58,015 nucleotides of DNA from an uncultured Comamonas sp. (lineage in GTDB: Bacteria > Pseudomonadota > Gammaproteobacteria > Burkholderiales > Burkholderiaceae_C), in assembly GCA_902175065.1 (NCBI GenBank), contig CABIIJ010000079.1, positions 1 through 58,015 on the forward strand. The letters are read 5' to 3'. The notes beneath the pieces are model-generated. The model was not told the DNA's origin and did not search any database. It worked only from the letters and a program-made list of their open reading frames with translations. Position numbers and translations under genes: made by a program. Position 1 is the first letter of the stretch. Each line of letters opens with the position of its first letter. This document shows, piece by piece, positions 1-58,015 of this stretch.

Positions 1-7
1 GCTGGGC

Positions 8-424
8 GTGCGCCTGGTCGGCCTGGGCCGGCGCTGGCGCAAGACACTGGACGCGCAACTGGCCACCGACGGCCTGAGCGACGCTGCCTGGACACCGTTG
101 ATGCACCTGCTGCGCCTGGGCGACGGCCTGTCGCAAACCGAGCTGGCTGCCGCCATCGGGCTGGAAGGCTCCAGCCTGGTGCGCCTGCTGGACATGCTGG
201 TCGCCCAGGGGCTGATCGAACGCCAGGCCCACGCCAGTGATCGGCGGATCAAGCTGGTCTACCTGACCCCGCAAGGCCGCCAGACCGCCACCGAAGTACG
301 CCAGCGCCTGACCGCCATCGAAGACGCCTTGCTCGTCGATCTGGAGCCACAGGCCGCGCAACGGATGCTGCAGGCCTTTGACCGCATCGAGGCGCGGATT
401 GCCGCCGCCCAGCCGAAAAGTTGA
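8..424 (+). CDS. MarR-family transcriptional regulator, probably cut at the left edge
   Basis: The product is a winged-helix repressor or activator of the MarR type. The recognition region (residues about 40-75, LSQTELAAAIGLEGSSLVRL) is followed by a wing containing DRRIKLVYLT, and a helical dimerisation tail ends the protein. The frame is open to the window start, and the GTG at 8 is only the first possible start inside the window, so the true start probably lies upstream. The stop lies four bases before the start of the FUSC membrane protein, so the two form an operon. MarR proteins often control a neighbouring efflux gene, and I infer that here. The ligand is unknown. Confidence 0.85.
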   Translation: MRLVGLGRRWRKTLDAQLATDGLSDAAWTPLMHLLRLGDGLSQTELAAAIGLEGSSLVRLLDMLVAQGLIERQAHASDRRIKLVYLTPQGRQTATEVRQRLTAIEDALLVDLEPQAAQRMLQAFDRIEARIAAAQPKS

Positions 425-428
425 TCCC

Positions 429-1553
429 ATGGCCCCATCCCCGCGACGCGCGGCGTCCTACCGCCTGGCCCTGCGCCTGCTGCTGGCCCCGGCCCGGCTG
501 CGGGAAAGCCTGACCACCCTCCAGCCGCAACCCTCCCTGCGCAACGCCACCATTGCCGGAACCCAGGTGGCCCTGGCAGTGGTGCTGATCGCGGCAGCCC
601 TGCACCCCTCCCCCTGGCAGCACGTCCTCGGGTTTGCCTGCCTGGGAGCGCTGGCGGCGCTGTTCGGGCGCTCCACCACGGTCGTGCAGCGCCGGCGCAT
701 CGTGCTGATCGCCGGGGGCCTCCTGCTCGGGCCGGTGGCGGTGCTGTCCTGGCTGTCCTGGCAGGGCCTGCCGCCCCTGGCCCTGCTGCTGGTGCTGGCC
801 GCCATCACGGGGGGCATCGCCGCCCTGGCGCACCGCCTGCAAACCGGCGTGCCGGGCGCAGTGATTTTCATTTTTGCCGCCAGTGCCGCCCTCGCCCCGG
901 TGGCCAGCCTGTCATTGCTGGTGGAGCGCTGCGCAGCCACCGCGCTGGGGGTCGCCGTCGCCTGGGTGCTGTGCCTGCTGACCGATCACCTGCGTGATGT
1001 CAGCGCCCTGCCAGCATCCCCCACCGAGGCCCTGCAACACCGCGTGGTGGCCGCCCCCTCGCCCGGCTACGCGCCCCGGCAGGCCCTGCGCGTCGCCCTG
1101 TGCGCAGCCTTGGCGTCCGGCCTGGCGTATGCCGCCGGCTGGCCCCACCCGGCATGGGCCGCCATCGGTGCCGTGGCCGTGCAGCAGGGGGCGCACCTGC
1201 CCGGCACCATCCATCGCGCCTGGCAGCGTACGCTGGGCACGCTAGTGGGCGCCGCCATCGCCTGGGCCTTCCTGTCCGCCGCCCCCTCGTTCTGGACGTT
1301 GCTGCTGGCCGTGGCCGTGCTGCAAATCTGCACCGAAATGACGATTGGCATGAATTACGCCCTGGGGCAGATTTTCGTCACCCCCATGGCACTCTTGATG
1401 ACCACCTTGGCCGTCCCCGGCGAAGCGGCCGACATGGCGCTGGCCCGCATCCTCGACACCGCCCTGGGGGCCGGCGTGGGCACGGTGCTGACCCTGGCGT
1501 TTTCGTCGGTACAGGAACGCATCGACCTGGCCCGCCACCACCGTGCCTCGTGA
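429..1553 (+). CDS. FUSC-family inner-membrane protein (aromatic acid efflux type)
   Basis: This 374-residue membrane protein has two clusters of hydrophobic segments (about residues 40-190 and 220-355) joined by a soluble stretch, as in short fusaric-acid-resistance (FUSC/YccS-like) proteins. The ATG at 429 is chosen because it lies just after the upstream MarR stop; an in-frame start at 378 would overlap the regulator by 47 bases. FUSC proteins are linked to export of aromatic carboxylic acids, often with a periplasmic adaptor, but no adaptor gene is present here. The substrate is therefore unassigned. Expression is probably controlled by the MarR partner. Confidence 0.8.
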   Translation: MAPSPRRAASYRLALRLLLAPARLRESLTTLQPQPSLRNATIAGTQVALAVVLIAAALHPSPWQHVLGFACLGALAALFGRSTTVVQRRRIVLIAGGLLLGPVAVLSWLSWQGLPPLALLLVLAAITGGIAALAHRLQTGVPGAVIFIFAASAALAPVASLSLLVERCAATALGVAVAWVLCLLTDHLRDVSALPASPTEALQHRVVAAPSPGYAPRQALRVALCAALASGLAYAAGWPHPAWAAIGAVAVQQGAHLPGTIHRAWQRTLGTLVGAAIAWAFLSAAPSFWTLLLAVAVLQICTEMTIGMNYALGQIFVTPMALLMTTLAVPGEAADMALARILDTALGAGVGTVLTLAFSSVQERIDLARHHRAS

Positions 1554-1643
1554 CGGCACATCGGCAAGCCTTGCCCAAGCCCCTGCACCCACCGCCGTTC
1601 CTGCCTGCCGCCACGGAAAAGACCGGCAAAACAGCGCTGCAAG

Positions 1644-1672
1644 GTGCCAGGCGCGGAAAAATTTCCTATAAT
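1644..1672 (+). promoter_or_regulatory. Promoter of rpsU
   Basis: A perfect TATAAT lies at 1667-1672, with a weak -35 (GTGCCA, 1644-1649) 17 bases upstream. Six bases after the -10 comes CTTTGCTGGCAA, which is identical and equally spaced after the -10 of rpsT at 33301. Transcription would start near this string, giving an rpsU leader of about 125 nt. The GC-rich spacer after the -10 is typical of stringently controlled ribosomal promoters; that role is inference. Confidence 0.65.
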
Positions 1673-1801
1673 CTCGCGCTTTGCTGGCAATCCCCCGCCG
1701 TGCCAATACTAGTTTCAGGCGGGGAACAACCGCTGACCCACGGCTTGCAGGCCCGATCTTCCTGCAAACCCTCTGACAGCACAGATATATCTGGAAATTG
1801 A

Positions 1802-2014
1802 ATGACTACCATCCGCGTCAAAGAAAACGAACCCTATGAAGTAGCGCTGCGCCGCTTTAAGCGCACCATCGAGAAGCTGGGCCTGCTGACCGAGCTGCGT
1901 GCCCGCGAGTTCTACGAAAAACCCACGGCCGAACGCAAGCGCAAAAAAGCCGCTGCCGTGAAACGCCACTACAAGCGCGTGCGCAGCATGCAACTGCCCA
2001 AGAAACTGTACTAA
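1802..2014 (+). CDS. rpsU: 30S ribosomal protein S21
   Basis: The 70-residue basic protein matches bacterial S21 over its whole length, starting [20 protein letters not shown] and ending in a Lys/Arg-rich tail. S21 binds the 30S platform near the 3' end of 16S rRNA and helps recognise initiation sites. The gene stands alone with its own strong promoter and a long leader, followed at once by a perfect bidirectional terminator. The dnaG/rpoD neighbours found next to rpsU in many proteobacteria are absent, as is common in Burkholderiales. Confidence 0.97.
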
Positions 2015-2030
2015 GCACAGCGCAGTTCTT

Positions 2031-2074
2031 CACAAAAAAACCGCACCAGGGACGCCGGGTGCGGTTTTTTTGTG
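2031..2074. terminator. Bidirectional terminator between rpsU and gdx
   Basis: The two arms are perfect inverted repeats: seven A, then CCGCACC, a loop, GGTGCGG and seven T, extended by CAC/GTG. Both strands therefore read as a GC stem with a U-tract, ending rpsU (+) and gdx (-). Confidence 0.93.
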
Positions 2075-2091
2075 TCCAGCCTTCAGCCGGG

Positions 2092-2406
2092 TCAGGACGA
2101 CAGCTTCATCAGCACCAGCCCGCCGACGATCAGCAGCGCTGCCAGAATCCGCAGCGGACTCGCCGCCTCGCCCAGCACCAGGATGCCGACAACAAACGCG
2201 CCCACCGCGCCAATGCCCGTCCAGATCGTGTAGGCCGTGCCCAGGGGCAGCGACTTCATCGCCACCGACAGCAGCCCGAAGCTGGCGGCCATGGTCACCA
2301 TCGTGATGGCCGAATAACCCAATTGCGTGAAGCCGTTCGACAACTTCATCGTGTACGCCCAAACAACCTCCAGCACACCGGCCAGCACCAAATACATCCA
2401 GGCCAT
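2092..2406 (-). CDS. gdx: SMR-family guanidinium exporter Gdx (SugE)
   Basis: This 104-residue, four-helix small multidrug resistance protein belongs to the SugE/Gdx branch (LEVVWAYTMK near the N terminus, GTAYTIWTGIGAVGAF in helix 3, LLIVGGLVLMKLSS at the end). The essential membrane glutamate is E13. Gdx proteins are proton-coupled guanidinium exporters working as antiparallel dimers. The assignment is strongly supported by a guanidine-II riboswitch just upstream. An AAGGAGGG ribosome-binding site lies a few bases before the ATG. It lies downstream of paiB on the same strand, and the riboswitch gives it its own ligand control. Confidence 0.93.
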   Translation of the reverse strand: MAWMYLVLAGVLEVVWAYTMKLSNGFTQLGYSAITMVTMAASFGLLSVAMKSLPLGTAYTIWTGIGAVGAFVVGILVLGEAASPLRILAALLIVGGLVLMKLSS

Positions 2407-2424
2407 ACGGCCCTCCTTCGGAAA

Positions 2425-2480
2425 GAGCCGGGTCGTCCCGGACGATAGACAGGCCCGCAGGCCGGGGTCGTCCCCAATTC
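2425..2480 (-). promoter_or_regulatory. Guanidine-II (mini-ykkC) riboswitch in the gdx leader
   Basis: On the minus strand two short hairpins each carry an ACGA loop: GGGG-ACGA-CCCC (plus-strand 2464-2475) and CGGG-ACGA-CCCG (2429-2440), separated by 23 bases. Twin stem-loops with ACGR loops are the hallmark of the guanidine-II class, which switches on gdx/sugE genes by exposing the ribosome-binding site when guanidinium binds. The second hairpin ends about 12 bases before the AAGGAGGG of gdx. Confidence 0.9.
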
Positions 2481-2505
2481 GGAAGCAGGAATCGTACCCG
2501 ATGGC

Positions 2506-3132
2506 TCAATCCCTGGCCCGGCGCATCGCCGCCGCCAGGTCTTGCCGGCCACGGCTTTCCAGGGTGTGGGCCGTGTTCTCGAAATCCCTGGCGTCCCGGT
2601 TCTGGCTGAGTTTGCGCTTGCCTTCGATGCGGGTCAGCTCTATTTCGATACCGACGATCTGCCCCAGCAGTTCGGCCAGATAGTCGGCCGGTGCATCGCT
2701 CATCCGCCAGGGCCGGGGTTCATCCGCTTCATGGGTGCGCGTCAGGCGACCGAGAACCCCGCGCAGAAATTTTTCGTCGTCCCGCACCCGGATGCGGCCA
2801 TGCGCATGCACCGCCTCGTAATTCCAGGTGGGAACGTGGCGGTGCGTCTCCTGCTTGCTCGGATACCAGTTGGGGGAGATATAGCCATTCACTCCCCGGA
2901 ACACGACCAGCACCGGGGCGCCCTCCTGCACCGCCTGCCACAGCGGATTGGCCCGGGCGACGTGCGCTTGCAAGGTGCCCAGCGGGCCGCGTTCGGCATC
3001 CAGCAGAAAGGGCAGGTGATCGGCCTCCAGCCCGTCGGGCTGCTGCGTCACCAGCATCCCCAGGGGATGGGCAGCCATGAGGCGGTGAAGTTCTTCGGGA
3101 CGGAATTCGGCGAACGGGGCAGGCAGGTACAT
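2506..3132 (-). CDS. paiB: PaiB-family FMN-binding protein
   Basis: The 208-residue protein matches the PaiB/FMN-binding split-barrel family: it starts MYLPAPFAEF, has a conserved LEADHLPFLL segment near residue 35, and NYEAVHAHGRIRV in the middle. PaiB of Bacillus was described as a negative regulator of sporulation and protease genes; elsewhere these proteins are thought to act as flavin- or haem-linked redox proteins. No PaiA acetyltransferase is next to it. It lies between argO and gdx on the same strand with short gaps (31 bases to argO), so it may be co-transcribed with argO. The cellular role here is not known. Confidence 0.85.
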   Translation of the reverse strand: MYLPAPFAEFRPEELHRLMAAHPLGMLVTQQPDGLEADHLPFLLDAERGPLGTLQAHVARANPLWQAVQEGAPVLVVFRGVNGYISPNWYPSKQETHRHVPTWNYEAVHAHGRIRVRDDEKFLRGVLGRLTRTHEADEPRPWRMSDAPADYLAELLGQIVGIEIELTRIEGKRKLSQNRDARDFENTAHTLESRGRQDLAAAMRRARD

Positions 3133-3163
3133 ACGAAAAGTTCAGTGGGGTGATTCGACAGGC

Positions 3164-3781
3164 TCATTGCAGGGGATGCAGCAGCAAGAGCAGGCACAGC
3201 GCCAGCATAAAGGCGGCAATACAGCCATCCAGCACCCGCCACGCATGGGGATTGCGAAAAATGGGTTGCAGCAGCCGTGCCCCGAAGCCCAGGGCGCAAA
3301 ACCACACCACGCTAGCCAGGCACGCCCCCAGGCCAAAGGCCCATTGCGCCGCGCCGGGGTAGCGGGTGGAGAGGCTGCCGATCAGCACCATCGTGTCCAG
3401 GTACACATGCGGGTTGAGGAAGGTGAAGGCCAGGCAGGCCAGCAGCACGCGGCGGCGGCTTTGCGCCTGGCCCTGGCCCGCCACCAGCGCCCCCGTGCCG
3501 CGCCAGGCCCGCTGCGCCGCCAGCAGGCCGTACCACGCCAGAAAGGCCGCACCGCCAAAGCGCAGCACTTGCAGCAGTTGCGGCCACGCCAGCACCAGGG
3601 CGCCCATGCCCGCCACGCCGCACACGATCAGCGCCATGTCGCTGACCATGCAGATCGCCACCACCAGCCCGACATGGCTGCGCTGCAGGCCCTGGCGCAG
3701 CACAAAGGCGTTTTGTGCGCCGATGGCGATGATCAGGCCCGCACTGGTGACGAACCCGGCGGCGGCAGAGGAAAAAAGCAT
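3164..3781 (-). CDS. argO: LysE/ArgO-type basic amino acid exporter
   Basis: This 205-residue inner-membrane protein with about six helices has the LysE-family signatures IGAQNAFVLRQG (residues about 21-32) and FLNPHVYLDTMVLIGS. Those motifs match the ArgO branch, which exports arginine and sometimes lysine or canavanine. Its divergent neighbour is an ArgP-like LysR regulator, the usual activator of argO, which strengthens the call. No clear ribosome-binding site precedes the ATG. The intergenic region between the pair holds a 268-base inverted-repeat element, so promoter spacing is unusual. Confidence 0.88.
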   Translation of the reverse strand: MLFSSAAAGFVTSAGLIIAIGAQNAFVLRQGLQRSHVGLVVAICMVSDMALIVCGVAGMGALVLAWPQLLQVLRFGGAAFLAWYGLLAAQRAWRGTGALVAGQGQAQSRRRVLLACLAFTFLNPHVYLDTMVLIGSLSTRYPGAAQWAFGLGACLASVVWFCALGFGARLLQPIFRNPHAWRVLDGCIAAFMLALCLLLLLHPLQ

Positions 3782-3878
3782 TCAGGCATCCAGCAGTGGA
3801 GGAAAGCGCGTATCGTGCAGCGCCTACGCGATGAAGTAAAACTAAAAATTCTTCACATCATCCAGAAAAACTAATCTA

Positions 3879-4146
3879 AGAACCTGTTCACGATCTTTTC
3901 ATGGTGCCCGTTGCCCCGCCAGGGCGGCAGATGCAAGGCGCAAACCGCAGTCGCCCTGGTGGGGCGGCGAGGATTTGCAACGCCGCAGATGCCGTCTTGG
4001 CGGGGCAACCCTTCGGGCAAGGCAGCAAAAAACCGCACTCGTCGTTGCACACCTTGCTCAGGCCACCAGCCTGGCCTGCGGCACGCGCCTAGATTGCGGC
4101 CTTTTGCTGCCTTGCGGGCATCATGAAAAGATCGTGAACAGGTTCT
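3879..4146. repeat. 268-base element with 24-32 base terminal inverted repeats between argO and argP
   Basis: The bases at 3879-3902 (AGAACCTGTTCACGATCTTT then TCAT) are exactly complementary to 4123-4146, and pairing extends to 32 bases with one mismatch. Inside, at about 3930-3990, is a core containing GCAAGGCGCAAACCGCAG and GAGGATTTGCAACGCCGCAG, which on the other strand matches the core of the repeat at 20398-20567. No open reading frame inside looks real. The element fills most of the 377-base gap. It looks like a non-autonomous mobile or REP-like element; transposition has not been shown. Confidence 0.75.
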
Positions 4147-4158
4147 AAAAACCCCTGC

Positions 4159-5067
4159 ATGGACTTGCTACACCCCCAACTCGCCGCCTTTGCCGCCGTG
4201 CTGGAAGAAGGCAGCTTCGAGGCCGCCGCACGGCGGCTGTGCGTGACCCCGTCCGCCGTGTCCCAGCGCATCAAGGCGCTGGAAGACCGGCTGGGGCAGG
4301 TGCTGGTGGTGCGCCAGCCGCCCTGCCGCCCCACGCCTGCCGGGGCGCTGCTGCTGCGCCGCGTGCGTCCGATGCAGATGCTGGAGGCCGAAGCCCTGGC
4401 CGACTTCCTGCCGGAAAAAAGCCCGGGCGCAAAAACGCGCCCCATCGCCATCGCGGTCAACAGCGATTCGCTGGACACCTGGGTGCTCGGCGCCCTGGCA
4501 GCGCTGCACCAGCAGCACGGCTATCTGTTCGACGTGCGGGTGGACGATCAGGACCACACCCTGGACTTGCTGCGCGACGGCTCCGTACTCGGCGTGGTCA
4601 CGGCAGACGGTGTGCCGATGCAGGGCTGCGCCGTGCAGGCGCTGGGCGCGATGCGCTACCAGGCCATTGCCGCGCCGGAATTTGCCGCACGCCACTTCTC
4701 CACCGGGGTGAACGCCGCCACGCTGGCCCGGGCGCCGATGATCGTCTTCAACCGCAAGGACGCATTGCAGTGGCGCTTCGTGCGCCGCATCACCCGCGCC
4801 CGGCTGTCGCCGCCCATCCATTACCTGCCGACGGCCACCGGCTTTGTCGATGCGGCGGCGCTGGGCCTGGGCTGGTGCCTGGCCCCGCAAGCACTGGTGC
4901 AGCCGGCCCTGCAGGCGGGCCGCGTGGTCTGCATCGCCCCCGAACGCTGGCTGGACGTGCCCCTGCACTGGCAGCACGCCGCCGTGCGCTCCGACACCCT
5001 GCAGCACATCGGCGCGGCCCTGCGCCGGGCAGCGGATACGGCTTTGCACCACACGCCCAGCGCATGA
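4159..5067 (+). CDS. argP: LysR-family regulator ArgP
   Basis: A 302-residue LysR-type regulator with an N-terminal winged helix (EGSFEAAARRLCVTPSAVSQ, residues about 16-35) and a periplasmic-binding-like effector domain. It matches the ArgP/IciA branch, starting MDLLHPQLAAFAAVLEEGSF and carrying AVNSDSLDTW at the start of the effector domain. ArgP activates argO when arginine is bound and senses lysine as well. The gene faces argO head to head. The ATG at 4159 lies only 12 bases after the inverted-repeat element, so its promoter probably lies inside the element or its edge. Confidence 0.9.
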   Translation: MDLLHPQLAAFAAVLEEGSFEAAARRLCVTPSAVSQRIKALEDRLGQVLVVRQPPCRPTPAGALLLRRVRPMQMLEAEALADFLPEKSPGAKTRPIAIAVNSDSLDTWVLGALAALHQQHGYLFDVRVDDQDHTLDLLRDGSVLGVVTADGVPMQGCAVQALGAMRYQAIAAPEFAARHFSTGVNAATLARAPMIVFNRKDALQWRFVRRITRARLSPPIHYLPTATGFVDAAALGLGWCLAPQALVQPALQAGRVVCIAPERWLDVPLHWQHAAVRSDTLQHIGAALRRAADTALHHTPSA

Positions 5068-5175
5068 CGGCACGGGCCTGATCGACGGATGGCCGCCAAG
5101 GCTTGGCACAATCCACTCCCCTGCCGGGGCCTGCTCCCGATTTTTTGCCCCGGCACTTTGCCAAGGATGATTCCC

Positions 5176-5622
5176 ATGAGCCTGAAAGCCCAGATTACCG
5201 AAGACATGAAAACCGCCATGCGGGCCAAGGACAGCGCCCGCCTGTCCACCATCCGCCTGCTGCAGGCGGCGATGAAGCAAAAGGAGGTCGATGAACGCAT
5301 CGAGCTGGACGACGCCGCCATCGTCGCCATCATCGACAAGCTCCTCAAGCAGCGCAAGGACAGCATCACCGCCTACGAAGGCGCGGGCCGCCAGGATCTG
5401 GCCGACATCGAAAAAGCCGAAATGGCCGTGCTGCAAATCTACCTGCCCGAACGCATGAGCGCCGAGGCCATCACCGCCGCCGTGGCCGCCATCGTGGCCG
5501 AGCTGGGCGCCAGCGGCCCGGCCGACATGGGCAAGGTCATGGGCGCCGTGAAGGCCCAGCTGGCAGGCAAGGCCGACATGGGGCTGGCCAGCGCTGCCGT
5601 CAAGGCGGCCCTGAGCCAGTAA
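5176..5622 (+). CDS. GatB/YqeY domain protein
   Basis: The 148-residue protein is a stand-alone YqeY domain (MSLKAQITEDMKTAMRAKDS at the N terminus, LPERMSAEAI and GKVMGAVKAQLAGKADMGLA near the end). The domain is the helical tail of GatB that contacts tRNA in the Glu-tRNA(Gln) amidotransferase; the free-standing protein has no settled function. The ATG at 5176 is chosen over earlier in-frame starts because AAGGA lies about nine bases upstream and homologues begin at this methionine. It usually lies next to rpsU and dnaG in other bacteria; here it is about 3 kb from rpsU. Confidence 0.9.
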   Translation: MSLKAQITEDMKTAMRAKDSARLSTIRLLQAAMKQKEVDERIELDDAAIVAIIDKLLKQRKDSITAYEGAGRQDLADIEKAEMAVLQIYLPERMSAEAITAAVAAIVAELGASGPADMGKVMGAVKAQLAGKADMGLASAAVKAALSQ

Positions 5623-5628
5623 ACAGAC

Positions 5629-5718
5629 AAAAAGAGAGCTGTTTCCGCTCAAAAACAAAGGATTTCAGATGTTTTTATGCCTGAAATCGTTTATTCATCA
5701 GTGGAAGCAGCTCTTTTT
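5629..5718. repeat. Double-palindrome repeat, family 1, copy A (also a bidirectional terminator)
   Basis: Outer arms AAAAAGAGAGCTGTTTCCGC and AGTGGAAGCAGCTCTTTTTT enclose inner arms AAGGATTTCAG and CTGAAATCGTTT. The A- and T-rich outer ends make a rho-independent terminator on both strands. It fills the gap between the convergent yqeY and EamA genes; the EamA stop codon lies just beyond the right arm. Confidence 0.8.
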
Positions 5719-5720
5719 TC

Positions 5721-6617
5721 TCAAGCCCGGCGTGCCCAGCGTCCGCCCCACTGGTTGACCGCCATGCCCAGCAGCACCCCGGCTGCGCCCAGCCAGTGCA
5801 GCAGCACCGGGCGCTCGCCAAACGCCCACATGGCCGAGGCGATGCCGATCACCGGCACCAGCAGCGACAGCGGGGCCACCGTGCCGACGGTGTAGCGTTG
5901 CAGCAGTTTGGTCCACAGCCCGTAGCCCAGCAGGGTGGACAGCAGCGCCAGGTACGCCACCGACCCCACGGCCAGCCAGCCCGCCGACTGCAGTTGCACG
6001 ACGATATGGCCCGCCCCGCCCTCCAGCCAGGCCGACAGGACGAACAGCGGCAGGATGGGGAATACGCTCGACCAGACCAGGAAGGGCAGCGGCTCGTACG
6101 GCCCCTGCCTGGCCGCGTGGCGGGTAATCAGGTTGGCCAGCGACCACATGGCCGCCGACCCCAGGGTCAGCAAGAAGCCGATCACCGTCATGCTGCCCGC
6201 GCCATCGCCCCGGGCCATGCCGATCACCGCCAGCCCGGCGCTGGCCACCACCAGCCCCATCCACTGCCAGGGCCTGGGCTGCTCGTGCAGGAACAGCGCC
6301 CCCAGCAGCAGCGAGATGAACGCCTGCGCCTGCAGCACCACCGAGGCCATGCCCGCCGGCATTCCCAGCGCCAGCCCGGCAAACAACATGCCGAACTGCC
6401 CCACGCCCTGCACCAGCCCGTAAGCGGCCAGCACGCCCCAGGTGAGGCTGGCCGGCTTGCGCACGAACAGCAGGAACGGCAGCGAGGCCACGCAGAACCG
6501 CATGGCCGACAGCAGCAGGGGCGAGAGTTCCTCCAGCCCCCACTTCATCGCCACGAAATTGACGCCCCAGATGACGATGACCAGCAGCGCCCGCAGCCAG
6601 TCGGACCGGCGCATCAT
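5721..6617 (-). CDS. EamA-family (DMT) inner-membrane exporter
   Basis: A 298-residue protein with ten hydrophobic helices in two EamA repeats (first repeat about residues 8-140, second about 150-290), each starting with a WG(V/L) or SLANL-type segment typical of the RhaT/YdcZ superfamily. Members export amino acids, nucleosides or other metabolites, and the substrate cannot be read from the sequence. Its ATG overlaps the stop of pmbA by four bases (ATGA), so it is translated in tandem with pmbA. Its 3' end runs into repeat copy A, which acts as its terminator. Confidence 0.88.
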   Translation of the reverse strand: MMRRSDWLRALLVIVIWGVNFVAMKWGLEELSPLLLSAMRFCVASLPFLLFVRKPASLTWGVLAAYGLVQGVGQFGMLFAGLALGMPAGMASVVLQAQAFISLLLGALFLHEQPRPWQWMGLVVASAGLAVIGMARGDGAGSMTVIGFLLTLGSAAMWSLANLITRHAARQGPYEPLPFLVWSSVFPILPLFVLSAWLEGGAGHIVVQLQSAGWLAVGSVAYLALLSTLLGYGLWTKLLQRYTVGTVAPLSLLVPVIGIASAMWAFGERPVLLHWLGAAGVLLGMAVNQWGGRWARRA

Positions 6618-8041
6618 GCGCCGCCTGCGACTTTCATCCGGTTGATCAGGATGGAGCCGACCGTCTTGGCCCCCATGGTGTAGGCATCGGCGCCGATGGC
6701 GGCGATGCCCTGGTACATGTCCTTCAGGTTCCCGGCGATGGTGATCTCCTGCACCGGGAAGGCGATTTCGCCCTTCTCCACCCAGAAGCCCGACGCGCCG
6801 CGCGAATAGTCGCCCGTGACGTAGTTCACGCCCTGGCCCATCAGCTCCACCACGAACAGGCCGGTGCCCAGCTTTTGCAGCATGGCGGCCAGATCGTCGC
6901 CCTTTTTGGTCAGGCTGGACGTCATGCTCAGGTTGTGCGAGCCGCCCGCGTTGCCCGTGGTGCGCATCCCCAGCTTGCGGGCCGAGTAGCTGGAGAGGAA
7001 GTAACCCTCCACCCGCCCGTCATCGACCACCTTGCGGGCCTGCACGCGCACGCCCTCGTCGTCGAAGGGCGAGCTGCCCTTGCCGCCGATGATGAACGGG
7101 TCTTCGGCAATCTGCACATGCTTGGGGAAGATCTTCTTGCCCAGGCTGTCGAGCAAGAACGTGCTCTGCCGGTACAGCGCACCGCCGCTGACGGCCTGCA
7201 CGAAACCGCCCAGCAGGCCGGCGGCCAGGGTCGATTCGAACAGCACCGGGCATTCGGTGGTGGCAATCTTGCGGCTGCCCAGGCGCGACAGCGCACGCTC
7301 GGCGGCGTAGCGGCCAATCGCCTCGGGGCTGGCCAGATCGGCGGCATTGCGCTCGGAGCTGTACCAGAAGTCGCGCTGCATCTCGCCGTTCTTGCCCGGC
7401 AGCGCGGCAATCGGCGCCACCGACAGGCTGTGCCGCGAGCTGGCATAGCCGCCGCGAAAACCGCGCGTGTGGGCGCTGAAGAAATGGCTTTGCTGGGCCG
7501 AAACGCTGGCCCCCTCGCTGTTCGTGATGCGCTTGTGCAATTGCAGCGCCGCCTGCTCGCAGCGCAGCGCCAGCTCGGCCGCCTGCTCGCTGCTGATCTG
7601 CTGGCCGTCGACCAGCCAGGGGTGGAACAAATCCAGATCGCGGTGCGTTTTCTGCGGGGCGATGTCCTTTTTGTCCGGCAGGCCCGCCGCCGGGTCTTCC
7701 GCCGTGAAACGGGCAATGTCGAACGCCGCCTGCACGGTCTGCTGCACGGCGGCTTCGGAAAAGTCCGAGGTGCTGGCGTTGCCCCGACGCTGGCCGACGT
7801 ACACCGTCACGCCCAGGGATTTGTCGCGGTTGCGCTCCACCGTTTCCAGTTCGCCCTTGCGCACGCCGACACTCAGGCCGCAGCCCTCCGAGGCATCGGC
7901 CCCGGCATCGGTGGCCCCCAGTTTCTTGGCGTGGGCCAGCGCCAGATCGACCAGATTCTCAAAAAAAACCGGGCTGTAACTAAAGCCCGAATCGGCCTGC
8001 CCGGCGGCAGTTCTTACATCACGTTGGCGCAGATTTTTCAT
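6614..8041 (-). CDS. pmbA: Metalloprotease accessory subunit PmbA (TldE)
   Basis: The 475-residue protein matches PmbA/TldE throughout: an N-terminal FENLVDLALAHAKKLGATDA segment, GCGLSVGVRKGELETVE, and the C-terminal RGASGFWVEKGEIAFPVQEI followed by GNLKDM. TldD-TldE is a cytoplasmic heterodimer that cleaves unfolded peptides and matures microcin- and CcdA-type substrates. TldE lacks the zinc site, which sits in TldD, and no tldD is in the window. The ATG at 8041 is chosen because homologues start with a short linker before FxNLVDLAL. It is divergent from darP, a conserved arrangement in many proteobacteria. Confidence 0.93.
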   Translation of the reverse strand: MKNLRQRDVRTAAGQADSGFSYSPVFFENLVDLALAHAKKLGATDAGADASEGCGLSVGVRKGELETVERNRDKSLGVTVYVGQRRGNASTSDFSEAAVQQTVQAAFDIARFTAEDPAAGLPDKKDIAPQKTHRDLDLFHPWLVDGQQISSEQAAELALRCEQAALQLHKRITNSEGASVSAQQSHFFSAHTRGFRGGYASSRHSLSVAPIAALPGKNGEMQRDFWYSSERNAADLASPEAIGRYAAERALSRLGSRKIATTECPVLFESTLAAGLLGGFVQAVSGGALYRQSTFLLDSLGKKIFPKHVQIAEDPFIIGGKGSSPFDDEGVRVQARKVVDDGRVEGYFLSSYSARKLGMRTTGNAGGSHNLSMTSSLTKKGDDLAAMLQKLGTGLFVVELMGQGVNYVTGDYSRGASGFWVEKGEIAFPVQEITIAGNLKDMYQGIAAIGADAYTMGAKTVGSILINRMKVAGGA

Positions 8042-8176
8042 AGCGGCGGCTATGATACCCAGCCGCGCAGCCGCCACCCGGCTGCCTTTGCAATTGCCCC
8101 GTCTTTTATTCATGGCGCGGTGCCCTCCACTCAAAGTTCGCTCCTGGAAATTGCCCCCAGGGGCGCAGATTGAAAC

Positions 8177-8848
8177 ATGCCACGCAAACCCAAAAAAGGC
8201 TATTACGTCAAAGGCGAATTCGTTGCCGAAGGCAGCGCCCGCGATCTGGAACTCAAAGCCGAGCTGAAAGGCTTGCGCGACGCCGACGACAGCACCCGCT
8301 CCGACCAGAAAAAAGAAAGCGAAGCCCTGCAGACCCTGGGCCAGGAGCTGCTGGAACTGCACCCCAAAACCCTGGAACGCCTGCAGTTGCCCGAGAAACT
8401 GCTCGATGCCCTGCACGAGTACCAGCGCCTGACCAGCTTCGAGGCCAGGCGCCGCCAGTTGCAATTCGTCGGCAAGCTGATGCGCAAGCTCGAAGACAGC
8501 GAAGTCGCCGCCGCCCGCACCGCCCTGCACGAGCAGCGCAGCGGCACCGGGCCGGAGCAGACGCAAATCCTGCTGGCCGAACAATGGCGCGACCGCCTGA
8601 TTGCCGACGATGCCGCCCTCACCCTCTGGCTGGAGCACTACCCCGGCACCGACGTGCAGCCCCTGCGTGCCCTGGTGCGCCAGGCCCGCAAGGACCAGGC
8701 CCAGACCGCTGCTGCCGAAGGCGCCCCGCCCGCCAAAAAAGGCCGTGCCTACCGCGACCTGTTCCAGCTGCTGCGCCGCAGCCTGAACACCGATGCGGCA
8801 GCCGAAGAGGAAGGCCGGGACGGCGGCGAGGACGAAGCCAATGACTGA
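8177..8848 (+). CDS. darP: Ribosome biogenesis protein DarP (YjgA, DUF615)
   Basis: A 223-residue, highly charged helical protein of the YjgA/DUF615 family. The N terminus MPRKPKKGYYVKGEFVAEGS is followed by a QTLGQELLELHPKTLERLQL segment and a helical RRQLQFVGKLMRKLED core. DarP binds late 50S precursors and promotes peptidyl-transferase-centre maturation. The C-terminal tail (EEEGRDGGEDEAND) is acidic and low in complexity. It is divergent from pmbA across 135 bases, and its last codons overlap the start of mog by eight bases, so darP and mog are co-translated. Confidence 0.93.
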   Translation: MPRKPKKGYYVKGEFVAEGSARDLELKAELKGLRDADDSTRSDQKKESEALQTLGQELLELHPKTLERLQLPEKLLDALHEYQRLTSFEARRRQLQFVGKLMRKLEDSEVAAARTALHEQRSGTGPEQTQILLAEQWRDRLIADDAALTLWLEHYPGTDVQPLRALVRQARKDQAQTAAAEGAPPAKKGRAYRDLFQLLRRSLNTDAAAEEEGRDGGEDEAND

Positions 8849-9452
8849 CCCCGCCGCCACTCCCGCCATGGACCGGGTGCGCATCGGCATCGTCTCCATC
8901 AGCGACCGCGCCAGCAGCGGCGTCTACGAGGACAAAGGGCTGCCCGCCCTGCAGGACTGGCTCACCCGCGCCATCCGCAACCCGCTGGACCTCGTGCCGC
9001 GCCTGATTGCGGACGAGCAGGCCCTCATCAGCCAGACCCTGCGCGAGCTGGCCGATGGCGGCTGCCATCTGGTGCTGACCACCGGCGGCACCGGCCCGGC
9101 GCTGCGTGACGTCACCCCCGAAGCCACCCTGGCCGTGGCCGACAAGGAACTGCCCGGCTTTGGCGAGCAGATGCGCCAGATCGGCCTGCGCTTCGTGCCC
9201 ACGGCCATCCTGTCGCGCCAGGTGGCGGTGGTGCGCGGGCACTGCCTGATCATCAACCTGCCCGGCCAGCCCAAGGCGATTGCCGAGACGCTGGAAGGCT
9301 TGAAAGATGCCCAGGGCCAGAGCATCGTCCCCGGCATCTTCGCCGCCGTGCCCTACTGCATCGACCTGATCGGCGGGCCGTACATCCATACCCAGGATGC
9401 CGTCTGCGCCGCCTTCCGCCCGAAAAACGCGCAGCGCCCGCTGCCGGTGTGA
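8841..9452 (+). CDS. mog: Molybdopterin adenylyltransferase Mog
   Basis: A 203-residue MoaB/Mog-fold enzyme that adenylates molybdopterin before molybdate insertion in the cytoplasm. The catalytic loop TTGGTGPALRDVTPEAT and the later GHCLIINLPGQPKAI are diagnostic, and RIGIVSISDRASSGVYEDKG is the first strand and loop. The ATG at 8841 overlaps darP; a methionine at 8868, directly before the first strand, is an alternative start. No other molybdenum cofactor gene is nearby, so it works with partners encoded elsewhere. Confidence 0.93.
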   Translation: MTDPAATPAMDRVRIGIVSISDRASSGVYEDKGLPALQDWLTRAIRNPLDLVPRLIADEQALISQTLRELADGGCHLVLTTGGTGPALRDVTPEATLAVADKELPGFGEQMRQIGLRFVPTAILSRQVAVVRGHCLIINLPGQPKAIAETLEGLKDAQGQSIVPGIFAAVPYCIDLIGGPYIHTQDAVCAAFRPKNAQRPLPV

Positions 9453-9498
9453 AATCCCCCTGCACCTGATCGACTCACCGTTCGATACACAAAGACAC

Positions 9499-9531
9499 AA
9501 AAAAAACGGGCAACCCGCAGGTTGCCCATTT
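9499..9531 (-). terminator. Terminator of the first TRAP binding-protein gene
   Basis: On the minus strand the stem GGGCAAC/GTTGCCC is followed by a run of eight T. It lies about 20 bases after the stop at 9551 and also separates the gene from convergent mog. Confidence 0.85.
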
Positions 9532-9550
9532 GTAGCAGGAAGGAAACTGT

Positions 9551-10630
9551 TTACAGCTTCTGGCCCATCATGAAGTTGTCGAAGCGCGATTCGGCGAAGC
9601 GGAACCACAGCACCTGGTCGCGCTGGAAGTTGCGGTAGTCGGCGTAGATTTTCTTCCAGTCGGGGTTGCTGGCGTCCAGCTCCTTGTACAGCTCCATCGC
9701 GGCTTTGAACGAAGCGTCCATCACCTGTTGCGGGAAGGGCAGCACCTTGGCCTTGGCCGCCACCAGTTGCTTCAATGCACCGGGGTTGAAGGTGTCGTAC
9801 TTGGCCTGGGTGGTGACGTGGGCTTCCATGGCGGCAGCGCGGACGATGGCCTTGTTCTCGTTGGACAGGCCGTTGAACGCCTTGTCGTTGATGTAGAACG
9901 ACAGGTGCAGCGAACCTTCCCACCAGCCGGGGTAGTAGTAGAAGGGAGCCACCTTGTTCAGGCCCAGCTTCAGATCGTCGTAGGGGCCGATCCACTCGGC
10001 GGCGTCGATGGTGCCTTTTTCCAGCGACTGGTAGATTTCACCGGCGGGAATGTTCTGCGGCACCACGCCCAGGCGCTCCAGCACCTTGCCGGCAAAGCCA
10101 CCGGCGCGGAATTTCAGGCCCTTCAGGTCTTCCAGGCTCTTGACTTCCTTGCGGAACCAGCCGCCCATCTGGGTACCGGTGTTGCCGCCGGGCATGACCA
10201 CGATGTTGTACTTGGCGTAGAACTCGTTCATCAGCTTTTCACCGTTGCCTTCCAGCATCCAGGCCGTCAGCTGGCGCGAGTTCATGCCGAAGGGAATCGC
10301 ACCGCCAATGGCGAACACCTCGTTCTTGCCGAAGAAGTAGTACGGCGCGGTGTGGCAGATCTCGACCGTGCCGCTTTGCACGCCATCGACCACGTTGAAG
10401 GCGGGCATCAATTCGCCCGCCTGGTGTACCGTCACGTCGAACTTGCCGCCCGTCATGCGCTTGACCGCGTTGGCAAACACATCGGCTGCGCCGTAAATGG
10501 TGTCGAGCGATTTCGGGAAGCTCGATGCAATGCGCCAGCGCAAGGCAGCTTGTGCATGAACGGCAGGGGCTGCTCCGGCGGCCAGAATACCGGCAACACC
10601 GGCGTTTTTCAGCATTGAGCGACGATCCAT
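9551..10630 (-). CDS. TRAP transporter solute-binding protein (DctP family), Tat-exported, copy 1
   Basis: The 359-residue periplasmic protein begins with a twin-arginine signal (DRRSMLKNAGVAGILAAG, cleavage near AVHAQA) and continues with a TRAP receptor fold of the TakP/mannitol-chloroaromatic type (LRWRIASSFPKSLDTIYGAA, GGNTGTQMGGWFRKEVKSLE, AEWIGPYDDLKLGLNKVAPF). Such proteins bind organic acids, often 2-oxo acids, and hand them to DctQ-DctM. The ATG at 10630 is chosen because of an AGGAGACA site and because the signal peptide starts there. No dctQ or dctM is in the window. It lies 202 bases downstream of a close paralogue. Confidence 0.9.
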   Translation of the reverse strand: MDRRSMLKNAGVAGILAAGAAPAVHAQAALRWRIASSFPKSLDTIYGAADVFANAVKRMTGGKFDVTVHQAGELMPAFNVVDGVQSGTVEICHTAPYYFFGKNEVFAIGGAIPFGMNSRQLTAWMLEGNGEKLMNEFYAKYNIVVMPGGNTGTQMGGWFRKEVKSLEDLKGLKFRAGGFAGKVLERLGVVPQNIPAGEIYQSLEKGTIDAAEWIGPYDDLKLGLNKVAPFYYYPGWWEGSLHLSFYINDKAFNGLSNENKAIVRAAAMEAHVTTQAKYDTFNPGALKQLVAAKAKVLPFPQQVMDASFKAAMELYKELDASNPDWKKIYADYRNFQRDQVLWFRFAESRFDNFMMGQKL

Positions 10631-10732
10631 GGTCTGTGTCTCCTGGAAGTAGTTAGTAGGGTCTTGCATTCTGAATGCTCCCGTTCCATTCTTGCGAAAA
10701 ATGTTTTGAATGTTTTTCAAAAAGTCGACAAG

Positions 10733-10783
10733 AAAAAAACAGGAGCCTGCTTTCCCGTATTGACACAGGTCGACAGGCTCCTC
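10733..10783 (-). terminator. Terminator of the second TRAP binding-protein gene
   Basis: On the minus strand GAGGAGCCTG pairs with CAGGCTCCT(G) across a 24-base loop and is followed by seven T. It lies about 50 bases past the stop at 10833. Confidence 0.75.
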
Positions 10784-10785
10784 GA

Positions 10786-10807
10786 TTTTGTCACATGCGT
10801 GACAAAA
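10786..10807. promoter_or_regulatory. 22-base palindrome between the TRAP binding-protein genes
   Basis: TTTTGTCAC, then ATGC, then GTGACAAAA is a perfect inverted repeat. It lies directly after the second TRAP gene and before its terminator stem. It may be a dyad operator for the downstream TRAP gene or an additional RNA hairpin; neither can be decided from sequence. Confidence 0.4.
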
Positions 10808-10832
10808 CGCTGAACGGGGAAATATGCTGGCT

Positions 10833-11915
10833 TTACAGCTTGACCGAACTCATATAGCTGTTGTAACGGAATTCGGAGTAGCGGTCCCACAGCAGCTGGT
10901 CGCGCTGGAAGGTGCGCATGTGCTGGTGGATTTTCTTGAACATGGGCGACTTGGCCTCGTTCTCGGCAAATACTTCCATCGAGGCCTTGTAGCCCTCGTC
11001 CATGAAGTCCTTGGGGAAGGAGCGCAGCTTGGTGCCCTCAGCCACCAGCTTTTTCAGGGCGATGGGGTTCATGGCGTCGTACTTGGCGGTCATGTCGCGT
11101 GCGGCCACCTGGCAAGCCACGTCGACCATGGCCTGGTATTCCTTGGGCAGGGCCGCGTAGGCCTTGGTGTTGATGAAGAACTCCAGCTCGGCGCCGCCTT
11201 CCCACCAGCCGGGGTAGTAGTAGTAAGGAGCCACCTTGGAGAAGCCCAGCTTCTGGTCGTCGTAGGGGCCGACGAACTCGACCGCATCCAGCGTGCCTTT
11301 TTCCAGCGCCTGGTAGACCTCGCCCACGGGCATGTTCTGCGAGACGACCCCCAGCTTGTGCATGGCATCGCCGAACAGGCCGCCGCCCAGGCGCATCTTC
11401 AGGCCCTGCAGGTCTTTGACCGACTTGATTTCCTTGCGGTACCAGCCACCCATCTGCGTGCCGGTGTTGCCGGCGCTCTGGCTCTTGATGTTGTATTCGG
11501 CGTAGAACTCGTCCATCAGCTGACGGCCGCCGCCATGCTCCATCCAGGCGTCCATCTGGCGGGCGGTCAGGCCGAAGGGCACGGCGCAGCCGAAGGCGAA
11601 GATGTAGTCCTTGCCGGTGAAGTAGTAGGGGGCCGTCAGGGCCATTTCCACGGTGCCGTTCTGGATGCCGTCCACCACGCCGAAAGCGGGCATCAGCTCC
11701 CCGGCGGCGTGTACCGATACCTCGAACTTGCCACCCGACAGGTCCTTGACGGTTTTGGCGAATTTCTCGCCGCTGCCGAAGATGGTGTCCAGCGATTTGG
11801 GAAAGCTGGCAGCCATGCGCCAGCGCACCGCAGCCTGGGCATGCACCGCAGGGGCCACGCCAGCGGCCAGAATACCGGCAATACCCGCTTGCTTGATGAG
11901 GGAACGACGATCCAT
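10833..11915 (-). CDS. TRAP transporter solute-binding protein (DctP family), Tat-exported, copy 2
   Basis: A 360-residue paralogue of the preceding entry with the same layout: Tat signal DRRSLIKQAGIAGILAAG ending AVHAQA, then VRWRMAASFPKSLDTIFGSG, NTGTQMGGWYRKEIKSVKDL and FVGPYDDQKLGFSKVAPYYY. The two share long identical stretches, so they come from a tandem duplication, but they differ in helices around the ligand site (for example FAFGCAVPFGLTARQMDAWM here against AIGGAIPFGMNSRQLTAWML), which suggests different ligands. The ATG at 11915 has AAGGAGATGCA upstream. There are no membrane subunits nearby. Confidence 0.9.
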   Translation of the reverse strand: MDRRSLIKQAGIAGILAAGVAPAVHAQAAVRWRMAASFPKSLDTIFGSGEKFAKTVKDLSGGKFEVSVHAAGELMPAFGVVDGIQNGTVEMALTAPYYFTGKDYIFAFGCAVPFGLTARQMDAWMEHGGGRQLMDEFYAEYNIKSQSAGNTGTQMGGWYRKEIKSVKDLQGLKMRLGGGLFGDAMHKLGVVSQNMPVGEVYQALEKGTLDAVEFVGPYDDQKLGFSKVAPYYYYPGWWEGGAELEFFINTKAYAALPKEYQAMVDVACQVAARDMTAKYDAMNPIALKKLVAEGTKLRSFPKDFMDEGYKASMEVFAENEAKSPMFKKIHQHMRTFQRDQLLWDRYSEFRYNSYMSSVKL

Positions 11916-12092
11916 TGCATCTCCTTGGTTGGAATATGAACATGTGCGCTGGCGTTTTGTGCCAGCGCAATCAAGCTTGCAGTATTCCACAGCAAGGGCT
12001 TGCGTGAAATCAAAGCAATCCCTATTGAATGCCCTGGGCCACGCAAAATGCTATGGCGGGCATAGCGCAAGGGAAATCCCCGATATCTCCAT

Positions 12093-13955
12093 TCAAACCG
12101 GCATGAACCGTTGGCAAATGCTGTTTTCAATACCTGCCGCATCCAGCCCCTGCAAGGCCAGCAGTTTGGCCGGGTCGCCGTGTTCGATGAACACGTCGGG
12201 CAGGCCCAGTTGCAGCACGGGCTTGACCACGCCTGCCCGAGCCAGGGCTTCCAGCACGGCGCTGCCTGCGCCGCCTTGGATACAGCCCTCTTCCACCGTG
12301 ACCAGCGCATCGTGGCTGGCGGCCAGTTGCAGCAGCAGCCCGGTATCCAGCGGCTTGGCCCAGCGCATGTTGGCGACGGTGGCGTCCAGCTTGTCAGCCG
12401 CTTCCAGCGCCGGGTACAGCAGGGTGCCGAAGGCCAGGATGGCGATTTTCCGGCCTTCGCGACGGACTTCGCCCTTGCCGAAGGGCAGGCCGCTCAGGTC
12501 GGCCAGCGGCTGCACGCCTGCGCCCGCGCCGCGCGGATAGCGCACGCAGACGGGGTGATCCTGCTCATGGGCCGTGGTGAGCAGTTGGCGGCATTCGCGC
12601 TCGTCCGCCGGGCAGGCCATGCTCATGTGCGGGATGCAGCGCACGAAGGCGATGTCGTAGGCCCCGGCGTGGGTGGCGCCATCGGCCCCGACCAGCCCGG
12701 CGCGGTCCAGCGCCAGCACCATGGGCAGTTTTTGCAGCGCCACGTCGTGAATCATCTGATCGTAGGCGCGTTGCAGAAAGGTGGAGTAGATCGCCACCAC
12801 GGGCTTGACGCCCTCGCAGGCCAGCCCGGCGGCGAAGGTGACGGCGTGCTGCTCGGCAATGCCGACGTCGTAGTAGCGCTCCGGGAAGCGCTGGTGGAAT
12901 TCCACCATGCCGGAGCCTTCGCGCATGGCCGGGGTGATGCCGACCAGCCGCGCATCCTGCGCCGCCATGTCGCACAGCCACTGGCCGAAGACCTGGGTGA
13001 AGGTGGGCTTGGGCGGGGCGGCAGGCTTGACGATGCCGACTTCGGGGTCGAACTTGCCGGGGCCGTGGTAGGTAATGGGGTCGATTTCCGCCAGCTTGTA
13101 GCCCTGGCCTTTTTTGGTGACGACGTGCAGGAACTGCGGGCCGTCGAGCTGCCGGATGTTCTCCAGCGTGGGGATGAGGGAATCGAGGTCGTGCCCGTCG
13201 ATGGGGCCGATGTAGTTGAAGCCGAAGTTCTCGAACAGCGTGGCGGGCACGACCATGCCTTTGGCGTGCTGTTCCAGCTTTTTCGCCAGTTCCAGCAGCG
13301 GCGGGACGTTTTTCAGCACGTTCTTACCGACGTGGCGGGCGGCGGCGTAGAACTGGCCGCTCATGAGCTGCGCCAGATAGCGGTTCAGCGCCCCGACGGG
13401 CGGGCTGATGCTCATGTCGTTGTCGTTGAGGATGACGAGCAGGTTGCCGTCCAGCACCCCGGCGTTGTTCATGGCTTCGAAGGCCATGCCGGCGGTCATC
13501 GCGCCGTCGCCGATGACGGCAATCGCCCGGCGCTTTTCCCCCTTGCGCCTGGCGGCCATCGCCATGCCCAGGGCGGCGGAAATGCTGGTCGAGGAATGCG
13601 CCGTGCCGAAGGTGTCGTACACGCTTTCGGCCCGCTGGGGGAAGCCGGAGATGCCGCCCAGCTGGCGCAGCGTGCCCATGCGGTCGCGCCGGCCGGTGAG
13701 GATTTTGTGCGGGTAGGTCTGGTGCCCCACGTCCCAGACGATGCGGTCGTACGGCGTGTTGAAGACGTAGTGCAGCGCCACCGTCAGCTCCACGGTGCCG
13801 AGGTTGGAGCTGAGGTGCCCGCCGGTCTTGGAGACGCTGTCCAGCACGTAGGCCCGCAGCTCGTCGGCCACGGCGGGCAACTGGCCCCGGGCGATGGCAC
13901 GCAGATCGGCGGGGTCGTTTATCTTTTGTAGCAAAGGGTAGGCGTTGGCAGTCAT
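12093..13955 (-). CDS. dxs: 1-deoxy-D-xylulose-5-phosphate synthase
   Basis: The 620-residue enzyme condenses pyruvate and glyceraldehyde 3-phosphate, the first step of the MEP isoprenoid pathway, using thiamine diphosphate. Visible signatures are [20 protein letters not shown] near residue 44, [17 protein letters not shown], the ThDP-binding GDGAMTAG with downstream NDNDMSIS, and [18 protein letters not shown] in the pyrimidine-binding domain. It is the last gene of xseB-ispA-dxs, 77 bases after ispA. The product also feeds thiamine and pyridoxal synthesis. Confidence 0.97.
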
Positions 13956-14032
13956 TTATCCAGTCTCTCAGGGCTGAAAGGCCCAAGGGGCCAGCGGCCC
14001 CAGCTATTTTTTATGTGAACACAGGCCCGCAT

Positions 14033-14932
14033 TCAATGCGAGCGCCCCACCACCTGCCGGGCCAGGGCCAGCAGGGCACGCGTGTCGGCCAGGCCCGATG
14101 CCTGCAAGGCGGCACAGGCCTGGGCGAGCAAGTCCTGCGCCAGCGCCTGGGCGCCGTCCAGGCCCAGCAGGGCGACGTAGGTGGGCTTGTCGTTGGCCGC
14201 GTCCTTGCCGGGGGTCTTGCCCAGGGTGGCGGCATCGGCGACCACGTCCAGCACGTCGTCCACGACTTGAAACGCCAGCCCCAGCGCCTGGGCATAGGCG
14301 TGCAGGGCGGCCAGCGCCTGCGCGTCGGCCTGCCCGCAGGCGGCCCCCAGCAGCACGCTGGCCTCCAGCAAGGCGCCGGTTTTCAGGCGGTGCATCCGGC
14401 GCAGTTGCGCCTCGGTCAATGGCTGGCCGACGCTGGCCAGGTCGATGGCCTGCCCGCCCGCCATGCCCTGGGCGCCGGCGGCCCGGGCCAGGATGCGGCA
14501 CAAATCGGCCTGCATGGCGGCGGGCACGCCGGGCGCATCGGCCACGTCGGGGGTGAGCAGTTCGAACGCCTGGGCCTGCAAGGCATCGCCGGCCAGCAGG
14601 GCCTGGGCCTGACCAAAGGCGATGTGGACGGTGGGTTTGCCCCGGCGCAGCACGTCGTTGTCCATGCAGGGCATGTCGTCGTGGACGAGGGAATAGGCGT
14701 GAATCAACTCCACCGCACAGGCGGCCCGCAGCGCGGCAGCGGCGTTGCCGCCGACGGCCTGGGCTGCGGCCAGCGCCAGCAAGGGGCGCAGGCGCTTGCC
14801 GCCGTCCAGCACGGCGTAGCGCATCGCATCGCCCAGCCCGGCCGGGGCGCCGATGCCGACCCAGGCGGCCAGCGCCTGCTCCACCTGCTGGCACTGCGCA
14901 TCGGCCCAATGGGGAAAATCAAAATCTTGCAC
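14033..14932 (-). CDS. ispA: Farnesyl diphosphate synthase (polyprenyl synthetase)
   Basis: A 299-residue short-chain trans-prenyltransferase. The first aspartate-rich motif is DDMPCMDND (from residue 85) and the second is VVDDVLDVVAD near residue 230, which bind Mg-diphosphate. The GGKRLRP box lies at residues 44-50. It joins dimethylallyl and isopentenyl diphosphates to farnesyl diphosphate in the cytoplasm, drawing on the dxs-initiated pathway encoded next to it. It follows xseB by 30 bases in the same operon. Confidence 0.96.
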   Translation of the reverse strand: MQDFDFPHWADAQCQQVEQALAAWVGIGAPAGLGDAMRYAVLDGGKRLRPLLALAAAQAVGGNAAAALRAACAVELIHAYSLVHDDMPCMDNDVLRRGKPTVHIAFGQAQALLAGDALQAQAFELLTPDVADAPGVPAAMQADLCRILARAAGAQGMAGGQAIDLASVGQPLTEAQLRRMHRLKTGALLEASVLLGAACGQADAQALAALHAYAQALGLAFQVVDDVLDVVADAATLGKTPGKDAANDKPTYVALLGLDGAQALAQDLLAQACAALQASGLADTRALLALARQVVGRSH

Positions 14933-14962
14933 GGCCTGCCCTGCTTTCTCTGGTCAATGCGC

Positions 14963-15217
14963 TCACTCTGCGGCCCACGGTTTCAGGTCGCCGCCATCGA
15001 GCTGCAGGATCTGCTGCTCCACCGCATCGAGCTGGGCATGGCAGTAGCGCAGCAGCACCGAGGCGCGGCGGTAACCGTCGAGCATCTCGTTCAGCGGCAA
15101 TTGCCCGGATTCCATGGCCTGGGCCAGCGCCTGCAATTCGGCCTGGGCGGCTTCGTAGCTGACCGGCTCGTCGGAGGGGGAAGTGGATTTCTTTTCAGCG
15201 GAACGCTTGGCAGGCAT
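14963..15217 (-). CDS. xseB: Exodeoxyribonuclease VII small subunit
   Basis: The 84-residue helical protein has the XseB core SYEAAQAELQALAQAMESGQ, LPLNEMLDGYRRASVLLRYC and a conserved LDAVEQQI helix, and slightly exceeds the usual length because of a charged N-terminal tail. Several copies bind one XseA to form a nuclease that degrades single-stranded DNA. The ATG at 15217 gives this tail; longer readings in the frame run into marC. It leads the xseB-ispA-dxs operon, an arrangement conserved across proteobacteria. xseA is not in the window. Confidence 0.93.
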   Translation of the reverse strand: MPAKRSAEKKSTSPSDEPVSYEAAQAELQALAQAMESGQLPLNEMLDGYRRASVLLRYCHAQLDAVEQQILQLDGGDLKPWAAE

Positions 15218-15285
15218 GGCAAAGTGGGGCGAAGGGGAAACCCGAGATTTTAGGCGCACCCCACACCCGGCTGTCGCATGGACGG

Positions 15286-15993
15286 CTATTGCGCATCCGG
15301 GGCGCCAATGCCCAGCCCGGCCAGCAGGGCGCGTGCGCCGCTCCAGACGATTTCCACGCCCACGCACAGCAGGATGAAGGCCATCAGCCGCATGAACACC
15401 ACCTGCCCGGTGTCGCCCAGGCGGCGCAGCAAGGTGGTGGCATAGCGGAAGGTCAGCGCCACCAGAATCCCCAGCAGCACCGAGGCTGCCAGCCCCCCGC
15501 TCATGTTCGCCAGGGTCAGCGGCACGCTGGTGCGCGAGTGCAGGCTGGCACCGATGGCAATGGCCACGGCGATGGTGCCGGGGCCGCACGTCAGGGGAAA
15601 GGTCAGGGGATAGAAGGCCTTGACGCGGGCCTTGTCCCAGGTCAGCGCGTGGGCGATCTGGGTGGCGTCGTCGGTGGTGGCCTGCTGGGCGTTGAGCATC
15701 CGCCAGGCGATCGAGGCGACGATCATCCCCCCGGCAATGCGCACGGCGGGCAGCGAGACACCGAAAAAGCGCAGCACGTAGGAGCCGGTGAGCATGGTGG
15801 AGGTCAGCAGGATCGCCACGTTCTTGCCGATGCGATGGGCCAGCAGGGCACGGTCGTGCTCGCTCAAGCCCCGCGCCTGATCGACGAACAGCGGGGCCGT
15901 CGCCAGGGGGTTGATGATGGGCAGCACGCCGATGAAGGCAAACAGCAGGCTTTGCCCAAAGGCGGTGAGCAGATCGAGGAACGGCAGATTCAT
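15286..15993 (-). CDS. MarC-family inner-membrane protein
   Basis: The 235-residue protein has six hydrophobic helices and the MarC/NAAT signatures IGVLPIINPLATAPLF near residue 20 and FPLTCGPGTIAVAIAIGA in the middle. The family was once linked to multiple antibiotic resistance, but that has been withdrawn, and its function is unknown. It lies 68 bases upstream of xseB on the same strand and 130 bases after cutA, in a same-strand run. The upstream gap contains repeat copy G. Confidence 0.88.
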   Translation of the reverse strand: MNLPFLDLLTAFGQSLLFAFIGVLPIINPLATAPLFVDQARGLSEHDRALLAHRIGKNVAILLTSTMLTGSYVLRFFGVSLPAVRIAGGMIVASIAWRMLNAQQATTDDATQIAHALTWDKARVKAFYPLTFPLTCGPGTIAVAIAIGASLHSRTSVPLTLANMSGGLAASVLLGILVALTFRYATTLLRRLGDTGQVVFMRLMAFILLCVGVEIVWSGARALLAGLGIGAPDAQ

Positions 15994-16048
15994 GGCAGGG
16001 GGGACGCAAATCCAATCTGTGGCACGGGCACGGAAGCTATCAATTCCG

Positions 16049-16129
16049 TTGCTGCCGCCACTTGTATTGCAAAGACTTTAAAGATAAATGACTATGAAAT
16101 CGTTGATTACCAAGCGGTAACAGCTATGG
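16049..16129. repeat. Double-palindrome repeat, family 1, copy G (degenerate)
   Basis: Right outer arm CCAAGCGGTAACAGCTAT and inner arm TGAAATCGTTG match the family. The left side is eroded (GCTGCCGCCACTTG, then AAAGACTTTAA). It occupies the cutA-marC gap, and its right arm just overlaps the cutA stop codon at 16124. Confidence 0.6.
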
Positions 16130-16474
16130 TTTATCAGTATTCACCACCACCTGGTCCGCCACCCACCGGGCGTAGCTGGCGCTGGCGTGCGACACGGGCA
16201 GGGCATAAATCGCCGGTACCTCGTACGGGTGCAATCGGGCAATCAGCGCCTGCAGCGCGGGCCAGGCCGCCGGGGTGGTTTTGAACAGCAGGCGCACCTC
16301 CGGCTCGGATTGCAACTGGCCCTGCCACTGGTAGGTGCTGTGGACGCTGTCCTGCTGCACGCAGGCGGCCAGCCCCTGGGCAATGGCGGCCTGGGCCAGT
16401 TCCCCGGCGCTGGCTGCATCGGGGACGGTGGTGTAGACGGCCAGCAATTCCATCGCCGGGGGCGCGGACGGCAT
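16124..16474 (-). CDS. cutA: Divalent-cation tolerance protein CutA
   Basis: The 116-residue protein matches the trimeric CutA1 fold: AVYTTVPDAASAGELAQAAI near the start, GLAACVQQ, TYQWQGQLQSEPEVRLLFKT, and LHPYEVPAIYALPV, the usual signature. CutA1 was found through copper tolerance, but its structure resembles PII signalling proteins and its role is unsettled. The start shares one base with the ridA stop (TAATG), so the pair is translationally coupled. Its final codons extend into repeat copy G. Confidence 0.93.
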   Translation of the reverse strand: MPSAPPAMELLAVYTTVPDAASAGELAQAAIAQGLAACVQQDSVHSTYQWQGQLQSEPEVRLLFKTTPAAWPALQALIARLHPYEVPAIYALPVSHASASYARWVADQVVVNTDKP

Positions 16475-16935
16475 TATTCGATTTCCGCGATCAGCTCGAT
16501 CTCGACGCACGCGCCCAGCGGGATCTGTGCCACGCCGAAGGCGCTGCGGGCGTGCTTGCCCTTGTCGCCGAAGACTTCGCCCAGCAGCTCGGAGCAGCCG
16601 TTGGTGACGAGGTGCTGCTCGGTGAACGCTGGCGTGGAATTGACCAGGCTCATCACCTTGACGATGCGCTTGACGCGGTTCAGGTCGCCGCCGCAGGCCG
16701 CTTGCAGCGTGCCCATCAGGTCGACGGCAATGGCGCGGGCGGCCTGTTTGCCGTCTTCGGTGCTGATCTGCCCGCCCAGCTGGCCGGCCCAGACCGTACC
16801 GTCGGCCTTGCGGGCGATGTGGCCGCTCAGGAACACCAGGTTGCCCGTCTGCACGAAGGGCACGTAGGCTGCGGCTGGCACGGCCAGGGGCGGCAGGGTG
16901 ATGTTCAGGGCTTGGAGCTGGTCGTAAACGCTCAT
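16474..16935 (-). CDS. RidA-family (YjgF/YER057c) protein
   Basis: A 153-residue member of the RidA superfamily. The segments VQTGNLVFLSGHIARKADGT and VFGDKGKHARSAFGVAQIPL are typical of the longer YjgF-like branch near YabJ/TdcF. The canonical RidA arginine context (R-x-x-V near the C terminus) appears as KHARSAFGVAQIPLGACVEI, so imine or enamine deaminase activity is possible but not certain. The ATG at 16935 is preferred to an upstream in-frame start because homologues begin just before the first strand. It is coupled to cutA and divergent from comEC. Confidence 0.85.
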   Translation of the reverse strand: MSVYDQLQALNITLPPLAVPAAAYVPFVQTGNLVFLSGHIARKADGTVWAGQLGGQISTEDGKQAARAIAVDLMGTLQAACGGDLNRVKRIVKVMSLVNSTPAFTEQHLVTNGCSELLGEVFGDKGKHARSAFGVAQIPLGACVEIELIAEIE

Positions 16936-17034
16936 GGTGGTGCTTTCTTTCAAGGGAATGAGGTAATGGAGCGCCAGTGTGGGGTTTGGGCGCTTGCCCA
17001 AATTCTTTGCCCCCCACTAGCATGGCCTGCAAGT

Positions 17035-19416
17035 ATGCCAAGAGCGCAAGCCCCTGACCGCCAAATAGCCCCCTGGCTGACGGCCTGGCCCCTGATGGGC
17101 TGGGTGCTGGGCTGTGCGCTGCAATTGCAGCAGGGGCAATTGGGGCCGCTGTGGAACTATGCCATCGGGGGCCTGGCGGCGGCAGGGCTGGCGGGGCTGC
17201 TCTGGCGCGGGCGGCCGGTGCCACGGGCTGCAGCCTGCCTGGGCGTGCTGCTGGCCCTGGCCCTGGCCGGATGGAGCAGCACCGGCGCACGGGCCACGGC
17301 CTTTGCCCGCCACGCGCTGCCTGCCGCCATGCAGGGGGCGGACGTTACCGTGCAGGGCGTCGTCATCAGCCTGCCGCAGGCGACCGAACGCGGCCAGCGC
17401 TGGCTGTTTGCGCCGGAACACGCCTGGGATGGCACAGGCGCCCCCGTGCCGCTGCCGCCGCGCATCGCCCTGCGCCATTACGTGCCCGATTTCACCGTCC
17501 ATGCCGGCGAGCGCTGGCGCTGGACGGTGCGCCTGCAAAGCCCGCACGGCGCCCGCAACCCGCAGGGATTCGACCTGGAGCAATGGTGGTGGAGCCAGGG
17601 CGTGCAGGCCAGCGGCTACGTGCGTCCCCAAACTGCGCCGCAACGACTGGGCAAGACCTGGCAAGCGCCGCTGGAGCAGGCCCGCGAACAGGTGCGCCAG
17701 CGGCTGCACGGCCACGCGGGCACCAGCCGGGCCGCCGGGGTGGTGGTGGCCCTGGTCACGGGCGACCAGGGCGCGATCGACAAGGCGGACTGGCAGATTT
17801 TTCGCGCCACCGGCGTGGCCCACCTGGTCAGCATCAGCGGCCTGCACATCACCATGTTTGCCTGGCTGGCCGTGGTGCTGGTCGGCGGGCTGTGGCGGCG
17901 CAGCCCCTGGCTGTGCCTGCGCTGGCCCGCACCGCTGGCCGCCGCCTGGGTGGGGCTGGTGCTGGCCCTGCTCTACGCCCTGTTCAGCGGCTGGGGCATT
18001 CCGGCGCAGCGCACGCTGCTGATGCTGTTCACCGTCACCCTGCTGCGCAGCCTGGGCGTGCACTGGCCCTGGCCACGCATCTGGCTGCTGGTGCTGGCCG
18101 TGGTCGTGGCCTGGGACCCGTGGGCGCTGCTGCAAGCGGGTTTCTGGCTGAGTTTCGTCGCCGTGGGCGTGCTGTTCATGACCGGCGCCGGGCAGGCCGC
18201 CCGCCCCTGGCGCTGGTGGCGGCCCCTGTGGCGACTGGTGCGCGAGCAGACGCTGATCGGACTGGCCCTGGCCCCCCTGACCCTGCTGCTGTTCGGGCAG
18301 GTGTCCGTCGTCGGCTTCTTCGCCAACCTGTGGGCCATTCCCTGGGTGACGCTGCTACTCACGCCCCTGGCGATGGCCGGGGTGGTCTGCCCGCCGCTGT
18401 GGACGGCAGCGGTGTGGTGTGCCGACCTGCTGCTCGCCGTGCTGGCCTGGATGGCGCAATGGCCGGGGGCGGTGGCCTATTTCGCCCAGCCGCCGCTGGC
18501 CCTGGGCGTGGTCGGCATGGCCGGCTGCCTGTGGCTGCTGCTGCGCTGGCCCTGGCCGCTGCGCCTGCTGGGACTGCCGCTGGTGCTGCCCATGCTGCTG
18601 TGGCAGCCCCGGCCCCCGCCGCCGGGGGAGTTTTCCCTGCTGGCGCTGGACGTGGGGCAAGGCAGCAGCGTGCTGGTGCAGACGGCGGGCCATGCCCTGC
18701 TGGTCGATGCCGGCCCGCGCTGGGACGGCGGGGATGCGGGCAGCCAGAGCATCGTGCCGCTGCTGCACGCCCTGGGCCTGCGTCTGGACATGGTGCTGCT
18801 CACCCATGCGGACAGCGACCACACCGGCGGGGCGCTGTCCGTTCTCGCCGCCCAGCCGCAGGCCGCCTTGCAGGGCAGCGGTATTGCCACCATCGCCAGC
18901 CAGGCACAGCGCCCCTGGCTGGCATGTGCGCAAGGGCAGCAATGGGTGTGGGAACAGGTGACGTTTACCGTGCTGTGGCCTGCCCAAGGCGCACCGCGCC
19001 AGCCCGGGGCAAAGCCTGCGACCAATGCCAGCAGTTGCGTTGTTCAGGTGCGCTCGGCCAGCGGCGCCGTGGCCCTGCTGACCGGCGATGTGGAACAGGC
19101 CCAGGAGCGTGCCCTGCTGCGCTCCGGCACCGATGTACGGGCCGACGCCCTGCTGGTGGCGCACCACGGCAGCAAGACTTCCACCTCCGCCGCCTGGGTG
19201 GCCGCCGTGCAGCCGCAGGTGGCCCTGGTGCAAAGCGGCTGGCGCAACCGCTTCGGCCATCCGGCCGCGCCGGTGGTGCAGCGCTTGCAGGCTGCGCAGG
19301 CACAGCTTTTCAATACCGCCACCTGCGGGGCCATCCACTGGCATTCCACCCGGCCCGCAACCGCGCAATGCGAGCGTGAACGGCAGCCGCGTTATTGGCA
19401 GAGCGTTCGGCCATAA
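17035..19416 (+). CDS. comEC: DNA uptake channel protein ComEC/Rec2
   Basis: The 793-residue inner-membrane protein has the ComEC layout: an N-terminal DUF4131 region with helices and an OB-like loop (to about residue 210), a central competence domain (from about 240; SISGLHITMFAWLAVVLVGG), and a C-terminal metallo-beta-lactamase domain from about 530 with LALDVGQGSS and the HADSDHTGG metal motif near 590. ComEC imports single-stranded DNA across the inner membrane, and the lactamase-like domain is the presumed nuclease. All domains are intact, so natural transformation is plausible. The ATG at 17035 is the first in-frame start clear of divergent ridA. Confidence 0.92.
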   Translation: MPRAQAPDRQIAPWLTAWPLMGWVLGCALQLQQGQLGPLWNYAIGGLAAAGLAGLLWRGRPVPRAAACLGVLLALALAGWSSTGARATAFARHALPAAMQGADVTVQGVVISLPQATERGQRWLFAPEHAWDGTGAPVPLPPRIALRHYVPDFTVHAGERWRWTVRLQSPHGARNPQGFDLEQWWWSQGVQASGYVRPQTAPQRLGKTWQAPLEQAREQVRQRLHGHAGTSRAAGVVVALVTGDQGAIDKADWQIFRATGVAHLVSISGLHITMFAWLAVVLVGGLWRRSPWLCLRWPAPLAAAWVGLVLALLYALFSGWGIPAQRTLLMLFTVTLLRSLGVHWPWPRIWLLVLAVVVAWDPWALLQAGFWLSFVAVGVLFMTGAGQAARPWRWWRPLWRLVREQTLIGLALAPLTLLLFGQVSVVGFFANLWAIPWVTLLLTPLAMAGVVCPPLWTAAVWCADLLLAVLAWMAQWPGAVAYFAQPPLALGVVGMAGCLWLLLRWPWPLRLLGLPLVLPMLLWQPRPPPPGEFSLLALDVGQGSSVLVQTAGHALLVDAGPRWDGGDAGSQSIVPLLHALGLRLDMVLLTHADSDHTGGALSVLAAQPQAALQGSGIATIASQAQRPWLACAQGQQWVWEQVTFTVLWPAQGAPRQPGAKPATNASSCVVQVRSASGAVALLTGDVEQAQERALLRSGTDVRADALLVAHHGSKTSTSAAWVAAVQPQVALVQSGWRNRFGHPAAPVVQRLQAAQAQLFNTATCGAIHWHSTRPATAQCERERQPRYWQSVRP

Positions 19417-19567
19417 CGCAAATCAGACATTAAAGAAATATAAAAATCAAAATTTATTCTTTTTTCATCTAATAAATCATCTTCAAAATACCGGGTATGC
19501 CTGTCTTGACTACAAATCATGTCGTTGCTAGGCAAAATTTTTTAACACCCACAAGGTAAACACCACC

Positions 19568-20392
19568 ATGCAATTCAAGCAACTGATCGTCGCCGCCGCC
19601 GCTGGCGCTGCCGTACTGGCCTCTACCCCCGCCCTGGCCGACCGCCTGCAAGACATCCAGAAGGCGGGCGTGCTGCGCGTGGCAGCATTCGATGCCAATC
19701 CGCCCTTCGGCTTTGCCGACCCCAAGACCCGCAAGCTCGTCGGCCTGGACGTGGATTACGCCCAGGAATTCGCCCGGCGCCTGGGCGTGAAGCTGCAGCT
19801 GGTGCCCACCAACCCGGCCAACCGCGTGCCGCTGCTGCTGGCAGGCAAGGTGGACCTGGTGCTGGCCAACTTCACCATTACCGAGGAACGCGCCAGGCAG
19901 GTGAACTTCAGCATCCCCTACTTCGCCTCGGGCACGCAGTTCATCGCGCCCAAGGGCCAGCTCACCTCGCCCGAACAACTGGGCAGCCTGCGCATCGGCG
20001 TGGACAAGGGCACGACCAACGAAATCGTGCTGCGCGAGAAGCATCCGCAAGCGCAATTGGTGGCCTATGACGACACGCCGTTTGCCTTTACCGCGCTGCG
20101 CAATGGCCAGGTACAGGCCATCTCGCAGGACGGCCCCAAGCTGGTCGGCCTGCTGGCCACCATCAAGGACCAGAAAGAGCGTGCCAGGTGGGAAGTGCCC
20201 GCCTTCACCATCTCCAGCGACTACATCGGCGTGGGCATCCCCAAGGGCGAGACGGCGCTGACCGACTGGGTGAACACCACGCTCAAGGACCTGGAAGCCA
20301 AAGGCCAGGCCGGCACGATCTACGACACCTGGTTCGGCCCGCAAAGCAACACGCCCTTGCAGCGCAACTTCAAGATTGGCGACAAGCTGTAA
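19568..20392 (+). CDS. Amino-acid ABC transporter periplasmic binding protein
   Basis: A 274-residue family-3 solute-binding protein with a Sec signal peptide (AAAAGAAVLASTPALA, cleavage before DRLQD). The mature part has VLRVAAFDANPPFGF and GLDVDYAQEFARRLGVKLQL, the usual polar amino-acid binding fold, and NFTITEERARQVNFSIPYF. It captures an amino acid, probably acidic or polar, and delivers it to the two permeases downstream. The upstream region is AT-rich, with a TTGACT (19505-19510) that could be a -35. A 170-base repeat lies between this gene and the permeases. Confidence 0.9.
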   Translation: MQFKQLIVAAAAGAAVLASTPALADRLQDIQKAGVLRVAAFDANPPFGFADPKTRKLVGLDVDYAQEFARRLGVKLQLVPTNPANRVPLLLAGKVDLVLANFTITEERARQVNFSIPYFASGTQFIAPKGQLTSPEQLGSLRIGVDKGTTNEIVLREKHPQAQLVAYDDTPFAFTALRNGQVQAISQDGPKLVGLLATIKDQKERARWEVPAFTISSDYIGVGIPKGETALTDWVNTTLKDLEAKGQAGTIYDTWFGPQSNTPLQRNFKIGDKL

Positions 20393-20397
20393 GTAGC

Positions 20398-20567
20398 CCT
20401 GGGGATGCTCTGCACAAATCGCCGCGCCGCCTGCATCTGCGGCCTCGGGCGGTCTGCGGCGTTGCAAATCCTCACGATAGCTACGGCTATCGCTGCGGTT
20501 TGCGCCTTGCAGCCCATCCCGACCCGAAGCGCAGGCTTACCGCTCGATTCGTGCAGAGCATCCCTGG
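20398..20567. repeat. Inverted-repeat element, family 2, full copy inside the ABC operon
   Basis: Ends CCTGGGGATGCTCTGCACAA (left) and TGCAGAGCATCCCTGG (right) are near-perfect inverted repeats of about 23 bases. Inside is a core with GCGGCGTTGCAAATCCTC, a hairpin CGATAGC-TAC-GGCTATCG, and CTGCGGTTTGCGCCTTGCAG. Related sequence occurs at 34264, at 50304 and in the core of the element at 3879. It starts six bases after the stop of the binding-protein gene. No protein is encoded. Confidence 0.8.
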
Positions 20568-20628
20568 CGCCACAACGCCCCCCTGAACCAACAGCACTGC
20601 CCCGCGCAGTGCTGTTACTTTTTTCCCC

Positions 20629-21384
20629 ATGATCGACTTCACGGACTGGCCGCAGCACCTGCTGGCGACCAAATACTGGCACTGGCTGCTCAGCGGCTGG
20701 GGCATCACCCTCCTCTCCTCGCTGCTGGTCGTGGCCGCGTCCACGCTGCTGGGCCTGCTGTTTGCGGCGGCCCGCATGGCGCCTGCGGCATCCGTGCGCT
20801 GGGCAGCGGGGCTGTACCTTTCGGCCTTTCGCAATACGCCGCTGCTGGTGCAGTTGTTCTTCTGGTACTTCGCCGTGCCGGGGCTGCTGCCGTCCGGCTG
20901 GACGGCGTGGCTCAACAGCCCGCACAGCTTCGCCATCGGGCCGCTGGCCGTGAGCTGGCCTTCTTTTGAATTTGTCGCTGCGCTGGTGGGGCTGGTGCTG
21001 TATTCCACCGCCTACGTGGGCGAGGAAATCCGGGCCGGCCTGGGCAGCGTGCCACGCAGCCAGACCCAGGCTGCCGAATCCCTGGGCATGACGCCCCGGC
21101 AGGTGCTGCGCCACGTCGTGCTGCCGCAAGCGCTGGCACGCATCGTCTCGCCGCTGTTCGGGCAGTACATGAACATCGTCAAGAACACCTCGCTGGGCAT
21201 GACCATCGGATTGGTCGAGCTGTCCTACCGCGCCCGGCAGGTGGAGGCCGAAACCTTCCAGCCCTTTCAGGTCTACGGCATCACCACGCTGCTGTACGTA
21301 CTGCTCGTCATCGGCCTGGAAATGTTCAGCCAGCACCTGCAAAACCGCCGCCAATGGGGGCACACCCGGATGGGCCGTGCATGA
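20629..21384 (+). CDS. Amino-acid ABC transporter permease 1 (HisM/GltJ type)
   Basis: A 251-residue inner-membrane permease with five or six helices. The EAA loop that docks on the ATPase is AAESLGMTPRQVLRHVVLPQ near residue 145, and FRNTPLLVQLFFWYFAVPGL near residue 67 is typical of GltJ-like permeases for acidic amino acids. The start is separated from the binding-protein stop by 236 bases, mostly the family-2 repeat. Its stop overlaps the start of the second permease by four bases (ATGA). No ATPase gene follows. Confidence 0.9.
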   Translation: MIDFTDWPQHLLATKYWHWLLSGWGITLLSSLLVVAASTLLGLLFAAARMAPAASVRWAAGLYLSAFRNTPLLVQLFFWYFAVPGLLPSGWTAWLNSPHSFAIGPLAVSWPSFEFVAALVGLVLYSTAYVGEEIRAGLGSVPRSQTQAAESLGMTPRQVLRHVVLPQALARIVSPLFGQYMNIVKNTSLGMTIGLVELSYRARQVEAETFQPFQVYGITTLLYVLLVIGLEMFSQHLQNRRQWGHTRMGRA

Positions 21385-22070
21385 ACTTCCTCGCACTTGC
21401 CGACGACTGGCAGTACCTGCTGCTGGGCACCTTCCCCGACGGCCCGCCCGGCGGCGCCCTGCTGACGCTGATTCTGAGCGGCATCTCCGGCCTGCTCTCC
21501 GCCGCCCTCGGCCTGGGCCTGGGCATCGCTCTGGCCATGACCCGCAGCGGCGGCCTGCCCGCACTGTTGCTGCGCGGCGTGCTGGGCCTGCTGCGGGCCG
21601 TTCCGGTGCTGATGCTGATTTTCTGGATCTATTTCCTGCTGCCCGTGCTGTTCGGCATGGACGTGCCCGGCCTGCTGGCCGTGGTCTGTGCACTGTCGCT
21701 CATCAGCGGGGCGTATCTGGCCCACAGCGTGGCGGCAGGCATCCGTGCCATCCCGCAGGGCCAGTGGGATGCCGGCACCGCCCTGGGCATGACGCGCTGG
21801 CAGGTGCTGCGCGTGCTGATCCTGCCGCAGGCACTGCCGATGATGCTGCCTTCCTTCATCAACCAGTGGGTGACGCTGATCAAGGACAGCTCGCTGGCCT
21901 ACATCGTCGGGGTGGGCGAGCTGTCCTTCCTGGCCACCCAGGTCAACGCCCGGCTGATGATCAACCCGGCGGAGGTTTTCCTGTTCGTCGGCGCAATCTA
22001 CTGGGTGCTGTGTTCGCTGCTGAACCTGCTGGCCGCCTGGATGGGGCGGCAGGCCCGCACCGGCGCTTGA
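21381..22070 (+). CDS. Amino-acid ABC transporter permease 2 (GltK type)
   Basis: The 229-residue partner permease has an EAA loop AGTALGMTRWQVLRVLILPQ near residue 133 and a first helix pair LLTLILSGISGLLSAALGLG. GltJ/GltK-type permeases form a heterodimer in the inner membrane. The ATG at 21381 overlaps the first permease stop. The next gene, bacterioferritin, is convergent, so the operon ends here without an ATP-binding subunit. The ATPase must come from elsewhere in the genome if the importer is active. Confidence 0.9.
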   Translation: MNFLALADDWQYLLLGTFPDGPPGGALLTLILSGISGLLSAALGLGLGIALAMTRSGGLPALLLRGVLGLLRAVPVLMLIFWIYFLLPVLFGMDVPGLLAVVCALSLISGAYLAHSVAAGIRAIPQGQWDAGTALGMTRWQVLRVLILPQALPMMLPSFINQWVTLIKDSSLAYIVGVGELSFLATQVNARLMINPAEVFLFVGAIYWVLCSLLNLLAAWMGRQARTGA

Positions 22071-22100
22071 AGCAGCCCCGGTGACAGCACGCGGCAGCAC

Positions 22101-22583
22101 TCAGTCCTCGTGCGCCTCGCCCATCTGGCTTTGCAGGTAGTTTTCCAGGCCCAGGGATTCGGTCAGGTTCAACTGCGTCTCCAGGAAGTCGATGCGGTCT
22201 TCGGTGCGCTCGAGCAGCTTTTCCAGCAGATCGCGCGAGACGAAATCCTGCGCAGCTTCGGCGGCCTGGACGCCGTCCTTCAGGCACTGCTGGGCGCCTT
22301 GGGCATGGCGCAGGTCGCAGGCCAGGGTTTCGGGCACGTCTTCACCGACTTGCAGCTTGCCCAGGTCCTGCAGGTTGGGCAGGCCGTCCAGGATCAGGAT
22401 GCGATCCATCAGCGCATCGGCGTGCTTCATGGCGTGGATGGACTCCTTGTATTCCACCTTGGCCAGCGCCTCGAAACCCCAGTGCTTCTGCAGCCGGTAG
22501 TGCATGTAGTACTGGTTGATGGCGGTGAGTTCGTTTTTCAGTTGCGCTTGCAGCGCGGCGATGACCTTGGGTTCACCTTGCAT
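22101..22583 (-). CDS. bfr: Bacterioferritin with a degenerate ferroxidase centre
   Basis: The 160-residue four-helix protein aligns without gaps to E. coli Bfr as I recall it. The haem ligand Met52 is kept (HAMKHAD), and two ferroxidase ligands, Glu18 and His54, remain. The other four are changed: Glu51 to Ala, Glu94 to Ala, Glu127 to Thr and His130 to Arg. This resembles haem-binding subunits without oxidase activity that co-assemble with a catalytic Bfr in some bacteria. The start at 22583 has AAGGAG upstream; longer readings have no support. It is divergent from ahpC, which points to iron and peroxide control together. Confidence 0.9.
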   Translation of the reverse strand: MQGEPKVIAALQAQLKNELTAINQYYMHYRLQKHWGFEALAKVEYKESIHAMKHADALMDRILILDGLPNLQDLGKLQVGEDVPETLACDLRHAQGAQQCLKDGVQAAEAAQDFVSRDLLEKLLERTEDRIDFLETQLNLTESLGLENYLQSQMGEAHED

Positions 22584-22725
22584 ACGGGAACACTCCTTAA
22601 AAACCGCCATTGTCGGCCCAGCGGCAAGGGCGCTGCCTGCGCTAAGGAATAGCAGGAGGTGAGCAGATGCGGCGGCAGTGCGCGACAAGCCGCATAGTGT
22701 TAGAAATAAACAATCACAACAATCA

Positions 22726-22737
22726 AATCAATTGATT
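22726..22737. promoter_or_regulatory. AT-rich palindrome in the bfr-ahpC divergent promoter region
   Basis: AATCAATTGATT is a perfect 12-base dyad about 80 bases before the ahpC start, within a strikingly AT-rich segment (22700-22755). It could be part of an OxyR or other regulator site, but it does not match the OxyR consensus clearly. Confidence 0.3.
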
Positions 22738-22814
22738 AGATTTATTTTTAAACGGGGCTAAACTTCGATCCTGTGTTCAGTCAAACACTCACTTCACAAC
22801 GAAAGGAAACTGCA

Positions 22815-23390
22815 ATGACCTTGATCAACACCCAAGTCCAACCCTTCAAGACCCAAGCTTTTGTGAACCGCGCTGGCAAGGGCGAATTCATCGAAGTGAC
22901 CGAGCAATCCCTCAAGGGCAAATGGTCCGTGCTGATCTTCATGCCGGCTGCCTTCACCTTCAACTGCCCCACCGAAATCGAGGACGCCGCCGACAACTAC
23001 GCCGAATTCCAGAAGGCTGGCGCCGAGGTCTACATCGTCACCACCGACACCCATTTCTCGCACAAGGTGTGGCACGAAACCTCCGACGCCGTGGGCAAGG
23101 CCAAATTCCCCCTGGTCGGCGACCCCACCCACCAGCTGACCAACGCCTTTGGCGTGCACATCCCCGAAGAGGGCCTGGCCCTGCGCGGCACCTTCGTGAT
23201 CAACCCCGATGGCGTGATCAAGACCATGGAAGTGCACTCCAACGAAATCGCCCGTGACGTGTCGGAAACCCTGCGCAAGCTCAAGGCTGCCCAGTTCACC
23301 GCCGCCCACCCCGATCAGGTGTGCCCCGCCAAGTGGAAAGAAGGCGCCACCACGCTGACGCCTTCGCTGGATCTGGTCGGCAAGATCTAA
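22815..23390 (+). CDS. ahpC: Peroxiredoxin AhpC
   Basis: A 191-residue typical 2-Cys peroxiredoxin. The peroxidatic cysteine is Cys51 in AAFTFNCPTEIEDAADNYAE, and the resolving cysteine is Cys170 in DQVCPAKWKEG. It reduces hydrogen peroxide, alkyl peroxides and peroxynitrite in the cytoplasm with electrons from AhpF, encoded downstream. The ATG at 22815 has AAAGGAAAC upstream. A terminator-like hairpin between ahpC and ahpF suggests more ahpC than ahpF message. Confidence 0.97.
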   Translation: MTLINTQVQPFKTQAFVNRAGKGEFIEVTEQSLKGKWSVLIFMPAAFTFNCPTEIEDAADNYAEFQKAGAEVYIVTTDTHFSHKVWHETSDAVGKAKFPLVGDPTHQLTNAFGVHIPEEGLALRGTFVINPDGVIKTMEVHSNEIARDVSETLRKLKAAQFTAAHPDQVCPAKWKEGATTLTPSLDLVGKI

Positions 23391-23408
23391 ATCTTTTGCC
23401 CTGAAACC

Positions 23409-23447
23409 AGCCGGACGGGTGCGAGCACCGTGCCGTCCGGCTTTTTA
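23409..23447 (+). terminator. Intercistronic terminator/attenuator between ahpC and ahpF
   Basis: AGCCGGACGG pairs perfectly with CCGTCCGGCT over ten base pairs and is followed by TTTATT. It lies 19 bases after the ahpC stop; ahpF begins 45 bases further on. Confidence 0.85.
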
Positions 23448-23491
23448 TTGCCCAAAAATCTTCAAAATCACTGCTTTTTCGGAGGACACCC

Positions 23492-25048
23492 ATGCTTGAC
23501 GAGCAACTCAAAACCCAACTGGCCGCCTATCTGGAGCGCGTGACCCAGCCCTTCGAGCTGGTGGCCTCCCTGGACGAGAGCGAGACTGCCGCGCAGATGC
23601 GCGACCTGCTCACCACCATCCAGACCCTGCGCAGCGACAAGATCAGCCTGCGCCTGGATGGCAACGACGCCCGCAAGCCGTCGTTCACCCTGCAACGCCA
23701 GGGCAGCAACAGCAGCCTGCGCTTTGCCGGGCTGCCCCTGGGGCACGAATTCACCTCGCTGGTGCTGGCCCTGCTGTGGACGGGCGGCCATCCGCCCAAG
23801 GAAGAGCAGGACCTGCTCGACCAGATCGCCGCCATCGAAGGCGACTTCAACTTCGAGGTCTACATGAGCCTGTCGTGCCACAACTGCCCGGACGTGGTGC
23901 AGGCGCTGTCGCTCATGGCCATCCTCAACCCCAACATCAAGACCACCGTCATCGAAGGCGGCGCTTTCCAGAAAGAAGTGCAGGAGCGCGAAATCATGGC
24001 CGTGCCCATGGTCTACCTGAACGGCGAAGTGTTCGGCGCAGGCCGCATGTTGCTGGGCGAAATCGTCGCCAAGCTGGACACCGGCGCAGCGGCCCGCGAA
24101 GCGGCCAAGCTCTCGGCCAAGGAAGCGTTCGAGGTGCTCATCATCGGCGGCGGCCCGGCCGGCGCAGCGGCGGCCATCTACACCGCCCGCAAGGGCATCC
24201 GCACCGGCATTGCTGCCGAGCGCATCGGCGGCCAGGTGAACGACACGCTGGACATCGAGAACTACATCTCCGTCAATAAAACCGAAGGCCCGAAATTTGC
24301 CGCCGCGCTGGAATCGCACATCGGCGACTACGACATCGACGTCATGCGCCTGCAACGCGCTGCCAAGCTGATTCCCGCTGCGCAGCAAGGCGGCCTGATC
24401 ACCGTGGAACTGGAAAACGGCGGCACGCTGCAATCCAAGAGCGTGGTGCTGTCCACCGGCGCCCGCTGGCGCAACATGAACGTGCCCGGCGAAGACCAGT
24501 ACCGCACCAAGGGCGTGGCCTACTGCCCGAGCTGCGACGGCCCGCTGTTCAAGGGCAAGCGCGTGGCGGTGATCGGCGGCGGCAACTCCGGCGTGGAAGC
24601 GGCGATTGACCTGGCCGGCGTGGTCGAGCACGTCACCGTGTTCGAGTTCATGCCCGAACTCAAGGCCGACGCCGTGCTCCAGAAAAAGCTGGCCAGCCTG
24701 CCCAACGTCACCGTCATCAAGAATGCCCAGACCACCGAAGTGCTGGGCGACGGCAGCAAGGTCACCGGCCTGGCCTACAAGGACCGCACCAATGACGCAA
24801 TCCAGCAGGTGACGCTGGAAGGCATCTTCGTGCAGATCGGCCTGCTGCCCAACACCGACTGGCTCAAGGGCACGCTGGAGCTGAACAAGATGGGCGAGAT
24901 CGTCATCGACGCCAAGGGCCAGACCAGCGTCCCCGGCGTGTTCGCTGCGGGCGACTGCACCAACGTGCCGTACAAGCAGATCATCATCGCCGCAGGTGCG
25001 GGGGCAACGGCAGGGCTGTCGGCGTTCGACCACCTGATTCGCAACTGA
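23492..25048 (+). CDS. ahpF: Alkyl hydroperoxide reductase flavoprotein AhpF
   Basis: The 518-residue enzyme has the full AhpF layout: an N-terminal double-thioredoxin domain with the Cys129-His-Asn-Cys132 site, an FAD domain ([20 protein letters not shown] near 215), an NADPH domain ([15 protein letters not shown] near 360) and the Cys345-Pro-Ser-Cys348 redox pair. It passes electrons from NADH to AhpC. The second pair is CPSC where E. coli has CPHC. An AATCACTG...GGAGGA segment just upstream supplies the ribosome-binding site. The gene is followed by a terminator and repeat copy B. Confidence 0.97.
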
Positions 25049-25090
25049 GACGGCCAAGTCCGGTCCGCCCGCGCAGGCGGGCCATCTGCG

Positions 25091-25127
25091 AAAAAGGGAC
25101 TGTTCCGCAAGGAGCAGCCCCTTTTTT
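25091..25127 (+). terminator. Terminator of ahpF
   Basis: AAAAAGGGACTGTTCC, loop GCAA, then GGAGCAGCCCCTTTTTT form an imperfect stem with a run of T. It lies 43 bases after the ahpF stop. Confidence 0.85.
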
Positions 25128-25208
25128 CATAGCTTTTCCCGCTGACTATGCAAGGATTTCAGAATAAAAACAATATGAAATCGTTTATATATCTGCGGAA
25201 AATGCTAC
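25128..25208. repeat. Double-palindrome repeat, family 1, copy B
   Basis: Outer arms ATAGCTTTTCCCGCTG and CTGCGGAAAATGCTACT enclose inner arms AAGGATTTCAG and TGAAATCGTTT. It lies between the convergent ahpF and folK, directly after the ahpF terminator and ending at the folK stop codon. Confidence 0.8.
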
Positions 25209-25751
25209 TTATAAAGTAGCAACCCCCTCCACCCACTGCGGCCCGGCCAGCACGTCGATGGCTTGCCCGGCCACGGCGGCCAGTTGGGCGGCGGTGACGC
25301 GCTGCGGCGCGAGTTCGGCCAAGGGGCGCAGCACAAAGGCGCGTTCTTCCATGCGCGGATGCGGCACGGTCAGCGTGGGGGTGTCCAGCCTGGCATCGCC
25401 CCAGAGCAGGATGTCCAGGTCCAGCGTGCGCGGGGCATTGCGGTAGGGGCGCTGGCGGCCTGCGGCGTTTTCCAGGGCCTGGAGCCGGGCCAGAAAATCC
25501 TGCGGCGCAGCATTCGTCTCCAGCACGGCAACGGCGTTGAGGTAATCCGGCCCGCTGGCATCCACCGGGGCGCTGCGGTAGAGGCTGGAGACGCCGCACA
25601 GCCGCGTGCCCGGCAACCCGGCCAGCGCCTGCACGGCAGAGCGCAGCGCCTGCCCCCGGTCGCCCAGGTTGGCGCCCAGGCCGATGTAGACGGTGGTGGC
25701 GGCAGCAGTTTCAGCCGCAGGGTCGGTGGCCGCGTCGATGGTGGCGTTCAT
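25209..25751 (-). CDS. folK: 6-hydroxymethyl-7,8-dihydropterin pyrophosphokinase
   Basis: The 180-residue HPPK transfers diphosphate from ATP to hydroxymethyl-dihydropterin in folate synthesis. Typical segments are [60 protein letters not shown] with the two metal-binding aspartates, and [20 protein letters not shown]. The ATG at 25751 is chosen because homologues start shortly before YIGLGxNLG; the frame is open further up inside pcnB. It follows pcnB by seven bases in the hda-HAD-pcnB-folK run. It ends at repeat copy B. Confidence 0.95.
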
Positions 25752-25758
25752 GCCCGCC

Positions 25759-27324
25759 TCAGCCTTCGGTGCTGCCTTCCGGCGCAGCGGCAGATTCACC
25801 CGCAGGCTTTTTGCGGCGGCGCCGGCGTTTTTTGGCAGGGGCATCGCCTTCCTCGCCCGCCGCCTGCACCGCCACGGCGTCCAGGGGGCTGGCGCTATCG
25901 CCATCGGCAGCCCTGGGCTTGCGCGGCGCTTTGGGTTTCTGCGTTTTCTGGCGCTGGCGCTGCTCGTCGCGGGCCTGGGCGATCAGGTCTTCGCGCTGGG
26001 CTTCATCGGCGTACTGGAACAGCTGCCACCAGTTGGCCAACGCCTCGTCGGCATCGCCCACGTCGGCCCGCAGGCGCAAAAAGTCGAACCCGGCGCGAAA
26101 GCGCCCCTGCGCCACCAGGCTGAAGGGCGTGGCGCCGGTGCGCTTGTCGAAGCGCGGCTGCATGGCCCAGATTTCCCGCATGTCGGCAGCCAGCTTGCCC
26201 CGGCCCGAGACGTCGCCGATGCGCCGCTCGAACACTTCGTCGATGGCTTCCTGCAAGGCCGGGAAGCTCTGCCAGCCGTCCTGCAGGCGCTGCTGCCAGC
26301 CGGTCTGCACGTCCTGCCAGAGCACGCAGGCCAGCAAAAAGCTGGGCACGCAGGTCTTGCCTTCGGCCACGCGCCGGTCGGTGTCTTGCAACACGGCCTG
26401 CACCATCGGGGTGGCGGCGCGTTCCACCACCACGTCCAGCAGCGGGTAGATGCCTTTGGACAGGCCCAGCTTTTGCAGTTGTGCAATCGACGCCGCGGCG
26501 TGGCCGGTGAGCAGCAGCTTGAGCATTTCATCGAACAAGCGGCTTTGCGGCACGTCGTGCAGCAGCGGCTCGCAGGCGACCAGGGGCTTGGCGGTTTTCG
26601 CCTCCAGCTTGAAGCCCAGGTGGGCCAGCTTGGCCCCGAAGCGCACGGCACGGATGATGCGCACGGGGTCTTCGCGGTAGCGCTGCTCGGGGTCGCCGAT
26701 CATGCGCAGCACGCGCTTGTGCGCATCCTGGATGCCCTTGTGGAAATCGACCAGCACCTGGCTGTGCGGGTCGTAATACATGGCGTTGATGGTGAAGTCG
26801 CGCCGCGTGGCGTCCTGGTCCTGCGGCCCCCAGACGTTGTCGCGCAGCACGCGGCCGCTGGCGTCCACGGCGTGCTGCACACCCATGAGCTGCTGCTTGC
26901 TGGTGCGTTCGTTGCCGCTGACCTGCTCGGCCTGGCTGTTGTCCAGGAAGGCGCGGAAGGTGGAGACTTCGATCACCTCGTGCTCGCGCCCCCGGCCATA
27001 GACGACGTGGACGATGCGAAAGCGCTTGCCGATGATGAAGGCGCGGCGAAACAGCCGCTTGACTTCCTCGGGCGTGGCGTTGGTGGCCACGTCGAAGTCC
27101 TTGGGGCGCAGGCCCAGCAGCAGGTCGCGCACGGCGCCGCCGACGATGTAGGCCTCGAACCCGGCGTTTTTCAGCGTGCGCACCACGTCGATGGCGCGGT
27201 CATCGACCAGCTTGGGGTCGATACCGTGGACGCTGGCAGGCAGCTCCTCGCGTTTGCCAAAGGGATTTTTGCGGCTGCGGGCGGCGGGTTTGCCCAGCAG
27301 CTTGTCGATAAAGGTCTTGATCAT
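25759..27324 (-). CDS. pcnB: Poly(A) polymerase I
   Basis: A 521-residue class II nucleotidyltransferase. The catalytic part has [20 protein letters not shown] with the [14 protein letters not shown] metal-binding region and [18 protein letters not shown], which distinguishes PcnB from CCA-adding enzymes. The C-terminal tail is long and basic ([10 protein letters not shown]), a feature of PcnB thought to help RNA binding. It adds 3' poly(A) tails that mark RNA for decay. It lies eight bases after the HAD gene and seven before folK, so it is co-transcribed with both. Confidence 0.95.
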
Positions 27325-27332
27325 GAGAGGGC

Positions 27333-28019
27333 TTATTTTTCTTCAAACAAATCCAGCACGGGCCAGCCGCGCTGTTGCGCCAGGGCACGCAGGCGCTGGT
27401 CGGGGTTGGTGGCGACGGGATGCTGGACTTTCTCCAGCAGGGGCAGGTCGTTCATGGAGTCGCTGTAGAAGGTCGCTTCCACATCGCCCCAGTCCCAGCC
27501 CCGCGCGGCCAGCCAGGCGGTCATGCGGGTCACCTTGCCTTCGCGCATGTTGGGCTGGCCCGCCACTTCGCCGGTCAGCCAGCCGTCGGGGCCGCGTGCC
27601 AGCTCGGTGGCGATGAGTTCCGTCACCCCGAACGCCTGGGCGATGGGGCGGGTGACGAACTCGTTGGTGGCCGAGGTGATGACCACCACGTCCCCCGCCT
27701 GCTGGTGGCGGCGCACCAGTTCGAACGCCGCCGGGTGCATGGCCGGGCGGATGACCTCGTCCATGAAACGCCGGTGCGCAGCAGCGGCGGCCTGCGGGCC
27801 GCGCTGCACCACGGCTTCGGTGGCAAAGCGCACGTAGTCGTGGATGTCCAGGCGGCCAGCGAGGTAGTCCTGGAAGAACGCATCGTTGCGGCGGCCAAAC
27901 TCGGCGCGGTCGCACCAGCCGATCTGCATGGTGAACTCGCCCCAGCCGTGGTCGGAATCCAGCGGCAGCAGGGTGTGGTCCAGGTCGAACAGGGCCAGAC
28001 GGGTCAAAGGTGTGCTCAT
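27333..28019 (-). CDS. HAD-IB family phosphatase (SerB-like hydrolase)
   Basis: The 228-residue enzyme has the four HAD motifs: nucleophile DLDHT (LALFDLDHTLLPLDSD), motif II ITSATNEF near residue 115, a lysine in motif III (REGKVTRM), and DSMNDLPLLE in motif IV. The C1 cap and length match the HAD-IB subfamily, which includes histidinol-phosphate and phosphoserine phosphatase relatives. The same gene lies between hda and pcnB in most Burkholderiales, yet its substrate is not established. Confidence 0.88.
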   Translation of the reverse strand: MSTPLTRLALFDLDHTLLPLDSDHGWGEFTMQIGWCDRAEFGRRNDAFFQDYLAGRLDIHDYVRFATEAVVQRGPQAAAAAHRRFMDEVIRPAMHPAAFELVRRHQQAGDVVVITSATNEFVTRPIAQAFGVTELIATELARGPDGWLTGEVAGQPNMREGKVTRMTAWLAARGWDWGDVEATFYSDSMNDLPLLEKVQHPVATNPDQRLRALAQQRGWPVLDLFEEK

Positions 28020-28049
28020 GAAATAAAAAAGATAGCTGCCTGCGCAGTC

Positions 28050-28742
28050 CTATTGGGTCTCCAACATGGTTTTCAGCAGGGGAATGGTGATGGCGCGTTT
28101 GTTGCGCAGGGCGAAGTCGTCGAGCATGTCCAGCAGGGGCATCAGGCTGGACAGGTCACGCGAGAAGCGCTTGAGCATGTAGTCCAGCACGTCGGCGCTG
28201 TAGGTCACGCCACGGGCAGCGGCCTCGTTCTGCAGGATGCGGCGGCATTCGTCCTCGTTGGGCACCTGGAGCTGGAACACATGACCCCAGCCCAGGCGCG
28301 AGCGCAGGTCGTCGCGCAGGCGCAAGTCCGCCGGGGGCGCATTGCCCGCCGTCAGCACCCAGCAGGGCCGGCCGCTGGGCGGATTGCTGGCATTGACGAA
28401 CCAGTTGAACGCCCGCTGCTGCTGCATCGGGGTGTAGCTGTGCACGTCGTCCATCAGCACCGCGCCCCAGCGCTCGTCGAATTCGGGCGGAAAGCCCGTG
28501 CTGGCGTCCATCCAGCCCAATTGCACGCCCTGCTCGCGCAGCAACTCGCGCACGGCCTGCAGCAGATGGGTCTTGCCCGCACCGCTGTCGCCCCAGACAT
28601 AGGTGGGCACCGGCATGCTGGGGCCGGCGTGGGCCAGCACCCAGGCACGCACATGCTGCGCCACGGGGGCATTGCGCCCGGCATAAAAACGCTCCAGCGT
28701 AGGGCCTGTGGGCAAGCCAATATCCAGGGCCAACTGCTTCAT
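28050..28742 (-). CDS. hda: DnaA regulatory inactivator Hda
   Basis: A 230-residue AAA+ protein, the usual Hda length. The N terminus MKQLALDIG carries the clamp-binding QLxLDI motif. Walker A is GDSGAGKTHL (residues 51-60), Walker B VLMDDVH, and the arginine-finger region RDDLRSRL. Hda bound to the DNA-loaded sliding clamp stimulates ATP hydrolysis by DnaA after initiation, preventing re-firing of oriC. A longer frame runs upstream through purM, but homology starts at 28742. It is divergent from purM, a conserved betaproteobacterial pair. Confidence 0.94.
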   Translation of the reverse strand: MKQLALDIGLPTGPTLERFYAGRNAPVAQHVRAWVLAHAGPSMPVPTYVWGDSGAGKTHLLQAVRELLREQGVQLGWMDASTGFPPEFDERWGAVLMDDVHSYTPMQQQRAFNWFVNASNPPSGRPCWVLTAGNAPPADLRLRDDLRSRLGWGHVFQLQVPNEDECRRILQNEAAARGVTYSADVLDYMLKRFSRDLSSLMPLLDMLDDFALRNKRAITIPLLKTMLETQ

Positions 28743-28964
28743 GCGGACAGCAGCGGCACAACGCAGCACAGCGACATGCAAGAAAAGGAAAGAGGAAGGG
28801 TGGAACAGGAAAACGACCCGTCGCACATTGCATGGTCGTCGGGCCGCGAAAGCTTGGCATTTTAGTCCCAGCAACCTCCGGCCTCCGGTGCGGGCCTTAG
28901 AATCTGCAGGTTCTGCCGTTTGCTGCGCTGGCAAACGCTCTCTAGCCTTATTTCGCCTTCTGCC

Positions 28965-30005
28965 ATGAGCACTGCTTCCAACCCCCCCATTTCCTACAAA
29001 GACGCCGGTGTGGACATCGATGCCGGCGATGCGCTGGTCGAACGCATCAAGCCGCTGGCCAAGAAAACCATGCGCGAAGGCGTGCTGGCCAGCATCGGCG
29101 GCTTTGGCGCCCTGTTCGAAGTGCCCAAGCGCTACCAGGAGCCGGTGCTGGTCAGCGGCACCGACGGCGTGGGCACCAAGCTGAAACTGGCCTTTGAATG
29201 GAACATGCACGACACCGTGGGCATCGATCTGGTGGCCATGAGCGTCAACGACGTGCTGGTGCAGGGGGCCGAACCCCTGTTCTTCCTGGATTACTTTGCC
29301 TGCGGCAAGCTGGACGTGGACACGGCCGCGGCCGTGGTCGGCGGCATTGCCAAGGGCTGCGAACTCTCCGGCTGCGCCCTGATCGGCGGCGAAACCGCCG
29401 AGATGCCCGGCATGTACCCCGATGGCGAATACGACCTGGCCGGTTTTGCCGTCGGTGCGGTGGAAAAATCCAAAATCCTCACCGGCCAGAACGTGCAGGC
29501 TGGCGACGTGGTGCTGGGCCTGGCTTCGGCCGGCGTGCATTCCAACGGTTTCTCCCTGGTGCGCAAGTGCATCGACCGCGCCGGCAGCAGCGCCCCGGCC
29601 ACGCTGGACGGCCAGCCGTTCAAGGAAGCCATCATGCAGCCCACGCGCCTGTACGTGAAAAACGTGCTGGCCGCGCTGGCGCAGCACCCCATCAAGGCCC
29701 TGGCCCACATCACCGGCGGCGGCCTGCTGGAAAACATCCCCCGCGTGCTGCCCGAAGGGCTGGCGGCCCGGCTGCAAAAAGGCAGCTGGCCGCAGACCGA
29801 GCTGTTCGCTTGGCTGCAAGCGACCGCCGGGATCGACGATGTGGAGATGAACCGCACCTTCAACAACGGCATCGGCATGGTGGTGGTCGTGCCCGCAGAG
29901 GCCGCCGACGCCACGGCCGCCACCCTGCGCGAACTGGGCGAAACCGTCTTCACCATCGGCCAGATCGCCCCGCGCGGCACCGGCCCTGCAGTGGCCCTGG
30001 TGTAA
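28965..30005 (+). CDS. purM: Phosphoribosylformylglycinamidine cyclo-ligase
   Basis: The 346-residue AIR synthetase closes the imidazole ring in purine synthesis using ATP. Typical segments are [34 protein letters not shown] with the glycine-rich ATP-binding loop, [35 protein letters not shown] and [16 protein letters not shown]. The ATG at 28965 matches the conserved N terminus. It is divergent from hda, and an AI-2E-type transporter follows 39 bases downstream. Confidence 0.97.
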
Positions 30006-30044
30006 CGCTTCGGCCCATTTCCCTTTCTTGCGCAGGAGAGCACC

Positions 30045-31091
30045 TTGCTCCCTTCCCTTGTCCCGGCATCCTCGCCACCCTCACGGATGGTGCTGGTGGC
30101 CAGCTACCTGCTCATGGCCGCCACGCTGCTGCTGGTCATGCTGCAAGGACTCTTGCCCGGCCTGCTGTGCGCCTGCCTGGGCTTTCTGCTCACACGGCGC
30201 ATCGCCAGCCTCCTTGACCGCCTGGATCGACGGGCGCCCGCCGTCGTGCCCCGGCGCTGGGCGCAGGTGGTCGCGGCCATTCTGGTCGGTCTGGCGCCGT
30301 TGCTACTGCTCTCCAGCGCCCTGTCGCACACCCGTGGCTACATCATGGAAGCGCCCCAGCAGTACCGCGAGCTGCTCAACTTCCTGGCGCACACGATCCT
30401 GGAGCTGCAGCAAAAACTCCCCCCCGACCTGGGCGCACAGTTGCCCCAGGGCACGGAAGACATCCAGCGCACCATTGCCGTCTACCTGGCGACCAAGGCC
30501 GGGATGCTGGCCTCTGCCGGCAAGGCCTGGCTGGCGGGCCTGCTGCACGCCTACGTCGGCCTGCTGATCGGCCTGCTGGCTGCCGTGCGCCCGCGCCTGA
30601 TCCCGCTGGCGCCGCTGACGGCCAGCCTGCGCCAGCGCGTCACGCTGATGGGCGATGCCTTCCGCCAGATCGTGGCCGCGCAGTTCTGGATTGCGCTGTT
30701 CAACACCTCGCTGACGGCCATCTTCCTGCTGTTCATCCTGCCGCTGTGGGACATGCGCCTGCCCTACACCCCGGCGCTGATCGGCCTGACCTTCGTGGCC
30801 GGGCTGATTCCCATCGTGGGCAACCTGTTCTGCAATCTGGTGCTGACGCTGGTGGGCCTGTCGGTATCGCCCTCGGCCGCTGCGGCCTGCCTGGGCTTTC
30901 TGATCCTGATCCACAAGGCCGAGTACGTCATCAACGCCAAGGTGGTCGGCCAGCGCACGCACATGGCGGTCTGGGAACTGCTGTCGGTGATGTTCGTCGC
31001 CGAATCGGTCTTCGGCCCGGCCGGACTGGTGGCAGCTCCGCTGTTCTACGCCTACCTCAAGAAAGAACTGGAAGCGGCGAAATTGGTGTAA
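30045..31091 (+). CDS. AI-2E/PerM-family inner-membrane protein
   Basis: A 348-residue membrane protein of the AI-2E transporter (PerM/YdiK) family, with about seven helices: three near the N terminus, a soluble stretch at about 95-150, then a helix-rich C-terminal half with FVAGLIPIVGNLFCNLVLTL and a conserved AAPLFYAYLKKELEAA ending. Members include the quorum-signal exporter TqsA, the Na+/H+ antiporter-like NhaX-type proteins and many of unknown role; the substrate is not assignable. It follows purM with an AGGAG site nearby, so the two are probably co-transcribed. Confidence 0.85.
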   Translation: MLPSLVPASSPPSRMVLVASYLLMAATLLLVMLQGLLPGLLCACLGFLLTRRIASLLDRLDRRAPAVVPRRWAQVVAAILVGLAPLLLLSSALSHTRGYIMEAPQQYRELLNFLAHTILELQQKLPPDLGAQLPQGTEDIQRTIAVYLATKAGMLASAGKAWLAGLLHAYVGLLIGLLAAVRPRLIPLAPLTASLRQRVTLMGDAFRQIVAAQFWIALFNTSLTAIFLLFILPLWDMRLPYTPALIGLTFVAGLIPIVGNLFCNLVLTLVGLSVSPSAAAACLGFLILIHKAEYVINAKVVGQRTHMAVWELLSVMFVAESVFGPAGLVAAPLFYAYLKKELEAAKLV

Positions 31092-31171
31092 ATCCGGGCC
31101 TGGATAAACACACCAAGGGCTTGAGAGCCGCTATGCTGTGCAGCTTCATCGAGTTCGCTAAGGAAAACCCT

Positions 31172-31564
31172 ATGACCATTCTCGTCGCCTACGCACCCCG
31201 CCCGGAAGGTGAAGCGGCTTTGGAAAAAGGCATTGAAGTAGCCACCCGCCGCAATGAGCGGCTGATCGTCGTGAATGCCGCCCCCGGCGGCCCGCAGGAA
31301 GACCGGGACATCGTCCCCGGCCACGACGCCGAACGCCTGGAGCAGCGCCTGCAAAGCCTGCCCATCCAGGCAGAGTTCAAGATGTTCGTGCGCGGCCACG
31401 ACACGCTGGAAGAAATCCAGAATCTGGTACACCGCGAGCAGATCTCCCTGCTGGTCATCGGCCTGCGTCGGCGCTCGGCCGTCGGCAAGCTGCTGCTGGG
31501 CAGCCTGGCACACGACATCCTGATGAGCGTGCCCTGCCCGGTACTGGCGGTCAAGGCCGAATAA
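31172..31564 (+). CDS. Universal stress protein (UspA family)
   Basis: The 130-residue protein has a single Usp domain, with MTILVAYAPRPEGEAALEKG at the first strand and the nucleotide-binding glycine pattern IGLRRRSAVGKLLLGSLAHD near residues 96-115. This pattern points to ATP binding. Usp proteins accumulate under starvation and stress and improve survival; the molecular target is unclear. AAGGAAAACC upstream gives a ribosome-binding site. It is followed by a strong terminator and repeat copy C. Confidence 0.9.
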   Translation: MTILVAYAPRPEGEAALEKGIEVATRRNERLIVVNAAPGGPQEDRDIVPGHDAERLEQRLQSLPIQAEFKMFVRGHDTLEEIQNLVHREQISLLVIGLRRRSAVGKLLLGSLAHDILMSVPCPVLAVKAE

Positions 31565-31590
31565 ACCGCACGCTCCCTCCACACCGCGCA

Positions 31591-31623
31591 CCGCCCTCGG
31601 TTCACACAGAGGGCGGTTTTTTT
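31591..31623 (+). terminator. Terminator of the universal stress protein gene
   Basis: CCGCCCTC pairs with GAGGGCGG across a ten-base loop and is followed by seven T. It starts 27 bases after the stop codon. Confidence 0.9.
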
Positions 31624-31626
31624 ATT

Positions 31627-31708
31627 CATAGCATTTACCACGCATCCATAAAGCATTTCAGCCATCAAAGTGGCTGAAACCCAATGTTTATCTGCGCAAC
31701 AAGCTACG
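31627..31708. repeat. Double-palindrome repeat, family 1, copy C (diverged)
   Basis: Outer arms TAGCATTTACCACGC and CTGCGCAACAAGCTA and inner arms AAGCATTTCAGCC and GGCTGAAACCC keep the fold with many changes. Its right arm includes the stop and final codons of murJ, so part of this copy is translated. Confidence 0.6.
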
Positions 31709-33262
31709 CAATCTGACGCCCGTGGCCAGCAAGGCGCCAAAGTACACCGCAGCACTGGCCAGCAGGCTCGCCGCCATCACACCAGCCCGCTGCCACTGGC
31801 CCAGGGCCAGCCAGTCCCAGCGCTGACCCAGCCACAGCAGCAGGGCCGCCAGCAAACCGCAGGCCAGCAGCACCTGAAAAAAGTATTTCAACCACCCGCT
31901 GCTCGGCTGGTAGGCCCCCCGGCGCAGCAAGCCCAGCAGCAACCATCCGGCATTGACCAGCGCCGCCAGGCCGATCGACCAGGCCAGGCCCGCGTGCTGC
32001 AAACGCGGCACCAGGAAAAAATTGAGCACCTGGGTCAGCACCAGCACCACCACCGCGATCTTCACCGGCGTGCGCATATCCTGGCTGGCAAAGTAGCCCG
32101 GCGCCAGCACCTTGATCGCCACCAGCCCGAGCAGGCCCACGCCATAGCCCACCAGGGCCAGGGCAATCTGCTGCACGTCGCCGCCGTGCAGCGCCCCCCG
32201 GTGGAACAGCGTCGCCACCAGCGGCTGGGCAAAGGCCAGCAGCCCCACGGCGCAGGGCAGCGCCAGCAGCAGCACCAGGCGCAGCCCCCAGTCGAGCATC
32301 TGCGAATAGCGCTGGCTGTCGCCCGCAGCCCTGGCGGCGGCCAGTTGCGGGGTCAGCACCACGCCCAGAGCGACGCCCAGCAAGGCGGTGGGAAATTCCA
32401 TCAGCCGGTCGGCATAGAACAGCCAGGTCACGCTGCCCGGGGCCAGGTAGGAGGCGATCTGCGTGTTGATCATCAAACTCAGTTGCGCCACGCCCACGCC
32501 CAGCAGGGCCGGGGCCATCAACTGCAAAATGCGGCGCACCCCGCCATCGGCCCAGGCCGCCCGCAGCGCCGCCGAGCTGCAGCCCAGGCGCGGCAGCAAC
32601 CCCATGCGGCGCAGCGCCGGAATCTGCACCGCCAGTTGCAGCACGCCACCGGCCATCACCCCGGCGCACATGGCGTAGATCGGCTCGATGCCCTGGCGGC
32701 CGAACCACGGGGCCAGCAGCCAGGCGGCGGCGATCATGCACAGATTGAGCAGCACCGGCGTGGCCGCAGGCACGGCAAAGTGCTTATAGGTGTTGAGCAC
32801 GCCCGAGGACAGCGCCACCAGCGACATGAAGCCGATGTAGGGAAACATCCAGCGCGTCATCAGCACCGCAGCCGCCGTCTCGCCCTGGTTCTGGAAGCCG
32901 CTGGCCAGCAGCCACACCAGCACCGGCGCCCCCAGCACGCCCAGGGCGCACACCAGCAGCAGCGCCCAGGCCAGCACCGTAGCCACGTTGGCGATCAGCT
33001 CCCGGGTACGCTCCTCCCCCTCCTTGGCATGGCTGGCAGCCAGCACCGGCACAAACGCCTGGCTGAAAGCCCCTTCGGCAAACAGGCGCCGAAACAGATT
33101 GGGGATACGAAACGCCACATTGAACGCATCGGTCAGGGCGTTGGCCCCGAAGATCGAGGCCATGAGCAGATCCCGCACCAGCCCCGTCACGCGCGAGGCC
33201 AGGGTCATGAGCGAGACGATGGAGGCAGATTTGAAGAGCGACACCTGCAGGAGTGTAGCCAT
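31688..33262 (-). CDS. murJ: Lipid II flippase MurJ
   Basis: A 524-residue MOP-superfamily membrane protein with about 14 helices. Diagnostic segments are [40 protein letters not shown] and [10 protein letters not shown] near the N terminus. The conserved charged residues of the central cavity are present in these stretches. MurJ flips undecaprenyl-linked peptidoglycan precursor across the inner membrane. The ATG at 33262 is the conserved start ([14 protein letters not shown]). It is divergent from rpsT, as in many betaproteobacteria. The last five codons lie in repeat copy C. Confidence 0.95.
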
Positions 33263-33276
33263 TGCATCCGCCCGCT

Positions 33277-33306
33277 TTGGTAAAAAAGTGCGCTTCGGGC
33301 TATAAT
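33277..33306 (+). promoter_or_regulatory. Promoter of rpsT
   Basis: TTGGTA (33277-33282), 18 bases, TATAAT (33301-33306). Six bases after the -10 is CTTTGCTGGCAA, identical in sequence and position to the rpsU promoter at 1667. The predicted leader is about 45 nt. Confidence 0.75.
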
Positions 33307-33354
33307 GCTCGGCTTTGCTGGCAACATCCACAAACCAATCGAAGGAAAAACACC

Positions 33355-33648
33355 ATGGCAACCAAAGCCAAAAAGAACCCCCGCCTGGCATCGGGCCGTA
33401 AACGCGCCCGCCAAAACGTCAAGCTCAACGCCGCCAACACCTCGCTGCGTTCCAAATACCGTACCGCCGTGAAGAAGGTGGAAAAGGCCGTGCTGGCTGG
33501 CGACAAAGCCCTGGCCACCACCCTGTTCCAGCAAGCCCAGTCGGTGCTCGACTCCGTGGCCGACAAAGGCATCTTCCACAAGAACAAGGCCGCTCGCGAC
33601 AAGAGCCGCCTGTCCGCCAAGGTCAAAGCCCTGGCCCTGGCCGCCTAA
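33355..33648 (+). CDS. rpsT: 30S ribosomal protein S20
   Basis: The 97-residue basic helical protein matches S20, with [20 protein letters not shown] at the N terminus and [20 protein letters not shown] at the end. S20 binds 16S rRNA at the bottom of the 30S body and is among the first proteins to assemble. It is slightly longer than the 87-residue E. coli protein, as in other Burkholderiales. AAGGAAAAACACC precedes the ATG. It has its own promoter and is followed by a strong terminator. Confidence 0.97.
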
Positions 33649-33729
33649 GCCATCCCCATCTAGGCAAAGCACGGGCGGCCCACGCCGCCTGCCGTTTGCA
33701 AAACGGGTGCGCTGTCAGCAAAAACAAGG

Positions 33730-33754
33730 AAACCGCCGCAAGGCGGTTTTTTTG
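33730..33754 (+). terminator. Terminator of rpsT
   Basis: AAACCGCC, loop GCAA, GGCGGTTT followed by T's. An almost exact mirror image lies 27 bases downstream for the opposite strand. Confidence 0.92.
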
Positions 33755-33780
33755 TGACCGGCAGCAGCGCAGCAACGCAG

Positions 33781-33803
33781 AAAAAAACCGCCTTGCGGCG
33801 GTC
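33781..33803 (-). terminator. Terminator of the DUF3579 gene
   Basis: On the minus strand ACCGCC, GCAA, GGCGGT is followed by seven T. It repeats the rpsT terminator in reverse orientation, so the two together form a larger inverted repeat. Confidence 0.88.
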
Positions 33804-33843
33804 ATTTGCAAGCAGGGGAACCAGGGCAGCGGGCCGCCAACGC

Positions 33844-34161
33844 CTATTTTTCGTCCGGTAGCAGACAGGCCTCGACCACCTGCAGGTGGTTGTCGCGGGC
33901 GAAGTTCAGCACGAAATCCCAGGCCATGGGCTCATGCGCACGCAGCTCGGAGCGCACCACCACGCATTTGACGCCGCTCATGGTGGTGGGGATGCACCAG
34001 GGCGAATAGCCCAGGTGGCAGCCCGGCTGGGCGCCGCCGGGACGAAAGCGGCTCATGACACCCGCCAGCCGCTCGGCCCAATCGCTGGGGCGGAAGGTCT
34101 TGCCCTCCAGCGTCACGCCCTGGATAAATAGTTCTTTGGAGTTCTCGAAGGCCATCGGCAT
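33844..34161 (-). CDS. DUF3579 family protein
   Basis: A 105-residue protein matching DUF3579, a small family confined mainly to Betaproteobacteria and found beside the arginine genes. Conserved parts are LFIQGVTLEGKTFRPSDWAE, RLAGVMSRF, YSPWCIPTTMSGVKCVVV and FVLNFARDNHLQVVEAC. The function is unknown; it is cytoplasmic with no signal or membrane helix. The start at 34161 (MPMAFENSK) is preferred, and ATG 34155 or 34185 are possible. It is convergent with rpsT and divergent from argD across 239 bases. Confidence 0.88.
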   Translation of the reverse strand: MPMAFENSKELFIQGVTLEGKTFRPSDWAERLAGVMSRFRPGGAQPGCHLGYSPWCIPTTMSGVKCVVVRSELRAHEPMAWDFVLNFARDNHLQVVEACLLPDEK

Positions 34162-34263
34162 GATCAAAAAAAGAGCACGCCTCAAACCGGACGTGCGAAG
34201 GTTGTGTTTACCGTGCTATTTTAACTCTTATACAAGAGTAAGGCCCGTTTGCCCCTAAATAGG

Positions 34264-34314
34264 CCCAGGGATGCCCTGCATCCATCAAGCGGCAAGCCTG
34301 CGCTGTGGAGCGGG
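34264..34314. repeat. Half element of repeat family 2 upstream of argD
   Basis: CCCAGGGATGCCCTGCATCC, then ATCAAGCGGCAAGCCTGCGC, matches the reverse complement of the right end of the element at 20398-20567 at roughly four positions in five over about 44 bases. The other end and core are missing. It lies within the argD-DUF3579 divergent region and may carry part of the argD promoter. Confidence 0.65.
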
Positions 34315-34400
34315 GTGAGAAGCCCTAGAATCACTGCCTTTTACGCGGGCTCATGCGCTACCGGTTGGCGCACTGCCGCTTCCCTGCTGGAGATGTTCCT

Positions 34401-35597
34401 ATGACCGCCACGACCCAGGCCGCTTCCCCCCACGTCATGCCCACCTATGGCCGTGTGCCGATTGCGCTGGAGCGCGGCCAGGGCTGCCGTGTCTGGGACG
34501 TGAACGGCAAGGAGTATCTGGACGCGCTGGCCGGTATCGCCGTCAATACCCTGGGGCACAACCATCCCAAGCTGGTGCCGGCGCTGCAGGACCAGGTGGC
34601 CAAGCTGATCCACACGTCCAACTACTACCACGTCCCCGGCCAGGAGCAACTGGCCGCGATGCTGGCCGAACGCGCCGGCATGACCAGCGTGTTCTTCTGC
34701 AACTCGGGGCTGGAAGCCAACGAGGGCGCCCTCAAGATCGCCCGCAAGTACGGCATCGACAAGGGCATTGCCCAGCCGCAGATCGTGGTCTACGACCACG
34801 CTTTCCATGGCCGCTCGTTCGCCACCATGAGCGCCACCGCCAACCCCAAGGTGCGCAACGGCTTTGGCCCCCTGCTCGACGGTTTCATTCGCGTGGCTCC
34901 CAACGATTACACGGCCCTGGTGGAAGCGACCGAGGGCAACCCCAACATCGTGGCCGTGATGATGGAACCGATTCAGGGCGAAGGCGGCCTGCACCCGATG
35001 CGCGCGGAGTACCTGCAGCAGGTGCGTGCGCTGTGCGATGCCAACGGCTGGCTGCTGATGCTGGACGAAGTGCAGGCCGGCATGGGCCGCACCGGCAAAT
35101 GGTTTGCCCACCAGTGGGCCGGCATCACCCCGGACGTGATGACCCTGGCCAAGGGCCTGGGTTCGGGCGTGCCGATCGGCGCCATCGTGGCGCACCAGGC
35201 GGCAGCGGCCGTGCTGCAAGCAGGCAACCATGGCTCGACCTTTGGCGGCAACCCGCTGGCCATGCGGGCCGGGGTGGAAACCCTGCGCATCATGGAGGAA
35301 GACGCCCTGCTGGCCAACGCCAGCGAAGTCGGCGCCCACCTGAAGGCCCAACTGCAAGCCGAACTGGGCAGTATCCCCGGCGTGGTCGAAATCCGTGGCC
35401 AGGGCCTGATCATCGGCGTGGAGCTGGCCAAACCCTGCGGCAACCTGATCGGCCTGGCTGCCGAGGCGGGGCTGCTGCTCAGTGTCACTTCGGACACCGT
35501 GGTGCGTCTGGTGCCGCCGCTGATCCTCACCACCGCCGAGGCCGATGAAATCGTCGCCCGCCTCAAACCCCTGGTGCAAGCCTTCCTGGCTGCCTGA
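34401..35597 (+). CDS. argD: Acetylornithine aminotransferase
   Basis: A 398-residue class III PLP transaminase. The pyrophosphate-binding and substrate parts include FFCNSGLEANEGALKIARKY, the aspartate LMLDEVQAGMGRTGKW and the Schiff-base lysine in TLAKGLGSG. It converts N-acetylglutamate semialdehyde to N-acetylornithine in arginine synthesis, and may also act on succinyl-diaminopimelate in lysine synthesis. The ATG at 34401 has GGAGATG upstream; an in-frame ATG at 34353 is less likely. It is 27 bases before argF. Confidence 0.95.
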   Translation: MTATTQAASPHVMPTYGRVPIALERGQGCRVWDVNGKEYLDALAGIAVNTLGHNHPKLVPALQDQVAKLIHTSNYYHVPGQEQLAAMLAERAGMTSVFFCNSGLEANEGALKIARKYGIDKGIAQPQIVVYDHAFHGRSFATMSATANPKVRNGFGPLLDGFIRVAPNDYTALVEATEGNPNIVAVMMEPIQGEGGLHPMRAEYLQQVRALCDANGWLLMLDEVQAGMGRTGKWFAHQWAGITPDVMTLAKGLGSGVPIGAIVAHQAAAAVLQAGNHGSTFGGNPLAMRAGVETLRIMEEDALLANASEVGAHLKAQLQAELGSIPGVVEIRGQGLIIGVELAKPCGNLIGLAAEAGLLLSVTSDTVVRLVPPLILTTAEADEIVARLKPLVQAFLAA

Positions 35598-35624
35598 CAG
35601 CCCCGCATAAAGGACCCCGCCCTC

Positions 35625-36557
35625 ATGAGCGCCCTGAAACACTATTTGCAGTTTTCCGACTTCACCGCCGCCGAGTACGGCTACCTGCTCGCCCGCGCCG
35701 CGCTGATCAAGAAAAAATTCAAGTCTTACGACAAGCACCACACCCTGGTCGACCGCACCCTGGCGATGATTTTCGAGAAGGCCAGCACGCGCACCCGGGT
35801 GAGCTTCGAGGCGGGCATGTACCAGCTGGGCGGCTCGGTCGTGCACCTGACCACGGGCGACAGCCAGCTGGGCCGCGCCGAGCCGATCGAGGACAGCGCC
35901 CGCGTCATCAGCCGCATGACCGATCTGGTGATGATCCGCACCTTCGGCCAGGACAAGATCGAGCGCTTTGCCGCGCACTCGCGCGTGCCTGTCATCAACG
36001 GACTGACCAACGAGTTCCACCCCTGCCAGATCCTGGCGGACATCTTCACCTTCATCGAACAGCGCGGCAGCATCGCCGGCAAGGTGGTCGCCTGGGTGGG
36101 CGACGGCAACAACATGGCCAACACCTGGCTGCAAGCGGCCGACCTGCTGGGCTTTACCGTGCATGTGAGCACGCCCAGCGGCTACGAGGTGGATGAGAAA
36201 CTGGCCTTCGGTGGCCGCACGGCACGCGCCGGCTGCTACAAGATTTTCAGCAACCCCAAGGACGCCTGCCAGGGGGCCGACCTGGTCACCACCGACGTGT
36301 GGACCAGCATGGGCTACGAAGCCGAGAACGAGCAGCGCCGCAAGGCCTTTGCCGACTGGTGCGTCGATGCCGACATGATGGCCGCCGCCAAACCGGACGC
36401 CTTGTTCATGCACTGCCTGCCCGCGCACCGGGGCGAGGAAGTGACCGCCGACGTCATCGACGGCCCGCAGTCCGTCGTCTGGGACGAGGCCGAGAACCGG
36501 ATGCACGTGCAAAAGGCACTCATGGAGTACCTGCTGCTGGGGCAACTGCCTGCCTGA
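35625..36557 (+). CDS. argF: Ornithine carbamoyltransferase
   Basis: The 310-residue enzyme joins carbamoyl phosphate and ornithine to citrulline. The carbamoyl-phosphate loop is EKASTRTRVSFEAGMYQLGG (STRTR), followed by the HPCQ motif in TNEFHPCQILADIFT, and the ornithine-binding FMHCLPAHRGEEV near the C terminus. AAAGGAC precedes the ATG. It ends the argD-argF operon, and repeat copy D supplies a terminator. argG, often found next in other Burkholderiales, is absent here. Confidence 0.97.
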   Translation: MSALKHYLQFSDFTAAEYGYLLARAALIKKKFKSYDKHHTLVDRTLAMIFEKASTRTRVSFEAGMYQLGGSVVHLTTGDSQLGRAEPIEDSARVISRMTDLVMIRTFGQDKIERFAAHSRVPVINGLTNEFHPCQILADIFTFIEQRGSIAGKVVAWVGDGNNMANTWLQAADLLGFTVHVSTPSGYEVDEKLAFGGRTARAGCYKIFSNPKDACQGADLVTTDVWTSMGYEAENEQRRKAFADWCVDADMMAAAKPDALFMHCLPAHRGEEVTADVIDGPQSVVWDEAENRMHVQKALMEYLLLGQLPA

Positions 36558-36572
36558 TTCATTGCTACCTTA

Positions 36573-36662
36573 AAAAGAGCTTCTCCCGCTGATTGAACAA
36601 GGTTTTCCAAGATAAACATCATGAAAAACCAGCAACCATCAGCGGCAGAAGCTCTTTTTTTC
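36573..36662. repeat. Double-palindrome repeat, family 1, copy D (argF terminator)
   Basis: Outer arms AAAAAGAGCTTCTCCCGCTG and CAGCGGCAGAAGCTCTTTTT and inner arms AAGGTTTTCCA and TGAAAAACC. The outer stem with its T-run is a strong terminator 15 bases after argF. The rest of this 360-base gap (36663-36917) shows only a weak small reading frame. Confidence 0.8.
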
Positions 36663-36779
36663 TTCACGGCCCCCGACGCAGCCGCTGAAGCTGCGCAGCC
36701 AGCCTTCTTTGCCGGCTTACCCACGCAAAGCGTCACCCCCCGGCTGAAAGCCCCCCGCTACCTGCTGGGGCACACCTAG
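36621..36779 (+). CDS. Possible 52-residue protein starting inside repeat copy D
   Basis: This reading frame begins MKNQQPSAAEALFFF within the repeat and ends in TPRLKAPRYLLGHT. No family is recognised. The first 14 codons are repeat sequence, the start lies inside the terminator stem loop, and no ribosome-binding site is clear. The C-terminal half has high-GC codon use like neighbouring genes, which is the only point in its favour. It may be a remnant of a gene cut by the repeat. Confidence 0.2.
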   Translation: MKNQQPSAAEALFFFTAPDAAAEAAQPAFFAGLPTQSVTPRLKAPRYLLGHT

Positions 36780-36917
36780 TTTCCCTCTCCCTGTATTGCA
36801 ACGGCCTTGCGCCGTGGGCTGTGCTGTGCCTGGCTGCCAACCGCATGTTGGTGCTGGCAGGCCGATGTGGCCCCGAAAGTCTTTCGCCTATCGAACCCTG
36901 AACCCCCTCTCCCGACC

Positions 36918-37280
36918 ATGTCCTCCACCGACATCCACCCCTGCCTGACCTGCGGCGTCTGCTGCCAGAACTACCGCGTAGAGTTTTCCATCTACGAACT
37001 GCAATCCATGGGCGGCAGCGTCCCCGACAGCCTCGCCCACGAAGCCGGCGGCAACCGCGCCCGCATGAACGGCACGCAATACCGCCCCGTGCGCTGCGTG
37101 GCCCTGGGGCCGCTGCCCGACGTGGGAGCGGATTGCATCGGCTGCACCATCTACGACAGCCGCCCGCGCCCCTGCCGCGACTTTCCCTTTGCCAGCTACG
37201 GCTGCCACGACACCCGTGCCCAGTTCGGCCTGCCCCCGCTGGACGATGCCGACGTGCAGCACTGGCAGGAGGCAGCCTGA
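36918..37280 (+). CDS. YkgJ-family cysteine cluster protein, copy 1
   Basis: A 120-residue cytoplasmic protein of the YkgJ/CxxCxxCC family. Cys9, Cys12, Cys15 and Cys16 (HPCLTCGVCCQNY) come first, and a later set lies in DCIGCTIYDSRPRPCRDFPF plus a Cys before it. The pattern fits a zinc or iron-sulfur site; the family's biochemical role is unknown. The ATG at 36918 follows CTCTCCCGACC without a strong ribosome-binding site. Its stop overlaps the start of a second, shorter family member by one base (TGATG). Confidence 0.85.
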   Translation: MSSTDIHPCLTCGVCCQNYRVEFSIYELQSMGGSVPDSLAHEAGGNRARMNGTQYRPVRCVALGPLPDVGADCIGCTIYDSRPRPCRDFPFASYGCHDTRAQFGLPPLDDADVQHWQEAA

Positions 37281-37603
37281 TGGCGGGCACGCATCCCTGC
37301 CTGACCTGCGGCGCCTGCTGCGCGGCCTTTCGCGTGGATTTTTCCGTGTACGAATCGCAGGAACACGGCGGGCGCGTCCCCATGGGCCTGATCGAACCGG
37401 TGACCGCATCCACCTGCCGCCTGCGCGGCACCGACTACGCCCGCCCGCGCTGCGCGGCACTGACCGGCACGGTAGGCGAGCAGGTCGCCTGCGGCATCTA
37501 CGAATGGCGGCCCTCGCCCTGCCGGGAGTTTGCCGCTGGCTCGGACGCCTGCAACCGGGTACGCCAGCGCCACCATCTGCCGCTGCTGGAGCGGCCGTAC
37601 TGA
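37280..37603 (+). CDS. YkgJ-family cysteine cluster protein, copy 2
   Basis: The 107-residue paralogue repeats the layout of the upstream gene: HPCLTCGACCAAFRVDFSVY (Cys7, Cys10, Cys13, Cys14), then a Cys before the middle and CGIYEWRPSPCREFAAGSDA. It has one CxxC fewer in the second half (copy 1 has CIGC, this copy a single Cys), so the metal site may differ. GGAGGCAGCC upstream gives a good ribosome-binding site inside the first gene. The two are translationally coupled and may form a heterodimer; that is inference. Confidence 0.85.
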   Translation: MAGTHPCLTCGACCAAFRVDFSVYESQEHGGRVPMGLIEPVTASTCRLRGTDYARPRCAALTGTVGEQVACGIYEWRPSPCREFAAGSDACNRVRQRHHLPLLERPY

Positions 37604-37682
37604 AAGCATCGGGCGCCAACGTCCGCCGCACGCGCAATTGCGTTCAATACAACGCGGCCCGGTCCCGGCACAGTGCGCGGCC

Positions 37683-38363
37683 ATGACCGTGACCGCTTCC
37701 TTGACCTCCCCCGCTTTTCTGACCCCCTTGCTGGCCATGGGCAGCTTTGCCCTGGTCGGGGCCATCACCCCCGGCCCGGTGAATGTGCTGGCCCTGCGCC
37801 ACGGCAGCCACGGCCCGCGCCGGCGGGCGCTGCTGTATGTGCTGGGGGCCAGCCTGAGCTATGGGGCCATCGTGGCCCTCATGGGCCTGTTCGCCACGCA
37901 AATGGCGCTGCTGCTGCCCCGGCTGGCGGGCAGCGCCCAGTGGGTCTGCGCGGCCTATCTGCTGTGGCTGGCCTGGAAGCTGGCGCAGGCCGCCCCGGCA
38001 GCAGGCCCGGCGGCTGCGCCAAAACAGGCGGGGGCTGCGGCCCTGCCGTCCCGTTCGCCCTTCACCCCATCGCCCTGGCAGCCGTTCATCCAGGGGGTGA
38101 CGGTGCAGACGCTCAACCCCAAGGCCTGGCTGTTTGCGCTGTCGGCCATTGGCGTGTTCGTGCCGCCGCAGCCCGCTGCCGGGCGCGGTGCCCTGCTGGC
38201 GCTGTGCGTGATTTCGCTGGCGGCCTGCCTGATCGGCGTGGGCTGCTGGGCCTTGCTGGGCCGGGCCTTGATGGGCTGGCTGCACACCCCGGGCCGCCAG
38301 CGGGCGCTGCACCGGGCGCTGGCAGCCCTGCTGGTCATCAGCGTGCTGGGGATGCTGGCATGA
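37683..38363 (+). CDS. LysE/RhtB-family amino acid exporter
   Basis: A 226-residue inner-membrane protein with about six helices and the family signature GAITPGPVNVLALRHGSHGP near residue 25, then VQTLNPKAWLFALSAIGVFV. It belongs to the RhtB/YfiK side of LysE rather than ArgO. A low-complexity Ala/Pro loop (about residues 105-125) separates helices 3 and 4. The substrate is unknown. Its stop overlaps the start of an AraC-type regulator by four bases, so that regulator probably controls it. Confidence 0.87.
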   Translation: MTVTASLTSPAFLTPLLAMGSFALVGAITPGPVNVLALRHGSHGPRRRALLYVLGASLSYGAIVALMGLFATQMALLLPRLAGSAQWVCAAYLLWLAWKLAQAAPAAGPAAAPKQAGAAALPSRSPFTPSPWQPFIQGVTVQTLNPKAWLFALSAIGVFVPPQPAAGRGALLALCVISLAACLIGVGCWALLGRALMGWLHTPGRQRALHRALAALLVISVLGMLA

Positions 38364-39169
38364 TCGCCGCCATGCCTGCGCTCCCGCATCGATTCATCCG
38401 CCACCCGGCCCTGCCCTGGGCCGAGCTGCGGATCAGCCGGCAGTCGCCGCACGGCTACCGGCTGCACATGCACGCCGAGTATTCGCTGGGCATCGTCGAT
38501 ACCGGCACGGCACTGTTCCAGCATCCCGGCGGCACCGAGCCGGTGGCCCCGGGCGACGTGGTGCTGATCGAGCCGGACACCTGGCACGCCTGCAACCCGC
38601 AACAGGTCACGCACTGGTCGTACCGCATGGTGTACGTACAGGCCGACTGGTTGCACCAGCAATGCACGGCAGACAGCGGGCCGCTGCATTTTGTCCGGCG
38701 GGCCGTGCGCGATGCGGCCAGCCGCGCTGCCGTCCAGACGCTGTGCCAGGCGTTGCTGGCGGGCGATGCCGCAGGCGCAGCCGCGCCATTGCAGCAGTTG
38801 CTCCAGCAGCACGCACGGCCTGCGGCCTTGCCGGTGGCCGCCGACGATGCGGCGGTACGGCAGGCGCTGCACTGCCTGCACCAGCACCCGGAATCGGCCA
38901 CCAGCGTGCAGGCTTTGGCGCAGGCGTGCGGCATGAGCGCCTCGCGCTTCATCCGCCACTTCAAGGCCGCTACCGGCGTGACGCCCGGTGCCTACCGGCT
39001 GAACCTGCGCCTGAACGGGGCACGCCGCCTGCTGGCCGATGGCGCAGCGCTGGCAGAAGCAGCCCATGCCATGGGCTTTGCCGACCAGGCCCATTTGCAG
39101 CGCAGCTTCAAGGCCCACCACGCACTGACGCCGGGACGCTACGCCCAGGGCAGCCCGGGCCGGGACTGA
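38360..39169 (+). CDS. AraC-family transcriptional regulator
   Basis: A 269-residue regulator with an N-terminal cupin sensor (YRLHMHAEYSLGIVDTGTAL and GDVVLIEPDTWHACNP) and a C-terminal double helix-turn-helix (VQALAQACGMSASRFIRHFK and AEAAHAMGFADQAHLQRSFK, ending HHALTPGRYAQG). This architecture is common beside LysE-type exporters. The ATG at 38360 overlaps the exporter stop; the methionine at 38372 is an alternative. The effector is unknown. An APC-type permease follows after 134 bases and may be part of the same regulon. Confidence 0.88.
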   Translation: MIAAMPALPHRFIRHPALPWAELRISRQSPHGYRLHMHAEYSLGIVDTGTALFQHPGGTEPVAPGDVVLIEPDTWHACNPQQVTHWSYRMVYVQADWLHQQCTADSGPLHFVRRAVRDAASRAAVQTLCQALLAGDAAGAAAPLQQLLQQHARPAALPVAADDAAVRQALHCLHQHPESATSVQALAQACGMSASRFIRHFKAATGVTPGAYRLNLRLNGARRLLADGAALAEAAHAMGFADQAHLQRSFKAHHALTPGRYAQGSPGRD

Positions 39170-39303
39170 CCGAAAAAGACGGAGGGGATACGGAGACAGG
39201 CCAGCGTAAACCACCAGGAAAAATCTGTGATGCCCGTCATCGCCAGCCACGATAGCGTGGATACTCCCCGGTTTGATTTTTGAACACGGGACAGGGCAGG
39301 CAT

Positions 39304-40665
39304 ATGGCCAGTTTTCACGACATCCAGCAGCGCGAACGCGGCTTGCAACAGCATTTGACCAGCGCCCAGATGGTGATGATCGCCATCGGCGGCGCAGTCG
39401 GCACGGGCCTGTTCATGGGCAGCGCCTTTGCCATCGGCTTTGCCGGGCCGGCGGTGCTGGTGAGCTATGCCATCGGCGCGTTCATCGCCCTGCTGCTGAT
39501 CGGCTGCCTGGGGGAGATGACGGTGGCCCACCCCACCTCCGGCTCGTTCGGTGCGTACGCGGAGTATTACCTGGGCCCCATGATCGGCTTCGTGCTGCGC
39601 TATGCCTATTGGGCGGCCCTGGTGCTGGCCGTGGGCATGGAGGTGACCGCCGTGGGCATCTACATGGCCTACTGGTTCCCCGACGTGCCGCAGTGGATCT
39701 GGGTGGGCGTGTTCTCCGCCGTGCTGGTGGGGGTGAACCTGCGCAGCGTGAAGGTCTACGGCACGGTGGAATATGCGTTTTCCGCCATCAAGGTGGCGGC
39801 CATCATCGCCTTCATCCTGATCGGCAGCTATGTGGTGTTTGGCGCCCCGGCCCCGGGCATGGGCCTGGAAAATTACCAGGCAGGCGGCGGCTTCTGGGCG
39901 AAGGGTATCAGCGGCATGTGGCTGGGCGTGATCGTGGCCATGTTCAGCTATCTGGGTGTGGAAGCCATTGCCGTGGCCGCCGGTGAGGCCCAGCAGCCCG
40001 AACGCGCTGTGCAAAAGGCGATGAAGACCACGGTGCTGCGCCTGGTGCTGTTCTACCTGCTCACTCTGGCGCTGATGCTGGCCATCGTGCCCTGGACGGA
40101 GGCCGCCACGCAGACCAGCCCCTTCGTGCGCGTGATGGAGCTGACGCACATCCCCTATGCCGCCGGGGTGCTCAACTTCGTCGTGCTGGTGGCGGCGCTG
40201 TCGGCCATGAACAGCCAGCTCTACACCACCTCGCGCATGATGTTCAGCCTGGCACGGGCCGGGCAGGCGCCCACCCGCTTTGGTCGCACCAATGCCAGCG
40301 GCGTACCGGTGGCCGCCATTTTGATTTCCAGCCTGGGCGTGGCCGTGGCCATGTTCGTCAATGCGTTCTGGCCCCAGGAGTCGTTTGTCTGGATGATGTC
40401 GATCGCCATGTTCGGCGCCATGCTGGCGTGGTTCATGGTGTTCGTCACCCACCTGGCGTTCCGCCGCCGCCGCAACCAGGAGGGGCAGCCGCCGCTGGCG
40501 TTTCGCATGTGGGGCTTTCCGTGGCTGACGCTGCTGGGCGCGGTGCTGATGGGGGCGGTGCTGGTGACCACGGCATTTACCCCGCAATTTCGCCTGACGC
40601 TGGCCTTCGGCCTGCCCTGGATACTGCTGCTGGCGGTGATCTACCGGCTGCGCGGCAAACGCTAA
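39304..40665 (+). CDS. APC-superfamily amino acid permease
   Basis: The 453-residue protein has 12 hydrophobic segments and typical AAT-family motifs: MIAIGGAVGTGLFMGSAFAI near the N terminus, GEMTVAHPTSGSFGAYAEYY, and later FSYLGVEAIAVAAGEAQQPE. It resembles the ProY/AnsP/GabP group of proton-coupled amino acid importers; the exact substrate is uncertain. The ATG at 39304 is favoured over 39280. It is followed 71 bases later by an MFS transporter on the same strand. Confidence 0.9.
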   Translation: MASFHDIQQRERGLQQHLTSAQMVMIAIGGAVGTGLFMGSAFAIGFAGPAVLVSYAIGAFIALLLIGCLGEMTVAHPTSGSFGAYAEYYLGPMIGFVLRYAYWAALVLAVGMEVTAVGIYMAYWFPDVPQWIWVGVFSAVLVGVNLRSVKVYGTVEYAFSAIKVAAIIAFILIGSYVVFGAPAPGMGLENYQAGGGFWAKGISGMWLGVIVAMFSYLGVEAIAVAAGEAQQPERAVQKAMKTTVLRLVLFYLLTLALMLAIVPWTEAATQTSPFVRVMELTHIPYAAGVLNFVVLVAALSAMNSQLYTTSRMMFSLARAGQAPTRFGRTNASGVPVAAILISSLGVAVAMFVNAFWPQESFVWMMSIAMFGAMLAWFMVFVTHLAFRRRRNQEGQPPLAFRMWGFPWLTLLGAVLMGAVLVTTAFTPQFRLTLAFGLPWILLLAVIYRLRGKR

Positions 40666-40736
40666 AAGCGCCGACGCCCCCACCCAGACACGTTGGCTGC
40701 CGCCCTGCGGCGCTGGTTAGGCTTGGCGCTGTGACC

Positions 40737-41996
40737 ATGCCTGTAGCGCCCCCCTCCTCTACCCCCCGACGCCACCATCCGCTGTGGCTGATGCTGCTGG
40801 CGCTGCTCGCCGGTTTTGCCCTGAGCCAGGCTTTTCGCACCGTCACCAGCACGCTGGCGCACGGGCTGCAGGCAGAGTTCGGCCTGACCAATGCCGACCT
40901 GGGGGCGTTCGCCGGACTGTTCGGCCTGTCCTTCGGCATTGCCCAGTTGCTGATGGGCATTGCGCTGGACAAATTCGGCCTGCGCCGCACCATCGTCTGC
41001 GCCCTGCCGCTGGCGGTGGCCGGCGCCCTGCTGTCGGCCCTGGCACCCAGCTACCCCGTGCTGATGCTGGGGCAGCTGCTGATCGGCGTGGGCTGCTCGC
41101 CGGCCTTCCTGGTCTGCACCCTGTTCGTGGCCCGGCACTTTCCGCCGGAGCGCTTCGCCTTTTTCTCCGGCCTGTGCCTGGGTGGCGGCGGCTTGGGCCT
41201 GCTGTTTACCGGCACGCCCCTGGCCTGGGTGGTACAGACCTGGAGCTGGCGCATCGGCTTTCTGGTGCTGGCCGTGCTGTGCCTGCTGGCCTGGGCGCTG
41301 ATTTACCGCCTGGTACACGAACCGCCGTCGCCCCACGCCCCGCCGCCCAGCCAGGAGGGCTGGGGCGAGGCGCTGCTGCGCTTCTTCCAGCTCTTCGCCC
41401 TGCCGCACACCTGGGGCATCGTGGTGCTGGGCATGTCCTGCTACGCGGCGTTTCTGAGCCTGCGCGGGCTGTGGCTGGGGCCGCTGCTGATGGGGCGTTT
41501 CGATTTTTCCCTGGTGCAGGCGGGCAACGTGGCGCTCGGGGTATCGCTGATCTCGCTGTTCGCCCCCGGGCTGTTTGGCCGTCTCGACCCGGGCGTGGCC
41601 CGGCGCAGAAAGTGGCTGGGCCGGGCCTCGCTGGCCCTGGCCGGGTTCTTTGTGGTGCTGGCCTGGACGCCCTGGGGCAGCGCCAGCGTGGCGCTGATCC
41701 TGCTGATGGGCCTGCTCTCGGGCTATGCGCCCTTGCAGTATGCGGACGTGCGGGCCTCCTACCCGGCAGCGCTCACGGGGCGTGCCCTGTCCCTGTTCAC
41801 CATGGCGATGTTTCTCGGCGTGGCGGCAATGCAATGGCTGACCGGGGTGGTCGCCACCTGGGCCAATGCCCTGGGCTGGGACGTTTACGGCGTGGTGCTG
41901 TGCACGATCGCCGCCTGGCTGGCGCTGGCCTCGCTGGCCTTTCGGGTGCTGCCGGTATCGCCGCTGCTGGCACAGGCCGACGCTGCCAGCCGGTAG
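40737..41996 (+). CDS. MFS transporter
   Basis: A 419-residue major facilitator protein with 12 helices. The loop 2-3 motif is MGIALDKFGLRRTIV, and the N-terminal half has LTNADLGAFAGLFGLSFGIA, typical of NarK/nitrate- or metabolite-type single-domain MFS. A proline-rich cytoplasmic loop (PPSPHAPPPSQEGWGEA) lies between helices 6 and 7. The substrate is not assignable. The ATG at 40737 is chosen; a GTG two codons before is possible. It is tail to tail with the FAD monooxygenase, eight bases apart. Confidence 0.85.
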   Translation: MPVAPPSSTPRRHHPLWLMLLALLAGFALSQAFRTVTSTLAHGLQAEFGLTNADLGAFAGLFGLSFGIAQLLMGIALDKFGLRRTIVCALPLAVAGALLSALAPSYPVLMLGQLLIGVGCSPAFLVCTLFVARHFPPERFAFFSGLCLGGGGLGLLFTGTPLAWVVQTWSWRIGFLVLAVLCLLAWALIYRLVHEPPSPHAPPPSQEGWGEALLRFFQLFALPHTWGIVVLGMSCYAAFLSLRGLWLGPLLMGRFDFSLVQAGNVALGVSLISLFAPGLFGRLDPGVARRRKWLGRASLALAGFFVVLAWTPWGSASVALILLMGLLSGYAPLQYADVRASYPAALTGRALSLFTMAMFLGVAAMQWLTGVVATWANALGWDVYGVVLCTIAAWLALASLAFRVLPVSPLLAQADAASR

Positions 41997-42004
41997 CGCA
42001 GGCA

Positions 42005-43225
42005 CTACCAGCCCGTAGCGCAAGCGCCGTCGCCCCGGTACAGCCAGGGCACGTCCATCAAGCGGCTGCCCAGCAGGCGCATGGCGCTGTCGCGCCCCCA
42101 GCGCATCACCCCGGTGGCATGAAAAATCTCGCCGTTGCGGATCGACCGCGCCTGCACGCGGGCATTGCGCTGCCAGCGGTTCAAGGCGTAGCGGCGCAGG
42201 CGGGTCGCCATATCCAGATCGGCCATGGACAGGGCACGCTGCAACTCGGCCGCATCTTCGATGGCCATGCCCGCGCCCTGGGCCAGGTACGGGCGCATGG
42301 GGTGGGCCGCATCGCCGATCAGGCCCACCAGCCCCCGGGCCATGCCCTGCGGGCCGGTCAGCGGCGGACGATCCGACAACGGCCACAGGCGCCACTGCAA
42401 CCCGCTGGCCGGAATACAGGCCAGCAGGTCGCGCAAGGCACTGCAACTGCCCGCCAGGGCGGCCGTCAGCACTTCGGTGTTGGCAGCATGGTCCCAGTCG
42501 GCCATATCGCCCGGCGCCGGGCCTTCGACGATGACCACCAGATTGAGAAACTCGCCCCGACGCACCGGGTAATGCACGGCATGCAGGCGTGGCCCGAGCC
42601 AGACATTGACCTCTGGCGTCCGCCAGACGGGCGGCACATCCTGCATGGGAATCAGGGCGCGGTACGCCAGGTGGCCGCTGACCCGGGGGCGGCTGTGTTC
42701 GCCCAGCACCACGCCGCGCAACTGGCTCCACACCCCATCCGCCAGCAACAGGGCATCGCCTTCCACGCAGGGATAGCCCCGGGTGCGGATGGTGACCACG
42801 CCATCGGTGCCCAGAATTTCCTCTACCGGCTGGCCGCTGTTGATGAACACGCCATCACGCCCCTGCACCGCCTGCAGCAGCAACTGGTGCAGATCAGCCC
42901 GGTGGATGGTGACGTAGGCAGCACCGTAGCGCTGCACCATGCTGGCCCCCAGGGGGGTGCTGGCCAGTTCCCGCCCGCTGCCTGCGCTGTGCGCCCGCAG
43001 GCGCTGAGGTTGGACACACACGGCCTGCAACGCCGCCTGCAGCCCCCAGGCCTGCAACCGCCGCACCACATTGGGGCCGAGCTGCACCCCGGCACCGACC
43101 TCGGAGAACTGCGCGGCCCGTTCAAAGACCCGCACATCCCATCCAGCATGGGTCGCTCCAAGGGCGGCGGCCATACCGGCAATACCGCCACCGGCAATCA
43201 ATAACTGTTTCTTTGCACCATCCAT
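42005..43225 (-). CDS. FAD-dependent aromatic-type monooxygenase
   Basis: The 406-residue protein is a class A flavin monooxygenase: the Rossmann motif LLIAGGGIAGMAAALGATHA is at residues about 8-27, the DG motif is LLADGVWSQLRGVV, and the GD motif is GLIGDAAHPMRPYLAQGAGM. It resembles salicylate or 3-hydroxybenzoate hydroxylases, which use NAD(P)H and oxygen on aromatic acids; the substrate is unknown because no ring-cleavage gene is nearby. The ATG at 43225 is chosen, with AGGACA upstream; a TTG at 43246 is less likely. It is convergent with the MFS gene. Confidence 0.87.
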   Translation of the reverse strand: MDGAKKQLLIAGGGIAGMAAALGATHAGWDVRVFERAAQFSEVGAGVQLGPNVVRRLQAWGLQAALQAVCVQPQRLRAHSAGSGRELASTPLGASMVQRYGAAYVTIHRADLHQLLLQAVQGRDGVFINSGQPVEEILGTDGVVTIRTRGYPCVEGDALLLADGVWSQLRGVVLGEHSRPRVSGHLAYRALIPMQDVPPVWRTPEVNVWLGPRLHAVHYPVRRGEFLNLVVIVEGPAPGDMADWDHAANTEVLTAALAGSCSALRDLLACIPASGLQWRLWPLSDRPPLTGPQGMARGLVGLIGDAAHPMRPYLAQGAGMAIEDAAELQRALSMADLDMATRLRRYALNRWQRNARVQARSIRNGEIFHATGVMRWGRDSAMRLLGSRLMDVPWLYRGDGACATGW

Positions 43226-43274
43226 GGTGCGGGATTGTCCTGTCAAAACCCGGGCCGGAAATGGTGCATGGGCA

Positions 43275-43300
43275 ACAAAAAACCCGCCGAAGCGGGTTTC
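43275..43300 (-). terminator. Terminator of the H-NS-like gene
   Basis: On the minus strand AAACCCGC, loop TTCG, GCGGGTTT is followed by a run of T. It lies 25 bases after the stop at 43325. Confidence 0.88.
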
Positions 43301-43324
43301 CTGGGTGTTCCGGGTATTGCACGT

Positions 43325-43624
43325 TTAGTCGCGGATCAGGAACTGATCGCGATCCTGGCCCTGAATCCACTTTGGCGGCTTGCCACGGCCCGTCCAGGTT
43401 TCGCCAGTCGCAGTATTGCGGTACTTGGGAGCGACTTTTGCGCCCTGGACGCTGCTGCTGCGGCCACCTCGGGCGGGCGGGAAGATGTCGTCTGCGGTCA
43501 GACCATAATCCGCCACCAGGGCACGCACCTTGGCCACGGCATCGGCCAATTCGCGGCGACGGGCTTCTTCGATTTGCAATTCCAGAGCGCGGCGCTGCTC
43601 AAGCAATTCCTTGTAAGAACTCAT
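43325..43624 (-). CDS. H-NS histone family DNA-binding protein
   Basis: A 99-residue nucleoid protein of the short Burkholderiales H-NS type. The N-terminal coiled coil (residues 1-40, LLEQRRALELQIEEARRREL) allows oligomerisation, and the C-terminal DNA-binding part has KYRNTATGETWTGRGKPPKW with the RGKPP minor-groove loop. It silences AT-rich DNA. The gene is divergent from apaH across 72 AT-rich bases that hold its promoter, which may allow autoregulation. A paralogue elsewhere is likely but cannot be seen. Confidence 0.93.
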   Translation of the reverse strand: MSSYKELLEQRRALELQIEEARRRELADAVAKVRALVADYGLTADDIFPPARGGRSSSVQGAKVAPKYRNTATGETWTGRGKPPKWIQGQDRDQFLIRD

Positions 43625-43696
43625 GATCTAAACATCCTTTCAAAATAGTGGACGGATTATAAGTAAATAATTTCGGCGATCGCAAATTAAATATAT

Positions 43697-44569
43697 ATGG
43701 CAACCTACCTTATCGGCGACCTGCAAGGCTGTTACGCCTGTTTGCAAAAACTTCTACAACAGATTGAATTTTCCCCGCACACCGACACGGTCTATTTACT
43801 GGGCGATCTGGTCAATCGCGGCCCGCAATCGCTGCAGGCGCTGCGCTACTGCCGCGATATGCAGGGCAGTATTCAGGTGTTGCTGGGCAACCACGATTTA
43901 CATTTATTGGCTTGCGCCCACGGCGTACGTTCGCCAGGGCGGCGCGATACCCTGGCGCCGATTTTGCAGGCGCCCGACCGGGACGTCCTGCTCGATTGGC
44001 TGGCCCGGCAGCCGCTGGCGCGGCATTTGCGCAGCGCCCAGGGACAGGATTTATTACTCGTCCACGCCGGGGTATTGCCAGGCTGGAGCCTGCAAAACAC
44101 GCTGGATTACGCCCAGGAGGTGCAAACGCAATTGAGCGGGACGGGACGGGCCGCATTTTTGCAGCAGATGTATGGCAATACCCCGGCAGCGTGGGCCGAG
44201 GATTTGACCGGAATGGACCGGCTGCGCACGATTGTCAATGCACTGACGCGACTGCGTTTTTGCAGTGCTCAGGGAGAAATGGATTTCAGCAGTTCGGAAT
44301 CGGCCAGTGCCGCCCCGGCGGGACTGGTGCCATGGTTTGACTGCCCGCAGCGGCGCACGCAGGAGGTCATCGTTGGTTTTGGCCATTGGTCGACGCTGGG
44401 GTTGCGCAACGACCCGCAACTGATTGCCCTGGACACGGGCTGCGTATGGGGCGGCCAGCTGTCGGCGCTGGAGATTTCCATGGCCGATTTTGCCCAGCGG
44501 CAATTGCACCAATGGGCCTGCCCGCAAGCGCAGGCCCCGGGAGTTTCAGAAAGCTCGAAAGCTCCTTAA
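43697..44569 (+). CDS. apaH: Symmetrical diadenosine tetraphosphate hydrolase ApaH
   Basis: The 290-residue metallophosphatase splits Ap4A into two ADP. Motifs are YLIGDLQGCYACL, VYLLGDLVNRGP, VLLGNHDLHLLA, LLVHAGVLPGWS and GFGHWSTLGL, covering all metal ligands. Codon use differs from neighbours: at least five TTA leucine codons and several CTT or CTA, which are rare in the rest of this GC-rich window. It is tail to tail with the RhlE-like helicase, with overlapping stop codons. ApaH affects stress and decapping of NpnN-capped RNAs. Confidence 0.96.
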   Translation: MATYLIGDLQGCYACLQKLLQQIEFSPHTDTVYLLGDLVNRGPQSLQALRYCRDMQGSIQVLLGNHDLHLLACAHGVRSPGRRDTLAPILQAPDRDVLLDWLARQPLARHLRSAQGQDLLLVHAGVLPGWSLQNTLDYAQEVQTQLSGTGRAAFLQQMYGNTPAAWAEDLTGMDRLRTIVNALTRLRFCSAQGEMDFSSSESASAAPAGLVPWFDCPQRRTQEVIVGFGHWSTLGLRNDPQLIALDTGCVWGGQLSALEISMADFAQRQLHQWACPQAQAPGVSESSKAP

Positions 44570-45990
44570 ACGCTGCCTGCCGGTTTGAACAAGGCGGGCA
44601 GTTTTCGCTTGGCTTTTAATTGACGGGCCGTACCGGTCGGCGCAGGCTTGCTCTCCCATGCCGGGGTGGCGTCATTTACGCTGGGAGCTTCATAAGGGCG
44701 ATCGAAAAACGGATCCGGGGGCGCCATCCGTACTGGCCGTGCGCCCCGCACCGGACGGCTGGCAAAATGCCCGCTTCGCCCGGCGCCATTATCAATATCG
44801 CGCTCACCATGGGCATAACCGCGCTGGCGCGAACGCGCCGGGGGTAAATCCAGGGTTTCCACCGCAATTTTCTTTTTGATGAGCTTCTCGATGTCCGCCA
44901 CCAGCCGGGTATCGCTGGGTGCGACCAAGGTAACGGCCAGCCCGCTGGCGCCAGCACGACCGGTGCGGCCAATGCGGTGCACATAATCTTCGGCATTGAA
45001 AGGCACGTCGTAGTTGAATACGGCGGGCACGTCCTTGATATCCAGGCCGCGTGCAGCCACGTCGGTGCAGACGAGCAGATCGACCTCGCCTTGTTTGAAG
45101 GCTTCCAGGGCTTTCAAGCGCTCGTCCTGGCTTTTATCGCCGTGCAGGGCGGCAGCGCGATAACCGTCGCGTTCCAGCGCCCGGCTTAAACGGGCGCAGC
45201 CGAGTTTGCTGTTGGAGAAAATGAAAGCCTGGCGAATGCCGCGCTCCTGCAATACGGTGCAAATGGTGCGGCGTTTATCGTCGTCATGGGCGCTGTAGAA
45301 GCGTTGTTCGACCGTCGATGCCGTGGCATTCGGGCGGGCGACTTCAATGGTGATCGGGTCTTGCAGATAGCTGGCCGCCAGGCGTTTGATTTCCGGCGAG
45401 AACGTCGCAGAAAACAGCAGTGTGGTGCGCTGTTTGGGCAGGTAGGACAGGATGCGCTGCAAATCGGGCAGAAAGCCGATGTCCAGCATCCGGTCCGCCT
45501 CGTCGAGCACCACATATTCGACCTGGTTGAGCACGGCATTCTTGGCCTCGATATGGTCGAGCAGCCGTCCCGGCGTGGCCACCAGCACTTCGACGCCCTT
45601 TTTCAATTCCGCCGTTTGCGGCTTCATGTCCATGCCGCCGAAAACCACGGTGCTGCGCAGCTTGGTGTGCCTGGCGTATTGGGCGATCTGCTGGGCCACC
45701 TGGTCGGCCAGTTCGCGCGTGGGCAGCAGCACCAGGGCGCGTACCGGATGGCGGGCCGGCGAGGCCGAGGCGTTTTCGTGGCGCAGCAGGCGCTGCAGCA
45801 GCGGCAGGGAAAACGCTGCGGTCTTGCCGGTGCCGGTCTGGGCCGCGCCCATGACGTCTTTGCCGGTCAGCACGACGGGAATGGCCTGGGCCTGAATCGG
45901 GGTCATCGCTTCGTAACCCATTTCGGCGACGGCCTGGGTCAAGGCGGGAGCGAGGGAGAGCTGAGAAAAAGAGCTGGTAGAACTTGTCAT
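44566..45990 (-). CDS. DEAD-box RNA helicase, RhlE-like
   Basis: A 474-residue helicase with all core motifs: Q motif near GYEAMTPIQAQAIPVV, Walker A AQTGTGKT, PTREL, TPGR, DEAD in VVLDEADRMLD, SAT in LFSATFSPEI, and HRIGRTGRAG. The C-terminal tail (from about 390) is Arg/Pro-rich and disordered, ending with KAKRKLPALFKP, as in RhlE proteins that aid ribosome assembly and RNA decay. It could equally be called a generic DEAD-box helicase. Its stop codon overlaps that of convergent apaH, and no terminator is visible. Confidence 0.9.
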   Translation of the reverse strand: MTSSTSSFSQLSLAPALTQAVAEMGYEAMTPIQAQAIPVVLTGKDVMGAAQTGTGKTAAFSLPLLQRLLRHENASASPARHPVRALVLLPTRELADQVAQQIAQYARHTKLRSTVVFGGMDMKPQTAELKKGVEVLVATPGRLLDHIEAKNAVLNQVEYVVLDEADRMLDIGFLPDLQRILSYLPKQRTTLLFSATFSPEIKRLAASYLQDPITIEVARPNATASTVEQRFYSAHDDDKRRTICTVLQERGIRQAFIFSNSKLGCARLSRALERDGYRAAALHGDKSQDERLKALEAFKQGEVDLLVCTDVAARGLDIKDVPAVFNYDVPFNAEDYVHRIGRTGRAGASGLAVTLVAPSDTRLVADIEKLIKKKIAVETLDLPPARSRQRGYAHGERDIDNGAGRSGHFASRPVRGARPVRMAPPDPFFDRPYEAPSVNDATPAWESKPAPTGTARQLKAKRKLPALFKPAGSV

Positions 45991-46088
45991 GTAGGGCGCA
46001 ATTGTCGCACTGCCTCCCGTCCTGCGTCCGGGCGGGGGTGGAAAACGGGGTGGGGGATCGGCGGTGAAAAGCTGTTTGATATTCTTAC

Positions 46089-46170
46089 AATAGCTGTTTC
46101 CACTGGAAAAATAAGGATTTCAGTATCTTTCATAGTTGAAATCGTTTGAATACCAGCGGTAGCAGCTATT
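46089..46170. repeat. Double-palindrome repeat, family 1, copy E
   Basis: Outer arms ATAGCTGTTTCCACTGG and CCAGCGGTAGCAGCTAT enclose inner arms AAGGATTTCAG and TTGAAATCGTTT. It is the best-preserved copy and lies between the ypfJ stop and the RhlE-like gene, both on the minus strand. Confidence 0.82.
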
Positions 46171-46191
46171 GAATTGATGATTGACGGACGT

Positions 46192-47061
46192 TTATAGCTG
46201 CTGGGCGCCGAAGGTATCGCAGCTTTGCACGCTGCGGGCCTGCAATCCGCGCTCGAACCAGCGCACGCGCTGGGCGCTGCTGCCGTGGGTGAAGGTTTCC
46301 GGGCGCACGGTGCCGGTCTGCTGGCGTTGCAGGGTGTCGTCGCCGATCTGTGTGGCGGCGTTCAGCGCAGCGGCGATGTCGCTTTGGCTGAGCCAGTTTT
46401 TCGCCTGCTGCGAGTGCTGTGTCCACAGTCCGGCGTAGCAGTCGGCCTGCAATTCCAGGCGCACGGACAGGGCATTCTGCGCCTGCTGGCTGATGCGCCC
46501 GCGCTGGCCGTCCACCTTGGCGGTAGCGCCCAGCAGGGTCTGCACGTGGTGGCCCACTTCATGCGCGATGATGTAGGCGCGGGCAAATTCGCCCGGGGCG
46601 CCCAGCTGGCGGCTCATGGTGTCGAAAAATTCCATGTCCAGGTAGACCTTGCGGTCGCCGGGGCAGTAGAACGGCCCCATCGCGCTTTGCCCCATGCCGC
46701 AGGCCGTGGGCGTACTGCCGCGAAACAGCACCAGCTTGGGCGGCTGGTAGCGTGCGCCGCCCTGCTGGAAGATCGGCCCCCACACGTCTTCGGTGGAAGC
46801 CAGCACGGTGGCGACGAAGGCCGCCTGCCGGTCGTCCTGCGCCGGGCGCTGGGCCGGGACCTGCTGGGTTTGCGGCGCATCGCCGCCGGAGAGCAGGCCG
46901 ATGGTGGTCAGCGGGTTGATGCCGAACACGCCCCAGCCCACCAGCGCAATGACGATGGTGCCGATGCCGATGGAGCGCCCGCCCAGGCCGCCCCCACTTG
47001 CGCCACCGCTGCGGCGGCGGTCTTCCACGTTGTCCGACTGGCGATTGCCTTCCCACTTCAT
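46192..47061 (-). CDS. ypfJ: YpfJ-family neutral zinc metallopeptidase
   Basis: The 289-residue protein has an N-terminal membrane anchor (about residues 30-50, GIGTIVIALVGWGVFGI) and a periplasmic peptidase domain with the zinc motif HEVGHHVQ near residue 165 and CYAGLW further on, as in the YpfJ/KPN_02809 family. It starts MKWEGNRQSDNVEDRRR, the common N terminus. The substrate is unknown. It follows dcd by 18 bases on the same strand, so the two form an operon. Confidence 0.92.
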   Translation of the reverse strand: MKWEGNRQSDNVEDRRRSGGASGGGLGGRSIGIGTIVIALVGWGVFGINPLTTIGLLSGGDAPQTQQVPAQRPAQDDRQAAFVATVLASTEDVWGPIFQQGGARYQPPKLVLFRGSTPTACGMGQSAMGPFYCPGDRKVYLDMEFFDTMSRQLGAPGEFARAYIIAHEVGHHVQTLLGATAKVDGQRGRISQQAQNALSVRLELQADCYAGLWTQHSQQAKNWLSQSDIAAALNAATQIGDDTLQRQQTGTVRPETFTHGSSAQRVRWFERGLQARSVQSCDTFGAQQL

Positions 47062-47079
47062 GGCCGATCCTTCAACAGG

Positions 47080-47646
47080 CTACGCACGCGGCAGGGTCAC
47101 GCCGTGCTGGCCCTGGTATTTGCCGTTGCGGTCTTTGTAGCTGGTCTCGCACGGCTCGTCGCCCTGGAAGAACAGCACCTGGGCGCAGCCCTCGCCCGCG
47201 TAGATCTTGGCGGGCAGCGGGGTGGTGTTGGAGAACTCCAGCGTCACGTAGCCTTCCCATTCCGGCTCGAAGGGGGTGACGTTGACGATGATGCCGCAGC
47301 GGGCATAAGTGCTTTTGCCCAGGCACACGGTGAGCACGTCGCGCGGGATGCGGAAATACTCCACCGTGCGGGCCAGGGCGAAGCTGTTGGGCGGGATGAT
47401 GCAGTAGTCGCCCTCGAAATCGACGAAGCTTTTTTCGTCGAAATTCTTCGGATCGACCACGGTGCTGTGGATGTTGGTGAACACCTTGAATTCCCGCGCG
47501 CAGCGGATGTCGTAGCCATAGCTGCTGGTGCCGTAGCTGATGATGCGCTGCCCCTCGGCCTGGCGCACCTGCCCTGGCTCGAAGGGTTCGATCATGCCGT
47601 GCTCTTGCGCCATGCGGCGTATCCATTTATCGCTTTTGATGCTCAT
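47080..47646 (-). CDS. dcd: dCTP deaminase
   Basis: A 188-residue trimeric enzyme that converts dCTP to dUTP. Conserved parts are [59 protein letters not shown] with the catalytic Glu in [18 protein letters not shown], and [20 protein letters not shown]. The length equals that of the monofunctional enzyme. It feeds thymidylate synthesis through dUTPase. It is divergent from the HIT gene and leads the dcd-ypfJ pair. Confidence 0.97.
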
Positions 47647-47766
47647 GCGCTGTCTTCCCCACAGTAGTGGTGTGATTCTTCTGCCAAAGGCCGAACTCTA
47701 CCCGTAGCGCCACTATGCTCGGGGCAAAAAATCCCCCTGCCATTCAAATTCATGAAGGAGACCTCG

Positions 47767-48204
47767 ATGCCCATGTTTGTCGATACCTCGCCGCCCGGCG
47801 AATGCATTTTCTGCAAGCTGGTGGCCGGCACCATTCCCAGCGCCCGGGTGTATGAAGACGATCTGACCCTGGCCTTCATGGATCTGGGGCAGGTCAACCC
47901 CGGCCATGTGCTGGTGGCCAGCAAGCGCCACGCCGTCACCTTGCTGGAGCTGACCGCCGAAGAAGCGGGGGCCGTCATGCAGACCGCGCAGCGCATGGCA
48001 CACGCCATTCAGGCCGCGTTCAACCCCGACGGCATCACCGTGCTGCAAGCCAACGGCGCGGCGGCCGACCAGACGGTACGCCACTTTCACATCCACGTCG
48101 TGCCGCGCTACGAAGGCGATGGCGTGGCCCTGACCTGGCCGCGCAAGGAACCCGGCCCGACCGCGCTGCAAGACTACGCGACACGCCTGCGCAGCGTGCT
48201 ATAG
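47767..48204 (+). CDS. HIT-family nucleotide hydrolase
   Basis: A 145-residue protein with the histidine-triad motif HFHIHVVP near residue 104 and CIFCKLVAGTIPSARVYEDD at the N terminus, where two Cys may take part in metal binding. HIT proteins hydrolyse nucleoside phosphoramidates or adenylylated compounds. The ATG at 47767 is chosen because AAGGAG lies seven bases before it; the ATG at 47752 would place that site inside the gene. It is divergent from dcd. Confidence 0.92.
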   Translation: MPMFVDTSPPGECIFCKLVAGTIPSARVYEDDLTLAFMDLGQVNPGHVLVASKRHAVTLLELTAEEAGAVMQTAQRMAHAIQAAFNPDGITVLQANGAAADQTVRHFHIHVVPRYEGDGVALTWPRKEPGPTALQDYATRLRSVL

Positions 48205-48313
48205 CGGTTACCAGACCAGAATACGCAATAAAATTTTTATTTAGACCATAAATATCAATTTTTCAATCAATCTTAAAGTCATATATGCAATTTTTTTGAC
48301 ACAATCGCGTTCC

Positions 48314-49630
48314 ATGACTTCGCATCTCAAGACGTGGGACATCCTGGCCCTCGGTTTCATGACCTTCGCCCTGTTCCTGGGCGCCGGCAACATCATCTTT
48401 CCCCCGATGGTCGGACTGTCCGCCGGGACGCAGCTCTGGCCTGCAGCGTGGGGCTTCCTGCTCACCGGCGTGGGGCTGCCGCTGCTCACCGTCGTCGCCC
48501 TGGCCCGGGTCGGCGGCGGAATGCCCGCGCTGACTGCGCCCCTCGGCAAGTCTGCCGGCGTTGCCCTTGGCGTCGTGGTGTACCTGAGCATCGGCCCCCT
48601 GTTCGCTACGCCGCGCACGGCCACGGTGTCCTTCGCCATGGGGGCAGCGCCCTTTGTCGGCGATACGCCGGCCAACCTGTTCATCTTTACCTGCATCTAT
48701 TTCGGGCTGGTGCTGCTGCTCTCGCTTTACCCGGGCAAGCTGATGGACAACATCGGCAAAATCATCACCCCGATGCTGATCCTGGCCCTGGCCATTTTGG
48801 GCGGCACGGCCTTCTTCCTGCCAACGGGCACGCTCACGGCCGCCACGGGCAACTATGTGCAGCATCCCTTGGCCGAAGGCTTCCTGCAGGGCTACCAGAC
48901 CATGGATGCGCTAGGCGCCCTGGTGTTTGGCGTGGTTATCGTCAATGCCGTCAAAAGCCAGGGCATCCACGATCCACGGCTGCACACCCGCTACGCCATT
49001 GCGGCAGGCGTGATTGCGGCCCTGGGGTTGGGGCTGGTCTATGTCTCGCTGGTCTACCTGGGAGCGCACAACGCCCATCTGGCCGCCGATGCCAGCACCG
49101 GCGTGCAGGTGCTGACTCGCTACGTTGAACACACCTTCGGCGCCCCTGGCCTGTGGCTGCTGGCCATGGTAATCCTGCTGGCGTGCCTGACCACCGGCGT
49201 CGGCCTGGTCAGCGCCTGCGGGGTGTATTTCAGCCAGTTGCTGCCGCTGTCGTACCGCACGGTGGTGCTGATCGTGAGCGCCTTCTCCCTCGGCGCCGCC
49301 AACCTGGGGCTGGCGCAGCTCATCTCCATCGCCGTGCCCGCGCTCTACACCATCTACCCCGTGGCCATCGCCCTGGTGGCGCTGAACCTGATGAACGCCC
49401 TGTGGCGCAGCCCGCGCCGGGTGTTCGCCCCGGTGCTGCTGGTAGCCCTGCTCCTTGGCCTGATCGATGGCCTGAAAGCTGCCGACCTGCACGCCTTCAT
49501 CCCCAGCGCCTTGCTGACCTTGCCCGGAGCCGACATGGGTCTGGGCTGGCTACTGCCGGTACTGGTCGCCGGGGCCGCAGCAGCAGCGGTCGACCGCCTG
49601 CGCCCGGCTCCAGCAGCCAGACACCCCTGA
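48314..49630 (+). CDS. brnQ: Branched-chain amino acid:cation symporter BrnQ
   Basis: The 438-residue protein has 12 hydrophobic segments and matches BrnQ/LivII: LGFMTFALFLGAGNIIFPPM at the N terminus, then VGLPLLTVVALARVGGGMPA and IGPLFATPRTATVSFAMG. It imports Leu, Ile and Val with Na+ or protons. The ATG at 48314 gives the conserved start, though no ribosome-binding site is visible; TTGACACAATC directly precedes it. The upstream gap (48205-48313) is very AT-rich. It is followed by a methyltransferase gene 16 bases on. Confidence 0.93.
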   Translation: MTSHLKTWDILALGFMTFALFLGAGNIIFPPMVGLSAGTQLWPAAWGFLLTGVGLPLLTVVALARVGGGMPALTAPLGKSAGVALGVVVYLSIGPLFATPRTATVSFAMGAAPFVGDTPANLFIFTCIYFGLVLLLSLYPGKLMDNIGKIITPMLILALAILGGTAFFLPTGTLTAATGNYVQHPLAEGFLQGYQTMDALGALVFGVVIVNAVKSQGIHDPRLHTRYAIAAGVIAALGLGLVYVSLVYLGAHNAHLAADASTGVQVLTRYVEHTFGAPGLWLLAMVILLACLTTGVGLVSACGVYFSQLLPLSYRTVVLIVSAFSLGAANLGLAQLISIAVPALYTIYPVAIALVALNLMNALWRSPRRVFAPVLLVALLLGLIDGLKAADLHAFIPSALLTLPGADMGLGWLLPVLVAGAAAAAVDRLRPAPAARHP

Positions 49631-49646
49631 CAGCCGACGCCCCGCC

Positions 49647-50201
49647 ATGACCATGCCGAACCAACCGTCCGAGTGGCTGCTGCGCTGGCAGCACCTGCTT
49701 GCCCCTCGCAGCCGGGTTCTGGATCTGGCCTGCGGAGCAGGGCGCCACCTGCGCCACTTCGCCACGCTGGGGCACCAGCTGACGGGCGTGGACAAAAATG
49801 CCGCCGCGCTGGCGCCGCTGCACGGCATCGGCGAGCTGATCTGTGCCGACCTGGAGGACGCCGCATGGCCCCTGGCCGGGCGGACGTTCGCCGCCGTCAT
49901 CGTCACCAACTACCTGTGGCGGGCGCACTGGCCGCAACTGCGGGCCTGCGTTGCCCCTGGCGGGGTGCTGCTGTACGAAACCTTTGCCCATGGCAACGCG
50001 GCCTACGGGCACCCGGCACGGCCCGAATTTCTGCTGCAACCCGGGGAACTGCTGCAACTGTGCGACGGCTGGCACATCGTGGCCTACGAACACGGGCTGG
50101 TGCCGACCCCGGGAGCGCAGCGCGTCGTCCAGCGCATTGCCGCCATCCGCCCGGCCGAAGACACCTCCGCCCCCCTGGTACGGCCCCTGGCACCTACCTG
50201 A
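49647..50201 (+). CDS. SAM-dependent methyltransferase (class I)
   Basis: The 184-residue protein is a compact Rossmann methyltransferase. Motif I is VLDLACGAGRHLRHFATLGH (from about residue 24), the acidic residue after strand 2 is VDKN, and motif IV-like VTNYLWRAHW follows. It resembles TehB/YgiQ-neighbour small methyltransferases, with an unknown substrate. The ATG at 49647 or 49653 may be used. It follows brnQ by 16 bases and so is probably co-transcribed, though no functional link is evident. Confidence 0.87.
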   Translation: MTMPNQPSEWLLRWQHLLAPRSRVLDLACGAGRHLRHFATLGHQLTGVDKNAAALAPLHGIGELICADLEDAAWPLAGRTFAAVIVTNYLWRAHWPQLRACVAPGGVLLYETFAHGNAAYGHPARPEFLLQPGELLQLCDGWHIVAYEHGLVPTPGAQRVVQRIAAIRPAEDTSAPLVRPLAPT

Positions 50202-50303
50202 CGTTTTGACTTATTTTTCGGTCGGATTAAACAGAGATTTGCCTTTTACGGCAAAAAATGACGAAAAAACACCCCCATCGAGATCGCTAAAATGGACGTT
50301 TCG

Positions 50304-50348
50304 AGGATGCCCTGCGCCAATCGAGCGGCGATTGGCGCAGGGCATCCT
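50304..50348. repeat. Perfect hairpin related to repeat family 2, upstream of dapA
   Basis: GGATGCCCTGCGCCAATCG pairs over 19 bases with its exact complement at 50329-50347, across the loop AGCGG. The sequence resembles the end of the family-2 element (GGGATGCTCTGCACGAATCG followed by AGCGG). It sits 41 bases before the dapA start, so it would form a very stable stem in the leader or end brnQ-operon transcription without a clear T-run. Confidence 0.75.
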
Positions 50349-50389
50349 TCATGTCCTTTCGTCTCTTTCCCTGAAGCACAGAACCGTTT

Positions 50390-51286
50390 ATGAGCACACC
50401 CACCGTCGCCCTGCAAGGCAGCATCGTCGCCCTGATTACCCCCATGCTTGAAGACGGCAGCGTCGATTACCCCGCCCTGCGCAAGCTCATCGACTGGCAT
50501 ATCGCCGAAGGCACGGACTGCATCGGCGTGGTCGGCACCACGGGCGAATCGCCCACCGTCACGGTGGAGGAGCATTGCGAAATCATCCGCGTGGCCGTCG
50601 AACAGGCTGCCGGGCGCGTGCCCATCATGGCGGGCTGCGGCGGCAACAGCACCCGCGAAGCCATTGCACTGGCCCAATACGCCAAGAAGGTCGGGGCCGA
50701 CAGCCAGTTGCAGGTCGTACCCTACTACAACAAGCCCACGCAGGAAGGCATCTACCAGCACTACAAGGCGATTGCCGAGGCCGTGGGCGACCTGCCCATC
50801 GTGCTGTACAACGTGCCCGGGCGTACCGTGGCAGACATGCAGCCCGAGACCGTGCTGCGCCTGGCGCAGATCGACAGCATCATCGGCGTCAAGGAAGCCA
50901 CCGGCAATATCGACCGCGCCCAGTGGCTGATCCGCGAGGTTCCCGCCGGTTTCGGCGTGTATTCCGGCGACGATCCGACCGCCGTGGCGCTGATGCTGTG
51001 CGGCGGCCACGGCAACATCTCCGTGACGGCCAACGTCGCCCCCCGCCTGATGAGCGAGCTGTGCAAGGCCGCCATTGCCGGCGACCGCGACACCGCCATG
51101 GCCATCCAGCGGCGCCTGATGCCGGTGCACCGCAGCCTGTTTGTCGAATCCAACCCCATTCCGGTGAAATGGGCCGTCGCCCGCATGGGCCACTGCGGCG
51201 ACACCATGCGCCTGCCACTGACACCGTTCACCGCCCAGAACCATCCCCTGGTGGAAGCCGCTTTGCAAGACGCTGGCTTGCTCTAA
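50390..51286 (+). CDS. dapA: 4-hydroxy-tetrahydrodipicolinate synthase
   Basis: A 298-residue class I aldolase that condenses pyruvate with aspartate semialdehyde in lysine and diaminopimelate synthesis. The Schiff-base lysine is K168 in [10 protein letters not shown]. Other signatures are [20 protein letters not shown] near residue 45 and [20 protein letters not shown] with the catalytic tyrosine. GTTTATG at the start has no strong ribosome-binding site but is the conserved N terminus. It is followed 66 bases later by bamC, the classic pair. Confidence 0.97.
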
Positions 51287-51352
51287 ACTCGCGCCTTGCC
51301 ATTTTTTGATTACAGTGGCGCTCCCTTCAGGACATTACCCAAGGAATTTCGC

Positions 51353-52474
51353 GTGAAAGTGCAACACCCCCTTGCCCGTGCTGGCGTGATTGGCCTGGCC
51401 GTGGCTTTATCGGCCTGCTCCGTCATTCAGGAAGACAAGATCGACTACAAAAGCGCCAAAAAAGCCAGCACGCTGGAGATCCCGCCGGATTTGACCCAGC
51501 TCTCCAAGGACACGCGCTACACCACGACGCAGGACAAGTCCGTCTCCGCCCTGGCGTTGCAAGCGGGGCAGAACCAGGTTCCAGCCGTCGAACGTGCCGC
51601 CCCGCTGCAGGTCGGTGACGTACAGATCCTGCGCGAAGGCGACAAACGCTGGCTGCTGGTCGACCGCCCGGTCGAGCAGCTGTGGGAACCCGCCCGGGAA
51701 TTCTGGCTCGACCACGGGTTCAACCTGGAGCAGGAAAAGCCCGACCTGGGCATCCTGGAAACCGACTGGGCGGAAAACCGCGCCAAACTGCCCCAGGACG
51801 TGCTGCGCAAGACCCTGGGCAAGGTATTCGATTCACTCTATTCGACCAGCGAACGCGACAAGTTCCGCACCCGTCTGGAGCGCCGCCCTGACGGCAAAAC
51901 CGAGATTTACATCACCCACCGGGGGATGGAAGAGGTCTACACCTCCAGCCAGAAAGACTCCACCATCTGGCAACCCCGTGCCGCCGATCCGGAACTGGAA
52001 ACCGAGTTCCTGCGCCGCCTGATGATCAAACTGGGCACCAGCGAGGAACAATCCAAGGCGCTGGTCGCCTCTGCCACGGCCCAGGGCAGCGCCTCCAGGG
52101 CCGTCCAAATCATCACTGTCGGCGATGCACCTGCACTGGCCGTGCAGGAGCCGTTCGACCGCGCCTGGCGCATTGTCGGTGTGGCCCTGGACCGCACCGG
52201 CTTTACCGTGGAAGACCGCGACCGCAGCAAAGGCCTGTACTACGTGCGTTACGTCGCGTCCAACCAGCCTCAAACCACCAAAGAAAAGCAGGGCTGGTTC
52301 AGCCGTAAATTCGGCAGCAAGAAAAAGGCCGAAAACCAACCCCACCAATACCAGATCGCCGTGCGCAGCGAAGGGCAGACCAGCCAGGTGGTCGTCCTGA
52401 ACGCTCAGGGCCAGCCGGAAACGGCCCAAGCCGCCCAAAGCATCGTGCGTGTGCTGGCCGAGGACATGAAATAA
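51353..52474 (+). CDS. bamC: Outer membrane assembly lipoprotein BamC
   Basis: A 373-residue lipoprotein with a signal peptide and lipobox LSAC (lipidated Cys22), then the unstructured BamC N-terminal segment (DKIDYKSAKKASTLEIPPDL) and two helix-grip domains. BamC is a periplasm-facing part of the BAM complex that inserts beta-barrel proteins. The GTG at 51353 is chosen because AAGGA lies seven bases upstream and the signal peptide starts there; an in-frame ATG at 51296 lacks support. It follows dapA, as in many proteobacteria. Confidence 0.93.
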   Translation: MKVQHPLARAGVIGLAVALSACSVIQEDKIDYKSAKKASTLEIPPDLTQLSKDTRYTTTQDKSVSALALQAGQNQVPAVERAAPLQVGDVQILREGDKRWLLVDRPVEQLWEPAREFWLDHGFNLEQEKPDLGILETDWAENRAKLPQDVLRKTLGKVFDSLYSTSERDKFRTRLERRPDGKTEIYITHRGMEEVYTSSQKDSTIWQPRAADPELETEFLRRLMIKLGTSEEQSKALVASATAQGSASRAVQIITVGDAPALAVQEPFDRAWRIVGVALDRTGFTVEDRDRSKGLYYVRYVASNQPQTTKEKQGWFSRKFGSKKKAENQPHQYQIAVRSEGQTSQVVVLNAQGQPETAQAAQSIVRVLAEDMK

Positions 52475-52536
52475 GCCTGAGGTGAGCACCGCCTGATTGC
52501 TGCACCGCACTGCCGTCAGGTCAGGCTTTTCTCCCC

Positions 52537-52564
52537 AGCCGCTGCCCACGCAGCGGCTTTTTTA
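52537..52564 (+). terminator. Terminator of dapA-bamC
   Basis: GCCGCTGC pairs with GCAGCGGC across a short loop and is followed by six T. It starts 63 bases after the bamC stop. Confidence 0.9.
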
Positions 52565-52612
52565 CGGACATTTGGCAACGCCACAAGCACCAAGAACACA
52601 CTGAAAAGCCAT

Positions 52613-52645
52613 AAAAAACCCTGCCAAGGGCATTGGCAGGGTTCC
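52613..52645 (-). terminator. Terminator of the Ala-rich lipoprotein gene
   Basis: On the minus strand AACCCTGCCA pairs with TGGCAGGGTT across a seven-base loop and is followed by a T-rich run. It lies 32 bases after the stop at 52677. Confidence 0.9.
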
Positions 52646-52676
52646 TGGCGTCTATCCCCTTGCGGGGACAAAAGCA

Positions 52677-53060
52677 TTACTTGGCGGCGTCGGTAGCAGC
52701 TTGGGCAGCGGCATCGGCGGCAGCCTTGGCAGCGTCAGCAGCGTTGTCCAGCGCTTCCTTGGCGGCGTCGCCAGCGGCTTCCACCTTGTCGGCAGCGTCA
52801 GCAGCCACTTCTTTGGCTGCATCGGCAGCGGCTTCCACCTTGTCGCCGGCTTGTTCTGCGGCGTCGGTAGCTGCTTCGGCGGCCTGGTCAGCAGCCTCTT
52901 TCGCAGCGTCTACGGCTTCAGCGGCAGCCTCTTGTGCAGCTTCGGCAGGAGCCGCTTGCTCAGTGGCAGGCGCAGCGGGGGCGGCCACTTCTTCTTTTTG
53001 GCCACAAGCGGCCAGGGCAGCAGCAGCGATGATGGAAGCGAGAAGAACAGACTTTTTCAT
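52677..53060 (-). CDS. Small alanine-rich helical lipoprotein
   Basis: The 127-residue protein has a signal peptide with lipobox LAAC (lipidated Cys19) and then nearly pure Ala/Asp/Glu/Lys sequence with a repeating pattern such as AADAAKEVAADAADKVEAAG. The repeat unit is close to 11 residues and would form a long amphipathic helix, like apolipoprotein- or LEA-like proteins. The pI appears acidic. Its role is unknown; envelope anchoring or stress protection is a guess. The ATG at 53060 has GAGAGG upstream; an earlier start at 53078 lacks a good signal. Confidence 0.85.
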   Translation of the reverse strand: MKKSVLLASIIAAAALAACGQKEEVAAPAAPATEQAAPAEAAQEAAAEAVDAAKEAADQAAEAATDAAEQAGDKVEAAADAAKEVAADAADKVEAAGDAAKEALDNAADAAKAAADAAAQAATDAAK

Positions 53061-53234
53061 GAAAAACACCTCTCTCAAGGGATTGTTGTCAATAGAGCGA
53101 AACGCTAGTTCAGTGAGAAACCGGGGCTACTCTAGCCGAATTTTGATTTAGCACAACTGAATCTGTAACCTTTAACGCCAAGTCCCGAGGGTTGGTTTAC
53201 ACAATTTTGAAATTATTTTGCGCTTCTACAGACA

Positions 53235-54362
53235 TCAATGGGCTTCGCTGTGCGCCCAGCCCGCATCCACCCAGGAGGAGAGCAGCTCCAGCGCATCGTC
53301 ACTGAGCTGCTGCACTTCCTGCGAGGACAACTGCCGGGTATCGGCCAGTTGGCGCATCAACTCCGCATCGCGGCCTTCGGCCAGATAGCTCTCGCCATTG
53401 ATGAAGATGTGCCGGGCGTCGTACAACATGCGCGTGCGCTGGTTCAGGCGCACGTTTTCGATCAGGCCGAAATCCTCGGCAGGCTCGAACCACACCCCCG
53501 GCTTCGGGTCACTCAAGGTTTCGCCCAGGGCACGCTCCAGCGCCAGGGGTTCGGCCAGGGCTTTTTCCAGCGCCGTGCGGGCGAAGTCCAGCAAGGGAGC
53601 GGGAATGGCGCCGGGGTTGGCCACCGCCGCCTGCTTGGGATCCTTGTAGACCACATCCTTGGGGCATTCATCGGGGGCATCGGACAAACGCAGGAACAGC
53701 TCGCGTGCCAGCTCGTCCTGCTTGGGGGAACGGAAACCCACCGAATAGGTCATGCACTCGCCCTCGGCAATGCCGTCGTGCGCCCACATGGGGGGCAGGT
53801 AGAGCATGTCGCCCGGCTCCAGCACGTATTCCTCCTCCGGCTCGAAATGGGTCAGGATTTTCAAGGGCACGTCCGGTTGCAGGTTCAGGTTTTTCTGCCG
53901 CCCGATGCGCCAGCGGCGCTTGCCGTGGGCTTGCAGCAGGAACACGTCGTAATTGTCGAAATGCGGCCCCACGCCGCCCTGGTCGGTGGCAAAGCTGATC
54001 ATCAAATCGTCCAGCCGCGCATCGGGGATGAAGCGAAACGGCTGCACCAGCGCATGCGCGGCCTGGACGTGCAGATCCACCCCTTGCACCAGCACCGTCC
54101 AGCCCGGCTGCTTCAAGGGCGGCAAACGGCGGCGCGAAAACGGCCCGTGGGCCAGGCTCCACTGCCCGCCGCCCAACTGGCGCACCAGACGCGACTCCAC
54201 GCCGTCCTGCCCGGCCAGGTCCAGCAGCTCGGCCCGGTTGAGCAATGGCTTGAAGCCTGGAATGGCCTGGCGCACCAGCAGCGGCTTTTTGTGCCAGTAG
54301 GTACGCATGAATTTGTCGGGCGAGATGCCGCCCAGCAGGGCGATTGGAAGTGAGGTGTCCAT
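53235..54362 (-). CDS. roxA: JmjC-type ribosomal oxygenase RoxA (YcfD)
   Basis: The 375-residue Fe(II)/2-oxoglutarate oxygenase hydroxylates an arginine of ribosomal protein uL16. The metal triad is visible as His and Asp in GVGPHFDNYDVFLLQAHGKR and a second His in YLPPMWAHDGIAEGECMTYS. The N-terminal part starts GGISPDKFMRTYWHKKPLLV, a conserved entry to the family. Length matches YcfD. It is divergent from the FKBP gene across 181 bases. Confidence 0.93.
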   Translation of the reverse strand: MDTSLPIALLGGISPDKFMRTYWHKKPLLVRQAIPGFKPLLNRAELLDLAGQDGVESRLVRQLGGGQWSLAHGPFSRRRLPPLKQPGWTVLVQGVDLHVQAAHALVQPFRFIPDARLDDLMISFATDQGGVGPHFDNYDVFLLQAHGKRRWRIGRQKNLNLQPDVPLKILTHFEPEEEYVLEPGDMLYLPPMWAHDGIAEGECMTYSVGFRSPKQDELARELFLRLSDAPDECPKDVVYKDPKQAAVANPGAIPAPLLDFARTALEKALAEPLALERALGETLSDPKPGVWFEPAEDFGLIENVRLNQRTRMLYDARHIFINGESYLAEGRDAELMRQLADTRQLSSQEVQQLSDDALELLSSWVDAGWAHSEAH

Positions 54363-54543
54363 AAAATCAAGGGCAAGAGTGCGGATAAACGGCGCCTATT
54401 GTCCTATGGACGACCCCGCCTGCCTGTCCTGGCCCCTCATCCCATGCTGGCATGGGAAAATCCGCCTCCATCCACCGCCCGCCCGTGCAGGCGGTCTTTC
54501 TTTTTCCACTCTGCGGCGCTGCCGCGCAAAAGGCTGCAAATCC

Positions 54544-55077
54544 ATGACCATGAACATCACCGAACAATGCGTCGTCGCCCTGACCTGGACCCTGAAAGAC
54601 ACCCTGGGCGACGAGCTGGACGTGCTGGATGCGCCGGTGGAGTTCCTGGTCGGCGGGGACGATCTGCTCAAACGCATCGAAGAGGCACTGCAAGGCCACA
54701 CCGTGGGCGATACGCTGCAACTGCACCTGGAGCCGGAAGAAGCGTTTGGCGATTACGTCGACACGCTGATCTTTCTGGAGCCGCGCAAGCTGTTCCCCGC
54801 CGAGCTGGAGGAAGGCATGACCTTCGAGGGCTACGCCCTGCCCCCTGGCTGCAACCCCGCAGCCCCCAAGGATGCGCTCTACACCGTGACCGATATTTAC
54901 CCCGAGCACGTGGTGCTGGACGGCAACCACCCGCTGGCCGGAATCGCCCTGCGCCTGCAATTGAAGGTAGAGGCCGTACGCGAGGCAACGGAAGAAGAAA
55001 TTGGCCGAGGCAGCGCAGGCACCGGCTTTTTCCGCATCCAGCCCCCCACCCTGCCGGACTCGCCCACACTGCACTGA
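54544..55077 (+). CDS. FKBP-type peptidyl-prolyl isomerase (SlyD-like)
   Basis: A 177-residue protein with an FKBP domain interrupted by an insert-in-flap region, as in SlyD: VALTWTLKDTLGDELDVLDA at the N terminus, LEPEEAFGDYVDTLIFLEPR, and AGIALRLQLKVEAVREATEE at the end. The usual His-rich metal tail of SlyD is missing, replaced by a short GRGSAGTGFFRIQPPTLPDS tail. It catalyses proline isomerisation and acts as a chaperone in the cytoplasm. The ATG at 54544 or the one at 54550 could be the start. It is divergent from roxA. Confidence 0.9.
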   Translation: MTMNITEQCVVALTWTLKDTLGDELDVLDAPVEFLVGGDDLLKRIEEALQGHTVGDTLQLHLEPEEAFGDYVDTLIFLEPRKLFPAELEEGMTFEGYALPPGCNPAAPKDALYTVTDIYPEHVVLDGNHPLAGIALRLQLKVEAVREATEEEIGRGSAGTGFFRIQPPTLPDSPTLH

Positions 55078-55360
55078 AAAACAAAGAGCACCGCCACCGC
55101 TTCCGAAGCTGCGCGGCAAGCGAAGCAGCCCCCGTGCCCAAACGCATTCCATCAGGGCGCAGGCCGTTTACCACCATCAGCGGCCTCCCGTCTGACCCAC
55201 CGTGGTTGTCCGAGCGCAGCGCCCGCAGGGCGCGAAGCGAGTTCCACGGTGCCAAAGCTGCGCCAGCACGCCTTCTTTGCGTCCTTTCTTGCGCGTGCAA
55301 GAAAGGATGTCGCCCGCCGGGGCGAGTCCCGGCCAGCAGCCCCAAAAAAACATAAAGATA
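55078..55360. other. Non-coding gap with one strong hairpin
   Basis: No reading frame here has a recognisable product. CCTTTCTTGC at 55283-55292 and GCAAGAAAGG at 55297-55306 form a perfect ten-base stem around GCGT. The surrounding bases (such as GTTCCACGGTGCC and CGCCCGCCGGGGCGAG) look like intergenic filler of this clade. The gap ends in repeat copy F. Confidence 0.5.
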
Positions 55361-55445
55361 AAAATAGCTGCTTCCACTTGAAACACAACGATTTCAGATA
55401 TTTTCAATAATGAAACCGTTAAACAACAAGCGAAAGCAGCTATCA
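55361..55445. repeat. Double-palindrome repeat, family 1, copy F
   Basis: Outer arms AATAGCTGCTTCCACTTG and CAAGCGAAAGCAGCTAT and inner arms AACGATTTCAG and TGAAACCGTT. It sits between the convergent FKBP gene and the reductase, ending ten bases before the reductase stop. Confidence 0.8.
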
Positions 55446-55453
55446 AAAAACAC

Positions 55454-56821
55454 TCACCGCATCTGAAACGCTTCCTGATGCACGCGCCACCCCCGCTGCT
55501 GCCGAGCCTGCTCCCGCACCGCCTGCCCCAGCCCCGCCGGGCCGCACAGCCAGATATCCAGGGCACCGCCGTACCGCAGCAAATCCTGCGGCCGCAGGAA
55601 CTGCCCCTGTGCTGCATCGTGCACGGTCAGCACCACCGGGGGCCGGGCGCTGGCGGCCAGCGCCTGAATGCGCGGCAGCAAGCCATCCTGCGCGGCATCG
55701 CGGGTGCAGTAGTGCATGGCCACGGGGGCTAGGCTGTCCGCCACGGCGGCGTTCTGCCGTGCTTCCAGCAAGGCGATGAAGGGGGTGACGCCCACGCCGC
55801 CGGCAATCCACACCTGCTGGCGGGCCTGATCGCCCCGGCCATCGAAATGGCCATAGGGGCCTTCGATGCGCAGCGTCTGCCCCGGCTGCAAACGCTGGTG
55901 CAGCTGCCGGGTGTAGTCGCCCAGCGGCTTGATGACCAGGCGCACCAGGGCCGCCCCGTCGGCAGCGCGGCCACAGGCATCGGGGGCGCTGGCGATGGTG
56001 AAGGGGTGATGGCCTTCCTCCGCATCGAACCGGGCAAAGACGAATTGTCCGGCCCGGTGCCCCGGCCAGTCCCCAGGCAGGGCGCAGAACACTTCCAGCG
56101 GGGCGGTGCCGGGCTGATCGCCCAGCAGGCGCACGCTGTCAATGCGGGCAGCGTAGCTGCGGGCCTGCCCCACCTTGCCTGCCAGCGACCACACGGCGGC
56201 CCCGCTGCCGATCAGCAGCAGCACGGCCAGCAACGGCCCCATCGGCGCAGCCCAGAGGGTGAGCGGCGTCAGCGCCACGGTGTGCAAGGCCAGGGCCAGA
56301 TACAGCACCGGCATGGCCCGGTGCAGCTTGCGCCACGGCTTGTAGGGCAGCAGTTTTTGCCACAGCGTCAGCACGATGAAGACGACCAGGGCGTAAAACG
56401 CCCATTCGCCCACGTCCTTGGACAGGCCGCGCCAGTCCGTGGCCCAGGCCAGCACCGCATCGCGCACGGGTTTGCCGCCGGTGCCCCAGGCGGTCTTGAT
56501 CCAGCCGCCCGCGTATTCCTTCAGTGCCCAGTGCATCACCGCCGTCACACCGGCCGCGATGCCCGCCCATTTGTGCAGCCGGTACACCTGGTCCATGCCG
56601 CCGACCCAGCGTTCCTGCCACGGCTGGCGCAGGGCCAGGAGCATGATGAGGCTCATCATCCCCATGCTCCAGACCCCCGTCAGGTAGATGCCGTGGCGGC
56701 GCACCTGCCACCACAGCGCCCCCGGCATGTCGGGCGGGCTGCTCCAGCCCACCCAGGTGGCCCCGGCCCAGGCCAGGGTCAGCAGGGCCGCCCAGGCCCA
56801 GAAAATTCTTTTCATTTGCAT
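55454..56821 (-). CDS. Transmembrane ferric-reductase-like flavoprotein
   Basis: The 455-residue protein joins a six-helix haem-binding ferric-reductase (FRD/NOX-like) domain (residues about 1-220, with paired His in YRLHKWAGIAAGVTAVMHWA and WRKLHRAMPVLYLALALHTV) to an FAD/NAD(P)H ferredoxin-reductase domain (about 230-455, HHPFTIASAP as FAD motif, WIAGGVGVTPFIALLE as nucleotide motif and WLCGPAGLGQAVREQA near the end). It would carry electrons from NAD(P)H across the membrane to iron or oxygen. The ATG at 56821 has AAAGGAAC upstream. It is divergent from a PepSY gene and two-component system that may regulate it. Confidence 0.88.
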   Translation of the reverse strand: MQMKRIFWAWAALLTLAWAGATWVGWSSPPDMPGALWWQVRRHGIYLTGVWSMGMMSLIMLLALRQPWQERWVGGMDQVYRLHKWAGIAAGVTAVMHWALKEYAGGWIKTAWGTGGKPVRDAVLAWATDWRGLSKDVGEWAFYALVVFIVLTLWQKLLPYKPWRKLHRAMPVLYLALALHTVALTPLTLWAAPMGPLLAVLLLIGSGAAVWSLAGKVGQARSYAARIDSVRLLGDQPGTAPLEVFCALPGDWPGHRAGQFVFARFDAEEGHHPFTIASAPDACGRAADGAALVRLVIKPLGDYTRQLHQRLQPGQTLRIEGPYGHFDGRGDQARQQVWIAGGVGVTPFIALLEARQNAAVADSLAPVAMHYCTRDAAQDGLLPRIQALAASARPPVVLTVHDAAQGQFLRPQDLLRYGGALDIWLCGPAGLGQAVREQARQQRGWRVHQEAFQMR

Positions 56822-56987
56822 GATCGTGTTCCTTTGGATTGCGGTATTTTCAGGGTAAACCCTTGGATTTGCCGTAGACGCATCATGGCCAAGCCGGTCT
56901 GAACGCAAGCTGAAGGCGCTGTTCAGCATTCATTCAGGCCGGGCCAGGTACAAACCGCACCACGGTTCACTTTGAAAGGAATGCACG

Positions 56988-57320
56988 ATGAACACACGTA
57001 CCCTGACCCTGGCCCTCAGCAGCGCCTGCCTGGGGCTGGCCCTGTGGGGCAGCGCCCTGCCCACGGCCCACGCCGATTTCGACGATCACGAAATGGCCCG
57101 CCAGGCCCTGCAGCAAGGCAAAGTGCTGCCGCTGCGCACGGTGCTGGACAAGGTGGAAAAGGAATACTCCGGCCAGGTGGTGGAGCTGGAGTTTGAAAGC
57201 GAACGCGGCCAGTTCGTCTACGACATCCGCCTGCTGCAGACCGACGGCACCATGCTGAAAATCAAAATGGACGCCGTGGACGGTAAAGTCATCTACGTAC
57301 AACAACGCCGGAAACACTGA
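56988..57320 (+). CDS. PepSY-domain periplasmic protein
   Basis: A 110-residue protein with a signal peptide (cleavage near AHAD) and one PepSY domain, whose core is LPLRTVLDKVEKEYSGQVVE and LLQTDGTMLKIKMDAVDGKV. PepSY domains inhibit proteases or serve as extracytoplasmic sensory parts. AAAGGAATGCACG gives a ribosome-binding site. Its stop shares a base with the start of the response regulator (TGATG), so it is co-translated with the two-component genes. Its role could be to modulate the kinase; that is inference from order. Confidence 0.9.
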   Translation: MNTRTLTLALSSACLGLALWGSALPTAHADFDDHEMARQALQQGKVLPLRTVLDKVEKEYSGQVVELEFESERGQFVYDIRLLQTDGTMLKIKMDAVDGKVIYVQQRRKH

Positions 57321-57991
57321 TGCGCATCCTGGTCGTGGAAGACGAACCCACCCTGCAAGCCCAGCTGGTGGCGGCCATCACCGCCGCCGGGCACACGGTG
57401 GAGGCCGCCAGCGACGGCCAGGAAGCCGCCTACCTGGGCGAGGTGGAGGAATTCGATGCCGTCGTGCTCGACCTGGGGCTGCCCATCGTCGACGGCCTGA
57501 CCGTGCTGCGTCGCTGGCGCAGCCTGGGGCGCACGATGCCGGTGCTGATCCTGACGGCCCGCAGCAGCTGGCACGAGAAAGTCACCGGCATGGACGCCGG
57601 GGCGGACGACTACCTGGCCAAGCCCTTTCACATGGAAGAACTGCTGGCCCGCCTGCGTGCCCTGCTGCGGCGCCTGACGCCGCACAGCAGCGCCCTGTGG
57701 CAGTGCGGCCCCATCAGCCTGGACACCCGCCAGGCCAGCGCCTGGGTGCACCAGGCGCCGCTGAACCTGACCAGCCATGAATTCAAGCTGCTGCAGCTCT
57801 TCATGCAGCAGCCCGGGCAGGTGCTCACCCGCACCCAGCTGTCGGAACACATTTACCCCCAGGACGGCGAGCGCGACTCCAACACCATCGAAGTCTTCGT
57901 CGCCCGGCTGCGCAAGAAGCTGCCCCCCGGCAGCATCGAAACCGTGCGCGGCATGGGCTACCGCCTGGTCGAATCCCCCGCTGCGGCATGA
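57320..57991 (+). CDS. OmpR/PhoB-family response regulator
   Basis: The 223-residue regulator has a receiver domain with the phosphoacceptor Asp in EFDAVVLDLGLPIVDGLTVL near residue 50, LTARSSWHEK, and conserved Lys in DDYLAKPFHMEELLARLRAL. The C-terminal winged helix ends VETVRGMGYRLVE. The output is transcription, probably of the flanking reductase and PepSY genes. Its stop overlaps the start of a histidine kinase gene by four bases (ATGA). The signal is unknown; metal or redox stress is suggested by the neighbours. Confidence 0.95.
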   Translation: MRILVVEDEPTLQAQLVAAITAAGHTVEAASDGQEAAYLGEVEEFDAVVLDLGLPIVDGLTVLRRWRSLGRTMPVLILTARSSWHEKVTGMDAGADDYLAKPFHMEELLARLRALLRRLTPHSSALWQCGPISLDTRQASAWVHQAPLNLTSHEFKLLQLFMQQPGQVLTRTQLSEHIYPQDGERDSNTIEVFVARLRKKLPPGSIETVRGMGYRLVESPAAA

Positions 57992-58015
57992 AGACTGGCA
58001 CCCCCACCCCACCAC
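57988..58015 (+). CDS. Sensor histidine kinase, 5' end only
   Basis: Only the first nine codons (MKTGTPTPP) are inside the window. The overlap with the response-regulator stop (ATGA) and the usual gene order make a histidine kinase very likely, but no domain can be seen. Confidence 0.5.

Follow-up and report, generated by a model that had tools for sequence, protein, structure and literature searches.

Dispersed palindromes of bacterial genomes are usually put down either to REPs driven by a transposase or to terminators. Among the described families, REP units are small palindromes that measure 20-40 bp and bear a GTAG or CGTC tag on one of their ends (PMC3733652), and BRE, the Betaproteobacterial repeat element, is known from Bordetella and the Comamonadaceae (PMC3110155). 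As portrayed in the latter source, the BRE resembles the element described here, since its full-length copies measure 75-91 bp and are betaproteobacterial, dispersed and usually intergenic. However, the BREs of Bordetella have a mean GC content of 69%, are variable in length and number and partly tandem, whereas our element averages about 38% GC, has a fixed length of 82 bp and occurs singly. Moreover, Delftia acidovorans SPH-1 is listed there with 13 BREs, while another strain of this species, NBRC 14950, has 0 copies of our element; the BRE is set apart here by its description and not by its letters. The REP and BIME families with their RAYT also place extragenic palindromes in high copy number at gene ends, as outlined in PMC3733652 and PMC12306157, but units of 20-40 bp contrast with an 82-bp double palindrome that is over-dispersed, has no Y1 transposase match and carries neither GTAG nor CGTC at one end of its consensus. 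Neither Comamonas nor Acidovorax is named in the main text of these two papers, and literature searches found no published description of the 82-bp element.

The element was recognized in a stretch of 58,015 nucleotides from an uncultured Comamonas sp. (contig CABIIJ010000079.1), which in its full length is called the window. The original prediction had proposed seven copies of a double palindrome, and all seven are present as cores of 82 bp, to which no strand is assigned. Copy A (5634..5715) lies between convergent ORFs encoding a YqeY-like protein and an EamA transporter, with an A run 5' and a T run 3'; copy E (36575..36656), 17 bp past the carbamoyltransferase ORF 35625-36557, is flanked in the same way. 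Such runs had been assigned to copies A and D, which is right for A, but D has no T run at its own foot and the second flanked copy is E, predicted at 36573. Copies C (25128..25209), which is 79 bp past ORF 23492-25048 (Pyr_redox_2 and Thioredoxin_3), and D (31627..31708) are each directly preceded by a separate intrinsic-terminator-like hairpin with a T run on the plus strand, placed by eye at 25091..25127 (limits approximate) and at 31590..31623, respectively. Copies F (46089..46170) and G (55363..55444) are found 21 bp and 9 bp past the stops of two minus-strand ORFs, encoding a zinc peptidase (46192-47061) and a ferric-reductase-like protein (55454-56929), respectively. Copy B (16047..16128) is placed between codirectional ORFs. 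The statement that all copies lie between genes is nearly correct, the exceptions being B and D, which overlap the ends of ORF 16124-17290 and of the MurJ ORF 31688-33391 by 5 and 21 bp, respectively. When trained on the seven copies, a covariance model recovered all seven places on the plus strand with E values of 2e-13 or lower, as it must by construction, and the next-best match in the window reached 14.8 bits (E 0.44). At the gathering score no Rfam family matched the element, the sole match in the window being a guanidine-II riboswitch elsewhere.

The length of the element is locked. In 442,903 bp of DNA from the same genome 43 of the 48 model hits measured exactly 82 bp, four 81 bp and one 83 bp. 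When outer-arm pairs were collected at any distance from 10 to 160 bp in this DNA, 35 of 41 were 64 bp apart, one was 65 bp apart and five were scattered singles; no shortened two-armed copies were found. The predicted variable centres thus vary in sequence but not in length. The layout is dyad-symmetric, with outer boxes AGCT-N5-C-N-C, inner boxes TTTCA and a central A or T tract, and further A/T tracts directly outside both ends bring the whole site to about 90 bp. The four boxes are disposed around the dyad with centres about 21 bp, or two helical turns, apart, and the argument from this phasing is one of geometry alone. Strong hairpins are predicted. The conservation of the boxes is partly built in, as copies were selected by the box pattern.

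The dispersed family is genuine. A palindromic pattern allowing up to 3 mismatches found 312 copies in the 3.2 Mb genome (G000), far above the ten or so below which the prediction was to be given up, while the same pattern read backwards as a control found 0 places; the covariance model gave at least 150 scored matches genome-wide, a figure that covers both strands and the window copies. In the genus Comamonas 24 of 53 genomes carry at least 80 copies, and when 200 genomes were sampled from the family, 24 had a match. Copy number ranges from 0 to 312 across the genus, so the function of the element is dispensable or replaceable, which counts against an anchoring role. A close relative (G005, 85% complete) holds 239 copies, element-free members of the genus include G006, G013, G014, G017 and G019, and two foreign-looking islands in the own genome contain zero copies.

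The high, lineage-specific copy number, the dispersal and the terminal inverted repeats formed by the outer arms, as in a MITE, would suit an ancient mobile element of MITE or REP-like type, now present as relics whose insertion was spaced by a target-immunity rule and whose arms survive through template switching. We consider this explanation quite improbable. For the REP version, which had been suggested, PF01797 (Y1_Tnp) gave 0 matches both in G000, with its 312 copies, and in G005, with its 239; the search covered the Y1 type only. Of 21 genomes in the genus, 19 do have this domain, among them the following without the element: G013, G014, G017, G019 and, with a match below the curated cut-off, G006. 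On this ground an association of the element with RAYT was rejected. The MITE version is weakened by the divergence of the copies and by their positional stability. Recent near-identical copies were not seen, since among 95 of the 312 copies (95 of the 98 retrieved were used) mean identity was 0.57 and the highest pair reached 0.83. Of 62 elements of G005, 28 were dropped for want of an available orthologous region, and 33 of the 34 testable sites have a counterpart in the own genome; for own stretches not chosen around an element the figure is 17 of 18. At the one absent site a larger region is missing with no clean junction, which is not a clean empty site. The absence of copies from the islands and of shortened two-armed copies also speaks against mobility. 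The reverse search found 34 of 34 own elements in G005 DNA, a result which is not counted as evidence because the G005 stretches were mostly chosen around elements. With G010 and G002 positional conservation by gene adjacency was not significant, there being only 14 and 9 shared adjacencies, respectively.

One of the unusual properties of the family is its even spacing. With the two islands left out, a choice made after the gaps had been seen, 85 intervals average 7.7 kb with a CV of 0.49, where random gene-end sites give 0.83 and the lowest of 4000 simulations 0.61; with the islands included the CV test on the first five contigs was not significant (P 0.08-0.22). On fresh contigs, which were large ones picked after a partial hit list was known, 4 of 45 intervals fell below 3.5 kb, a cut-off picked after inspection of the first contigs, against 16.7 expected (reached in 0 of 4000 simulations). 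In 823 kb all copies keep at least 1.3 kb from one another. The same deficit of short intervals exists in G010 (0 of 25 against 4.5 expected, P 0.002-0.006), whereas in G002 it did not reach significance (0 of 15, with 1.8 expected, P 0.12-0.14). A chromosome-wide bias was not seen in G002, where 61 copies with 0-1 mismatches are spread over all eight bins with 4 to 12 in each. Target immunity is known from Mu and Tn7 and could produce such spacing in a relic. Neither the REP nor the terminator explanation predicts it, and 72 classical terminators of the same genome, used as a control, are spaced at random (19 of 61 intervals below 3.5 kb, 18.7 expected).

The gene-end placement of the copies would be expected if the family consisted of 3'-end stabilisers or of intrinsic terminators acting in both directions, in which an RNA hairpin with its flanking A/T runs ends both converging transcripts. 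On 94 of 116 stop-facing sides the element begins within 45 nt of the stop codon (median 13.5 nt), and on 77 it does so within 25 nt with no separate terminator between, as in a terminator family, which is a counterpoint to any anchoring function. With genes called by a simple codon-bias caller, 33 of 89 convergent gaps are occupied, against 51 of 463 codirectional and 6 of 90 divergent ones, and of the 98 own copies 5 are located within a called gene, perhaps partly through call errors. Of 66 convergent orientations in the own genome 49 show TTTT at their 3' foot, and the codirectional copies of G010 have a sense T run in 11 of 13 cases (A run in 7 of 13). Strong predicted hairpins fit this account as well. 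However, the codirectional copies of the own genome have TTTT at the sense 3' foot no more often than AAAA at the 5' foot (24 and 29 of 56), and in three genomes together the figures are 37 and 40 of 75. In these 75 copies there was no excess of G-U on the sense strand (110 G-U against 114 A-C cells, with no positive control) and no strand bias of the central tract, whose centre dinucleotide is AA in 32, TT in 39 and other in 4. The selection for folding that had been suggested is thus unsupported at the RNA level. A terminator does not need a length-locked interior of 50 nt, and the conserved boxes are a further difference. Nor does termination explain the spacing, and on 8 of the 22 sides lying more than 45 nt from the stop a separate terminator stands ahead of the element. 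The predicted terminator activity may hold as a side function at many copies; as an account of the whole family we judge it unlikely.

Locked length, over-dispersion and the lack of any sign of RNA-level selection suit none of the readings as a MITE, a REP or a plain terminator. We tentatively prefer, as a proposal that falls a little short of evenly balanced, to regard the element as an architectural DNA site for a putative protein, which would sit at gene 3' ends as an anchor for chromosome organisation or topology, perhaps often acting as a terminator too, with a palindrome partly kept by template switching. A putative sequence-specific protein or complex would bind the dyad site of about 90 bp as DNA, and one site per roughly 8 kb of core chromosome would be retained as an anchor. 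Sites would be put in the 3' ends of transcription units, where no promoter is disturbed, and many copies would probably terminate transcription as well. Protein binding, anchoring and template switching as a cause are what we infer from these patterns.

A possible topological role would be shared with the BIME-2 of E. coli, palindromes at 3' ends which according to PMC6379681 are bound and cut by gyrase. The bias of our element towards 3' ends and convergent genes and its palindromes with phased A/T tracts could accordingly mark strong gyrase sites that clear positive supercoils downstream of genes. By this analogy the element would be a BIME-2 counterpart, which seems very improbable, as an enzyme of all species should not leave copy numbers of 0 to 312 within a single genus, and gyrase does not need a fixed 82-bp dyad; our element, unlike BIME-2 as presented there, is a single dyad of one length restricted to a few genera.

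The orthologous copies of the close relative give some insight into how the palindrome may be maintained. The 33 pairs differ by 566 substitutions in 2706 positions (21%) with length kept, own counterparts having been sought by a fixed-length pattern, so that an indel would appear as a missing copy (1 of 34). When 14 of the pairs were aligned with MAFFT there were 2 gap columns, each belonging to a pair whose interior is inverted, and for four window copies there were 0. Inverted interiors occur in about 4 of the 33. Substitutions are few in the boxes and at the centre; with 5 pairs judged inverted omitted, columns 25, 26, 41, 42, 57, 62 and 67, all outside the search pattern, had 0-2 changes in 28 pairs against 8-18 at most spacer columns. 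The compensatory changes asked of the arms are present in the outer ones, where two-sided changes exceed expectation (13 against 5.6, P 0.0015), and are not significant in the inner ones (3 against 1.6). Compensatory pairing is also expected from hairpin selection. Under the anchor proposal, replication template switching between arms would let one arm serve as the template for the other and at times invert the interior, so that the palindrome would be partly kept. Template-switching inverted repeats, as treated in PMC8604942, show both arm homogenisation and spacer inversion, which are suggested for our element; they are described there as a mutation mechanism in yeast and not as a repeat family.

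Species-specific concerted evolution of the arms (CC versus GC at columns 12-13) had appeared in a model-biased set of 68 copies, from which two of 83 bp and duplicates were omitted, and it was rejected, since both forms occur in an unbiased set, for the own genome as well as for C. denitrificans. In G002 nearly all arms are GC at these columns (14 of 16).

A bolder version of the anchor proposal, which we rate as somewhat unlikely, is that Comamonas and some relatives possess a dedicated chromosome-partitioning code, in which a phased, length-locked dyad every 8 kb or so at gene 3' ends, bound by a putative lineage-specific architectural protein, would set the boundaries of loops or supercoil domains throughout the core chromosome. 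If so, a bacterium would possess evenly placed domain anchors encoded in its sequence, lost or gained between species along with their protein. The element is abundant in about half of the genus and absent in sister species, which provides natural plus and minus genomes for what sets bacterial domain size, and being short it could be used as bait to find its putative protein. The close species pair, with inverted interiors and an excess of two-sided changes, preserves a record, made in nature, that is compatible with template switching. In a viral contig collection there was one exact match to the element.

All seven copies of the double palindrome claimed for the window (A to G, at 5634, 16047, 25128, 31627, 36575, 46089 and 55363) exist, and they align without gaps over 82 bp. 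In this alignment the outer arms occupy columns 2-16 and 67-81 and the inner arms columns 25-35 and 48-58, the dyad axis lying between columns 41 and 42. A covariance model built on the seven copies recovers all of them in the window, where the next score is 14.8 bits. The genes next to these copies are ordinary ones, among them YqeY, CutA1, MurJ, a carbamoyltransferase and a DEAD-box helicase.

The spacers had been described as variable, which holds for their sequence but not for their length. Element length is locked despite the low identity between copies: across 95 copies chosen with the search pattern described below, pairwise identity has a mean of 0.57 and a maximum of 0.83, whereas 48 model matches in 442,903 bp measure 82 bp in 43 cases, 81 bp in four and 83 bp in one. 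A scan with the outer arms alone found 41 pairs at 10-160 bp, 35 of them 64 bp apart, one 65 bp apart and five scattered singles. The conserved boxes are centred near columns 10, 31, 52 and 73, each about 21 bp, two turns of the helix, from the next. The centre of the element is an A or T tract and is anti-palindromic (Watson-Crick 0.06 at columns 41/42, against 0.50 expected); directly outside both ends there are again A or T tracts, with G or C almost absent. The GC content of the 95 copies is 0.38, compared with 65% in the window.

In the whole genome of origin (3.23 Mb, 103 contigs) the covariance model gave at least 150 scored matches, both strands counted and window copies included. A palindromic pattern of 22 fixed bases, with up to 3 mismatches allowed, was found there at 312 places, a density of one per 10.3 kb; read backward as a control, it was found at none. 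The pattern occurs at least once in 40 of 53 genomes of the genus Comamonas, 24 of which have 80 places or more. In a family-level sample 24 of 200 genomes matched; nine of these belong to other genera and carry 12 to 54 copies. Outside the family a single place was found in each of 6 among 387 genomes, equal to the count for the backward control. Among 28 genomes reached via loci of named records, the element was counted in Comamonas denitrificans (132; also the closest named relative of a window protein, at 95%), Paenacidovorax caeni (36), a Comamonas MAG (19), Acidovorax sp. NO-1 (6), Acidovorax sp. Leaf160 (3) and three others (1 each); the remaining 20 had none, including the Delftia acidovorans, Acidovorax delafieldii, Variovorax, Polaromonas, Rhodoferax and Ramlibacter genomes tried. 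The protein match to C. denitrificans suggests that a Comamonas species is the source of the window. The sole exact pattern match in a viral contig collection is locus L307, at 6780-6855 (contig IMGVR_UViG_2767802354_000003). No description of the 82-bp element was found in the open-access literature searched. The nearest published repeat found is the Betaproteobacterial repeat element (BRE) of Bordetella and Comamonadaceae, which differs in GC, length variation and tandem habit (PMC3110155).

A scarcity of close copy pairs was first suggested by the first contigs. Against a null of random sites at non-divergent gene ends, the contigs of the same genome outside that set have 4 of 45 intervals below 3.5 kb where 16.7 are expected, and none of 4000 simulations was as low. 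Two other Comamonas genomes have no interval this short, G010 among 25 (4.5 expected, P 0.002-0.006) and G002 among 15 (1.8 expected, not significant). Two of the longest gaps between copies are the element-free stretches at 48-93 kb of contig C18 and 4.4-31.6 kb of contig C58. One long gap (37 called genes, six searched) holds the conjugation proteins TrbL and TraG/VirB4-like, an MFS transporter, a ParB_N domain and an FtsH-like protease; in the other (12 called genes) all four genes searched encode polysaccharide-synthesis proteins. We infer that these are acquired islands, an ICE-like island and a polysaccharide gene cluster; a break in the element map may be a marker of foreign DNA in Comamonas. 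With both islands excluded, a choice made after they had been seen, the 85 intervals have a mean of 7.7 kb and a CV of 0.49 against 0.83 simulated (lowest of 4000, 0.61), with 5 below 3.5 kb against 30.8 expected; with the islands kept in, the CV test on the first five contigs is not significant (P 0.08-0.22). The classical terminators of this genome are randomly spaced: for 72 of them in element-free gaps, taken as a control, 19 of 61 intervals are below 3.5 kb (18.7 expected) and the CV is 0.99 (1.06 expected).

The locked length with free spacer sequence, the phased boxes, the even spacing and the indifference to strand together argue for a role at the DNA level. Most likely the element is a site for a putative dyad-binding architectural protein, which would bind it as DNA, the sites being kept about every 8 kb; a function for this arrangement, and a role for the A/T tracts, we can only infer.

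The strongest rival is termination of transcription. In 823 kb of the genome of origin the element occupies 33 of 89 convergent gaps, 51 of 463 codirectional and 6 of 90 divergent ones, and 5 of 98 copies lie inside a called gene. On 116 stop-facing sides it lies within 25 nt of the stop in 77 and within 45 nt in another 17; in 8 of the 22 farther away a separate terminator stands in between. The A/T runs said to make copies A and D terminators are present at the first copy but not at the fourth, the other copy with such runs being the fifth; a separate intrinsic-terminator-like hairpin precedes the third and fourth. If an RNA stem were under selection, G-U should be favoured. Sense-strand counts for 75 codirectional copies from three genomes give 110 G-U and 114 A-C cells, no G-U excess, in a test that had no positive control. 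The central tract of these copies is AA in 32 and TT in 39, the remaining 4 having neither. Among codirectional copies of the genome of origin, T-runs at the sense 3' foot are no more frequent (24 of 56) than A-runs at the 5' foot (29 of 56), and G002 gives 2 and 4 of 6; the figures for G010, 11 against 7 of 13, count against a DNA site. Convergent copies of the genome of origin carry TTTT in 49 of 66 orientations. From these counts many copies may truly terminate transcription, but termination does not appear to be the force shaping every copy.

The original prediction had also suggested a MITE or REP family selected for folding. A Y1 transposase has no match in the genome of origin and a match in 19 of 21 genus members; no near-identical pair was found among 95 of the 312 copies, and the outer-arm scan found no shortened two-armed copy. 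In G005, a close relative with flanks 81-98% identical (mostly above 90), 34 of 62 elements have an orthologous stretch in the DNA compared. The element is there in 33 and absent in one, where it is missing together with more sequence; since some stretches were chosen for their element, 17 of 18 sites shared, from stretches not so chosen, is the fairer figure. The 33 pairs differ at 566 of 2706 positions, and because counterparts were sought with a fixed-length pattern an indel would appear as a missing copy. MAFFT, run on 14 of the 33 pairs, placed two gap columns in total, each in a pair whose interior is inverted; on four window copies it placed none. The boxes and centre change little between orthologues, also at columns outside the search pattern.

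Compensatory changes are in excess between the outer arms. Counted over 28 pairs (five judged inverted being excluded), two-sided changes preserving the pairing number 13 in the outer arms, where 5.6 are expected (P 0.0015). The inner arms have 3, with 1.6 expected (not significant), and the spacer and centre columns, intended as a control, have 11, with 6.6 expected (P 0.05). For four pairs, the interior (columns 17-66) matches that of the orthologue when reverse-complemented (0.94, 0.84, 0.80 and 0.78; P 0.0085 or lower relative to comparisons of non-orthologues) but not directly (0.60-0.66). The outer arms of these pairs match as well or better in direct orientation. A fifth candidate is doubtful. 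Template switching between inverted repeats has two hallmarks, homogenised arms and an inverted spacer (PMC8604942).

Among more distant genomes, the element at the carbamoyltransferase end is kept in G010, and one lies a single gene beyond in G001, G002, G012 and G020; there is none in G006 and G013, both Comamonas genomes without the family. In loci L091 (G005), L093 (G002), L095 (G012) and L097 (G020) the end of the carbamoyltransferase gene (its last ~45-65 bp) recurs downstream, three tails being present in G020, and the ~100-190 bp between repeats contain GC-rich hairpins (GGCGCAGGCTCAT...). The arrangement resembles that of another element, one that restores the end of the gene when it inserts. 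L091 also has an insertion of ~1.27 kb (~6083-7355), within 20 bp of the copy C orthologue and overlapping a 401-aa frame. Elsewhere in the window there are a guanidine-II (mini-ykkC) riboswitch at 2428-2479 on the minus strand (Rfam RF01068, 33.7 bits) and a 32-bp inverted repeat at 3879-3910 and 4115-4146, with arms 97% complementary and 204 bp between them.
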